Positions 1 through 64,000 of a stretch of 64,000 bases of DNA are shown one piece after another. The translations under genes and the position numbers were made by a program. Each line of letters opens with the position of its first letter. The stretch's first letter is position 1. Source of the stretch: Eucommia ulmoides (Eukaryota; Streptophyta; Magnoliopsida; Garryales; Eucommiaceae); assembly GCA_016647705.1 (NCBI GenBank), contig CM028328.1, positions 38,168,501 through 38,232,500 of the forward strand, given 5' to 3'. The notes beneath the pieces are model-generated. The model was not told the DNA's origin. It ran no database searches and saw nothing but the letters and a program-made list of their open reading frames with translations.

Positions 1-1210
1 AATCGTACTTTGTAAAGCATTTATCTGAGAATACTAGTTTTTATAATCATGTAATAATTCTTGATAGATATCAAATAATTCATCAAAGTTTAAAGGATAA
101 GAACTAGAACATTTAGTTACCTCATCTCCAGTGACCATTAAAGTAAGCATAGATGAATTGTCACGACTAGACTTTTCAGCGCTACTTGATTCTGAGTCAT
201 CCCTTGTGGCTTTCATGGACTTTTTCTTACCCTTTTTCACTGTCTTCTTTTCTTTTTGTTTCTTCTCTTTATCATTCTTTGGCTCTGGACAATCAAATTT
301 GAAGCGACTAGTTTTATGACAATTGTAGCATTCAATATTACTCATATTGGAATTTTTTTTTTCCACGGAATGTTTGCCGGATCGTCCATCTAAAATTATT
401 GGTGAGAAGTGTCATATCATTTTCTTACTCACTATCAAGGCTTATATCATCACTGTCATAATTTTTCTTAACCTTATGAGCTTTTAGTGCCAAAGATTTC
501 CTTTTAGTGTTTTTAGATCCATCCTCATATCCACGAATAGTTGACTCATGGGTCATTAAATTACCAATGAGTTCATCGAGCGTATATTTGGTGAGATCCT
601 TAGTTTCCTTAATTGCCATTATTTTGGGTCCCATGTTTTGGTTAATGATCTGAGGATCTTCCGCACTTTATCATTCACGGTATATGGCTTTCCAAGTACT
701 CCAAAATTATTACAGATATCAGTGAATCGAGTGCACATCACCTGAATTAATTATGCGTCACCCATTCTGAACAGTTCAAATTGATGGACCAAGGCATTGA
801 TTTTGGATTCTTTTACTTGATTTGTTCCATTATGTGTGATTTGTAATTTATCCCACATCTCTTTTGCCGATTCGCAACCTGAAATCCTATTATACTTATT
901 TACATCTAAAGAACAAAACAAGAGATTAATAACTTGTGCATTAATGGATAACTTTTGTTTATTCGAATCAAAATTTTCTTTCTTCTTAAGCACACCATTA
1001 ATTTTGGGAATATAGAGACCATCTTCAATAACCAACCAAGCATCATAGTTAGTGGCTTGTAAGAAAGTAGTCATTCTAGCTGTCCAGAATACATAATTAT
1101 CACCTGTAAACGATGGAGGACGATGCAAAGATTGCCACCCAGCTAGTGTGTTCATATGGTGTGCCATATGATCGTTTTAGTTAGGATTTTAAGCCTATCG
1201 AACAAAATCA

Positions 1211-1222
1211 GCTCTAATATCA
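1211..1222 (-). other. Primer-binding site of the left-edge Copia element
   Basis: On the - strand this reads TGATATTAGAGC, close to the plant initiator-Met tRNA PBS TGGTATCAGAGC. It sits two bases inside the LTR end, between LTR and gag, as expected for a 5' LTR. Confidence 0.75.
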
Positions 1223-1224
1223 AT

Positions 1225-3295
1225 TGTTGGTCCACAGATCTCTCCAAGAAGAGGGATGAATTGGGTAGTTATAAAAATTTAAATAATTAAATTCTCAAAC
1301 ACACAAGTTATCAATTTCCTGATTAATTATTATCTTGTAATACAACAAAAATATTTTTAACTAAGTGCATACCCAAATAACAGAAATATAAAAAAGTAGC
1401 ACACAACGATTTATCATAGTTCGGTAAGTTATTCTTACATATGTCCAGTCCTCCGAGCTCCATTGGGCTTTCACAATCTACTAATCCCTTAATTCTTTTC
1501 TTAGGTAGAAATCAAACCCTTACAATCTTTCTTGTAGTTTCATGACTAACCTAATTCTTTTTGCAGGTTCAGAATTAAACCTTTACAATCTTACACTATT
1601 ATACTTTACCTTTTTCACAAACTTAGAAAGATCCTTATCTTGCTACCAAGCTAAAAACTAACCTAATTTTATCACAAGAATAATCACAATAATAATCAAA
1701 ACCTAATCCTTTTAATAGGTTAAAGATCAATCCTAATTATTTTCTCAAGCTAAAGATCAAACCCTAACTATCCTGAGTAGACACCATCCCAAATATGTCT
1801 AATCCATTCACACTCACAAATACAAAAAAATCATGAGTTTCTTCACAAGAGCTTGTATCACCTAAAAACAATTATACTAAATTAATGTCTCGAATACTAT
1901 GTGATAGAATTACGTGAGAAATAAATCTAATTTAACTCAATTTAAAGCATAGATAATATGTAATTAGATTTCGCAGGCAAAAATCATTTCTTAAGAGATG
2001 CAAGATTTTCAAACAGGAAAACAATTTTTCTAAAACAAATATTACAAGTAATTAATTAGATAATCTAATAAAAACACTCATATAAACTTGGAAATATCTC
2101 ATCATGATTTCTTGAAAACAAATAAGATAGCAAAGTGAAGAATAAAGTCGGTGGTGAAATATTTTGTGCTCTTTGATCAAGAACTCTTCCAAAATAACTC
2201 TCTTAGAAAATATTTTAGCAAAGGTAACTCTCTTTTCAAAACAAAGGTTGATTGTTCTTAATTGATTAAAGTCGAAAACGCAGGTCCCTTTATATAGAAT
2301 TCAAACGAAGTCTATAACGGCTAGTTCCCAAAAAATAAGAAAAAAATGAACTTTTTTGAACTCATATAATATACTATCAAAGTAGGTATATTTCATTTAA
2401 AAAACTCTTAGAATAGCTAAATTTGATTCCCAAAATGTTTTAGATTCAAAACTCTTAAATATAGGAAGTTGATTTACTAATTCAATTCGAATAATCAATT
2501 AATATATAGACCAAATTGATAAGATCTTAATGATATATGATATATAATAGTAATATACTCAAATCCCAAAAGATATATTTTTTCAACGTTTAAAACCATA
2601 GGATTTGGATAAAAGATCACGCGAAACGAAACAGTCAAGTTGATAGAACAGGCCCCGTCGGTCGGTCGCCCTACCGTTGGGTGAACGACCTGTGCCACGG
2701 TCTAAAAATTTACCATTGCCTCATTTCCAGTCGATGAATTGCCCTCCTAGTTGGTTTACTAAATTGACCAGTAGCTTTCTCCCATATATTCTTTCAAGCT
2801 ACTGTTTATGTTAGTCGATGGATCCCTTTTATCGGCTGACCAAATTTACCAGAAACTTATTATTTTAAGTGTTAAAAATATTTTCTCAATTCAACACTTT
2901 ATCAAAAATATTTTTATGGTTTTAACACTTTATTAAAATCATTTAGGATCTTAAATTTATCACTTTTTACCATATTACACATAAGATTACTTATTTTAAT
3001 GTGTAGTGCGTGATCCTAATTTGGGTTTCATTAAGAGTATAAGAGTAATGAGTTATTTTTACCTAAGAATACAAAAAATCTTTAATGCCCCAAAAATCTT
3101 CAATGTTTTCATTTTGCACCCATCCTTAATCTCTTTGAAAAATCTTCGTCTTGTAAATCTTGAACGATTAATTTTTTTGATTCATTATTTTACTTATTTA
3201 AACACATGAAACTTCGAATCTGAAATCACTCAATAAACCCATTAGTTCTATAAAACATCAATATTTAATTGTCCATCAAAATATTAAGTTCAACA
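1225..3295 (-). repeat. 5' LTR of the left-edge Copia element
   Basis: Bounded on the + strand by TGTTGG (1225) and TTCAACA (3295), giving TGTTG...CAACA inverted ends. It aligns along its length with 19316-21253: same order of landmarks, including the Cys/Pro-poor AT-rich body, a cluster of GTCGAC/TTGACC-like motifs in U3 and the same final 60 bases. Confidence 0.75.
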
Positions 3296-3302
3296 CTACA
3301 CA

Positions 3303-3560
3303 AATTATGCCTCAGGAACTACCGGCTTTGATGCTTGAGCATTGGCAGAGGCGTATATTTAAAAGGGTTTTAATATTACCTATCTTTATTGTGTTAATTT
3401 TAATAAGGTTAGCTCTACCTAAGGGAATTGGATATTATGTTTAGATTTAATTTTTATATTCCACAGTTTAAATCTGATAGTTTTAATATTCGAACCCCTT
3501 TAATTAGGCAATATACATTCTTTAAGGTATTTCACCAGAAGATTTCTCTAATCCTCTAAC
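3303..3560 (+). repeat. Copia LTR fragment (recurring family, 3' LTR portion)
   Basis: Matches the region 46817-47040 in order and orientation: the GCCTC-GGAACTA block, then a TTTTTATATT-CAC block, then the TTCGAA-CC block. It is squeezed between the Copia 5' LTR and the truncated Gypsy element, so it is a remnant only. Confidence 0.55.
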
Positions 3561-5079
3561 TCTCCCAATTTTCCTATGCTGACACATATATTAGTTGAAT
3601 ATGCTATTGAGGAAAATTCCTAGAGATCCATCTCCAAACTAGGATTGAAGTTGATTGCGGATACCAATATAGATAGCAAATCAGCTCGATCATATTTCGT
3701 TCTCGGAACAACTTTCAGCTTACATCTGCTTATTGATGATATACACTCACTTACCTTTCGTGCATAAAGGCGAAGAAGTTCTTCATTGATCGTGAATATC
3801 TCATTGATCTGATTTACCACAAGTTGTGAATCCGATATGACTATGACGTCTTGTGCCCCCAAAGTTTTTGTGAGTTTTAAACCTAGCGAAACTGCTTTGT
3901 ATTTATTCTCGTTGTTGGATGTTTTAAACCCAAACTAGATCGCACACTCAATGTGATCTTCTTCTAGTGTTTCCACGACTACTCCAACTCTGTATCTTTT
4001 CATATTGGTCGCTCTATCTACCCAAACATTCCAAAGGGTGTGAGTTTGTTCAATTGATTCTCCCTCCTCATGGGTTTTATTGGCTGTTTTTATTCGTTTT
4101 GTAATGAAATCGACCATTGCATGCCCTTTGAGTGTCATCGAGGTTGAAAATTGATGAAAAACTTATCGACTTCCACCGCCCATTTTATCAGTCTTCTAGA
4201 AATGTCCGGCCTATGCATGATTGCTCATAGTGGGTATAATGTCATCACATTCGCTAGGAAGTACGATTTGAGTGTTCGGGGCAAAGTAACTTGTGTTAAT
4301 GCTAACTTTTCCAGATCAGTGTACCTTATTTCTATGGATACCAATGACTTGCTGATGTAGAATACTAGTCGTTGTCTTTTATGGTCCTCCTTTATTATAC
4401 CTATAAGGACTGCATGGGGCGACACTACCAGATATAGGTGAAACTCGTCCCATGGTGCTACTTTGAACAATGTTTCTACTTATCAAAGGTATTTTTTGAT
4501 GGACTAGAAAGCATCCTCAAATTTGAAGTCCAATTGAAGCTCTTGTTACCCTTTAAAATTTTTAAAAATTGAGCAATCTATCAACATATTTATAAATAAA
4601 TTTGTTTAGCCCCGCCAATCTCCCGGTAATAACTTTTACTTCTCTGACAATAGTTGAAGCACTCGTATTTTGAAAAGGCGAGAGAAGAGGAAGACGCGAT
4701 TTAGTTTCCTCCTTCTCAAATCCGTTTATTTTTTAGGAAAAACAGTTTTAGGGGCTTTTTTAGGCGCCGATTTTGAAAACACTTCTTTGGGTCGAAATTT
4801 ATTTGAAAAATAGAGTCACCACCTAGCATTGAGTTAAATAGTATGGTAGGTCACCGGGATTTTAAAAATCATTTTTTATTTTTAGAAATGGCCCAAGTTT
4901 TGACTTGAAAATATTTGGTCTTAACTAGAGATTTCTTTAAAGTTTGGGGTCCGTTATACTAAGGGAAGTTGTTAGGCACCACAAGATTCTCGTCCGAAGA
5001 TAATACCTAAGTTAAAATAAATCTTTAAATCAAACTAAATTCAAGTAAGTTTCTTCAATTTTTGTTAACATGCTAATTC

Positions 5080-6240
5080 CCATTTTTTATTTTTTTATTT
5101 TTTTTTATTTTATGCAAAAGAAAAGAAAGAAGTGTTTTTTAAAACAACAAGAAATAAAACAAGAATAAATAAAGAACAAATGTCCCCCTTTTAGACCACC
5201 TATTGATTATGGAAAAATTGACAAGTATGGCCCCCAGGGGGATTTTACTGTTTTGATTGTTTGGTTTAGGTCATTTGGGCAAAATTAGCATGCATTTCAA
5301 AGAAAAGAAAATAAGCAAGTGAGAAAAATATTTTTTGGAATGTGAAAAACTATGTATTTTAAGTAACAAAAAACACAAAGAAAACATTTTTTTTAGTTTA
5401 TTTGAAGGAACTTTTAAGAATATTTAGAAAACACATTTTATGAAAAGAGTTTTTGACTTTTAAAACAAAATATCTTTAAAAAAACATTTTTCTTTGTAAA
5501 AAAGAGTTTAGAAACAAAATTTTCAAGCATCTAATCTCGAAAAAACATTTGTTAAGAAGGAGATTATGAATTAAATTTTAACTAGCTTGTAGAAAAAACA
5601 AGTTTTAAAATAAAAGAATAAAAAGTTTTGAAGAGACATTTTTGGAAAAAATATTTTTAGAAAAAAACTTCTTGGAAACAAAAAAAAATATTTTTAAAAA
5701 AAATATTTGAGGAAAAACTTTTTTAAAGATGATTTTTTGAAAGGGTTCCTTTAAAAATTATTTTTTTGAAAGAACTTCGTCTAGGAAGATCTTAAAAATT
5801 ATTTTTTAAGAACAAATTGAAAAAAGTTATTTTTTTGAAATGGGAATAATTTAAAAAAAGGTAGTTATAAAAAGAGTAAGTTAAAAAACATTCTTTGTAA
5901 AACTTTGGGAAAGACACTTTCATTTGAAGAAATAATTTAAGGGAGCCTTTCTTGGAAGAATCACTTTTAGAAAGAAAAAAAAAAGATTTTAAAGACAAAG
6001 TAAAGAAGGTTTTTTTAGAAGAAACATAAATTTAAAAAAAAAATAGAAATTTTATTTTTTTAAGAAGAACCTTAAAAAACCATTTTTACGAAAAAAAGGT
6101 TCCATGTTTTTTTTAGAGTAAAACAAAAAGTTCTTTTTTTGTGAAGAAACATCTCCTTTGTAAAATTCAATTTTCTTGTTTAACTTTTTCTTGCTTTTGT
6201 TTGTTTAAGGAAAAATAAGGATAAAACATTAACAAAATGA
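5080..6240. repeat. A-rich low-complexity stretch
   Basis: About 1.1 kb dominated by runs such as GAAAAAA, TTTTTTAA and AAAACAAG with very little C or G, inside the 4655-10327 insertion. It carries no coding signal. Confidence 0.7.
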
Positions 6241-6373
6241 AATGCATATTATTTTTGTCAACACCACCTCAACTAAACCCACTTGCTTAGGCAAGGTTAT
6301 GTTTTTATTTGTTTTTTTTTTTTAGCTATTTTCTTTTTCTTTAAGGAACATAGATATGATATAGTATATATAC

Positions 6374-6378
<5 letters not shown>

Positions 6379-6417
<39 letters not shown>
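6379..6417. repeat. (TG)n microsatellite
   Basis: About 19 uninterrupted TG units directly after a TA-rich stretch. Confidence 0.98.
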
Positions 6418-6421
<4 letters not shown>

Positions 6422-6576
6422 GATTCTTAGGAAAGGAGAAACATTTTTTAAGAAGGCCATACTTATCCCATGAGAAAAGAGGGTCTTACTTTATTTTATC
6501 TTTTAGTCCTGAGGGACGTGACTTAGATTATATATAGTACTAGTCTGAAGACTCGACTTAAATATATATACAGGGT

Positions 6577-6760
6577 GACAATACATGGTTCAAGACTTAA
6601 TGCCTGTCCATGATCAAGGCTAGAAAGAAAAGAAAAATGGTGTTAGGCCAAGGTCTGAGGCTTAATACCAGTCAATGGCCTAGGCTAAAAACCAAGGAAA
6701 AATATGTCACGCTATGGTTTGAGACTTAGTGCCCATCCATGGCCTAGATTAAAAATAAAA
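6577..6760 (+). repeat. Three-copy tandem repeat, about 65 bp period
   Basis: Three diverged units share GGTT/C-GAG-CTTA-TGCC, then TCCATG or TCAATGGCCTAGGCTA. The anchor GGTT/GGTC recurs at about 6587, 6652 and 6716. Confidence 0.75.
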
Positions 6761-8885
6761 AAAGTACAGGAAAAGTAAAGTATGAAAAGGCACAGAGTAG
6801 AAAAATAAATGATAGAAAAATATAGTGCAGAAAGGCGCAGAGCAGAAAAGTAAATAGTTAACAGTTAGTATTATGTTAGTGGTTTGTTTTAGGTTCTTTG
6901 GATTTGGTTTCTTGTGGTTTTTAACTTGAAAAACAAAAATGATATGTGAGGGGGTTAAGGAAAGCTTACTTTGCTTAGGGATGATGTTTTTCCTTAAGTG
7001 ATTTACTTCTTTTTTCTTCTTTCTCATCTTTCTTCTTATTTTGTTTTCTTTTCTTGTTTGGTTTTTGACCTCTTTGTGTGAGGGTTTCAAGATGATTTTT
7101 GGAACTTTTTTAGAGAGATTTTGTGAAACCTTAGAGAGTGTTTTCAGCTTAGAGAGTGGCCAAATTGAGAGAGTTTTGATCATAGAGAAAGAGAGAAATG
7201 ATCCAGGGGTAAGGTCCTTTGAAAAAAAGACCCCATATTTATATTATTGGCTTGCCTGCGCATTCTAATAGGTGTAAATTATCTATTTATTCTCAAGCCA
7301 ATTTTGGTAGCCTTCTAGTATTTTTATAGAGTTCTATTGTGTTTTAATACGTTTATATTTATTTTGTTATAAATCAGGTGTTTGGGGCGAAAAGGGACTA
7401 AAATGGTCCATAAATGTGCAAGTCGGTAGAATAACGGTGGAGAAAAATGGCAAAAATGTTAATATCCTGAACCTACATCCATCGCTGCACCGATGAAAAT
7501 ACAGAGAGTTGCTGATTCTCCACTGTTGCAGCGGTAAAAATACAGAGAACTCCACTGCTGCAACAGTCATGCGCCAGATCTTTTAGGATATTTTGTGATA
7601 TTTTGGATCCTATAAATATCGTCGCTTCTTCCCTAAACACAAAGTTGACATTTTTGGGAGTCTTGAGAGCTCCAAGGCACATCCAACTAAGAGAAGATCA
7701 TCAAGGCCAAGAGGAGGAAACATTCTTGGAGCGGTTTTAGCGGATGATCTTTGGATAGCGGGTAGTCTCCTCGTTTCTCTCTTTTATTTGTTAGTTTGGT
7801 TGGTTGTTTTATATATGTTTAGCTTGTATTTAGATGTATTTAGGGTTATGACCATGTGTAGCTGAACATATATTGTCTAGGGCTTAATTGAATTCACGAA
7901 ATCGTTGTTTATATAAAATTGATGTTGTGTTAATGGTTGTTCATGTTTATCCGATTGTGTTTACCGTTATTCTACATTTATATGCTTGTTTTGATATACT
8001 GAGAATACGGGATTTGACACTAGAGAAAGGTAACCCTAGATTCGGACTAGGGTTTAAACACAACGGGATGATCTAATGACCCGGGAGGGCGTTAGAAAGT
8101 GTGCAATCCATGACGTTGGGAGCTCTTATGACTAAGTGTCGTATAGACGCTCGAGGGGGACTTCGACGTTGACGCGAAGTCACATATTCATTCACTTTAC
8201 ATTCAGGAGAAGTAGTGAGTGAGTTTACAATACCGAGATTGTCGAATAGATTGGAATGCTGTTAATGTAAACTAAATTGAAACGAACACGTTTAAGTGAA
8301 CGAAGTTAATCTCTAGACAATATTTTTCCATAAACGTCATACTAGTATATTAGTATAATTAGTTTAGTATATTGATTATATTATAAAGAAACTACATTTT
8401 CATTGTCTAAATAAAGCTAGGTTATGACAATTACAGTACTCAACGATAATCTACACCAATCCATGTGGATGCGACAACCCTTACTCTTCCCATTATACTA
8501 AAACTTGACTCGTACACTTGCGGTGAAAGTAGCGACGTATTATTCCGCTACCACATTCATAAATGTACAGGTAAACCAGAGGGCATTAAATTTCCCCTGA
8601 TTGATGGGGCGCTACCCCATAGGGCATGATAATTACATTTTAGAACCCCTACTTATGGTATTTCGTGTGGAATCTTCCATTTTGCCAAAATAAAAGCATA
8701 CCACTTATGAAAATTACCTAGGGATGCACCATTTTGTTTATCTAAACTCCCAAGAAGCATCCAATGCTTCGTCTTATTCTCGGGGATGTCCGTAGCAATT
8801 TTATGCTTTGGACACTTCTTTGTCTAATTAAAGACTTATTTCTTGATTTTCTTGAAATTAAAGGTTTAAAAATGAAATTAAACTA

Positions 8886-9868
8886 TGTAATACCCCATAA
8901 ATTTATATTTTTGAAAATATTACTTTATATAAAAGTTTAATGTTTTTGGGACTGTTTTGCGAATTTATGGTACAAATAATATTTGATGATTTTTGGGAGT
9001 TAAATATTTATTTTAAAATGATTTTTGAAGTTTTGGGACTATTGGATTATTTAAAATTTACTTTTAAGAGTTTTGAGATATAATTAATATTTTCTTTATT
9101 TCAAGAGGATTATTAATATAAATAAGTGATGACTCATGATTTTAACTCATGAGTCACCACTTACATGTTTATATATAAAACTAATAATAATAATAATAAT
9201 TTATATAAAGGAATATATATGAGTTTTCGTTCAGTTTATATTCTAAAACATTTAGTTAGTATATATATATATATTAGGAATATATCAAACGAGAAGATAT
9301 AAGTTACGATATTATATATTCGGATATTCCAACTCAGATTTTGGTTTCGGATTTCAGGTAGAATTTCTAACTCTTTTAATATTTGTATTTAATTTGTCTA
9401 TTGGGTGATTTATGTTACTACTGTCGGTGAATTATAGCTGTTAAATTTGATGAAATAGTTATGACTATGTAAACATCATGTCAATGTGTTTATTTTGTCG
9501 CGTTAATTAAATGCACGTATTAGAGGGGTTGGAGTTCTACTGAACGTTGGCTCACAACCCCATAGTTTGATTGCAAGGCCGGTGAGAGCGAGATGGCGAC
9601 GGGAATTTTAGTTGAATTTTTATTTAAAATTGTAATAGTTGTATTTATTATTTATTGTTGTAATCGGTAAATGAAATAAGTATAATTGTCGTTGTCGCAT
9701 TGTACATTAAAATATTTTTTTTTATTAAAACGAATTATTAAACTCTTGTCGCCGTCGCATCATAAATTTACCAGATTTTATAGAATGAAAATTTGATCAA
9801 TCGGTTTTAGTGTTAATTTTTCTAAGGGGAGAAACCACGTGGTGGCCCTGAGAAACTGGGTCGTTATA
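8886..9868 (-). mobile_element. Solo LTR, 983 bp, with perfect 5-bp target duplication
   Basis: Flanked by AACTA at 8881-8885 and 9869-9873. On the - strand it opens with TATAACGACCCAGTTTCTCA and ends with GGGGTATTACA. The opening resembles that of the LTR at 31506 (TGTAACGATCCGGTTTCCCA), so both belong to one family. No internal region is present. Confidence 0.85.
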
Positions 9869-11989
9869 AACTATCTAGAATATTATTTGAATAGTCAATG
9901 TAAAAAAAATAAAAAAAATTGGCCGTCAATTTGATAAAATCGACAAAAACAAAAGTTTTTAGGGTTAAAACATAAAGTAAGTATATTTGGTGAAATTTCT
10001 TTAAATCAAAGGGTAGAAACTGAAATTAAACATACTAAAAGTGATATCCATAGAAAGCCCACTTTTATTTTTTGGTTTTAGTCCCCAATTAATTTTTAAA
10101 AAATTTTAATTTGACCCGAAACTTTTGTTTATGCCGAAATTCGATCCAATTGGTGATTTCCCTTTTTTTTTTCTTTTCTTGTTTTTATCTTTTTTGTAAT
10201 ATTTAACGCGTAATCTAAGTTGAAAATGCATCTCTCTAAACGTTGGTTTAAAGTTTGTCCGAATTTTTATTTTAGACCTGAAACTATTTTAAAGTAAAAG
10301 CGAGTGAGATAAAATGCGGTGTCTACAATAGTTGGGTACTTTTGTGTTTTTGTCACTTCTAGCTGCCCCGAGTCAACTGTAATGCCATGATGATCTACAA
10401 AAAAACCTAGAAAGTTTCCTAAGATGACTCCGAAGGGGCACTTCTTAAGATTGAGCTTGATATTGAATTTTCTAATAATGCCAAAATTCTTTTTCATGTG
10501 GGTAAGGTAATCGTCCTTCTTGGAGATTTTCACTAACATGTTAATGTAAACCTCTATCTTCTACCAATACAATCATGAAATATCTGATTAACCAAGGATT
10601 GGTAAGTCGCTCTAGTATTTCACAGTTCAAAAGGCATTACTGTGTAGCAGCAAGTTCCTATTGGAGTAATGAACGTTGTTCTTTCCTCATCTTGGGGATC
10701 CATCCTGATCTGATTATACCCTAAGTAGGAATTCATTAGGCTGAGGAGTTCACGGCCTAATATTGTGTCCACCATTTGATCTATCCTCAACATTGGATAA
10801 CAGTCTTCGGGACAAGCTTTATTGAGATTAGTGAAGTCTAAGCACATCCTCCACTTACCATGCTTCTTTTTTACTAGTACTTGATTGGCCATCCACCTAG
10901 GATACATGACTTCTCGTATATTCCCAATGTGAAATAGGCATTTTACTTTAGCTTCAATAACCATGTTTCTTTTCTTTTATTTTTTTTGCTGAAAACTCTT
11001 ATCTTTTGTTGCACTGGTGGTGTGACCTGGAAACATTTAACTAATTTATGATGATGTTGGCTTCAATGCCTCGCACATCTTCAGCATCCCAAGAGAACAC
11101 ATCCAAGTGCTCTTCGAGCTGAACAAACAATTTTTTGTTTGTCCGAGGTAATTAAGGCCTATCCGATCCACAATTTATTTTTCCCTCTACAGAAGCTTAT
11201 CTCTTCAACTTGTTCAGTAGGTTGGAGTACACTTGGATGCTCTTAAAAAATGTCTACCTCTTCAATTTTATTAGGGACAGGTACGTTAGTTTGCCCCTTC
11301 CGTGGTTGCTATTGGATCTTTCACTTTTCCTTTATGGCCACCGCAAAGGCATTCCCTTGAGGCCACCTGGTCGCCTAGAATGACTAAAACTCCAACAGGA
11401 TCGAGGTATTTGATGGATTGATGTAATGTTAACACTATCAAGGTTTTAAATCGCGGTATCGGGTTACGTAACAGTAACGGTCGCGGTGTAAGGGTATCGG
11501 GAGTATCGGCCTGTCCGTAACGGGAATCGGCCGTAACGGTCGTGAATTTTTTAAAATCACTAGAACATCCCCAAAAACTCAATAAGAATAATTGTTTCAC
11601 TCATTTAACCTTTAATAAACACATTATAATAGATCTTATGACATTTTAAGGTTATATACAACACAATAAAGACATAAAAAATACGAAAAATCGTCGTACT
11701 TAACAATCTTAAAAGAATAAGATGATGCACACAATACTTAATAAAAATATATTACACAAATATAATAAAAGAGTAAATTGTACTTATACATCATATTACA
11801 AAAACAATACACTCATATAAAATTATCAATACCAAAATGAATTGCGTGCAGACTCTTCATAGTCGGCATCGGCATGATCACCACTCTGATTTTGTTGTGC
11901 AGCACCATAACCACCAATTAGTTAAAGGTGCAATGATCATAAATGGTGTTGCTAGGGCCACTACCACCGGTACCTCTAGATTCTGCTCT

Positions 11990-14900
11990 TTCTTCGCAGT
12001 GACCGAAAGTAGAACTCGAACTCTCTTAATGTGGAGGAGGGACACCGTATTGGTAAGAAGGTGGTGGTGGATATAATATCCAGTAGTAGGAGGTTGTGGG
12101 CATCCTAAAGGACCCATACCCACATAATGTGGCGCCGAAACATATTCCGAGGAGGGATAATAAGGGTAAGGATATGGTTGTGGTTGAGGCCACTGATGAT
12201 AATTATCCCCTTGATATCCATATCCGTATCCTCCAACTCCAAGCATACCAAAGCGGTTTGCCATGTCATCATATTCTTCGGAATTTGAGGATTGTGGGTT
12301 TGGTCTTCTTCTTGATGATCCAATTGCATTAGAAACAGAATGCCTTCGTGGCTCACTAATATCCCCACGTTCGACATTGTCTGCAAATCCAACCATTCCT
12401 AACTCTCCATGATACGGCGATCGTCTAGTGTCTCCTCCACCTCCACCTCCACCATCATTACCACTAGACTCTCCACTAGGTGGGCTCAAACCACGACCAC
12501 TATCAGTATCACTTCTATCTCCAGATGGACTATCACTTTGCCAACGTCGAGGTGCTTGGCTACTGGAAGTAGCGACCTCATCATCGCTTACGTCTAACTA
12601 TCTGGAGTTGTCCTGATCATCTAACAATGGTTCTTCTCTCTCTTGAAGCCATGGAGATAGTGGATCATCTTCTTCAAAGATATAATCCAAGTTTATAGGG
12701 TTGAAGTTGTCTTCAATTTCACTTTGGCTTAATCTCGTAGCATGTCTAATTTTCAACCTCATATTATAAGCCATGTAAACAAGTTTATTCAGTTTTTGAT
12801 ACTTTAGACGATTTCTCGTCTTTGTATGTATCAAGCTGAATGTGCTCCAATTACGCTCGCAATTAGAAGACGATGTTGTTTGGCTCAACACTTTAACTGC
12901 AATCTCTTGAAGTTCAGGGGCAGATGCACCAAAGTGGATCCACCATTCAGCTGTAGAAACAATATGAATTAAAACGATACGAAGATTGAGATTCTTATAT
13001 TAATAGTTAATTGTTCATTGTATTACCTGGATTCGTGCGTGTTACTGCTTTTTGAGCCAATATTGTCCCGAAAGAATGTTCTTTATCACGAAACGCATAA
13101 TCTATATTTAGAACGTAACAAATCAAAAACCCACAAATAAAACATAGAAAACTTAGTAACTTGTTAGTCGCTAGTTGTTACTTTAAAAAAAAAAAAAAAG
13201 AACTAACTTGATTAATAGCTTGAATTTGTTTATCAATATTTGGCTCCAATCTTTGAATCACTTTTTGAACTCCCTCCATTACCTCTCTATGGTCAGAAAG
13301 TTTACCACCATATTGAAATTGAGAATTTAAAAAATAACCTACATGAATTCAAAATAAAAAGCACATTTTGTTAAATGAAGTTTAATTCTAACAAGTAACA
13401 AGAGTTTTTAAAATTGAATTTACAATTAGTCAATTATTTACCAGCCGCATGCAAATGCTGGTGTAATTGGAATTGCCATCTTTTGTCGATTATTTTCCAA
13501 TATTTTTTGTAGTAACGACAATTTTTTTCAATGGCCATCTTCGCTTTGTCCATAGCTTCATAGACAAATCCCATTGTAGGCTTCTCATCTCCATCAACAA
13601 GCCTAAGCACCCTCACCAATGGTTCTTGAACTTTTAAAATTTCTGAACCTTTTATCCAAAAATCATTATCGTTCACAATTTTTCTAACTTTTTTTCCACA
13701 GCTCTCCTTCGCCCATTTTTTGCTTTTCCACTCATCACAATTAAACATATCTTGTAAGGCATTCTTATACCTTACAATGCTTTCCAGCATAATGAAATTG
13801 GTGGCAAAACGTGTGATCCCTGGGCGTAATAACTCTTTTCCTTCAGTAAATTTCTTCATAAAATCAATAACCCAACTAGAGTTATAAATGAAGCGTGATA
13901 TTCTTCTTGCATCATCCAAGACTTTCAGTACATTTGTTTTCTCTCCAATATCTTTCAATATCAAATCAAGGCAATGTGCAGCACAACCTGTTCAATATAA
14001 ATTTGGTCTTTTTAACATAAGTTTTTTCCCCGCCGCTTTTATTGCAGGCTCATTATTAGTGACGATTTGGACAATATATTTTTCACCAATTTCATCTACC
14101 ACCTTGTCGATAAGCCCAAAGTAATAATCGGCAGTTCTGTTAACAACATCGGTGGCATCCACTGATTTATGAAAAACAGTCCCCCGATTACTATAAATAA
14201 AAAAATTGATAATGTGCTTCCGGGTAGGTCCGCTCCATCCATCACACATGATCGTAACGCCCCTCTCCTCCCAACTTGGTTTATGAGATTCGATCCACTT
14301 TCTCAATTTTTCATATTCTCTAGGTAAGAAAACTTCAGTCACCTCGTAAGGAGTAGGGACTTTCACTCCTTTTCCAACCTCCCTCGCAACATCCAACATT
14401 GGCTCAAGCTATGGCGAATTAACGTTTGTTGGCAATCGTGTGTATAATACAAATTGACTAACTGCGACCCTTAATTTTTTCCTCAACCCTTTTATTACCC
14501 TTGTTGAGATCTTTTGTTGTTTGGGGGCTTTGCTACGGTGTAGATCAACATCAATCTTGGCCAACCGTGCTTCAGGTAAAGAAGAATCAATCCAAGTTTT
14601 TTTCGAACTCGATTCACGGACAGTAGAAGATCGTCGAAACATATTAGCAATGCGAGTAGTAGTGCTTCCCCGTTTAGTGCTTTCACCAACCCCGCTATTA
14701 CTCCCGGTCTCATATCGGTTGCCTGCATCCCTCCTATATCTCTCAATATCTTCTTCTTCTCTATGCAACCTCATACTTCCTTTTCGTGCATAAGCCATAT
14801 CTGGATCATCCGAGTTATCATCATCACTCAAATCGTAAGGATTATCTTGATCACGTTGAGAAACTCGAATTTGTCCAATCACTTCTTCTCTTTGTTTTCT

Positions 14901-15152
14901 TTTATCCATTTTTTTCTCCAAGTTACCTTCAAGATGTTTCATCATAAGCGTTCTAACATCGGCACTAACACTTTGGCATGGAGCTACTTGACCCTTTTTG
15001 GCCGCCAAGTGTTGCTTCAATCTAGTTATTCCACCATTTATCTCTTTACAACAAAATTTACATTTTAATTTGTGTCTAGAACCACCAATAGGAATCCCGA
15101 ATTTCCATCCAATATCATCACTAGGAGGATGTGATTCTTCTTCACCCGACAT
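11990..15152 (-). pseudogene. hAT transposase (BED zinc finger, DUF659, hAT dimerisation), decayed
   Basis: Start ATG at 15152. The first exon runs to about 13442: BED finger (CKFCCKE...LKQHLAAKKG), basic linker, then DUF659 core (VTIMCDGWSGPTRKHIINFF). A donor GTAAAT follows at 13441. Further exons are likely at about 13341-13205 and 13103-13027, then an acceptor at 12951 and a final exon from 12950 with the dimerisation region (SSSNCERNWSTFSLIHTKTR) and a Gly/Tyr/Pro-rich tail. In-frame stops interrupt it after NVNSP (near 14409), after RPNLY (near 13992) and after QDNSR (near 12598), and the reading frame shifts near 12050. Nuclear DNA-binding role by family; this copy is not functional as read. 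Exon edges between 13030 and 13340 are estimates. Confidence 0.85.
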
Positions 15153-15246
15153 TGTTAAATTTTAATTTTCTGCAATTTATATACACAAATTTAATTCATA
15201 CTATTTACTAAAATTATAATTGAAGCTAATTAACACTACATTAACC

Positions 15247-15248
<2 letters not shown>

Positions 15249-15280
<32 letters not shown>
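15249..15280. repeat. (TA)n microsatellite
   Basis: About 16 TA units in the AT-rich upstream part of the hAT element. Confidence 0.95.
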
Positions 15281-16648
15281 GTGATAAATAATAATGACAA
15301 AAAAAAAATTGCTACAAAAATATAAGTTAAAAAATTTTAGGACTAAATTGTAATTGTAAAAAAGCTAATGAACAATTTTAGGACTAAATTGTAATTTTAA
15401 ACAAATTAATTAACAATTTTAGGACTAAATTGTAAACAAAAATTATTTTTAAACCCCTTAATTATTTATAAATTATAATTTATAAATAATTTTAGGACTA
15501 AATTGATTACAATTATTTCTAAATTGGAAATAACTTCAGCCAAAACGCCACACACGCCCAAATCATTAGGCATAAACCCGAATGGAGAGAGAGAGAGACA
15601 AACGGAGCGGAGGCGAGTACGGAGCGGAGGCGAGACGGCGACGGCGACGAGCTGCAACGCGAAGGAGAGGAGACGTCGCCGGCGACGCGAGAGCTACGTT
15701 CGGCGGCGGCGAGCTGTTACTGTTAGGGTTTGGCGACACCGCGACGAAATCCTCAACGTTTAACGAGCTCTTTGGATGGATACGGTCTAATCGGTAAGTG
15801 TTTGGTTATCTTCTACTAGTTTTTTCTCCTCCTTGCTCAATTATATGAAGAATCTTTGAACGTTGAAGAAATCTGAAAAGTGTGCGCGAAATCAGCGAAC
15901 TGTCGGTCGGTCGGTCGGTGAAGAATATTGTTCTTTACAGACTGTAACGGCTGTTACGATCTCCGTAACGGCCGTTAACGGCCCGATACGGTGCGATTCA
16001 ACCCTAGATGTCAGAATCGGCCGTGTATCGGTATCGGCCTACCCATTTTCCGGTACGAATCGGCCGTTACGGTACGTAACGGCCGATATTTAAAACCCTG
16101 CTACAACCCTTATAGAATGTTACCATTGTCAACCTAAAATCACATTGTAGGGAGAAGAAGATATTATTACCATAAATTTCTTTGCTTTTGTAACTTTGTT
16201 GTTGTCCTTTCCAATTGTGACCGATAGCGTGATTTTCCCTTTTGGCGAGCTTAAGTCACTATTGAAACCTACCGTCACAGTGTGATTTGAGTTGATGTTT
16301 GACTTAGGGACTTCCATCTGTCTCAAGGTCTCCTCAAAGATAATGTTAGTAGAGCTTCTAGAGTCGATAAAAATTCTTTTGACCCTAAAAGTCAAAATCC
16401 ACAAAGTAATCACAAGAGCGTCTTTATGTGGGTGTCATACTCCTCTGAGGTCATCATTATCAAATGTTACAGGTGAGTCCATGCTAGAAGCCACCACAAG
16501 CACTTCTCCAATGATTTTCTCCAAAGCTTCTTCTCGAACCTTTATTTTTCTGGCTCAGTTGGACTCTCCCGTCATGAGGCCACTACTGTGATCTTTTTTT
16601 TTTTTTTTCCCTCGACTTCTCCTGGAGGTATCCCTACCTCCTCTAGCA

Positions 16649-16680
<32 letters not shown>

Positions 16681-17933
16681 TAATTTGTATTGTGTTAGTG
16701 ATCTTCATGGAAATCATAGTACTTTTGCTTATTTGTTCTATTCGGTTTTGAAGTGATTCTGGATGGCCAAACCACCTTCTTTGATGACTCAATCTTATGT
16801 AAGATTCTTGCGATCGACATTCTTAGCCCTGGTAGGGATGATTCTGTGTACCTATTTGATTTTCCTTCAGCATTTCTCGAATCTCTCTTGTAGAGGTCAA
16901 AATTTCCCCTATCTGATTCATATGATCTTTTTCATTTCTCCCAGAGATGTCTTTGTCGAGGGGTCCTACCTTCACGAACAATATGAATATCCTCTATCTT
17001 CATATGAAATTGTGCTTGTTCCATCAACTCGGTCATGTTCTGTAGGTTATGCTTCATTAACGAATCCTAGAAACACCTTTATCTTAGGCCTGAGGTGAAG
17101 GCGTTGATGATAAGATTTAAGTTGCAACCTTTGATGAAGGCCAGTTTCTCAATGAAACGCGTGGAATACTGTCTCAACGTCTCTCATTTATCTTGGAAGA
17201 GTGCCAAGAGGTAGTTTGTTCCCTTCTTTAGATGTTGGCAGGTAATGAATTGGTCAATGAAACATCTCCCGAGCCTTTGAGCATGGTAGTGAACACTCTA
17301 CACAAACAAAGTCTCCTACACCGTAGAAGGCCATAACATGTTTGAAATGATGCACATGGTCGGTTGGATATGACTTTCCTTCATTTTTATCGAATTTAGT
17401 AGGATACAACTTGTGAGGGAACGACTTCCATCAAGTTCATCCTGAACATAGTCTCAGTTATTCCCAAGAGAATCTCCAGATCTTTTAGAGGGTGTTTTTC
17501 AACAACAATTGCCCTCCTCTACTTCGGCTATTTTTTAAAGGCGATATTCAAAATTTTCTACCATCTTATTGCTTCCTAGATTAAGGTATTTAATGATCTT
17601 GTTTTTGTAGATCTATGAGACCCTGTCTTTCTATGGGTATCTCTTATTCCCTTCGGTGGCTCGTGGGGGCCTTGGCAGCAATTATGGCTAGTTTGCCTCT
17701 TTATCTGCACTATTTTCCAGTGAAAGCATATGCAAGTGCTTCTTCTATACTTCCACCATTTGTCCCACCACGTGCCTAAATGCTCTAACTTCTTAATTCA
17801 AAGATGTAAATCCTCAACAACACAGTGGTCCTCCATGAGGACACCATTCGCATCGTTTTGAACTATATCTTTACTAGTCTTTTGTCCTGATCTCAATTAT
17901 GGCATAAATTACAAGAGATTTTTTGTTAGTTTT

Positions 17934-17950
17934 CCATAGACGACGCTAAA
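17934..17950 (-). other. LTR/internal junction and PBS region of the Gypsy element
   Basis: Reads TTTAGCGTCGTCTATGG on the - strand, adjacent to the LTR end. Its position fits the PBS; the tRNA was not identified with certainty. Confidence 0.5.
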
Positions 17951-18598
17951 TGATATGGATATAAATTCCACTCCCTGTAAATGAAAAACTACAACAACTG
18001 CAAAACTCAAGGTGACACCGGTGGGTCAGCTAAAGACCCTCCAGTTTGAGAATAAGTTAATATATTTTGACAGCATAGAAATTTTGGTAAATGTAATCAT
18101 CAAAATCTATTTTCATATTTATAAATGTATCTGAACGTTACCTTCTGGTTTCTTATTTCATGGATAACATGGTTGAAGTTGACCGGTGATGAACCTCCCA
18201 CTTTGCCCATGTAATTAAAGTTATTTAATTGGCCTATAGAGGCATTGTGGATTGAATATCAACATCCTGTTTGGATTTCTTACTTCTCAGGCCGACCCAA
18301 AAGTTTGATGGGCCAAAATTGATTTCTTGTTGGATTAAATTTTTTGAATCGGGCGATTCTTGAAAAGGCTTATTGGGTCGGTTAGTCAAATCATGATGGG
18401 TTACTCTGTTTGCTTGTTGTTCGTCCCAACAATGGGGTAATCCATTGCAACTTGTAATAACTTGATGGGCGAGAATTTTATCCTATCACCTATCATGAAC
18501 TTGGTTAATTGGGGTCCTTGTTAATTTTAAAGCGAGTTTGCTAAAAAAATCGTTTTTTTTTTTTGTGTGTGTGTGTGTGTGTGTGTGTAATGTCTACA
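17951..18598 (-). repeat. LTR of the Tat-like Gypsy element
   Basis: On the - strand it starts TGTAGACATTACACAC (18598) and ends CCATATCA (17951). A (GT)n run lies just inside the start. It is immediately followed by TTTAGCGTCGTCTATGG, which resembles the TTTGGCGCCGTCTGTGG seen at the LTR/internal border of many plant Gypsy elements. Confidence 0.7.
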
Positions 18599-18636
18599 TT
18601 TGATAAAAAAAAAAGATTTGTTTGCCTTTTTAAAAC

Positions 18637-19046
18637 TGTTGGCCAGGAATTTGGCAGCAATTGTCCCGTGGCGGAGGCTTGGGTTTGGGTCAAGTCACAG
18701 TCGAAAGTTATGGGCACTTGTGTGTGTTGAATGCACTATAAGGTTAGGGTATATGCCTTTCCTAACACCAATTGGTTTTAGGATGAATGGTTGCACCTAA
18801 GGTCCTACAAGTGGTATCAGAGTTAAGGTTACGGGGTTTGATTCCAAGCGGGGGTAATTGTTGAAGGGGAGATTGTTGGCTAGGAATTTGGTAGCAATTT
18901 TCCCGTGGCGGAGGCCCAGGTGTGGGTCAAATCAAAGTCGAATGTCGTGGGCGCTTGTGTGTGCTAAATGTACTAAAAGGCTAGGGTATATACCTTTCCT
19001 AACACCAATTGATTTTAGGATGAGTGGTTGCGCCTGAGGTCCTACA
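18637..19046 (+). mobile_element. TRIM (terminal-repeat retrotransposon in miniature), looks whole
   Basis: Two 173-bp LTRs (18637-18809 and 18874-19046), each TGTTGGC...GGTCCTACA, enclose only 64 bp. That core has a PBS (TGGTATCAGAG, 18812) and a polypurine tract (GAAGGGGAGA) just before LTR 2. Flanks AAAAC at 18632-18636 and 19047-19051 form a perfect 5-bp target duplication. It is non-coding and would need proteins from another element. The LTRs differ at roughly a tenth of positions, so it is not very recent. Confidence 0.93.
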
Positions 19047-19145
19047 AAAACAATAATTTCATATTCCATAGATGATAATATTTTTTTTGAATATTTACAT
19101 ATAATAAAATAAAATTTTAAATTCGATTCCTCTGCAAAATGATAA

Positions 19146-19315
19146 GGTTGTATTTGAGTAGGGGATTTAGATAGGGGATTTAATTTTCTCAAAGGATTTC
19201 ATAATTCCTCCTTAGTAAATTCCTTATTCGGATACTATTAGGAGGAAATTATAAACCCATTCATTTAATAAATGACAGATAAAGTGTAATTTTCAAATCC
19301 TTCTAAAACACACGT
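19146..19315 (+). mobile_element. Tourist-like MITE, left part, split by a solo LTR
   Basis: TAA (19143-19145) precedes GGTTGTATTTGAG, matching the terminus of the MITE at 24277 (GGGTTGTGTTTGGG). The following blocks (GGATTT, CATTCATTT, CAAATCCTT) occur in the same order in both. The similarity stops at 19315 where the solo LTR begins; a short piece after 21253 (GGGGAATTTGC) resembles the continuation. Confidence 0.6.
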
Positions 19316-21253
19316 TGTTGGCTCGAAGATCCATCCAAGATAAGGGTAAATGGGGTGTTAAAATTTTTAGCAAAAAAAATTAATAAACTTTAATTTTCCT
19401 AACCAATTATTATCTTGATATTAAGTGAAAACGTGAATAACTAAATTCACAATCAAACAGATAATGGATAGAGAAATTGACACACTGATTTATAGTGGTT
19501 CGACATGCTACTTTTGCCTACTTCCACTTCCCTGAGCTCTCGTAGAAAATTCGCAATCCACTACACTTGATTCCTTTCTCAGGTAGGAATCAAAAACCTT
19601 TACAAAAAAATATTTTCCCAGGTTAAAGATTAGCCTAACTATTTTCTAAAGCTCAGAATCAAACCTTTACAAGTATCTTTTTCTCAGACTTAGGATTAAC
19701 CTTTATCCCTAATTAGGAAACATCCATTTATGCCCAATCAAACACTCTCACTTAAACAATCTATGTTTAGGCCTAAGCTACAATCTCACAGAAATACAAA
19801 AAATTGTTTGTTTTTTCTCGCAGGAGCTTCTACCACCTTAACTCAAAATAAGCTCAATTAATGGCCCAATAAACTAGCGATAGAAATGTGAGACACAAAA
19901 TCTAAATTTTAGCAAATTAAGCACAAATATTTTTTCAATGAGTTTTTTAGAAAAAATCATTATAAAAGATTTTCAATATATTTAGCAATAAAAAGCAATC
20001 TTTGTACCACAAATATGATAAGTTCAAAAGTTCAGAAATGAATCATGTAAAGCACAATAATTTTGAGCAAACAAGTAAGGATGATCTTACCTAGATTTAC
20101 TCGAGAAAAGATGTAAGCAAAATCAAACTTGGTTTTCGCAATGATAGCCCTTTCTTTGATAAAGAATCTTTCAATAACTTTTCTCTCAAAAATGTTTCAA
20201 AAAAATATGAACTCTTTCTTTTTGAATATGAAATGCTATGTATTCTTGATGATTTAAAAGTGAAAAATACAGATCTATAACAACTATTGTTAAAACGATA
20301 TAACAAATAATAACACATATAGACCCCATATTTAAGATAAACTTAAATAAATTATATTTGACCATGAATAACACTTTTAAAACTCTCAATTTAGTCACAA
20401 AAATATATTGATTTAAAACCAATAAGAATAGAAAGAAGTTTATCCTGTATAAATCACAAACTCAAGAAATATATGGAGTAAGAAATAAGATCTTCAAAAT
20501 ATATGATATATTTTTTAAAACAAGTCAAAACTCATTAAAATATAATATTTCAACATTCAAAAACTTAAAAAATAAGTGGAAGAACTTTGAAAAACGTTCT
20601 AGTCAAAGTTGAAAAAAGAACAAATCGGTTGACCGGCGTATGAATCAGTCGACCGAATAGGCTCCAATGTCTACTTTTCTAGCCGTTGTAATACATATCG
20701 GTCGATTTGTCAGTCAACCAAATTAGGCCTTGAATTAACAATTCAACCCTTCAGTCGACCAAATAAAGCCTAAAACTTAGACTTTGAATCAACCACTCAA
20801 TCCTTTAGTTGACTGAATAACTTAAAACCTCATTTTAGGGTATCTTGAATCAAACACTGTTTGATTGGTCAATCGACCGTCTTCAGCCTTTTTTCACATT
20901 TTCCATTCTTTGAACGGTTTCTTGATCAAATACTTAGGAAAATACTTTTTCACATAGATTTATCAATTATGACCACTTTAAAAAATATTCCATGTATCGT
21001 GCGTGATCTTAATTGGGTTGCATTAATAGTTTAAGAAGAATCAAATTCTTTTACCTAGTAATACAAAAAATTCTTCTTATCCAAACATCTTTAATTTCTT
21101 AATTGCAACCATTTTGATCTTTATTATTTTTTTTCATAAAATCAACATTTTTCTCATTCAAGCAACATAACTAAAATCTAAAATGCTCAATAAACTCATT
21201 AGTTTCTTAAAACATCCAAATTAATTGGTTCATAAAAACATATAGGGTCAACA
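19316..21253 (-). mobile_element. Solo LTR (1.94 kb) of the left-edge Copia family
   Basis: Starts TGTTGGCTCG and ends GGGTCAACA, and aligns with the LTR at 1225-3295 in the same orientation. MITE-like sequence on the left shows there is no internal region there. The 5-bp flanks (CACGT, CAAAT) do not match, so the target duplication is decayed. Confidence 0.7.
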
Positions 21254-21309
21254 CAAATTATTTGGGAATCCATAGTTGGGGGAATTTGCAATTTCATTCA
21301 CAGAAGCCC

Positions 21310-21660
21310 TCGTTGCTTCAATCCATCGTTGTTGTTGTCGTCGTCATCCAAGGGGGAATCACTTACTATTGTTGTCTTTGTCGTTGTCCATACTGCCTCG
21401 CCGTTGTTGTCTTTGTTGTTGTTCACTATTTCGCTGTTGTCATCACTGCTATTGGTCCACGTTTGCTTGCCATCTCTTTGCTGCTGTTGGTCTACGTGTA
21501 CTCTGTGTTGTCTCGCTGCTGATGCTGGTCCACGCGTCCTCTGCGTTGTCATCGCTACTGCTGGTCCATGCCTACTCGCTACTGCTGCTGGTCTATGCCT
21601 CCTCTCTGTCGCAATCATCTTCGCCGTCGCCGTCGTCGTCCTCTGCTATCGTAGTTATCT
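21310..21660. repeat. Low-complexity triplet-rich stretch
   Basis: Runs of GTTGTTGTC, CTGCTG and CGTCGTC-like triplets. All frames give Leu/Ser/Cys/Val-rich text with no domain. The rest of 21254-22330 shows nothing recognisable. Confidence 0.6.
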
Positions 21661-22364
21661 TTTTTGTCGTACAAAATAGGTCTAGGGTTCCAATTTCTAT
21701 CTTGATCTATATTTTTATGGATTTTTGTGCTGCTGTATTTTGTGGATTCTCTATCTAGGGCTCCAATTTCTTCATCGTCATTGTTGCATTTTGTGGATTT
21801 TGTTCATGGCTATGAATTTTTTGTGTAGTTCGAGTATTTTTTTGGTGATTCTCAAGAATAATTATAGATGAACAAATTCTTTGTGAATTACTGATGTAAT
21901 TTATTTTTATATTAATAGTGAAGTATTGATGCAAATTCTTTATTCACTATTTTCGATAGATTTCTACATAGATTAATTTTTTGGCTAAAATAGTTATCCA
22001 AACCAAAAAAAATTGTAAATACTGAAATTTATTATTCACTAATTTTTTGAGTTTATCAAATCTCTTTTCCTTAAATTAAATTAAGGCAAATTAGAAAGAC
22101 CTTGGTTCCATTAGTAATAGTTAGTCAGACCAATCGTTCAGAACCAAGCTGGCTGGTTCCACTGAAATCGTCTGAAAGCGACTACCAAAACCACACCAAC
22201 CGCAAAAAAACCGCACCGTCCCCACCCAATAAAGCCTCAAATGAAATCCAGCCGGAAATGCAAATGAAAATGAAATTCAAGCGCAAGTATAGTCCCAACG
22301 TCCAACCATTCATGTTCCAGCAATAGATTGCCATTTTTCGCTACCACTTCTTCAGATACGACCA

Positions 22365-22445
22365 CTTTACACGTGGCTTATTTGTGACCCTTTGTATGAG
22401 ACGGTTTGTTTATCACGTGATTAAGGGCCCCATCTACAGGCCCAA
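22365..22445 (+). promoter_or_regulatory. LNK2: LNK2 proximal promoter: two G-boxes and TCP-type GGCCCA sites
   Basis: CACGTG occurs at 22370-22375 (as ACACGTGGC, also an ABRE core) and 22414-22419 (palindromic TCACGTGA), 44 bp apart and about 330 and 285 bp before the start codon. GGGCCC (22425) and GGCCCA (22439) follow. G-boxes are known targets of light and clock bHLH/bZIP factors, which fits a dawn and light-regulated clock gene. I found no evening element AAATATCT close by. The transcription start is unknown. Confidence 0.55.
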
Positions 22446-22570
22446 TCTTCACTAGTTTCTGGAAAACTAGAGGGTGAAGCTGTTTGTTGGTTTTACTGTG
22501 TGCGAAGATATAGAGAGAGCAAGTGAAGGCATCGAAAGTTTTGGTGAATTTTGATTTGGATTCATCATTT

Positions 22571-22612
22571 ATGGTCTCCGCTCCTGGGTTGGGAGGTGAC
22601 GGTTCGGGGTAG
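22571..22612 (+). CDS. Upstream ORF 1 in the LNK2 leader (13 codons)
   Basis: ATG GTC TCC ... TAG, 13 residues rich in Gly (MVSAPGLGGDGSG). It lies in the probable 5' leader, 87 bp before the main start. It depends on the transcript starting upstream of 22571, which is inferred. It may simply reduce initiation at the main ATG. Confidence 0.4.
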   Translation: MVSAPGLGGDGSG

Positions 22613-22631
22613 TTTGTTCGTGAAATCGGCG

Positions 22632-22706
22632 ATGTTTTGGTCAATTTCTGATTGGTACGCAGCGGAGCTGGGCGTCGGCGAAGAGGGACTTTTCAGCTAT
22701 GTTTGA
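22632..22706 (+). CDS. Upstream ORF 2, overlapping the LNK2 start codon (24 codons)
   Basis: Starts at ATG 22632 and ends at TGA 22704-22706, overlapping the main ATG (22699) in another frame. The peptide begins MFWSISDWYAAELGVGEEG. Ribosomes translating it would pass the main start, so leaky scanning would be needed for LNK2. Whether the peptide is conserved cannot be judged here. Confidence 0.45.
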   Translation: MFWSISDWYAAELGVGEEGLFSYV

Positions 22707-22722
22707 TTGGAACGACGAAGAG
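22699..22722 (+). CDS. LNK2: LNK2 exon 1 coding part (MFDWNDEE)
   Basis: ATG TTT GAT TGG AAC GAC GAA GAG followed by donor GTCAGT. The eight residues are the LNK2 N-terminus and continue exactly into exon 2 (LANIIWGE), although exon 2 lies 12.5 kb away. Too short to be seen as an ORF alone; the start is fixed by the family sequence. Confidence 0.9.
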
Positions 22723-25700
22723 GTCAGTAGGTTCCTTGTATTCTTCTCTTTCTCTCTCTCTCTGACTGAATTCATGAAGAAATGAAACTACTCTGTTCAA
22801 ATTTGATATTTTCTTGGCCTCTTTACTAAAATTTTCCCGGAATGAAGTGTTTTACGTAATTCTAGTGTTTTTCCTTTCTACGGGTTCATGTTTGTTAGGC
22901 TTCTTTAGATTTTCATATCTTTTTGTTAACCAGCAGACAATCTATTTTACTTTCCTGTTGCTATACTTTCTTGGCAACAAACTGAATATCTGATACTCTA
23001 CTTTTCTTGGTTCGCTAAGTGCTAAATTAGAATTCTTATGGATTACAATCGGCTAGGGATAACAGTTCTTCTGGGCATTAATTATTTTCATAACTAGAGT
23101 TCATAAGCGATTGCAGTGGTCCGAGGTTTTCACCTGGGTCGGTAGCAACTAATGATTGTCATCCACGCAACAAAAATTAATTGTAGGCACATGTTGGTGT
23201 CTAAATTTGGTTAACAACCCAGTTGGTTTGGTCAGCATGCAGTCCTCAGTATGGAGTTCATTGTTCTTTGGTCCTCGGTCAACAATTTTAAAATCTGAGC
23301 TCGTACCTACACAAAGATCCACTGGGGTGTGTTCAACGGAGTTTCCCAGCATGAGAGTAAGAGTTCGGGAGAAAAAGACAATTATATGCTTTAAGTAAGT
23401 AGTTAAGCGTTACGTGGGGCATTGAATGCCAGGTTATTTATAAGCGAGGAGCAAATTATTACTGTGAAATTAGGGTTCTGAGTGCGGTTCATTAGGATAA
23501 CTTAGCATGTGGCCAATAAGGAGGCGCATGAGGAGATTAGGCCATTGGTCTTTGTCTTTCGGTCCATCAGGAGGAGCCCATGGGTTGGCCTAAATGAATA
23601 GGAGAAAGAGCCCAGTCTGTAGAGTTGATGGAGCCTACTCTGGTAGCATAGGTGGTCGCTGCCCTGAGCTCGTTGGTCAGAAGATAGTCTAGAAACCTTA
23701 GTGGAGAACCCTTCAGCACTGGTCTCTGGGGCGGTGTTAGACAAAACGAGCTCGGTAAGACCAAGAATGGTCACAATGTGATCGACGCCATAAGGTTAGA
23801 GCTCGTCATGAAGGGCCATACGAGACCAGTACCAATATGTCGGTGCTCAGAAGAAAGTTCACAAAAAATAAGTGGGCTCCTGCACTTGGATCGACATTTG
23901 TTAGGAGAACCAAGCATGAGGTTGTTCTGGCTGCAGGTTGGTAAACGGAGAAGGTCACATCGGTAGGTGCCATGGGGTCACTCAGAGGATGAGGTGGACC
24001 TCGGCAGGGGTTATAATGCGACGTGTTGGTATCTTAGTGGAGGTTGGAGGTCGGGAGATTTTCCCCACATCAGCATATATACTGTCTTGGGCCTTTCCAC
24101 AAAATGGGATTGTAAAAACCTTTAGGTAGCGTTTGTTAGCAAGGAATTAAGTCTCGGAATTGGAATTAGAAATGAATACATAATTTTTTACAGGGATAAT
24201 TAGTCAATAGTCTCAATTAGATAGTATAATCCATAATATATCCTATTTTAATTTTAAATTTAGTATTAATCCCTAAGGGTTGTGTTTGGGTTCGATAATT
24301 TAAGGGAGGATTTCATTTGGGCAAGAGATTTCACAAATTCTATTTAGGAAATTCTTTATTTGCGTATTATGAAGAGAAATTAATTTATGAAATCCATTCA
24401 TTTGTAAAATGGGAGAATAAAGAGGGATTTGCAAATCCTTTCAAAACATATATTTTTAAATCCTTTCATGAGGGAATTTGCTACTTTTTCAATTCCTCAT
24501 CCATTTCACTTCAATCCCATTTTTTATTTTGTAATTGCATGAATTTCAGAATTCTCTCTCTATATTATATAATGAAATTATATTTGTAAAATAGGTATAA
24601 AAATCATTACTATGTATAATTAAAGCTATATTATTAAAATAGGTATAAAAATTATATTATTAAAATTAATTAATAAATTACTAAATAAAAAGTATATTAT
24701 GAGATATATTTTCTCATTTTTTATTATAAAAATTTAATAGATTTCAAAATTCTGTGTACAAATACTGGTTTATTCAAATAAGGAAATTATGAAATTACAC
24801 AATCAAATTCTTCATCTAAAAAACTTGTCCAAATAAGGAATTTGTAGATGATGGGATTTCAAAATTTAATTTTGAAATCCCATCATTTATAAATTCTATG
24901 GATTTATCAAATAATTTTGAAATCCCATCGTTTACAAATTTCATAAATTTATCAAATCCCTTACATAAACACAACCTAACTATGTTTTATCTTGTGTTTT
25001 AATCTCATGATCAATGTTCCCTTATATTTCCAATGTTTCCAATTATGGTTTACATCGTTGGCCACCAACGCCACAGTCTATTGCCACCTGCTGCCGGACC
25101 TCAAGCCTTCGGTCGTTAAATTCCGGCCACAGGCCGCCATAATTTTTTGGGCATCTTGTTGGGAGGTCCCACAAGTGGAAAAGACCATTTTTTTAGGACC
25201 ATCCCAAGGCAAAAAAAATGTCTTGGATGGTCCTCTTCAAAGTGATGTTTTCCACTCATGGGACTTTTCAAGGAATTTCCCTAATTTTTTTAGTTACATG
25301 TAACTATTTTTAATTACATGTAACTATTTTTTTTAATGTACTTTTTGGTTACATTTTAATGTATTTTTTAGTTACATTCACGTAATTTTCTAGACCGATA
25401 ACCGGAAAATTAGTTGTGTTACTAAAAAGTATATTAAAAATATTAGTAAAAAATTAGTTGAATTTAACTAAAATGTTAGCGTCAATCGAGGACCGGAGTT
25501 TCGACGAAAGGCGGTCGGCTGTGGCTGGAATTCGACATTCGGAGTATGGTGGCAAGCGATGGTGGTGCGGCAGATGGTGATGCGATCCTAATTGAAACAT
25601 TAGTGCTTCCATGAACTCTAATAGATGGGACTAAAATTTAAGTACTTATTTGGTTTTAGAGTTTTTATTAATTTGTTATCATTTTTAGGATTTCCCGCCA

Positions 25701-28700
25701 ACTAGCCCTTTTTATGTTTTGCGTGTTCATTTCTAATTCCAATTCCACAACTCCAATTATACGAGACCAAAAAATGCTGCAAGAGCTTCCAACCCAAAAT
25801 AATAAATAATTTGGTAGTGGAGTAGTCCTTTAAATTAATATGTTAGTTTGGAAGTCTCACGGTTGTGGTGGATTGCAACAAAAACAAATGTTATATGTGT
25901 ATACTATGTGTTTTATTTTCTAGATTTACCTAGTAAGTGGGTATATTTTAAATGGAAGGTCAAGCGAAAAAGATGAAAATAGTGTAGATAATTTAGGTGG
26001 ATAGCACTAAGATATATAAGTTACCAAAACTTCCATCGTCTCATTCCTTTTAATCATCATTAATAGTTAAAATATTTTCAACTTAATATCCAAAGTTCTA
26101 CAACAATATAATATGTTATGGAATAATATAGAAATACATTTTATTAATTAATACATAAGATTGTAATTTTACAGAAAAAGCCGCTAAATTATACAAATCA
26201 GGATTGATTATAGGGCTTATATCCAACAATCTCCCACTGGCACTATAGGCTATAGCCAATCGGTACAATATCTAATACTCATCCTTTCGAGATACCCATC
26301 TAATTGCTGTAAAGTTATCATGTTAATGAGTGGATTTGTTATGTTATCTGCCGTGTCTACTCTCATAATGTCAATATCATTTTTTCCGATGATCTCTCGA
26401 ATAAAATGGAAGCGTTACTCTATGTGTTTGGATTTTTGATGAGATTTGGGTTCCCTTACTTGAGCTGTAGCTTCATTGTTGTCACAATACAAAGGTATCT
26501 GGTTTCAATGGTTGGAAACACGTCAAGTTTAGCGATGAACTTCTTTATCTAGACACCCTCCTTAGTTGTATCGAATGCAACAATGTACCCAACCTCAATA
26601 GTGGAATTTGTAGTTGTAGTTTGCTTACAACTCCTGCCAACGACCTCACCATTTGGGATAAAGACATATCCTGAAGTTGACTTTTGGTTATCCACGTCGA
26701 ATTGAAAATTCGAATTGGTGTAACTGTCAACCTATGGTTCCCCTTCTCCCATGTACCAGAATTTTATCCTTAGTTCTTCTCAAGCACTTGAAGATGCACG
26801 ACCTTTCAATTTTCCAAACCTGGATCCGTCTGATTTCTGCTGGCCAATCCTACAACATAACTGATATCGTGTCTAGTACATAGCATAACAAGCATGGGAT
26901 TTCCAATTGTGAAGATATATAGAATTCTACTCATCGTATCCTTCTCCTGGCGGGTGTAGGGACTCATTTTCGAGAGAGTTGAATTTCATGTTGGACCAGG
27001 AGAAATCCCTTCTTGGAATTCATCATGTTGAATTGCTTCAGCACCTTATTTATGCAACCGAAGTAGGATAATCCTAGTATCCACTTAGATCTATCTCTAT
27101 AGATCTTTGTACCCAATTTATAGGACGTTTTTCCTAGATCCTTCGTGGAGAAAGTTTTAGGAAGTCACACTTTAGTTGATGACATCATCTTTATATAATT
27201 TCCAATTGGTAGGATATCATTGACATACAACACCAGGAAGCTCACTGCTTGTCCATCCACTCTCTCTTATGCACATGGATCATCCATATTTTGGAGGTGA
27301 CCAAAAGATTTGGCTGCCTCACCAAAACGGATTTCTAACTTGTAGAAGTTTGCTTAATTCCATAAATATATTTGTGCAACTTGCATACCTTCTAGCTTTC
27401 TCCTTCGGCTATGAAACTCTCTGGTTGACGCATATAAATCTCTTCTTCTATGTTTTCATTGGAGAAAACAGGCTTGAGATCCATCTGCCACATTTCATAG
27501 TCGTGGGGACTCGACAATAGCCAATAAGATCCTAATGGACTTTAACATGGCGATCGGTAAAAAGGTCTCCTCATGGTCAACACCTCGACGCTTATATCCT
27601 TTCAGCGCTAGTCTTGCCCCGAACACTTCCAATTTACTATCTGAGTCTAGTTTCCTCTTGATGATCTATTTGCACCCAGTGAGAACGATTCCTTCAGGTG
27701 GATCTACAAGTGTATAGGCTCGGTTAGTGTACATTGAGTCTTTTTTGGATGTCATTATTATTTGCCACTTCTTTTTATAAATGTCCAACATGGCCTTTCC
27801 GTAGTTAGTGTGGTTGTTACCTCCCAATAGCAGTTGTAGTCCTTACTACTGCAGTAAGTTCCCTTATGGTTGTTCTAGTGTCTCACACAAAAAGACTTTG
27901 ATACAGTAAAATCGACAACATTTAACATTGTCAGTAGCATCACACTATCAAGTCTTGTCCTAGCGAGCCTACATGGATGAATAACTCTTACTACTTACTT
28001 TTAGGTAAGATCCAATTCTTATTTGGTCTCTAGTTTTCATCAGGCACTAGCCCACCTCCCTATTTACGTTATACCCACCTGGCAGGGTCCAAGCTAGCCT
28101 GAATGAGCCCCTCTCACTATTAGTAATTGAAGCCCATTAGTTAACTTTTTGCATGTTATCTAAAATAAAAGCAAGTCATTTGATTTCCCTGACACAACCT
28201 TATACTATCAAGTATTGGTTAATTTTAGCGCTTAAGGAACTTTATCCTAAACTTATTAACCCAGTGAAAGACCACGATGACACATATCTCATATATTTAT
28301 GTTTACAATTTAATATATGATTTGAGGAATTTTGGTTTTAGGTCTCATCTCTCAATTATGGATAAATTGCCGTTTGCTCCCTCTACTTTGCCTAATTATC
28401 ACTTTATCTCCTTCCACTTAAAAAATGTACACTTTACGTACTACTTTGAACAAGTGAGAAATTAACTTTTTCCGGTTAAATTAACAAAATATTATTAAAA
28501 ATGGATTAAATTAAATTTTCTATCCAATTCTTTTGATGAAATAGACGAAATTGTCTCTTTATTTTAATTTTGATTTAATTTTTTATTACAAATATTTTAA
28601 AAAATAATAAATTAAAATAAACGGTCAATTTCGTTTATTTCATCAAAAAAATTAGATGGAAAATTTAATTTAATTCATTTTTAAGAATATCGCGTTAAAT

Positions 28701-31700
28701 TAACTTTAATTATTTAATTTGTTTCTAACATGTGTCTCAAACACATGACGAATATTAATTGGCACATACAATTGGGCTTGGATGATCATGAACTTTTATT
28801 TCAATTCGACTCCATCATCTGAGCCGAATCTAGGTCTAATTAAGTTATGTTGTAATTAATCAAATTTTGAAGTTGATTCATCTCATGAATCTTCTTCTCC
28901 GTGTTTTTATCAACTCTTGGTCTCCATCGCTTCATGCTCCTTTGGGCTCTTATTTTTTTATCTTCGTTGGTATCCTGTTTGTCTTCTTAAATTACAACCA
29001 AAATTATAACAAAAGAAGGGGATACATTTGAAAGGAGAAATGGTTATCGAGAGGGAGGAAAATGCAACAAAATAAAATGAGGCTTGACATGCAAGTCCTT
29101 GAAAAACTCTTCAATAATTAATTACTACCATGTTGGAATAGACCATCCAACTCCCATAATTAAAACCATTAAAAGTAATTTCATAAAGATAACCTCCTTA
29201 GTAGTAATTTGCGCGCTACTCGATTTTTCTATCTTTGTGATCACGAAAGAACCAATAGGGCATGGATTAAATTCAAAACCCTTAGCTCGATCATATGTAT
29301 ATGATTAATATTATAATTTATCTTGTGATTCCAATTGGAATCTTATCCCAATCATCACATTGCGCTGCTATGCCAGAAGTCTATTTAAATTACATCAAAT
29401 TTGATCACATAGGATACATCTTTACTAAGGCCGATAGATCTTATCTTATATACTCGAATATTCACATGATATATCCTATGAGCGTCTTTGTTTCGTGGTT
29501 AGAATACAAGTAACTCATCCATGTGACTACTCAATACCTAAAGCCTAATGATCATAAATATTATTACAACTCAGGTATTCTACTTTGACGTTAAGTAGAT
29601 TACCATGATGGAATTTCAAGGACGTTCATGTTCAACCCCTTAGTACGACTTAGTAAGTTCCCTTATGATTGTTCTAGTGTCTCACCCTAACGGTTTTGAG
29701 ATTTTTCATCTTCAAAGAGAAAATACCCCAAAAGCTAGTCTGTCTTAATCGTTAAGTATCAATTTAACAATTCTATATAACTATGAACATTTGGGATATT
29801 ATTTACCAAAATGTCTACAATCTGATTCCTTTTAATAAACATTAAAAGCTAAAACATTTTCAATTAATTATCTAAAGTATATAACTACAAATAATAAAGT
29901 ATAATACCAAAAATGTCATTTATAAGTAGTTAAGTACATACTTGAGATTATAATTTATAGAAAAAAACAACTAAAAAGAATAAATTGTATTGACTATAAG
30001 TCTTATCTCCTACACTCCCTTATATGGTGGTAGGAAAAAATTCTCTTTGTTTGATGATCTTCTTATGAAGATTAGATAAAAGATGGTAGGGTGGCTAGGG
30101 AAACTTCTTTGTAGTGGTGGGAGACTTATTTTATCGAAGTATGTTTTGCTGAGTATGACATTCTATTTGTTCATGTCAATTTCTACTTTTGTCTCAGTTT
30201 TTGGGGAAATTGAGAGAATGTTTGGTTGGGTTCTCTTCCGGAAAAGAAAAAGATGCATTGAAAGAGATATAAAAATCTTTGTCTCTACTAATGAGGGTGG
30301 TCTGGGGATTTGGGACTTCTAGGAGGTAATTTTGGCCTTTTAGATGAAGCTATGGTGGATATTTTGAGAAGGTTCAAGACTTTGGGCCCAGTTTGCAAAA
30401 GTAAGTATTGTGGAGATTGTCCTATAGCCAAGTGCGGAAAGTTTGCTCATCAAATTCATGTTTGGGGTGCTCTGCTTGAAGGGTATTTCTATGCTGGGGA
30501 TTATATTCAGTTTTGGGTAGCTGTTGGGCATTTATCCTTCCGGTGGGACACTTGGCTTACTTTAGTTCCACTGGTGATTTGTTGCTGGTAGATGCGAGAT
30601 CTTCCAATCTTCAAGTTAAAGGTGTTCGGTTGGCTAATGGAGAGTGGATTATGCAACTCATTCACACTCTTATTCCTACTGATTATGCGATTGAGCTGGA
30701 GGGTATACATGTTCTAAATGCTACTGACCAAGATGTTATAGTTTGGCAGCTTTTTAATCCGAGAAAGTTCTTTGTTAAATCTGGCTTTGAAGTTGTCAGG
30801 AAACATCTGGAAGCTCATCCTTCTTTGGGAATATTTGGCTCAAGTCCCTTCCTATAAAAATATCTATCTTTTTTTGGAGGCTCTTACACCACACTGTTCT
30901 TGTGAATGAGGTGATATATATAAAAAAAAAAAGTATGGCAACTTGCTCTAAGTGTAATTGTTGTTGTGTTCCTCAGATTGAGTTGTTGAATCATTTGCTT
31001 TCTCGAAAGGAGGTGGCTAAGAGTGTGGGCTCCCATTGGGGCGTATGAGTTGAATGGTGATGTGCTCGGTAGAGTGGTTAGTCTTGTGGAAGCATCATAG
31101 GTCTCTAAACCTTCAGAAACATCATTCCTTCCTTCCTTCTATTATTTGCTGGGAAATTTGAGAAATGCGAAATAAGGTCGGATTTGATGGAGCTCATCGG
31201 GATGTTCAACAAGTTATGTTTCACATCCATCAAACTATGGCTCGACTAGATTTCTCTTTGGTAAAAAAGAAGTCTAAGGTTTAGTTTCTTTTTTGGAATC
31301 CTCCTTTTGATAGATTGAAGTTGAATTTAGATAGAAGTTGTAGAGGAAATCCAGGATAAATTGGTGGCGGTAGTATTCTTCGAGATGACAATGGAATTTT
31401 AATTTTTGGGTGTTGTCAATTCTAGGGTTTGCCAAGACTAAGATATTGTTGATTGCACTTCAAGTTTGTGTTGATTATAATTGGGAACATGTGGATATTA
31501 TTATATGTAACGATCCGGTTTCCCAGGGCCGTCACTCGGTTTCTCGCTTTTTATTTTGATGGATAAATAGAAGTAAAAGACAAACCACTCCACCGCCATG
31601 CTTCCGTTGTGCCACTATGATAAAAATAATAATTATCCACTAACTGTCAATTGACATAGATTTTTATAAAAATTATAAATATATACCAATTCAAATTTCA

Positions 31701-34700
31701 ACGATTATATACAATCGACTCTTCCATAACAAAAAAATATAAAAAAATCCAAACCACTCGTTTCCGACAATTGTCCTGACAGCCTCAAAAGCCACAACAC
31801 TATCTGACTCTACCTAACGCCAGTAGTGGACTCATCTATACTTGGAGTATTTAAGACAAAATATTTTATCGGTGTACTGTCTTCATAATATAAAAACAAT
31901 TTATGGATGAAGTACATCTGTCAAAATCCATTTTCCAAAACAGAATAAAACCGCAATGATATTTTCCAAAACAAAATATGACCGCACTGAACAGTAACGA
32001 AATTCATAGATATTATCATCATATAGCAATTGAATATAAATCAACTAATCAAATCACTTAAATACCAAAAACATACTTCCCTACTAGCCATAGGATCGTT
32101 TCACCTCATGATTGGGACTTGCCCTCCTGTTAGGTTCTCATCATAACGTTCTGCAGAATATGCCTTCCTTTCGGGACCACATTATGACATTGTAGTATAA
32201 TAATAAATACCACTTTCCATACTTATTCATTTAATTGATCCATTTAACGTTATAAGGTAATTTATTTTAATAAATCTTTTATTTTTTACAATTTGGTACG
32301 AAATTATAATTTGATAATTTATCTAGAAGATAATACACTCACCTCAATATTTTCACTGCTACTAGGCTATCGTTGAAATACTGCCGTAATCGGCGTTGCC
32401 TGTGAACCTGGTTCATGAGGAGAGAGAGAGCAAAAAGAGAAAATGATAAATGAGAACACACTCCATATATAGAGAGAAAAATAGGCGGTGGAATCAAATC
32501 AACTTTTTTTTTTTCTCCCTTTCTCTTGGCTTGGCCATAAAAAGGCCACCTATTATTTTTTAAGTTCTTTGGTGGTATGCAAATGATAGACCACGTTTTT
32601 GTTTCCTTTTCCTTTTAACCTTTTTATTTTATTTCAAATCTCGCTTGATAAGGTTGAAATGATATTATGTTTAATTATATATATAACCCTTCATTAATTA
32701 ATTATACATATAACCCCAATAAAATTTATAAATATTTACTTAACCCTTAAAAATTTATAATAACATATTAGACCCGAATATTTTTTAAATATTCTAAATA
32801 CATTAAAAAAATATGTAAGTGCAAAAGTTGGGCCTTACAGACAATGTCCTGCTAGTTGTTATGGTTGGTGGGATTTCTTTGGTGCCGTGGAGGATGCTGT
32901 CTTTGATTAGGGATATCAGGAACTTGACCTCTCATATTTTTCCTTTATTACACTTTGACCCACCAACCTTTTTAAGTTGTTCGGCATTCCTAGCCATACT
33001 TTTTAAAGGACTACTTTAATTTCTCCATTTTACGTGCGCCATTAGATTCATATCAAAAGGTGGTCAGTGGAAATTAATTAATTGATTTTACGAATTAGTT
33101 AAATAATTAGAAATATTTCAACTTTCCAATGTAAAGAAACTATTCCCTTACGGCATTTCAACTAAGTTTGGTTGACGTCTACTAACATATTGTAGATGTA
33201 TCCAGTTGATACAAATTTTATGCTGAGAACTCTTAGTTGTATTACTACACTATTCAATCTCTCTATCATTGTAGTCCCGAAAGAATCAAAGGGTCTGAAT
33301 AAAGTCAAAACCCCTAGTTTAGTCATGTGTATAATATTGATAATATAATCCATCTTGTGATAACAAGTGATTACTGGTGGTTGGGCTCAACAACGAGGTA
33401 AGGGTTCTTTCAAATTTTTGAATTGTTGGTGCCAACATCATGAGTTTGTAAATATAGTAAGAGCCTTAGATTCAACCAACCTCGGGTACTCCATTCCAAA
33501 AGTGGGAAATTGAAAGGCCAAGTTGGTGTTGTTTGACTGGAGCTTTACTACTTTCGAGAAATTTTTTGTCCAGGTAAAGAAACTAGAGAAAAAGATGGTT
33601 GATATTGAAGTGCAAGCCGTTAGTGATTTGAATTTAGTCTCATGGCTCCAAGAGGCTAAAGCTTGGCTGCTTAAGCCGTAAATCTAGAGGAAGCTTTCAG
33701 GAAGCAAAAATCAAGAAGTCGCTTAGAGAAGGAGATAGGAACACAAAATACTTGCATACCTTTGTCAAATAGAAGCGAAAGAAGATGTTTATTGAGCAGC
33801 TGAAAAACGCCAGTGGTGAATGGATTCATCATGATGATGGTATCCAAGAAATACTGGTAAATCATTTCAAAGATTAACTTGGTATTAAAGTTGCGTTTGG
33901 AAAGTCTCATTTGTTTGTCTCCGATTGTTTTTTCTCTCTTCTGTGTTCCTGTGTTTTTTTCATTGCATCATGGGTGCGGTTGTACATGAGAGTGGGTGTT
34001 AGATCACACATCGAACTTTTGAGGCTTCCCGAAGTAGTCCATATATGAAAGGAGCTACTCCAATATGGTTTTAGGTTAGAATCTTCTAACAAAAATTACA
34101 CAAACTTATAAGCATGAGATCAGAACTGGGAGGGAAATGATACCTTAGGCAGCCAAACAATTAGAGTACTTGAAAATTCCTAATATCATGCCTGACAAAA
34201 AACCCATTAACGGCATTGGAAAGGTCTTCATGAACGATATCCTGAGAGCTGGTAGAACTTCCCACTAAATCCATCTCTACGAGCTGCACTGTCAGCACTT
34301 AAAGAAAACACTGCGTTTAATTTCCTCGTCAGGGATCATGCAAAGACTGTTGATGTCAGCAGCATAAGATGAGGTATAGGATCTAACCAACCATCAGCAT
34401 CCTCATTCCGAGAAAAAACATTCAATTGATTGGTGAAGGCCTGAACCACATGAGGAGATAAAGCATCATTCTCCACCCACTGCCTATCATCATCTTTCAA
34501 TTTGTGCAGGACTAATTTCTGTTTCTTCATAGCAACACATTTTATGGAAAAATTTGGTGTTAGCATCCCCTTCCTTTAACCATTTTATACATGCCTTCAG
34601 CTTCCAGTAGATTTCTTCCTGCTTAATTAACTCTGGTTGCTGCAGAACACAGCTGTTGCATCTCAAAATCACACCTGTACACTTCATCCTCAGCAAATTT

Positions 34701-37700
34701 AATCTTGTGAAAATGTCCCAAAAATGCTCCTTATTCCAGTTGTTAAGGATCTTAGCAGTGAAGACCTTTAAAGGGGTTTTATCCTCAGCGCATAAAACCC
34801 CTAAGGCTAAGCACACTTTCCTCCCTCGTTTGCATATTTCTCCCCAATATTTGGTTTGGTGTCTTTATGGCTCAATTTCACATGTTATTTGGTAGTCTAA
34901 TTTCCATTTTGAATATAATGAAAATTTTGGACTTCTTTTTTCCAAGGCCCAATTAACTTGATCACTCAATTCAATGTTTATCTCACAAGTGAATGCTTAA
35001 CTTCATATTGTAATTTTTGTCGAACACTTGCAATGCACGCTTCATCAAGTTTTATATAACAACTACCTCTTAAAGACCAAATACCCCTCTAAATAGTTAC
35101 TCAAGAGTCATTTTCTAGAAAAATTATTGTTGAGACGAAAACAATTCCGACAGGCACGCGCAACTCCTCATGAAAAATCTATTGATAGGCTGGTTGCAAT
35201 TTACATTCATGGCATGGCAATGATGGTACTCTTATATTTCAGCTTGCAAATATAATATGGGGGGAAGCCAATCAAGGTGATGATCACGCTGTGCCATTTC
35301 CTGATGGAATTGAAAAGAAACCTCCGGATGTATATGGAGATCAAATTAAAAAGGAGTGGAATCAGGAAGGTGTTAATGTTATGCTCGATGAGCGGAAGAA
35401 AGCTATTGCCAAATGTGTACCTGATGGGATTAAACTAGAGAATAATTCCAAAAATGGCACCAGTGAAGGAGTTCCGACTGCGGGAGTTGGTATGGAGTCA
35501 CAGCTTGATATTTTCTTATCAAATACTACGGAAACAAATCAGGATTACCTGGGCCTTCAAGCTCCTAAATGTTTAACAAAAACTTTAAAATGTAACTTTT
35601 TGAGTGGTTGTAGGTACACCTGTCACTGGCAAAAATGGTATCCCGTCCTCGTATTTTGGTTTCTAATTTTGCATTGTGTTTCTACAGACGAGACAGCTTC
35701 AGTGGTGGATGGTTCTGAGAATTTCCAGAATCGGCTCAAAGACATGGAGGAAGGTGATTTGGTTGACTATGGATGGGCTAATATAGGAAGCTTTGATGAT
35801 CTTGATAGAATTTTCAGGTAATGCAAAAATCAGCACGCATGCCTAACTCTGACCTTTTTGTGTCATTTTTATGACTTTCTGGTGTAGCAATGTAGTTTCT
35901 GCTAAAACCAAGTGTTTCACTGTGACTAAATTTTCTGAGAGATTAAATACAATAGTATATTGTCATGATAAGCCCACAGACCACTCTTTAGAAGATTGCT
36001 ACTACATAATCGTGACATGTTGACAACACTTTGTAAAAGTTTTGCTTGCCCACATCTGGATCCAACTATTGGGTAATTCTATATGTACTAGGGGTGTGCA
36101 CGGGTCGGGTCGGGCCGGGTTTGGGCCGAAAATTGGGCCGATCCGAATTAATTCGGGTTCAGGTTAATTGGCCCGAAAAAAAATATTCGGATCGGGTTGT
36201 TTTTTTGGGCCCGTTTTTTCGGATTGGGTCGGAAAATCGGGCGGGTCGGATTAATATGGAAGCCCAGCCATTGACCTGTTTTGAGATGAATCAATGGGCC
36301 TGTTCTTCAGAAATTATAATATGCAGCTCAAAATTACTGAAATTATAGCATGCAGATCAAATTTTCAGTCTGAAAGTGTAAAACATAAAATCCAAAAACA
36401 CCCTACAGATCAAAATCACTGAAAGTGAAACATAAAATCCAAAAAAACCCACACATCAAGTCTGAAATATAAAAACAACATCAAAATTACAGATTAAAAT
36501 CCACTAGTCTGAACCTATTATTACACATCAAATTTTCCAGATTTTCAAGACGACACAAAATTTCCAAAACAGCAAATTTACAGCCCGCGTACCTCCATAT
36601 TTCCAAAACGGCACCAATAGCCTGTTCTAAGATCACATGACAACAAGTAAAAACGAAAAGTACAACTTCCAAATAATGAAGAATATAGTTAAATAAACTT
36701 ACCATCAATCGTCAATCAATGTTGTTTCCGAACTCGATCCAACAAGTCCTACAACAAAAGAATAACATAAATAAAAAAAATTATACACAATAATGCTTAT
36801 TTAAGGATGCCATTGAAAATGAAATGAAGATATATAAAATAAATAAATATTACCTTCCTCTATATTTTCTATATGTTCTACATCGTCCATTGCTTCACGA
36901 AGATTGATCCGCTTTGAAGACCGCAACCAATTCTGAGTACAAATGAGAGCCTCAACCATCTTTGCAGATAATGAGCTACGGAAAGGATCAAGAATTCGTC
37001 CACCAGTACTAAATGCAGATTCTGATGCAACTGTAGACACCGGAATTACTAATACATCCCTTGCAACTTGAGAAAGGATTGGATATTTTGTTGAATTACT
37101 TCCCCACCAACCCAAAATTTCGAAGTCATGACTTTCAATTTCCATTGGGGAAGTCAAATATTTATCCAACTCTGATTTAGAAGTCATATTACATTCCTCC
37201 ACTACATGTTTGCGAAACTGAGATGAAAACATAGCGCGGGCATCCTCCTCCTCTTCATCCAACTTACTCTCAGGTAACGAATCACTCACACTTTGAGTAA
37301 CGACAACATTAATAAATCCATTACATGCGTACCAATCATATAAACGGGACAAATGATCCGCAACCTTTTTCATTACCTCATCCGCAATTACGGCATCATA
37401 ATTTATTCTCAAGCACCAATCAATATATTTCGATTTATACCGAGGATCAAGAACAACCGCAACCAACAACAACGAATTCATTTTGTCAAGTTTTCCCCAA
37501 TATTTGTCCAATTTAGATTACATACCTTTGGCCATTAAAGAGAGGGACAAATCAGAATTTTTTGACAAATTCATTATTGCACCTTTAATGACCATAAGCT
37601 CCATAAAAAAAGAATTGGAAGTGACAAATAATGAACCAGAAAATTTCAAGGTTGTATTATAGAAAAGTTTTAAAAACTTGACAAATGATCTAGCCTTCTG

Positions 37701-40700
37701 CCAATCAACACTATTCGGTAGTCCCAACGCCGTTTTCACTTGCTTTCCTCTATTATTCACATCACCTTCCTCTCCTACACCATCAATATCTCTATAAAGA
37801 AATTTGTACATTTCATCTTCATCCTCTAAACGATCAAAAGCTTTTTCAAATTTGATTGCTCTCTCTAGCATGAAATATGTTGAATTCCATCTAGTTGACA
37901 CATCTAGACAAACTTGACTTTTACAGTCGACGCCTTCTTTATCTGCGCACATCTTAAATTTTGCCATTCTAGATGGTGAGCTCCTTACATATCTTACCGC
38001 ACCTCGGATTCTAATGATTGAGTTGTCCATTTATTTTAAACCTTCACACACTATGAGATTTAAAATATGGGCACAACATCTCATGTGAAGAAATTCATGC
38101 TCAAGAACAATTCCCCGCCTATATTTTGTATTCTTTTTCAAAAAATGAATTACCCCGTTGTTAGAACTTGCATTATCAACGGTTAAGGTGAGAAATTTGT
38201 CTATACCCCACTCAAACAAACATGATTCAACTTCTTTGCCAATAGTCTCCCCCTTGTGACTTGAAACTAAACAAAAATTTAAAATCTTTTTATTTAGTTT
38301 CCAATCACTATCAATGTAATGAGCAGTTAGACACATATAATTCAAGTTTTGCAAAGAAGTCCAAGTGTCTGTGGCAAGGCATATTCTTTGTCCTTTCAAC
38401 AACTTTTTTAATTTCTTCTTCTCATTTCCATATAGATCAACACAATCTCCAGCTACGGTTGTTCGACATGGCATTCTAACCCATTTCGGTTGAGCAACTT
38501 CCATTAATTCTCTAAACCCCTCATTCTCGACAAACTTGAATGGCAACTCATCAACAATTATCATTTTGGCAAGTGCTTTCCTACAATTATCAACACTAAA
38601 GCTCCAGGGCACAAGTTGATTGACACCCTCATCACTACCAGCTTTTGGTTTGAAACTTAATATTGTTTGACCCTTAGGTAGCTCTCTTTCATTATTTTTC
38701 TTACATTGAATATTAGCATGAGTTAACATTGTCGAAGTACCATGTTTCTTAGAATCACAAAAATAAGTTTCTCCGCAATGGTTACAAGCATCCCTACGTG
38801 AATCAGTACATCCAGGTTGTTGCTTTATCATAGTAAAGTGTTTCCAAACCACTGAACGCTTTCTTTTAGAAGGATTTGGTGAAAGTTCATCATTAATCAA
38901 GTTTGTAGAAGGTTTATCATTCACATTACTTATCCCATTATTGGGCACAAGATTCACATCACAATCAGAACCCTCTATTATGTAGCTAAAAACATTCAAC
39001 AACAACAACAAAAGAAAAAGAGTTTCAATATCTTTGGACAACAAAAATATTCAGATCAACCACATTAATTTATAAAGACAAATATTAAACAACAGATTTG
39101 CAGTATTCAGATCAACCACATTAGTGTTTCAGCTGTCCTATTTCTACTTCCAGATTAGCAAAAACGTTTAGCAACCAGATTAGCAAAAAAAAAAAACTCA
39201 GATCAACCAGAATATCAGATCAGATCAAATTAAACATAATACATAAACAAAAACGTTTCAAACTTGTACCTGTAGTGTCTATGCAGTTGGTGAGAGCCTC
39301 AACCAAATCGTGCCCTAATTTAATTGTGTAATCGTGCCCTAATTTCGAGTAATCGTGCCCTAATTTAATCGTGTAATCACTTCATTTCGAGTAATCGTGC
39401 CCTAATTTAAAAACGTTAACTCGTGAACACACACCAATAGGGAAGACGATCACTTGTACCTGTAGTGTCTAGGCTGCTAGTTGTGGCAGGGAAGACGATC
39501 GTTTGCTCGCCGAGACAATTGTTTGCTCGCTGTGAAATGGTCTCACAATCACAACTGAGAGTGAAGACAGAGAGTGAAGATAGCTGTAGTGTCTATGCAG
39601 TTGGTGAGAGCCTCAACCAAAATCGTTGTCAGCAATTCGCCCTAAAAAGATTTACAATACCAAAAAAATCGTAAGTTTAAGATAAAAAAAGATCACTTCA
39701 TTTCGAGTAATCGTGACCTAATTTAAAAACATTAACTCGTGAACACACACCAACAGGGAAGACGATCACTTGTACCTGTAGTGTCTAGGCTGCTAGCTGT
39801 GGCAGGGAAGACGATCGTTTGCTTGCCAAGACAATCGTTTGCTCGTTGTGAACTGAGAGTGAAGACAGAGAGTGAAGATAGCTGAGAGACAAGGGAGTTT
39901 TCGGAGAGCGGCTGCGAAATGGTCTCTCATCCGATCAACGAGCATATATAGTGGGTGTATCTAGGGTTTGGAATTACTGTAGCAAAACGACGTCGTTTCA
40001 TCAAGTTCGGATCGGATCGGGTGTGATCCAATCCGTATGTTGCAGACCCGCCCACCGATTCGGAATATTTGGGCCTGCTTCTTTGTGGGTCGATTCTAAG
40101 ATTACTAATTTATTTCTCAGCGGATCGGGCCTATTTCGGGCGGGTTCGGATCGGCCCATCGGTTTTCGGGCTTTTTGCACACCCCTAATATGTACACACC
40201 CCTTCTTCCTAAATGTACACCCCTACTAAAAAAAAATCCACGTTATTTTGCTATTTTACTCTACTGTAAAATAACTTTTAACTTTTTTTTTTTACCCCTC
40301 TTATTTTCAGGAACATTCAATAACCCCCGTTTTGCCCCGCCAGTCCCAACCCTGTTCCTCGTTCTCTCTCTCCTACATCTTCTTCTCTTACTCTCATCTC
40401 TCTCTCTCTCTATATATATACACACACTAATATATACAAACACATACTACACACACACACACACGGAATCCACAGATCAGAGCTTTGGTTTGTAGATCCG
40501 AGCACGGATCCGCAGTTTTGAGATTGGATCTCCATATCCAAGCTCGGATCTGCGGATCCCATGGAGAGGCTTGGGAAGGGGGTGATTGTAGGAAAAAAGA
40601 AAAATAGAAAAAGAAAAGAAAGCCCTTGGCGAAAACAACTGGCGATATCTTATTGCCTAGGAAGAAAGAGGGAAGAAAGTGTAGAAGTACAAAATGTTAA

Positions 40701-43700
40701 AGGGATGTATGTGTTATTAATTTAAAGGGTAAAATAGTAATGGAATTAAATAATTTTGTAAAGGGGTGAAGGTTTGGCAAAAAGGGGTGTACATTTAGAA
40801 GCACACCCAATATGATGTTAGTAAAAGTTGAAAAGTTGAAAGCAACAATAGAAGGAAGAATATGATTGAATTCCTGGCAAGGTTTAAAATATCAGCTGTT
40901 ACGTTACGTAATGGCCGATTCATACCAGAAATTGACCCCTCTGATACCGTTACACGGCCGATACCGGAGTTTAGGGACGATTCGCACCGTATTGGGCCGT
41001 TAACGGCCATTACTGAGAGGCGTAACGGCCGTTATGGCTGGGTTTCAGCTTTCTTCAGAGTTCAGACCGAGACCCATGTAATTGAGGAGAGGAGAATCTT
41101 TTCAGCTTTCTTCAGTAGATTCCTCCATATAATTGAAGAGAGGAGAAGAAAAAGAAAGTAGAAGACAAAAAAACTTACTGATTCACAGAAAACCAAATAG
41201 CTCGTCGCCAAAAGATGAAAAATCCGTTGCCAAACCCTAACATCTCGTCACCGAACAAAGCTCTCGTCGTCGCCATCGCAGTCGTAGCTCTTCTTCGTTG
41301 CGTCGCTGCTCGGTCCATCCGTTTTTGTTCTCTTTCTCTCTCTCTCTCTCCATCTGATTTGGGTAATTGGTTTGGGAATAAAATTGGATTATAGCAATTT
41401 TACTAACTTCTATTTGTATATGGTTTACAATTTAGTCCTAAACTTTTCTTTACATGGTTTACAATTTAGTCCTAAAGTTTTCTAACTTCTATTTTTATAG
41501 CATTTTTTTTGTCCCTAATTTGTTCATTTAAAAAATAATAAGTGTAGAACAATTTTTTTTTTTTTTTTTGAATTCAACTACATCAATATCATCTAGTATG
41601 CTAATTGATTATATATATGTGTGTGATTATTTATGACATTATACATATAACTATATATATATAATGGTTAATTTAGTGTTAATTAGCTTTAATTGATTTT
41701 AGTAAATAGTATGAATTAAATTTGTGTATGTAAATTGCAGAAAATTAAAATGTAACTCTTTTATTATGTTTGTGTAATATATTTTTATTAAGTATTGTGT
41801 GCATCATCTTATTCTTTTAAGATTGTTCAGTACGATGGCTTTTCGTCTTTTTTTCATGTCTTTATTGTGTTGTATATAACCCTAAAATGCCATGATATCT
41901 ATTATAATGTGTTAATTAAGGGTTAAATGAGTAAAACAATTGCTATTATTGAGTTTTTGAGGATATTCTGGTGATTTTAAAAAATTCAAGACCGTTATGG
42001 CCGATTCTCGTTACGGGCAGGTCGATACTTCCGATACCATTACACAACGACCGTTACCGTTATGTAACCCGATACTGCGATTTAAAACCTTGATTCCTCG
42101 TGCTAGGAAATTATTCTTTTCCAGGTAATAAACAATTTGTCGGATATTTGACAACTTTATTCTTTTGCTCATGTCAATACCTTTCTGGAACAAGGTTTTG
42201 TTCTTTTCATTTGGGGGGAGAGGGGGTGGGGGGTGGGGTTCGGAGAGGTGCACAAGTAGAATAGAATTCCATTACGTCCTGCCATTTTAACGACATTAGA
42301 GTTAGTTTACACATAGAAAATGATCACCGTTTCACTTTGGTTTGAGGTTGTAGTGGGGCAGTATTACATGATACATGCATGATGCACACATATCAGTCCA
42401 AATCCGACTTCCGTCAAAAAACTATATCAGACTAAGTATCTTACAAAACCATCTAATTAATGCTATAATGCTTTTTCATTTGGATGTCATTTAATTATTA
42501 ATAACCTATTTATGATTCATTATTTTTTGACGGTATTAATCTGACAGAACATTCTCACAAGTGATATTTTGCAGCAATGGTGGGCCGATATTTGGACATA
42601 ATAGTATTGATAAAGAAAATGAATTGTGGTCTTCTTCAAATGATTTGACTACTAGCTCGGAAAAGTTTATTCCTTTGTCCATGGACTCCTCAGGTTTGGG
42701 CCTAGGTGCACTGAAAAGTACGTCTGAGAATTTTGAAGTCAAAAGAGAATATTTTCTACATCAAGACCATTTTGGCTCTGAGAATGTCAGTGATGTCACA
42801 GTGCATGCACCACAAAATTTACATGCAAGCCTGGATAGAACTGCTGGACGAAGAAATAAGTTGTTAATGAAGGACAAGGTAAGAAACAGTAAATTAATCT
42901 ATTCTGCCCCATCCCTATATTTTTTTCTCTCAACAGGTGTGTGAAAACGATGAGCGGAAACTGCAATAACAAATCATTCTCCCCAATCAAACTGGGGCAG
43001 GTTTTGCGTTATTTGACTCGTCTTAGCTCATTCTAGGGCAATCTACTCTCTTTGATTAGATATCAAGTCTTTTCGTGGTTTTTTCTTCACATACGTTTTA
43101 GATCTTCGACTTGCTGTTGTGCTATCTATCACCTATGGTAAATCATTTTATCTCATAGATCGTATATAGGTCTTGTCCTCACATGAGATGGCGATCTTAG
43201 TCGATATATATGTGTGTATATATCGAGTTAGAGCTGTAGCGATGAGTGCTACAGATGGTCTAACGAGAGGAATGGAAGTGATTGACACGGGAGCTCCTCC
43301 AAGTGTTCCGGTTGGTGGAGCGACTCTCGGACGAATTTTCAACGTGCTTGGGGAGCCTGTTGATAATTTAGGGCCTGTAGATACTCGTATAACATCCCCT
43401 ATTCATCGATCTGCACTCGCCTTTATACAGTTAGATACAAAATTATCTATTTTTGAAACAGGAATTAAAGTAGTAGATCTTTTAGCCCTATATGTGTGTG
43501 TGTATTTTTGTCAAGAGATTTATTCAAATACCAAAAACAGGGGGGACATTAAGCTAAAACCCTGAAAACAATAAACAATCAAATAATGAATGAATGAATC
43601 AACTATGGTAAACTTTCAGTTTCCTAAAATTTGGAAAGTGAAGCCTGCCTATTCTCAGGGCCCCTCCAACGGAAGGAAGAGCAAACTGAGAAGTTATTAA

Positions 43701-46700
43701 ACAAAGCTTCAACTCCAGCCTCCAAGCTTAGCCAAGCCATCAACCACCGTACTCGCTTTTCTGGAGCAGTGAGAGATATGCCCATGAATAAGAGAGAACA
43801 TTTTCTAAAATACTAGCAATACCATTGGTAAGTCTCCAGGGAACACTGTGCTTATCTTTATTAGCGAACTAGCAGCAGATTATCATATTCAAACCAACCA
43901 CGATACCACCCAAAAGCAGCACAAAATTTAACAGCCTTTTGAAGAGCCAACTCCTCTGCGAACAAGCCAGTACTCACACCCAAAGGCTAGGCACTGCAAA
44001 GAGCAACTCACCTGCATTGTTCCTGAACACATCCCCACCCCCTATGTTGCCTGGGTTTCCTATAGCACTACCATCAACATTAACCTTGCTGCCCCGATGT
44101 ACCGATGGCTGCCAAAACACCAAAATGAAATGAGAAAACCCGAGTAGTGACTGTTAAAGGGTATTTATGTCTGTCCTGTATTATTTAGGATTTCCTGTAC
44201 GGTTTAGGATTTCTTGTATGGTTTCCTAATTTCTATTATAAATAGAGGGAAAAGCTAACACAATAGTTAAGCCTTCTCATTCTTTTCGTATCATCTTCTT
44301 AATTTAACATTGTATCAAGAGCAGATTATGGGAGATTAATTCCAAATGATCTGTTCAACCATTCCGTTTTTTTTTTCTCGTCTTACCTATTGTCCGTACG
44401 CAAAAAGAAAGGTTGATACCCTTGCCGCTATCAGTCGTCGCTTCAGCCCAGAAGCCCTTGTTGACGCCTACCAATCACCTAGATCAGGTGTCGTCCACAC
44501 CATTCTGAGCCTCGCCACCATCGCCCAGGCCATTTTGAGCCTCCACCACCATTGTCGTCCAAAACAGAGCCTTCACCACCATCGCTGACTAGATCCGCTA
44601 CTTGCAACCCAAGTCCACAGCCTTACCATCATCGCCTTCCACCATCGTCGTCGCCTACGTCTCATCTGACGTCCCCGTCCGGTGCCGCTGAACCATCGTC
44701 ATTTTTGGCCAGACGATCGTGAGCTCTCTTTGCTTTGTTCTCTATTTACTGTTTTCCATTTAGTTTGTAAAAAAAGAAGAGGTAAAAAAAAAAAAAATGT
44801 CTATTATTTAAGCTCTACACTTGTTCCAGTTTGTTTGTTTGTTTCCCTTGTCAATTTTTTCCCTCCAGTTAGTTGTTGTTGCGACACCGTTTCCTCGAAT
44901 TTCCTGATTCTCGATATTAATTTCGATTCAAAAACAAATTTTAAAACAAATTAATTTTTTTTTGGATTAACATATTTTTGTTAGTTTTGGGAAAAACCTA
45001 ACACAATAATTTCTCAATATTACTACGATCCAATATTCTACGAAACATAACCCAAACTTGTTTTGTAGTTACGGATGTGCTTCTGATACCACTTGATGGA
45101 ATGGTTATTAAAATCGAAAGATTTACGTTGCGGAATTCAAAAAATTTGCACCTATTTAATAATAAAAGTTCCTTAAGCCGAATATTGTTGGATGAAACCC
45201 TATAGTCAATCTTGTATTTATACATTTATTGCTTTTATCTGTAAAACATTTGAATCTCAAGTATAAAGAAAAATATATTTTGATATTATTCTTTAATTGT
45301 ATCAATGTTATTGTAGATCTTGGATATTAAGTTGAAATATTTTAGCTCATTAATGGGGTTAAAAGGCGGATGCCGAAGACATCTGGTAACTTATTTTCTT
45401 AATTATTCCTGTTCGATATTGGATTGTTGAAAGCTGGTCATGAATGATCTATGTTAGTTTGTTTTGTTATTTTCTCTTTCGAAAGTGGTGAGTCTTAAAC
45501 TATTATTATGAGATACTAGAACAACTACAAAGGGACTTATTAGTGTAGTATAGAACCGAATTTGATCATTCTTGATATCCTACTTGGTAGCATTGCTCAA
45601 TATCAGAATAAGATGTCCGAGGAATGATTGTATTTGTGATCTTTTGACTTGAGGTATTATCTTTTGACTTGAGGTATTATATGTTACATGTATGAGTTGC
45701 TATATTTTAATAATATTAAGTGTTGTACTCTATCCACGAGACTTCAAAGGAATTCATTGGGTATAGTGGGACATACATGTGAATTTAAGAGTATGCAAGA
45801 TTGGATCTACGAATTTTAGCTGAGAGTTCCGTGTCCTATTTGATTCAATTTAAAATAATTCACTCAAGCCTCTTGCCAGAGAAGTGTGGCGATTGGGATG
45901 AGATTTCAATTAATGTTACAAGAAATTATATTATCAATCAATATACATATGATTGGACTAGGGATTTCTGACTTTATCCTTTCGGGAACACAAGATAGAG
46001 AGATCGTATGATATGAAAATCAAATCTGGGGGGGTTCTCTTGGTGAAATTTCAACCAACTGAACATGGTTGTGATATGTGGATAAACGTGACTCACAGTT
46101 GGAGGACATGCCTTTGGGGAAAAAGTGTTTTCTCTTGGACGGACAATATTGGAATTGTTTATGTTTTAATCAATTAATTAGTTAGTAAAATAAATAATTA
46201 ATTATTTTCACCACTCAGATTTTCTTATGAACCTAATTGGTTACATACAATGGAAAATAAGGACGGGCAATATTGGAATCGTTTTAGTTTTGATTGATTA
46301 ATTAGTTAGTAAAATAATTAATTAATTATTTTCACCACTCAGATTTTCGTATGAACCTAATGGGTCACATACAATGGAAAATAGAAGTCAAAAAAGTTCT
46401 CGAAAAAAGAAGAAGATAGAAATGCTGAACTTTTGGAAGTTAGGGGGCCAATGTGCGAATACAGAAAAAAGGGGGTCTTGGGTTTTGAATCCTGGACAAA
46501 TTATTTAAAGGGGAGATCACTGTTGGCAGCCCCTAAGCTAGATAATTCGACCAAGTCTCTCAGATTTTCATCTGCCCCCTTTTGTTTTTGTCTGTTCTAT
46601 TGATTTGAATATTACTACCAACAAAATTTAAATCAGATTTTCCTTAGTATCTTGGGATTGAAATACAATTTTTAGAAATCTCAAGATCACTTTTCTTTTC

Positions 46701-49700
46701 TGATTTTTCTGTGTGGTTGCTGTTAGAGGTAAGACAATTATGTTGCTTCTAGGAGAGTTTTTTTCTCTATTTTCAGTACCTTACCATATCAAGTCTCTCT
46801 TGGAAAAGTCTTCTAAAATCACGCCTCGGAACTATCGGTTTTGAGGTTGAAGCACTGGAAGAGGAACATGATATCAAATTAAATGTTATTTAGTTTTTCC
46901 TGTTTTATTTGTTTTGTGGTGATGCGGATAGATCCAGCTTATAGAAACATGATATTAAATTGGGATTTAAATTTTTATATTTCACTGCGTAAATCTAGTG
47001 TTTTTGATTTCCGAATCCTTCAAATATGTCCTTATTAACATATATGAAATAAAAATACATAAAGAATATATTTCAATAAATTCTTTATACCTTTCCCGTG
47101 TGCTTCAACCTCTTAGCTATTAGTTCCTAAGGCGTGATTTGAGAAGCCTCTTAGAACATGTATAACAATGTTCTAAGTATTGGCTGTTACGGTACTACGG
47201 GGTGATTAACTGTTCTTTGGCTGATTCACCACAGAATCTGCCCGTATCGGGCCTGTATCAAGCCATAACAGATGCCTTAGCATAACATCCGTTACGCGCG
47301 ATATAGGCCCATTTCAGACGATATCCTTCCCCATTTCGGCAGCCTAGGTCGTCTCTCCACCTCTCTTCCTAGCAGCTACCCTATTATAGCCACATCCAAG
47401 CCAAATCCGAGCCTTCCAGGCCAATTTCTGCCATATCCAAGCTAATCCAAGCATATTTCTGCCATACCAATTGTAATATGACAATTGATAGTAAAGTTCA
47501 ATTTAGTCTTTTATTATATTTGTGTAATAGTTTTTTCATTAAATATTGTGTGCGTTATCTTATTATTTTAAGATTGGTCAGTACGACGATTTTTTGTCCT
47601 TTTTTATATCTTTATTGTGTTGTATATGTAGTTAAATATCATAATATCTATTATAATGTGTTTATTAAGAGTTAAATGAGTAAAACAATTATTATTGTTA
47701 AGAGTTTTTTAGTATATTCTGGTGATTGTAAAAAATTCACGATCGTTATGGCCGATTTCCGTTACGGACAGCCGATACTCTTAATACTGTTACACCGCGA
47801 TCGTTACCGTTACGTAATCCAATACCATGATTTATAACCTTGCCCGAGAGTGGCATGGATTGATCCCAAAACGAATATGAGTTCGATTCTCTTAGAAGCA
47901 ACACAAATGTCTCACCTCTAAATGTATTCATAAGAATAACTTCGAAAGGATAATGCTTTTAGAATATCTAACTATAGAATTCTAATTCTATGGGAATAGG
48001 GTAACTCAACTTTGATTCTAGGTGGTAATAAGAATCAAGGTTGTAATGCGAATAAGGAAACAAAGGGGTAGGGGGCCAAAATTCACACGGGGGATAGGCA
48101 CTGTAGTGACTTCCCCTGTGTAAGATGTCCAGGGTTAAAACCCTTGTCTCACTTTTTTCTTATTTTACACGTTAGCCCTTGAACTTGTAAATATTTTTAC
48201 ATTACTACCTATTCCTTTTAAACGACTATCCAAATTTCTATTTTCCATTTGTGTGTGACCCATTAGGTTCATATGAAAACTTGGACTATGAAAACAATTA
48301 AACAATTGATCAATCAATTAATTGCAACAATTAATTTTTTCACAGCATCTCCACTGTGAGTCACGTCTGCCAACAAAACATAGTCATATCCAAAGTTTCA
48401 CTAAAAAGGGCCATTGGGGGTAAATATCCGATTGATTCTTTGTTTTTTCTAAAATTTTAAATCACTAATTTGGAAAGGACCAATATACCCCAGTTTAATG
48501 TCATGTGTTGTGCACACAATAACTTTCCCGTCCATTTTGGAGGGAAATTTTAATAGAAAGACTTTCTAAAACCAGATTTATACATAGAGGGTTTAAGTTG
48601 AAACGCAACAAATTAGTGAACCACATGAAAATGTGTCAATACTACATAGAGGGTCTAAAATGGAATTTTCCCTTATTAATAATGTGTTAAAACTTTAAAA
48701 GTAGAAGTGATGTAATTGATTGAAATATGATGTTGAAAAAAAGGGATAATAATGATGTCTTTTTCGAGAATGTGTGGTATAATGGCAAATTTATAAATAA
48801 TAAATGTATAATATTAAAAGTAGGTGATTAGATAGATTGAGTATTGAGAAATTTATTTTTTGAAAGTGTTTTTGAGTTGTGTTGTTAAAAGTGAAAAAAA
48901 GTATTTTTATTTTTTTATAAAACTAAAAACAGCACTTCAATTCTCAACTGAACAACCCCTAAGAAATGGAAATCTAGGGTTTATGATTATTTATATCACG
49001 AATTGGATACAAAAGATGGGATATCTACAAAGTATGGAGACAAGAATTGAATTGTAGTGATTTAGGATGTGTTAGGTGTGTTAAGGATGAGTGGGCGGGG
49101 GGGGGGGGGGGGGGTGGTGATGTAATTGTGATTGGGTCTGGGTGCTACTACGACAAGGGAGGCTGGTGGTAGGTCGGGGGGTGATGAATATGGGTGAAAA
49201 GGTGAAGGAAAGAGGGGGTGGGTGAGAGTGAGAGAGAGAGAGAGAGAGAGATACCTGGGGTGAGTGGGGCCGTGGTAAGAGAGAAAACTTTAGACAAGGT
49301 AAATAATTGATCCTAACCCTCTATTCCTACACAAGTAAATCGCAACCCTTAATTGTAAGGCATTTGTGGAAAAACAGTTTTGTTTTATTAATATAGTTTT
49401 TCTGGTGTTATTAATAGTTCACTTAACCATTCCAACCAAAACTTATATGGCCATAGTTAAAGTTGCTCCATCTAGGGGTGAAAATCGATCGGATCGGTCG
49501 AGGGTAACTGAGATTTTTCGCCGACCCGAAGTGTTTTGGGGGGGTCCAAATCCGACCGACCCCGAACCCCAACAACCGATCATCCAATCGGGTTCGGGGT
49601 CTTCGGGTGCGGGTGGGTTTGGACGGGTTCGGACGGGAGGAACATATCAGAAATTCTAAATAAACGAAGTGGAAGAAAAAAAGCAGCTGTCAATTTTTGG

Positions 49701-52676
49701 ATCATTATTTCTTGTTTAGATCTGAGATCTAAACAAGAAATTAAACATTATCTAAAGATTCTAAACAAATGAAACAAGATCTAAACATAACTAAACAAAT
49801 GAAACATGAAAATAGATCAATCTAAACAATAAATATGTACAGCGTACCTGAGGTTAAGCTAGAAACGGCGACGACGACGGAGAACAGCGATGGCGAAGAA
49901 CGAACGATGAAGACGGCGAAGGACAGCTGCGAGAGAAAGATGACGACGGCTTTGGGACGCTTCCATGGTTTAGTTTGAGAGAAAGAACTACAAGAGAGAG
50001 AAAGGAGAACTTTTTTGCGAGGGGCGGCGGAAGAAATGCAATTGAGAAATTAGGGTTTTTGTTTTATAACTATATATAGAAGGGTTGTTTTGTAATATAT
50101 CAAAGTTAGGGGGGTGTTTGTAAATTTCGGGTGGGTTCGGGGTTATCGGGTTTGGAAGGGGAACAACCGAGCGGGTTTGATTAAAACGTCGGGCGGGGCA
50201 GGGCGGGGCGGGGCGGGGCGGGTGGAAAACAAAAAAAATGAGTGACCACCGACTGTAACCGAAGCGGGTCGGTCGGGCCGGGTCGGGGGTCCGGGTACTT
50301 CTTTCACCCCTAGCTCCATCATGTATAGACTAGTTTTAGAAGTTTGACAAATTTGATGTGGGATTCAACAACCACCCTCAGGTGCAACCTCACCTTGCAC
50401 GTTTTGAGATTTCTTGACATCTGAAGGCAAAACATAGAAGCCAAACAACTTGGTGACAAACAAATAAGGCTTCCCCAAAACTTATCTCTTATACCATTTC
50501 AGGAGGTTTCAACCTAAAATCGAATGCGACAAAGTGGTTTTAGGTTGGAACATTGTCCCTATTGGCATACGGCATTTATTGCATTTATTTTAGTTTCCAT
50601 TCTATTTTTTGTATTGTTATTGTAGGGATTTATTAGCAGCGCATTTATTCCGGTGATATCCTTCCTAATTTAGCCAGCTACTGTGGTTATATACTTAGGA
50701 GAATAAAGCCTATTCTGAATATGCAAAAATATTTTTCTCCTTATTTATATGCTTTTTGGTATCTGGAGTTTTTTTTCCACGCCTCTTCCTCTCAAACCCT
50801 AGTTTCTTCAGCAACCACCTCCTAACCATTCACCCCTGCAGTCGTCGCGCACCAGTCAACTGCCACCCTTGCACAGCCATCACAGCTCGCTCAATCATCA
50901 CGTCGTCATCATTGCGGGCACCAGCTAGCCACCACCCTGTAGCTGTTGTGCGTCTTTCCAGTCATCGTCCCACACCAGCACCCTCGTCACGCGTCTGTCC
51001 CAGTCGCAGGTCGCTGTCCCGCATCTGGTTGTCGCAGTTAAGGGCTGCTGTTAACCGCAAGTTACGGTCTATCCACTGCCGCCCATTGCAGTTTGTTCCG
51101 CCGTTAACCCGCAGCTATCCTTTTTCCACCACTGCAGGCTACCGTCCAGCATCTGCCCACTGCTGCTGTCTAGCACCTGTCCTGTGTTGCTGTTAACCGC
51201 ACATTGCAGTCTGTCCACTGCTGCAAGCTGCAGTTTGTTTGCCGTCGATAAACCTGGCTTTCCGTCGCACCTCTCCACTTCCACATTGTTGTTCTGCAAT
51301 TGCTGCCCATCACCGTTGTTCTACATCTATTGTTGTTTTGGATGTCCTAAATACACATTAGTTCCTTCTATCTATTGTATGGTTTGGTAACCGCGTGTCT
51401 GGTTACCTTTGTTACATTGTACCTTCTTTTTTCTGGAACCCGGTTAGATTTCTGTAGCCTCTGTTAGATTGTTTTACTGTTATAGTCTCGTATCATTTAT
51501 ACCCATGGCTTCCGAAAAAAATGTCCAATCCCAGACCCTTCGAGTTTTATCGTGAGGTCTCTTATGCCTCCCAAGCATCACTGGGGTTATCAGTTGCGGA
51601 TTACATCGGCTACATTCGAACTTGGTAAGAGGAACTTGCGTAGTATAAACCTCTAAGCGAATTTCTCTAGAATGTTGCTGAGATTGAGTCCAAGTGCCAG
51701 GATCATCATAACGTATACCTTTTCTTGATGTGTTTAAGCCCTGAATATGAGAATCGTCGAACTCAGATTTTGAACACATCCCCGCTGCTTGACCTATATG
51801 GAGCATTCTCTATTGTTGATAACGATTCAAATCGCCAACTCCTCCTCCCTCTTGAAGTCACTCCTTCTGTCCTTGAGTAGATGGCCTTTACAGCCCCCTC
51901 GGGTCCTTGCCCAACAGGATGGCGTCCATTCTATTAGCACTGTCGAAGTTTTGGTCACCACCAAGGTTTTAAATCGCTGTATCAGGTTACGTAACGGTAA
52001 CGGTTGCCGTGTAACGGTATCGGGAGTATCGGCCTGTTCGTAACGGGAATCGGCCGTAACGGTCGTGAATTTTTTAAAATCTCCAGAATATCCTCAAAAA
52101 CTCAATCATAGTAATTGTTTTACTCATTTAACCCTTAATAAACACATTCTAATAGATAATTTGACATTTAGGGTTATATACAACACAATAAAGACATGAA
52201 AAAGACGAAAAGTGGTAGTATTGAAAAATCTTAAAAGAATAAAATGATGCACACAACATTTAATAAAAATATCTTACACAAACATAATAAAATAGTAGAT
52301 TGTACTTGTCCATCATATTACAAAACCAATACACATCAAATTATTAATACCAGAACGAATTGTGCTTAGGCTCTTCTTCACGCGTTATTGTTAAATTTTA
52401 ATTTTCTACAATTTACGTACACAAATTTAATTTCTACTATTTACTAAAAAAACTATTTTAGGAATTAATTTCTATAATATAACTATATATATAATACCCA
52501 AATTTAAATTTTTAATTAAAAATTTACAAATTTAGGGAAAAAATTGCAATTTGTATTAAAATTATAATTAAATCTAATTACAAACCCACCCTCCCCCTAA
52601 TTACAAACCCACCCCCTCCCCCTAATTACAAACCCACCCATTTAATATCCCAACTAGCCTTAATTTCAAATCAGAT

Positions 52677-52716
<40 letters not shown>

Positions 52717-55700
52717 TCGAACGTCAAGGAGCTGCGACGACCGGCGAGGAGATGCGAGCGACTGCGACGGCGATGGCGACGGCAAGGAGTTGTGTTCGGC
52801 GACGGCGACGGCGACGACGACGAGCTGTTAGCGTTCGGCGATGGATTTCCCAAGTTCGGTGACGCGCGAGAGCTTTTTAGTTTCAAAATCTGCGAAGGTA
52901 AGTTTTTTATTTATCTTCTTCTCAATTATATAGAGGATTTCAGTTAGCATTCCATTTGTTTTTTAGTTTTCAACTTTGAGTAAGGATTCCGTCTTGTTCT
53001 CACGGCCCGTATGCCTTTCTCTGATTCTGGAACAGCTGTAACGCCTGTTACAGGACCGATACGGTGTGAATCGTCCCTAGACTTGAGAATTGGCCCTGTA
53101 ACAGTATCGGGGGGGTCCTATTTCCGGTACGAATCGGCCGTTACGTAACGTAATGGCCGATATTTAAAACCTTGGTGACATTGATTGTTGCTATAACCTT
53201 CACCCTGAGTTGAAACCTCGGAACTCAGAATGTAGGAAATAAAAAAGAACACTAAGTACAAGTGCTATTGCTGATATCGCAACCGGTTCGGTAGATCTAC
53301 AACCCGCTCAACTGAATCTTACCCAATTTTAGGCCCAAATTGCCCAGCGTCACGCTTAGTTAACCAACTTGGCATCGTCTTCTGACCCCATGGCTATTCT
53401 TTCCTCGGGTACTCCTACTGCGCTTTATGATAAGTCTGGTCGTCTTACTTGGATTCTGAATTCTGGGGATAGTAATCACATTACTGGTGAACTCTCTACC
53501 TTTACATCCCATGTTTCGTCTATTGATCAATCTGTGTGTATTGCTGATATGATTTCAATCCATATTCATTTCTAGGAGATGCCTGCTTGTCTCCCAATAT
53601 CACCCTTCACTATGTTTACTATGTCCCTAAATTTGCGTATAATTTTCTATCTATTAGTCGCCTTACTAAGAATCTTAGTTGTGCCATTATTTTCTTACCT
53701 CACCATTGCTTCTTGCAGGACCTGATTTTGAGGAAGATTTTTGGCAAGGGATATAAACATGATGGACTTTACTACTTCGGGATTTCTCCACCTCTATACG
53801 TACCACTTTCTAGTATGCAAGCCTTTGTGCTACATGTTTTTGATCCTTTTATTTGTTCATTAAAAAATTTAGACTTATGGCATGCCCATCTAGGACATGC
53901 AAATTTTTAATATTTATGTTGGTTGTTTCCTTCTATTAATAAAGCTTGCACGGATTTTAAATTTCAATATGTGGTTTGTGAACTGTCTAAACACACTCGC
54001 ACTTCCTACATTCCTCGCTTGCATTGGGCATTTCAGGCCTTTGATCTCATTCACTCTGATATTTGGGGACCTTCCTTTGTTATGGCTATTTCCAAACTTT
54101 ACTACTATGTCACCTTCATTTATGATTATAGTCAGTGTACTTGGGTTTATTTGATGAAGCACAAATCAGAAGTCTGTACTCATTTTACCCACTTTCTTCA
54201 AATGATAAAAACCTATTACAAAACATTCGTGTGCAATTTCAGGTCAAATAACGGATGAGAATGCTTATCCGGTGACTTTTGAGCTGAGTTTAATAAGCAA
54301 GACATCATTCAACAACTTTCCTGTCCCTACACCCCTGAACAAAAAGGTATGGAGGAACGTGAAAATCGTCACATGATGTCTGTAGTTTGACGTCTTTTAC
54401 GGTGTATGAATGTTCACAAATCTTTTTGGCGCATGGTGGTTCTTATTGCTGCCTATTTCATTAGTCGCACCTCGAGTTGTGTCATTACAAGCTATAGAAA
54501 AAAAGGAGGGAATAATTCTATTATTCATTGATACAATTACAAGGGAGCAAACAACTTTAGATAGAAAAAAAATGACACACTGCTGCTAACCCTAGAATCT
54601 CATACAATCAATGAATTTTCTAATTTATTTAAATCACTACTTTCCTAATTTATTTAAATCTCTAATCAATCAAACCCTAACTACAAATAACCCTAATTTA
54701 CCGGCACTCCCCCTCAAGTTGGTGCGAAGATATTCATCATGCCCAACTTACTCACTTGAAGCTCGAAAGGCTGTCTCAACAGTCCTTTAGTTAAAACATC
54801 TGCAATTTGCTGTGTGGTGGGTACAAATGGAGTATAAATTATTGCTTCTTCAAACTTTTTTTTTTTATAAAGTGTCTATCAATCTCGACATGTTTCGTTC
54901 GTTCATGTGGAACTAGATTATGAGCAATTCTGATAGCCGCCTTGTTGTCACAATACAACTTCATAGGAAGACTTACTGGTTTTTTAAGTTCTTCCAGAAC
55001 CCGTTTTAACCAAAGAATCTTGCACACTCCCTGCGCCATTGATCTAAATTCCGCCTCAGCACTACTTCTAGCAACAACACTCTGCTTCTTGCTCCTCCAA
55101 GTGACTAAATTGCCCCATAGTAATGTACAGTCTCCCAATGTTGACCTTCTATCAATGATCGAACTTGCTCAATCAGTATCTGTATACACTTCAATCCCCC
55201 TCTTCTCATTTTTCTTGAAGAAGAGTCATTTTCCTGGTGTGTTTTTCAGATTAACGAAGAATTCGATACGCAGTTGCCAGATGTTTTTCGTACGGGGAAT
55301 GCATAAATTGACTTACCATGCTCACAACGAAAGCAATGTCAGGACGTGTATGTGACAAGTAGATCAATCTTCCAACCAGTCTTTGGTATCTTCCCGTGTC
55401 TATTGGAACGCTATCTTTTATATCTCCAAGTTTAGCATTAGCTTCTATTGGAGTGTCAGAAGGTGTGCAACCACTCATTCCAGTTTCTTCAAGAGATCTA
55501 GAATATACTTTCGCTGCAAAACTACAATGCCCTTTTTTGACTTTGCCACTTCCATTCCTAGAAAATACTTTAGTTGACCCAAATCTTTAATCTCAAGTTC
55601 CTTGAGTAGGCTCTGCTTCAATCTGCTCATCCCTTTTAAATTGTCACCAGTCAGAATTATATCATCCACATAGACAATTAAGACAAAGACCTTGTCTTTG

Positions 55701-58700
55701 ATAGATTTCTTTATGAAGAGAGTATGATCAGATTGTCCTCGTGTATATTCTTGGCTCTTAACAAACTTTGTAAATCTCTCAAACCAAGCTCTAGGAGACT
55801 GTTTAAGACTATATAGAGACTTCTTTAGTTTACATACTTTACTTCCAAACTTCTCAATAAAGCCAGGTGGAGGCTCCATATAGACTTCCTCCTCTAAGTC
55901 TCCATTCAAAAAAGCATTCTTCACATCCAGCTGATTCAAAGGTCAATCAAGATTAGTAGCAACAGACAAGAGTACCCGAACTGTATTTAGCTTCGCCATT
56001 GGTGAAAAAGTCTCAGAGTAGTCCACTCCATATGCCTGAGTGAACCCTTTAGTTACAAGACGAGCCTTGTATCTTTCCAAAGATCCATTTGAGTTGTCCT
56101 TCACGGTAAATACCCATTTGCAGCCAACAACTGTTTTCCTATTTGACAGATTCACTTTCTCCCAAGTAGCCTTCTTCTCCAGAGCTCTCATCTCCTCAAA
56201 AATTACTTCTTTCCGCTCAGGAACATTTAGAGCCTCCTGGACACTATTAGGAATGACCACACTAGACAGTTGTGAAATAAATGCACAATATGAAGATGAA
56301 ATATTTTTTGTAAGATACAAAATTTGACGAAGGATGTTTAGTACAAGACATAACACCTTTCCTAAGAGCAATAGGAAGATCAAGCTGATTAGAAGAATTC
56401 GACTTAGAATTACTTGGAGGAATCTTTGACGAGTTATCATGAATTTCATGATCCAACTGCTGATTAGATTCTTGGTAGTGCTGTGAGACAGTGCCTTTTT
56501 TTTTTTGCTAGATACTCCTTTGAATATACAAGACCTTTATACCGTTTTGCACGCATCTCTGTTGTTTCAGTATTTTGATTCTGAGATGGCATTACCAAAT
56601 GTCGTTCATTGGTAAGTTCAATATTTTCAAGATTTAATTCATTTGTTTCCCCAAATTTTGTTTTTCCCATATCATTCTCTTTCGGTAACTGTTTGTGAGA
56701 AACATCATCATGAACGAACTCAAAAATTGAACCATCTAAAAAATCATCTTCACTAGTGCTCACCCCATGACGATAGGAATTGCTGTAGTAGGATTGTCCT
56801 TCAAAAAATGTGACATCCATAGACATGAACATTTTTTTGGAAACAGGATCAAAACATTTACAACCTCTTTGATTTGTAGGATAGCCTAAAAAAATACATT
56901 TATGTGTCTTTGGATCAAGCTTAGAATGTTTAGGATCATGATTATGGACAAAGACAACACTTCCAAAATTTTTTAAGGGAATATTTGTTATTAGCCGAGT
57001 AGTGGGAAAACATTCGGTGAAAAGCTTTATTGGTGTTTTAAAGTTCAAAATTCTCGTGGGCAGCTTATTAATCAAATAAGTGGCTATTAAAATAGTTTCT
57101 CCTCAAAGATACTGAGGAACCTTAGTTTGAAAAACTTATAGCTCTAGCAACTTCGAGGAGATGTCTGTTTTTTCTTTCAGCCACCCCGTTTTGTTGAGGT
57201 GTATTATTACAAGAGCTTTGGTGAACAATCCATTTTTCGGTAAAAACATTCCCTAACATAGCGTTAAAAAATTCCTTTCCATTATCACTTCGAATTTTTT
57301 TAATCTGAGTCTTAAATTGTGTTCGAACCACATTATAAAATTTTTTAAACACAATCTCAACATCAGATTTTTTATTTAAAAGAAACACTCAAGTGACTCT
57401 AGTATGATCATCAATGAAAGTAACAAACTAGCGTTTTCCAGAAAAAGTTGGCACTCTAAAAGGACCCCAAATATCACTATGAATTATGGTAAATGGTTTT
57501 GATTTTTTATATGGTTGAGATGGAAAAACAACTCGATGATATTTTGCTAATTCGCAAGATTCACACCGAAAAACATAAATTTTTTTATTCATGAATAACT
57601 TGGGAAACAAATGTTTTAAACATTGAAAATTTGGATGTCCTAATCGATAATGCCGTAACATAATCTTATTGTCACTAGACACAGAAATAGAATTGAAACA
57701 AGTCTGCTGATCTTACCTTCCAATGGTTGATCCATTATTAAAGAGGTAGAGGTCACCATCTTATTTAGCACCCCCAATCATCTTCTCTGAGGTTAAATCC
57801 TGAAATTCACAATGAGAAGACCAAAAATTGACTTGACAATTATGATCAAGAGTTAATTTACTGACATACATGAGATTATATGACAAATGAGGAACGTGCA
57901 AAACATTTTTAAGAATTAGAGAAGGGGAAATGGTAACTGTTCCTTTTCTAGCAACAGTAGCAAAAGAGCCATCGACAATTTTAACTTTTTGATTCTCTGC
58001 ACAAGGTGTATATGAAGAAAAAAATTGCGAAGTGCCGGACATATGATTGGCAGCACCTGAATCTAATATCCAGGAGCCATTAGACTTGGTACAAGCGATG
58101 GCGGCAGTGAAAGAGTTACCTGATTGTGCTAAAGTACAAGATGGGTTAGAATTTCCTATGAATTGTGACTAAAACATTTTATATAGGTGCTCTATCTGTT
58201 CCTTTGTAAACGGGAGTGACTCTGAGGAAGATTGCTGCCCTGGATCTTCCCTTGACTTGGTGTTCCAATTTGTCGGTTTCCTGTGCAGCTTCCAACAACT
58301 TTCCCAAGTATGCCACAACTTTCCACAATGGTCACACCAGGGCCTCTGCTTTCTTCCTCGCTTATCTCCTTCTGAATCTGCACCTCGGGCTACAAGAGCA
58401 GATCACTCATCATCTATTTTTGGTTTATTGATGTTCTTCAACATCACTTGCCGCAGTGCTTCTTCTCTACGTACTTCGGAAAAGACCTCCCTTATCGTTA
58501 GCAAGGGTTTCTTTCATAAAATACGTCCTCGAAGCTCATCGAGTTCTTTGTTGAAATCAGCCACGAACACAAATACCCAACCTAGCTCAATCTTCTTTTT
58601 GTACCGAGCACTATCATTTGAATTTTCCCATTGTTCATCTTCAAACATATCCAATTCCTGCCGAACCGCTGTCATATCATTATAGTAGGCTGTTGCCTCA

Positions 58701-61700
58701 CGATTGCCTTGCTGCATCTTCCACATTCGAGTGTTTAATTCGAACAATTGTGAATGATTGTTCAAATCTGAATAGATTTCCCGAACTGCTTCCCAGATAT
58801 TGCGAGCCGTCGGCAGGAACAAATAGGGCTTTCTAACAATTGGTTCCATGGAATTGATCAACCAGGCAATCACCATTGAGTTTTCCAAACACCACTGCCT
58901 ATATCTCGGATCATCGGTGGCTGGCGGTTTCATTTTGCCATTCAAGTGCCCGAGTTTCCCTTTGTTGTGGATCACTAACCGCACGATTGAGACCACTGAA
59001 GGTAATTCTTTCCATTCAATTTGTGTCTGATAATTTGAAGAAAATTTTCAGAAAAGGAGGTAGCCAAAAGCGGTTGCTGCAAGGAGACAACAAAAAGCAG
59101 TAGTTGTGGAGCTCCCCTCGACGACATTGCCGAAAGCGGCGGCTGTGAACCCCCCGACGACATTGCCGAAAGCGGCGGCTGCGAACCCCCGGACGACATT
59201 GTCTCGCTGTTGGCATCCGACGAGGCTGAGTTGGAGCCAACCATGGTAGCCTTGAAATTCATGATTGAACCCTAGGGCTCTGATGTCATATAGAAAGAAA
59301 GGGGAGAATAATTCTATTATTCATCGATACAATTACAAGGGAACAAACAACTTTAAATAGGAAAAGAATGACACACGACCGCTAACCCTAGAATCTCTTA
59401 CAGTCAATGAATTTCCAAATTTATTCAAATCACTACTTTCCTAATTTATTCAAAACTCTAATCAATCAAACCCTAACAAAAAATAACCCTAATTTACCGA
59501 CACAGGCAAAGCCCCCCTTCAAATACTGCAATCTGCTAACACCCTTTTGCCTATCTTGCCCTGTGTCTTTGGCAGCATGTGTTTTGTCCATAGTCGGAGT
59601 CCTACTTGAATGAAGTTAGATGATAAATCTATCCGGTGTGTCTTTCTAGGCGATCCGGTCACTCGTCAGTATTTATCACTCTCTCGATGTTACGTTCCTT
59701 GGAACTTTCCCCTATTTTTTAGGTACTATAACTTCTCCACCCATCGAGGCAACCCCTACCGAGGATGATAGCTTACTTTCGTGCCCTATTCCTGTCTTTG
59801 ATATATCTTCACTGCCCACACCACACTTATCACTTGACCTCTCAACCGTGCCATTGCGAGTTTACTCTCGTCGTTCAGGTGCTTCCAATCCACTAACAGC
59901 ATGTTCTTTGGAATCAAGTGTATCTCCGATGTGGGATAACAAGTCACACTTGATTCCAACCCGAGGCTACGAAGTGGTTATCTAGTGTGCCTCCGTAATG
60001 GATCTAGTGTTCAAAATCCCCCTCCCCAACCATTTGTACAACCCCCCCCCCCCCCCCCCAAAAAAAAAAGTCACACTTGATTCCCAACACTAAATATTAC
60101 CAACCATTTGTACAACCCCCCCCCCCCCCCCAATCTCTTAGTTTTTCACTAAAACATTTTAATATATCTTTATCACATTGAATATTACCAAGTTTGTATT
60201 TTCTCTTCTCTATCTTCTCAAGTTTTTTATATCTCTTCTCTATTCGTAATTCTCAACTTGTGAGTGGAAACAATCGACTTCCCCATGTTGTTAATTTAAA
60301 GAAGTTCTGTCATGAAGCATTCATTGTGTCTTGGCTTTTACAGTTGGCTCCGCAAGTGTTTGGGAAGACCCTGGCATTCAACGCCCAGCCTAATTCTGTT
60401 GCAACTCCAACTGTAGCTGAGGACAAGGTAATTTTTTTTTTGCTCGTGTATCTATAAAAAAAGTTTGACCTTCATGAGCCCTGAACTGCCATTAACTGCG
60501 GATGTCCCTTTTCCCTTGAATTGTCTTATATATATATATATATATATTTTTTTTTTTTTCTTTTTTTCTTTTCTGTTTTTATGTTCTTTCATGTGTGGTA
60601 GTTGCTATCCTAGGCAAGTCATGGTGAAAAATCTAGACACGAGTCAATAATCAGATTGTTTCTAGTATTGCAAAAGTGGTATTTCTAGATAAAGAAAGAT
60701 ATGTGGGACTTAATTGTATGATAGTTTTCAAGCTCTCTAGCATTCTGCATATATTCCGCTGCTGCCTTCCTCTTTTTTTTTTCATTACTGTATCATTCTT
60801 CTTTTTGTTGTTGAACATCAAAGTGTTGCTCTAGTTGTTTTCATTGCACAGGTGAACAGGGGGAAAAAACAGTTAAAATGCCGGATAAAATCAGAACATG
60901 AAAGTGAAGCTATGCGCAGTGCCTGGGATCAATCTGCAAGCCATTATCAACAATTTGATGGCACATATCCAATGCCACTGTCTCAACCTTGTCCATCTCC
61001 AGTGCTTAGTCACCAAAAGGAGATCCAAGGACCTGAATCATTGGGATACAAACATTTCTGTAATCCACTTTTGGTGCCTTTTGGGTATGGAAGTATGGGA
61101 AATGCATATCCTTCTTTCCCAGTATTTTCAGTGTCTAATACTGGGGAAGGTAATCATCAACAGGTTTCTCCTAGTAATGAGGTTTCTCTTGGTAATTTAA
61201 ACCGTTTAAATAAATCACCAGATACTCAGATGAAACCTGTGAGCATGACTCCTCAGGAAAAAGTTGAGAAACTGAGGCGGCGGCAGCAAATGCAAGCAAT
61301 GCTTGCAATTCGGAAACAACAGCAGCAGTTCACTCATCATAATTCTTCTCCCGACTGTTCTGCTTCTCAGAAATGTACTCATGAAAACAAATTGCCGCTT
61401 AGAGGAGGGAATTTTGAGCTTGAAGGAATTCCAAGCACTCTTCCTCCCCTTGATACAATTTCACATATAGAAAAGGATGATGCCAGTACTGTCTCGATTG
61501 CAATTGATGATTGTTCAATAGAGGAGACACTCATTTATCAACTTCAAGATATTATTTCAAAGGTTCATTATATTTTTATCTATCATCTTTTACTGGTAGA
61601 ATACTAAGAAATTATTCGTACCAACTGTTACAGAAATCTTTTGTTGCAGTTGGACATCCGAATACGGCTTTGCATCAGGGATAGCTTGTTTCGATTGGCT

Positions 61701-61807
61701 CAAAGTGCAAGAGAAAGGCATTGTGACGGCAGTACAAGCAGTACCAGTAAGTCCAGCGGAGATGAACCTGAGGTCCATATGGAAGAAGCTATAGATAGTA
61801 ATAACAG
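22699..61807 (+). CDS. LNK2: LNK2, night light-inducible and clock-regulated coactivator; 7 exons visible, 3' end outside window
   Basis: Coding exons 22699-22722, 35243-35609, 35688-35817, 42575-42878, 60344-60427, 60852-61562 and 61650-61807 join in frame. Known LNK family blocks appear in order: N-terminal [23 protein letters not shown], acidic [40 protein letters not shown], the basic [20 protein letters not shown] region (about residues 429-448) and the C-terminal [32 protein letters not shown]1 starts differently (MSDL...), hence LNK2. By family, LNK proteins bind RVE8-type MYB factors in the nucleus and activate PRR5, TOC1 and ELF4. It has no DNA-binding domain. All exon borders are GT-AG. 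The terminal region expected after residue 592 is not seen between 61808 and 64000. The gene is unusual for its size, over 39 kb. Confidence 0.93.
23100..24115. repeat. GC-richer block in intron 1, possibly an LTR; family unknown
   Basis: Composition is clearly richer in G and C than the neighbours, with a TATA-like TATTTATAAG at about 23437. No coding domain was recognised in any frame. A solo LTR is one possibility but no TG...CA borders or target duplication could be fixed. Bases 22740-23100 hold nothing recognisable. Confidence 0.3.
24277..24976. mobile_element. Tourist-like (PIF/Harbinger) MITE, 700 bp
   Basis: Ends GGGTTGTGTTT and AAACACAACC, flanked by TAA on both sides (24274-24276, 24977-24979), the 3-bp target of PIF/Harbinger elements. 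Non-coding, AT-rich. A broken relative sits at 19146-19315. Confidence 0.75.
25062..25590. repeat. Imperfect inverted repeat block
   Basis: AATTCCGGCCACAGGCCGCC near 25118-25137 faces GGTCGGCTGTGGCTGGAATT near 25526-25545. Both sides also carry GCCACC/GGTGGC. It looks like a separate small transposon nested in 24125-25779. Confidence 0.4.
26010..28280 (-). mobile_element. Copia LTR retrotransposon remnant (3' LTR, RT, RNase H; LTR piece at 5' side)
   Basis: Reading right to left: an LTR-like piece (about 27855-28280), reverse transcriptase (about 27000-27850; [20 protein letters not shown] at its start), RNase H (about 26480-26730; KSTSGYVF-type region), a polypurine tract and a 3' LTR remnant ending at 26228 (TGTTGGATATAAGCCC on the - strand). 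Gag, protease and integrase are not seen. Heavily broken with many interruptions, so old. Its LTR belongs to the family also seen at 29040-30014, 33020-33375, 45186-47000 and 47990-48430. Bases 25780-26009 hold nothing recognisable. Confidence 0.7.
28474..28705. mobile_element. Foldback element: near-palindromic arms of about 95 bp
   Basis: Left arm 28474-28567 and right arm 28610-28705 are inverted copies at roughly 85% identity, with shared blocks such as GATTAAATTAAATTTTC, TTTTGATGAAATAGACGAAA and TTTATTTTAAT, separated by about 42 AT-rich bases. Non-coding; a MITE or foldback transposon. Bases 28281-28473 and 28706-29039 show no gene. Confidence 0.8.
29040..30014 (-). repeat. Copia LTR fragment (recurring family)
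   Basis: On the - strand it starts TGTAGGAGATAAGACTTATA at 30014, just after GGGAG, and matches the LTR at 26228 and the + strand copy at 45186 in block order, including CACTAGAACAA and ATTGGGATAAGATT. The left border was not fixed. Confidence 0.6.
30030..31505 (+). pseudogene. LINE fragment: RT C-terminus, zf-RVT, RNase H
   Basis: Shows the late RT block ([20 protein letters not shown]), GGLGIWDF, a zf-RVT region ([15 protein letters not shown]) and an RNase H-like domain ([15 protein letters not shown]) near 31315. Several in-frame stops, for example around 31282 and 31360, and frame changes break it. It was then split by the solo LTR at 31506; sequence after 32840 ([17 protein letters not shown]) continues the RNase H. 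Confidence 0.8.
31506..32839 (+). mobile_element. Solo LTR, 1.33 kb, inserted in the LINE RNase H
   Basis: Starts TGTAACGATCCGGTTTCCCA and ends GGGCCTTACA. The start resembles the - strand start of the 8886-9868 LTR, so one family. Flanking 5-mers (TTATA, GACAA) differ. LINE coding sequence on both sides fixes the borders. Confidence 0.75.
32840..33019 (+). pseudogene. LINE RNase H remainder
   Basis: Continues the RNase H reading from before the solo LTR, with [18 protein letters not shown] matching the end of plant LINE RNase H domains. Ends in a stop at 33017-33019. Confidence 0.65.
33020..33375 (-). repeat. Copia LTR fragment (recurring family)
   Basis: On the - strand, ATTATATTATCAATATTATA, GGGGTTTTGACTTTATTC and TTCGGGAC match 45930-45990, and the far end matches the TGAACCTAATGGGTCACA-type block of 46330-46390. 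Confidence 0.55.
33376..33900 (+). pseudogene. LINE fragment: endonuclease-to-RT linker
   Basis: The frame around 33690-33870 reads [17 protein letters not shown] and [20 protein letters not shown], the stretch just before the RT in plant L1-like LINEs. Broken by stops. Bases 33901-34129 carry nothing recognisable. Confidence 0.7.
34130..34830 (-). pseudogene. LINE fragment on the opposite strand
   Basis: - strand reading gives [47 protein letters not shown] and [20 protein letters not shown], the same linker region as at 33376-33900 but from another copy. At least one frame change near 34540. Bases 34831-35242 hold nothing recognisable apart from the exon 2 acceptor. Confidence 0.75.
35243..35609 (+). 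CDS. LNK2: LNK2 exon 2
   Basis: Acceptor TTATATTTCAG, then [20 protein letters not shown] and KKEWNQEG, followed by [20 protein letters not shown]. The donor is GTAGGT at 35610, or GTTGTA at 35607; both leave phase 1 and keep the frame, so the end is uncertain by three bases. Confidence 0.9.
35610..35687 (+). other. LNK2 intron 2, stop-free and divisible by three (exitron-like)
   Basis: 78 bp with GT...TTCTACAG ends. Read through, it keeps the exon 2-exon 3 frame open and would add about 26 residues including a hydrophobic run ([14 protein letters not shown]). Confidence 0.7.
35688..35817 (+). CDS. LNK2: LNK2 exon 3
   Basis: Acceptor TTTCTACAG; encodes [20 protein letters not shown] and then [20 protein letters not shown], the most recognisable LNK block. 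Donor GTAATG. Ends in phase 2, completed as Ser in exon 4. Confidence 0.95.
36069..36080. repeat. Left end of a MITE split by the hAT element
   Basis: TTGGGT here pairs with ACCCAA at 40807. Joined across the hAT insertion, the left end reads like the inverted copy of the right end. Confidence 0.4.
36801..39044 (-). pseudogene. hAT transposase (BED finger, RNase H-like core, hAT dimerisation), two nonsense codons
   Basis: One continuous frame of about 745 codons from ATG 39044. BED finger [10 protein letters not shown]...LTHANIQC; catalytic-type blocks [34 protein letters not shown] and [29 protein letters not shown]4413-like [21 protein letters not shown]-terminal dimerisation [20 protein letters not shown]. 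It is interrupted only by in-frame stops at 38031-38033 (after EGLK) and 37518-37520 (after AKGM). The N-terminal 30 residues are hydrophobic and may be intronic. By family it would bind the element ends in the nucleus and cut them. Confidence 0.92.
39267..39874 (-). repeat. Direct duplication (about 312 bp) in the transposase upstream region
   Basis: TAGTGTCTATGCAGTTGGTG recurs at about 39273 and 39586, and GGGAAGACGATCACTTGTAC at about 39440 and 39755. In addition, AATCGTGCCCTAATTT is repeated four times between 39309 and 39410. Confidence 0.85.
40196..40807. mobile_element. MITE with inverted ends, main part
   Basis: Left TCCTAAATGTACACCCCT and right AGGGGTGTACATTTAGAAG are inverted copies. 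Non-coding, with TC and CA microsatellites (40390-40465). The hAT element above inserted near its left end. Confidence 0.55.
40878..42092. mobile_element. Non-autonomous hAT element (CAAGG-end family), 1.2 kb
   Basis: Ends CAAGGTTTAAAATATC and GATTTAAAACCTTG, flanked by ATTCCTGG (40870-40877) and ATTCCTCG (42093-42100), a 7/8 target duplication. Both ends have many GTAACGG/CCGTTAC motifs like 11439-16100. No transposase. Bases 42101-42574 show no gene. Confidence 0.85.
42575..42878 (+). CDS. LNK2: LNK2 exon 4
   Basis: Acceptor ATATTTTGCAG; encodes [20 protein letters not shown] and [20 protein letters not shown], ending LLMKDK in phase 0 at donor GTAAGA. It follows the exon 3 block directly in LNK2 proteins. 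Confidence 0.93.
43222..43488 (+). pseudogene. atpB: Plastid DNA insertion: atpB fragment (NUPT)
   Basis: Reads [20 protein letters not shown], then [20 protein letters not shown] and [15 protein letters not shown], about 88 residues of chloroplast ATP synthase beta, without a start or the P-loop. A few residues differ from the usual plastid protein (PSVP for [16 protein letters not shown] for [12 protein letters not shown]), so it has been in the nucleus for some time. The frame is still open. It lies exactly between two TATATGTGTGTG-type microsatellite tracts inside LNK2 intron 4. Bases 42879-43221 show no gene. Confidence 0.93.
43500..44140 (-). pseudogene. LINE RNase H fragment
   Basis: - strand text includes [20 protein letters not shown] and FEYDNLLLV, the plant LINE RNase H domain, with stops and at least one frame change. 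Begins next to the microsatellite that follows the plastid insertion. Confidence 0.7.
44152..45000 (+). mobile_element. Copia-type element start: short LTR, PBS and leader
   Basis: LTR 44152-44309 (158 bp): starts TGTTAAAGGG, contains TATAAATAGAGG and ends TTTAACA. It is followed at once by TTGTATCAAGAGCAG, close to the Met-tRNA PBS. The downstream 700 bp are Pro/His/Ser-rich low-complexity text without a recognised gag. Fossil; the rest is missing. Confidence 0.6.
45070..45185 (-). repeat. PBS and LTR end of another Copia element
   Basis: - strand: LTR end ...CATTCCATCA, then AG, then TGGTATCAGAAGC (PBS). The LTR runs right from 45085 and is interrupted at 45186 by the next LTR. Confidence 0.5.
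45186..47040 (+). repeat. Copia LTR, recurring family, longest copy
   Basis: Starts TGTTGGATGAAACCC and shares successive blocks with the - strand copies at 26010-26228, 29040-30014, 33020-33375 and 47990-48430. Contains a perfect 20-bp tandem duplication (45641-45680) and a 122-bp tandem duplication (46138-46381). The end is unclear because an inverted copy of its terminal part follows (47080-47157). Confidence 0.6.
46138..46381 (+). repeat. Two-copy tandem duplication, about 122 bp
   Basis: GGACAATATTGGAATTGTTT (46141) and CGGGCAATATTGGAATCGTT (46264) begin two units that both run to TACAATGGAAAATA. Confidence 0.95.
46810..47146. repeat. Inverted repeat of LTR sequence, arms about 46 bp
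   Basis: Arm 46810-46855 (CTTCTAAAATCACGCCTCGG ... GTTGAAGCAC) faces arm 47100-47146 (GTGCTTCAAC ... GGCGTGATTTGAGAAG). Confidence 0.85.
47166..47842. mobile_element. Non-autonomous hAT element (CAAGG-end family), 0.68 kb
   Basis: Ends CAATGTTCTAAGTATTGGCT and GATTTATAACCTTG with subterminal CGTTACGTAA/CGTAACGG motifs as in 40878-42092. The 8-bp flanks do not match, so one side may be lost. Confidence 0.75.
47990..48430 (-). repeat. Copia LTR fragment (recurring family)
   Basis: - strand GTGACTCACAGTGGAG, TATGAACCTAATGGGTCACA and the CCCTGGACA block match 46090-46510. Bases 48431-49472 show no gene: AT-rich sequence with an 18-base G run (49097-49114) and a (GA)n run (49229-49250). Confidence 0.65.
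49473..50312. mobile_element. Non-autonomous hAT-type element, 840 bp, perfect 8-bp target duplication
   Basis: Starts TAGGGGTGAAAATCG and ends TTCTTTCACCCCTA, flanked by GCTCCATC at 49465-49472 and 50313-50320. Subterminal GGGTCGG/GGGCGG repeats resemble those of 36089-40187, the likely source family. Non-coding. Contains GGGGCGGGGCGGGGCGGG-type runs near 50191-50222. Confidence 0.93.
51962..53174. mobile_element. Non-autonomous hAT element (CAAGG-end family), 1.2 kb
   Basis: Ends CAAGGTTTTAAATCGCTG and GATATTTAAAACCTTG, with GTAACGG arrays. It interrupts the Copia gag. The 8-bp flanks GTCACCAC and GTGACATT agree only in part. Holds a (GA)n tract (52680-52712). No transposase. Confidence 0.88.
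54493..54706 (-). repeat. 3' LTR of the full-length Copia
   Basis: On the - strand TGCCGGTAAATTAGGG ... TTTCTATA. Same length as the right LTR. Confidence 0.88.
59289..59502 (-). repeat. 5' LTR of the full-length Copia
   Basis: On the - strand TGTCGGTAAATTAGGG ... TTTCTATA, then the PBS. Confidence 0.88.
59940..60135 (+). repeat. Interleaved short direct repeats with C runs before LNK2 exon 5
   Basis: AAGTCACACTTGATTCC occurs at 59941 and 60068; CCAACCATTTGTACAACCC at 60026 and 60100. Each of the latter leads into a C run (18 C at 60042-60059, 16 C at 60116-60131). Confidence 0.9.
60344..60427 (+). CDS. LNK2: LNK2 exon 5 (28 codons)
   Basis: Acceptor GGCTTTTACAG, donor GTAATT, both phase 0. 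Encodes [18 protein letters not shown] and ends VAEDK. The block is less conserved in the family, and support comes mainly from splice sites, frame and position. Confidence 0.78.
60428..60851 (+). other. LNK2 intron 5
   Basis: Contains a TA run and T run (60526-60570) and no element I recognise; one of the few LNK2 introns of normal size. Confidence 0.8.
60852..61562 (+). CDS. LNK2: LNK2 exon 6 (237 codons)
   Basis: Acceptor CATTGCACAG. Encodes [20 protein letters not shown], a Pro/Gln/Ser-rich middle with [40 protein letters not shown], and [15 protein letters not shown]. Donor after AAG is GTTCAT. This is the largest exon and holds the basic glutamine-rich region typical of the family. Confidence 0.95.
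61650..61807 (+). CDS. LNK2: LNK2 exon 7
   Basis: Acceptor TTTTGTTGCAG. Encodes [20 protein letters not shown] and then a Ser/Thr-rich stretch ending EEAIDSNN, phase 2, donor GTTTGT. Exons 6 and 7 together carry the C-terminal LNK signature. Confidence 0.95.
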
Positions 61808-62149
61808 GTTTGTGAAACGAATTGCTGTTGTCATAAATTATCACTAAAACTTCTCTTCCTCTCAAAAAGTCTCTGTTTATTTTACTTTTTTCCGTTTGGA
61901 TGAGTAATATCTGTAGAATCAGGGGCTCACCCATCTACACAAATTAAATCTGATGTGTATTGAGAGAGCCAGACAGACTCGAGAGTAATCTGGAAGGAGA
62001 ATCTGGGACGCATAGTCTTTTCCTACATTCAAATTTGCAAACTCAGAAGATAACTCATTGCTCCTATTTTCCCTCACGCTACTTGTTCCTTTCCCATCAA
62101 GCTAACCACATAGGACATAATGTGGCTGATCCCCAGCCATGCAAGTATA

Positions 62150-62757
62150 GCTGCATATTCTATAACCTCTCCACATCAAATAAAGGATTAGAAGGGCGAG
62201 AATCGGGGAGCAAAGGAATAAGGTCAGGGTGGCGGAGGGAGAACCCATTCACAATCTCAAAAGGGTTTTTGCCAGTTGAGCGATTGACCGAATTATTATA
62301 AGCAAACTCCGCAATAGGCAACAATAAATCCCAATTATTCAACTTATCACTCGCTAGACAACGAAGCAAATTACCTAGATTGTGATTGATGACCTCGGTT
62401 TGCCCATTAGTTTGGGGGTAAAAGGTTGATGAGAATTTCAGAGTGCTACCAAAAGGTTCCAAAGTGTCTTCCAAAATTAACTGACAAACTGGATATCCCG
62501 ATCTGACACAATAGAAGTAGGTAATCTATGTAATTGTACAACTTTCCTAAAAACAATTTGGCCATATGTGGTGTGTCAGTTGTCTTGGTGCAAGGGATAA
62601 AATTGACCATTTTGGAAAACCTATCCCCGAAAACTATCATTGAATCATGGCCTTGGATTGTGCGAGGTTGACCAAGGACAAAGTCCATGCTTAAATCCTT
62701 CCATGGCATGTGAGGAATAGGCAAAGGGGTGAATAAGATGCACACTCCACTCTCCAT
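62150..62757 (-). mobile_element. Gypsy integrase fragment
   Basis: - strand protein text [60 protein letters not shown] and SVNRSTGKNPFEIVNGF is the integrase core and C-terminal part of a plant Gypsy element. Broken; no LTR seen. Bases 61808-62149 show no gene and no final LNK2 exon. Confidence 0.85.
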
Positions 62758-62850
62758 TAGCTAACCAAACATCTTTAACTTGAAGATTAGACGATCTCCC
62801 ATCCACCAACAACAATTCACCCAACGAAATTGAAGCCAACCAAGTATCCC
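62750..62850 (-). pseudogene. LINE zf-RVT fragment fused to the Gypsy piece
   Basis: - strand [20 protein letters not shown] matches the LINE at 30580-30650 ([19 protein letters not shown]). The similarity ends at GCATCTTATTCACCCC, where the Gypsy integrase begins. Bases 62851-63155 hold TGTTGAATCCCACATC-type sequence with no gene. Confidence 0.75.
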
Positions 62851-63155
62851 ACTATGTTGAATCCCACATCTCTTGTGTTACCTAATAGCCTAGGAAATCT
62901 CCTCTTTGAAGGCGTCTTTTGAGGGTGAGTTAAGTCTATTGGGTTTTTGAGGGTGATTATGGGAATTTGTCTCTCACTCTCTTGTAGTTAAATCATTCGT
63001 GCAAACTAGGGGTTGCACATTTCTCATCATTCTCTCGTAGTCAAATCATCTGGGGGGTTGCACTTAAGAGCAGGTTTTAGATTCCTATCCTACATCGATC
63101 ATTTGAGAATTCCCTCATTATATAAGTCAATGGAGTTACTTCATTTGATACCATA

Positions 63156-63741
63156 TGATTTTAATTCCCTGCGCTAGTACCTTTTGGATCGAGTCCATGT
63201 GGCCTAAAATGCTTAAACCAAAGTACTTGTAGTAGGGTACTTTGTATATCAGACAATCTTTTCTGATGCTTCTGATATGGGATCTCACATATCCCTCACT
63301 CAAAGATGCGATGTACTTGTTGTGTTGACCCAGTTCATCCCCTTGGTTAGTGGTGTAGATTACCCATAAGCGGACAAAGTACAAGCAGGGTACCTACCCC
63401 GGGGTCTCTTCCCCACTCCGGAGCCTCTATTTTTCTATCAATATCGTCACGGTGTCGTTTCCAGACTAGGGTTTGCTCTGGTACCATTTGTAATGCCTTA
63501 TGCTATCCATTGTCTTAGTACTTTTGGACCGAGTCCACATGGCCCAAAATGTTTTAGTTAAGGTACTAGTAGTAGGGTACTTTATATATCAGACAACCTT
63601 TTCTAATACTTCCAATGTTGGATCTCACAATATCCCTCTCAAAAATGCAGTCCTCCTCGTGTTGACCCAGTTCATTCCTCTAATTTGTGGTGTAGATAGC
63701 AGCCCATAAACGGGCACCGGGTACAAGGTACCTACCCCGGG
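63156..63741 (-). mobile_element. TRIM-like element: LTR pair with PBS
   Basis: Direct repeats of about 250 bp (63156-63404 and 63489-63741) share blocks such as TAGTAGGGTACTTT, GTTGACCCAGTTCAT and GGTACCTACCCCGGG. The 84-bp spacer has a PBS on the - strand (TGGTACCAGAGC, 63475-63486) next to the LTR end TTACA, and a purine tract beside the other LTR. Non-coding. The LTR 5' start lacks a clear TG and no target duplication was found. Confidence 0.7.
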
Positions 63742-63797
63742 ACTTTTGGTATCAATTGCTATCTATCAAAGTAAAGCCTTTTGTCTAATGTTGGGCG

Positions 63798-64000
63798 TGT
63801 TGAATCCCCCATATATGGTGGACCATCCAATATTCGTTTGTAGTGGTACAAAGTCCACCATGCACGTGAGGGGACATGTTGAATCCCACATTGATATTAG
63901 GCCTCCCGATATCCGTTCGCAGTGGTTTTCAAAGACTACCTTGCGCATGAGAGGTCATGTTGAATCCCACATTGATATTGGGCCTTCTGATATCCGTTTG
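63798..64000 (+). repeat. Tandem array, about 80-bp unit, running off the window
   Basis: Units start TGTTGAATCCC at 63798, 63877 and 63958 (79 and 81 bp apart) and share GATATCCGTT-type and GTGGT...CAAAG blocks. Units 2 and 3 are the most alike. Confidence 0.88.

Follow-up and report, generated by a model that had tools for sequence, protein, structure and literature searches.

The window analyzed here, a stretch of 64,000 nucleotides of the Eucommia ulmoides genome (C4:38168501-38232500), contains on its forward strand the first seven coding exons of a gene for LNK2, a clock coactivator. These exons sum to 1,778 nt and share one frame (Table 1). The original prediction had given them a total of less than 1.8 kb, with sizes of about 12.5, 6.8, and 17.5 kb for introns 1, 3, and 4, and its exon coordinates, clean splice sites, preserved frame, and intron sizes all proved right. 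The gene had also been described as longer than 39 kb; this long span is real but an underestimate, since the gene extends beyond the window. Because a splice donor closes exon 7 (61807), we fetched the downstream DNA (50 kb) for the last exon, which was located by its LNK C-terminal motifs 15.5 kb beyond the window end. A genome search placed it at the same locus. The full model comprises eight coding exons, 2,100 nt, and 699 amino acids, and measures 57,152 bp from its start codon to its stop codon (C4:38191199-38248350). All seven introns have GT-AG borders with agreeing phases, and the open frame continues to the end of exon 8. Introns 5, 6, and 7 measure 424, 87, and 17,721 bp, respectively.

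Table 1. Exons, introns, and inserted elements of the Eucommia LNK2 gene (positions in the window unless stated otherwise)
Feature	Position	Strand	Remarks
Exon 1	22699..22722	+	24 nt; start codon, MFDWNDEE
Intron 1	22723..35242	+	12,520 bp
Exon 2	35243..35609	+	rebuilt exon by exon
Intron 2	35610..35687	+	78 nt; in frame, stop-free, GT-AG
Exon 3	35688..35817	+	rebuilt exon by exon
Intron 3	35818..42574	+	6,757 bp; two DNA elements make up about 79%
hAT transposon, intron 3	36089..40187	-	4,099 bp; perfect 8-bp target-site duplication
1.2-kb element, intron 3	40877..42094	.	ends in common with 11433-16101
Exon 4	42575..42878	+	rebuilt exon by exon
Intron 4	42879..60343	+	17,465 bp
Plastid DNA insert, intron 4	43224..43493	+	270 bp; chloroplast atpB fragment (chain residues 72-162)
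Candidate non-autonomous hAT-like element, intron 4	49473..50312	.	840 bp; flanked by 8-bp repeats; ends TAGGGGTG with 3 mismatches in 14
Older Copia-type element, intron 4	50600..59825	+	matched piecewise; interrupted by two younger insertions
1.2-kb element, intron 4	51964..53178	.	same family as 40877-42094; nested in older Copia-type element
Second Copia element, intron 4	54489..59501	-	RVT_2 7.2e-41; nested in first Copia
Exon 5	60344..60427	+	rebuilt exon by exon
Exon 6	60852..61562	+	rebuilt exon by exon
Exon 7	61650..61807	+	carries conserved C-terminal motif
Intron 7, part within the window	61808..64000	+	extends beyond the window end
Exon 8	C4:38248029-38248350 (79529-79850 in extended window coordinates)	+	stop codon

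The second intron is easily missed because the region reads as a single open frame of 210 codons. With it removed, the protein aligns without a gap at the junction to an Arabidopsis LNK2 reference sequence, all alignments to which are to be read as leads. An alternative donor at 35614 would break the frame and was discarded on inspection of the sequence. The intron numbering and exon total of the original prediction imply that this intron had already been recognized.

To judge the joined frame, we compared it with two kinds of random sets. Neither shuffling the bases within each exon nor concatenating randomly drawn intron segments of matching sizes produced a single stop-free set (0 of 20,000 in both cases). 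Single exons are less telling. Among random intron windows matched in length and phase, the proportion without a stop was 0 of 5,000 for exon 6 and 33 of 5,000 for exon 8, which is open across its 106 codons, while it reached 1,066 of 5,000 for exon 5 and 3,191 of 5,000 for exon 1. As windows of the latter size are so often open by chance, the case for the 24-nt first exon comes from its LNK start (MFDW..EE) and its splice donor.

The identification as LNK2 was supported by several comparisons. As a lead, the model is 34% identical to the Arabidopsis LNK2 reference over 654 aligned positions. The conserved blocks between the initial MFDW and the C terminus occur in an unchanged order, and the differences are the 57-kb span and substitutions within the last conserved motif. 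The N-terminal region of the model aligns to that same reference and also to an exon of an LNK1-like gene of the same genome (27% over 191 positions, E 1e-12). This gene, located on C7, is the one clear relative found and is compact, with a coding part of about 3.3 kb from the second exon on; separate LNK2 exons resemble it. The second intact copy named by the original prediction as a counter-possibility was not detected in a search of 946.67 Mb in 391 contigs, using as queries the DNA of exons 2 and 3 and the proteins of exons 1 to 3, exon 6, and exons 7 and 8. LNK3 and LNK4 were not detected in the genome searches either, which may reflect their limited sensitivity. Weak matches on C1 (E 0.056) and C3 (E 2.5) were rejected as LNK genes, as neither strand of the fetched loci contained the LNK C-terminal motif, which the same scan found in the LNK1-like loci used as a positive control.

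At least 46, 79, 59, and 42% of introns 1, 3, 4, and 7, respectively, consist of recognized repeats and other inserted DNA, in agreement with the earlier claim of transposon-filled introns. These values are lower bounds because only top-ranking candidates are scored in the genome search; for intron 7, 9.9 of 17.7 kb were searched, and the content of intron 3 was judged from structure and self-comparison alone. In total, 16 repeat segments or insertions could be named in introns 1, 3, and 4 (eight, two, and six, respectively), short of the 20 or more insertions that had been proposed for them, and three more in intron 7. A discrete transposon insertion was recognizable by its ends or nesting at three sites, namely the 4.1-kb hAT element, the 1.2-kb element of intron 4, and the second Copia element; the remaining nameable segments comprise the plastid fragment, dispersed repeats whose ends are unmapped, and candidates that are suggestive only. 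Repeats in introns 1 and 7 are of the dispersed kind, and many-copy families occur in introns 1, 4, and 7. Older unrecognized repeats are likely, and the true number of insertions in introns 1, 3, and 4 may well be above 20. In intron 7, an old repeat (64153-71125 in extended coordinates) is split by a 2.5-kb repeat (64678-67178) that is at most 85% like its other copies.

The hAT transposon of intron 3 has a transposase frame broken into three pieces, and its Dimer_Tnp_hAT (5.2e-30), hAT-like_RNase-H (3.6e-11), and zf-BED (1.4e-4) domains were matched separately. The two 1.2-kb elements look like internally deleted relatives of a longer element upstream of LNK2 (11433-16101), in which zf-BED and DUF659 matches fell below their curated cutoffs. 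In intron 4, comparison with another genomic copy revealed the breakpoints at which the older Copia-type element, whose Pol_BBD remnant scored 20.2 bits against a curated cutoff of 27, was split by one of these DNA elements and by the oppositely oriented second Copia. The 215-nt LTRs of the latter are 90.2% alike and, at 7e-9 to 1.3e-8 substitutions per site per year, would date it to about 4 to 7.5 million years; a target-site duplication was sought around this element and not found. The fragment of chloroplast ATP synthase beta chain in the same intron (E 5.4e-48) has 14 further matches in the genome, 84 to 95% identical, and lies between two stretches of TATATGTGTG-type simple repeats. The assignment of the 840-bp candidate to a non-autonomous hAT-like element is suggestive only, as the same scan gave two more 8-bp hits with three mismatches (26546-30101 and 45399-46201) that may be due to chance.

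We also looked for other genes nested in the introns. Fifteen distinct open reading frames that lie in neither the 4.1-kb hAT nor the second Copia, chosen from 78 listed (some overlapping exons), were compared with Pfam (10), NCBIfam (6), or both (1), and the only two matches were the Pol_BBD remnant and the atpB fragment. Scanning the 64-kb window for tRNAs, and against Rfam at gathering scores, gave no match.

Since assemblies tend to fail at repeats, a gene spread out in this way could be imagined as a normal one whose exons were pushed apart by misjoined repeats. We regard such an artefact as extremely improbable, given that the 113.9 kb examined contain no N runs, that the exons are in order on a single strand with matching phases, and that the elements bear the marks of real insertions, namely nesting and a target-site duplication.

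To place the LNK2 introns within this genome, we used two Pfam families, Cpn60_TCP1 (67 matches) and Myosin_head (87 matches), which gave 26 loci of at least two pieces with 111 gaps between pieces, while 17 matches stood alone. The comparison is a rough one, in which a gap may contain several introns and spans refer to the domain part only. The matched parts had a median span of 5.2 kb and a maximum of 31 kb, exceeding 20 kb at 2 of the 26 loci; among the gaps, 8 of 111 were longer than 5 kb and 3 longer than 10 kb, the largest being 17.7 kb. LNK2 has three gaps longer than 10 kb and lies at the extreme of an otherwise familiar range, in which other genes also have long introns. The published haploid assembly (947.86 Mb, 17 chromosomes, 501 scaffolds) is reported to have a mean intron of 1,306 bp and a mean gene of 6,138 bp (PMC7603500).

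The contrast between a 57-kb LNK2 and the roughly 3.3-kb coding span of its LNK1-like relative could be taken to indicate a timing device, kept by selection, in which intron length delays the LNK2 mRNA relative to that of LNK1. However, length alone is no evidence of clock function because gaps of more than 5 kb are also found in chaperonin and myosin genes, and the inserted elements are a haphazard mix of families. Besides, RNA polymerase II moves at 1 to 4 kb/min, at which transcribing 57 kb would take about 14 to 57 min, about half an hour; this is small relative to a 24-h cycle and makes the delay idea weak. We consider selection for delay very unlikely. Premature transcript ends inside the introns would be a stronger possible effect than delay.

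Introns of this kind have been described elsewhere. According to a study of rice, intronic heterochromatin occurs in more than 10% of its genes, mostly with transposons and repeats, and OsIBM2 is required for proper mRNA from dozens of them; the same source describes transcripts that end early in heterochromatic introns of Arabidopsis ibm2 and organelle DNA inside the heterochromatic intron of Arabidopsis IBM1 (PMC7145194). Eucommia LNK2 resembles such IBM2/EDM2/ASI1 targets in its long transposon-filled introns and, as with IBM1, in the organelle insert of one of them. Such targets are marked by non-CG methylation and H3K9me2 over the intron and lose their 3' transcript in IBM2/EDM2/ASI1 mutants, traits that in Eucommia LNK2 are predicted. 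Introns of 1 to 20 kb and more, linked to repeats, are also reported from gymnosperms and other large plant genomes (PMC9364684), unlike which the Eucommia genome is that of an angiosperm, below 1 Gb and with a mean intron of 1.3 kb (PMC7603500). In tomato, the reported LNK2 change is the opposite one, a 7.1-kb deletion associated with slowing of the clock (PMC10181942, PMC8994279), whereas in Eucommia the gene has grown.

Beyond the complete frame, the intact splice-site dinucleotides, and the transposon content and nesting, all directly observed, we think it likely that this is the plant's LNK2, with intact coding exons and a single detected copy, in which four introns have grown to 7 to 18 kb by transposons and some plastid DNA, most probably without benefit, and from which full mRNA is obtained through IBM2-type machinery. 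The gene would be transcribed along its full 57 kb, and splicing would yield a normal mRNA. By analogy with the genes above, its transposon-rich introns would be heterochromatic, and full-length mRNA would need conserved machinery of the IBM2/EDM2/ASI1 type that stops transcripts from ending inside them. The LNK2 coactivator would then be made, as in other plants, from this long pre-mRNA, and the traits typical of LNK2 that it would be expected to share are morning-phased, light-induced expression and RVE8 coactivation.

At the C terminus, two blocks are candidates for the conserved R1 and R2 motifs. Through these two motifs LNKs are reported to bind RVE8 and MYB3 (PMC6356500, PMC10315267). 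The conserved block of exon 7 is intact. In exon 8, the DR..AHLLFHRP block reads DRTVACFLFHMP, and its core, ACFLFHMP, differs at three of eight residues from the AHLLFHRP shared by the LNK1-like gene and the Arabidopsis LNK2 reference. These substitutions may indicate weaker constraint, drift behind the 17.7-kb intron, or a harmless change of the lineage. A transcript ending in intron 4 would lack both motifs, and read-through past exon 7 into intron 7 would add 15 residues and then a stop, without the exon-8 end.

The substituted motif behind intron 7, the sense AATAAA signals in introns 7 (22) and 4 (18; both raw counts), and the compactness of the LNK1-like relative would fit a gene whose transcripts often end prematurely in the giant introns, with a mostly truncated or low LNK2 output, LNK1 carrying the function, and exon 8 drifting. 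We nevertheless judge this unlikely, as exon 8 is still open to its end, which few random windows of its length are, and the splice-site dinucleotides are intact throughout. Less probable still, intron 7 might partly uncouple exon 8, many transcripts ending there to give a coactivator without the R2-type motif, with exon 8 drifting and the heterochromatin state of the introns setting the amount of full-length product.

As intron growth by transposons, the LNK2 case is ordinary; the gene structure is of a known kind, of which this is a long example in a clock gene. Among the titles and abstract beginnings returned by a non-exhaustive literature search, none concerned LNK2 intron length. LNK1 and LNK2 products act together in Arabidopsis, and the compact LNK1-like gene and the 57-kb LNK2 form a natural pair in one genome, suited to testing whether transposon-filled introns alter the timing or completeness of clock transcripts. 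Finally, a raw motif scan for clock elements in the 2 kb upstream of LNK2 found no evening element and no AAAATATCT or AAAAATCT on either strand, and detected one GGGCCC-type site and two G-boxes (CACGTG) at 22370 and 22414, less than 330 bp upstream of the start codon.
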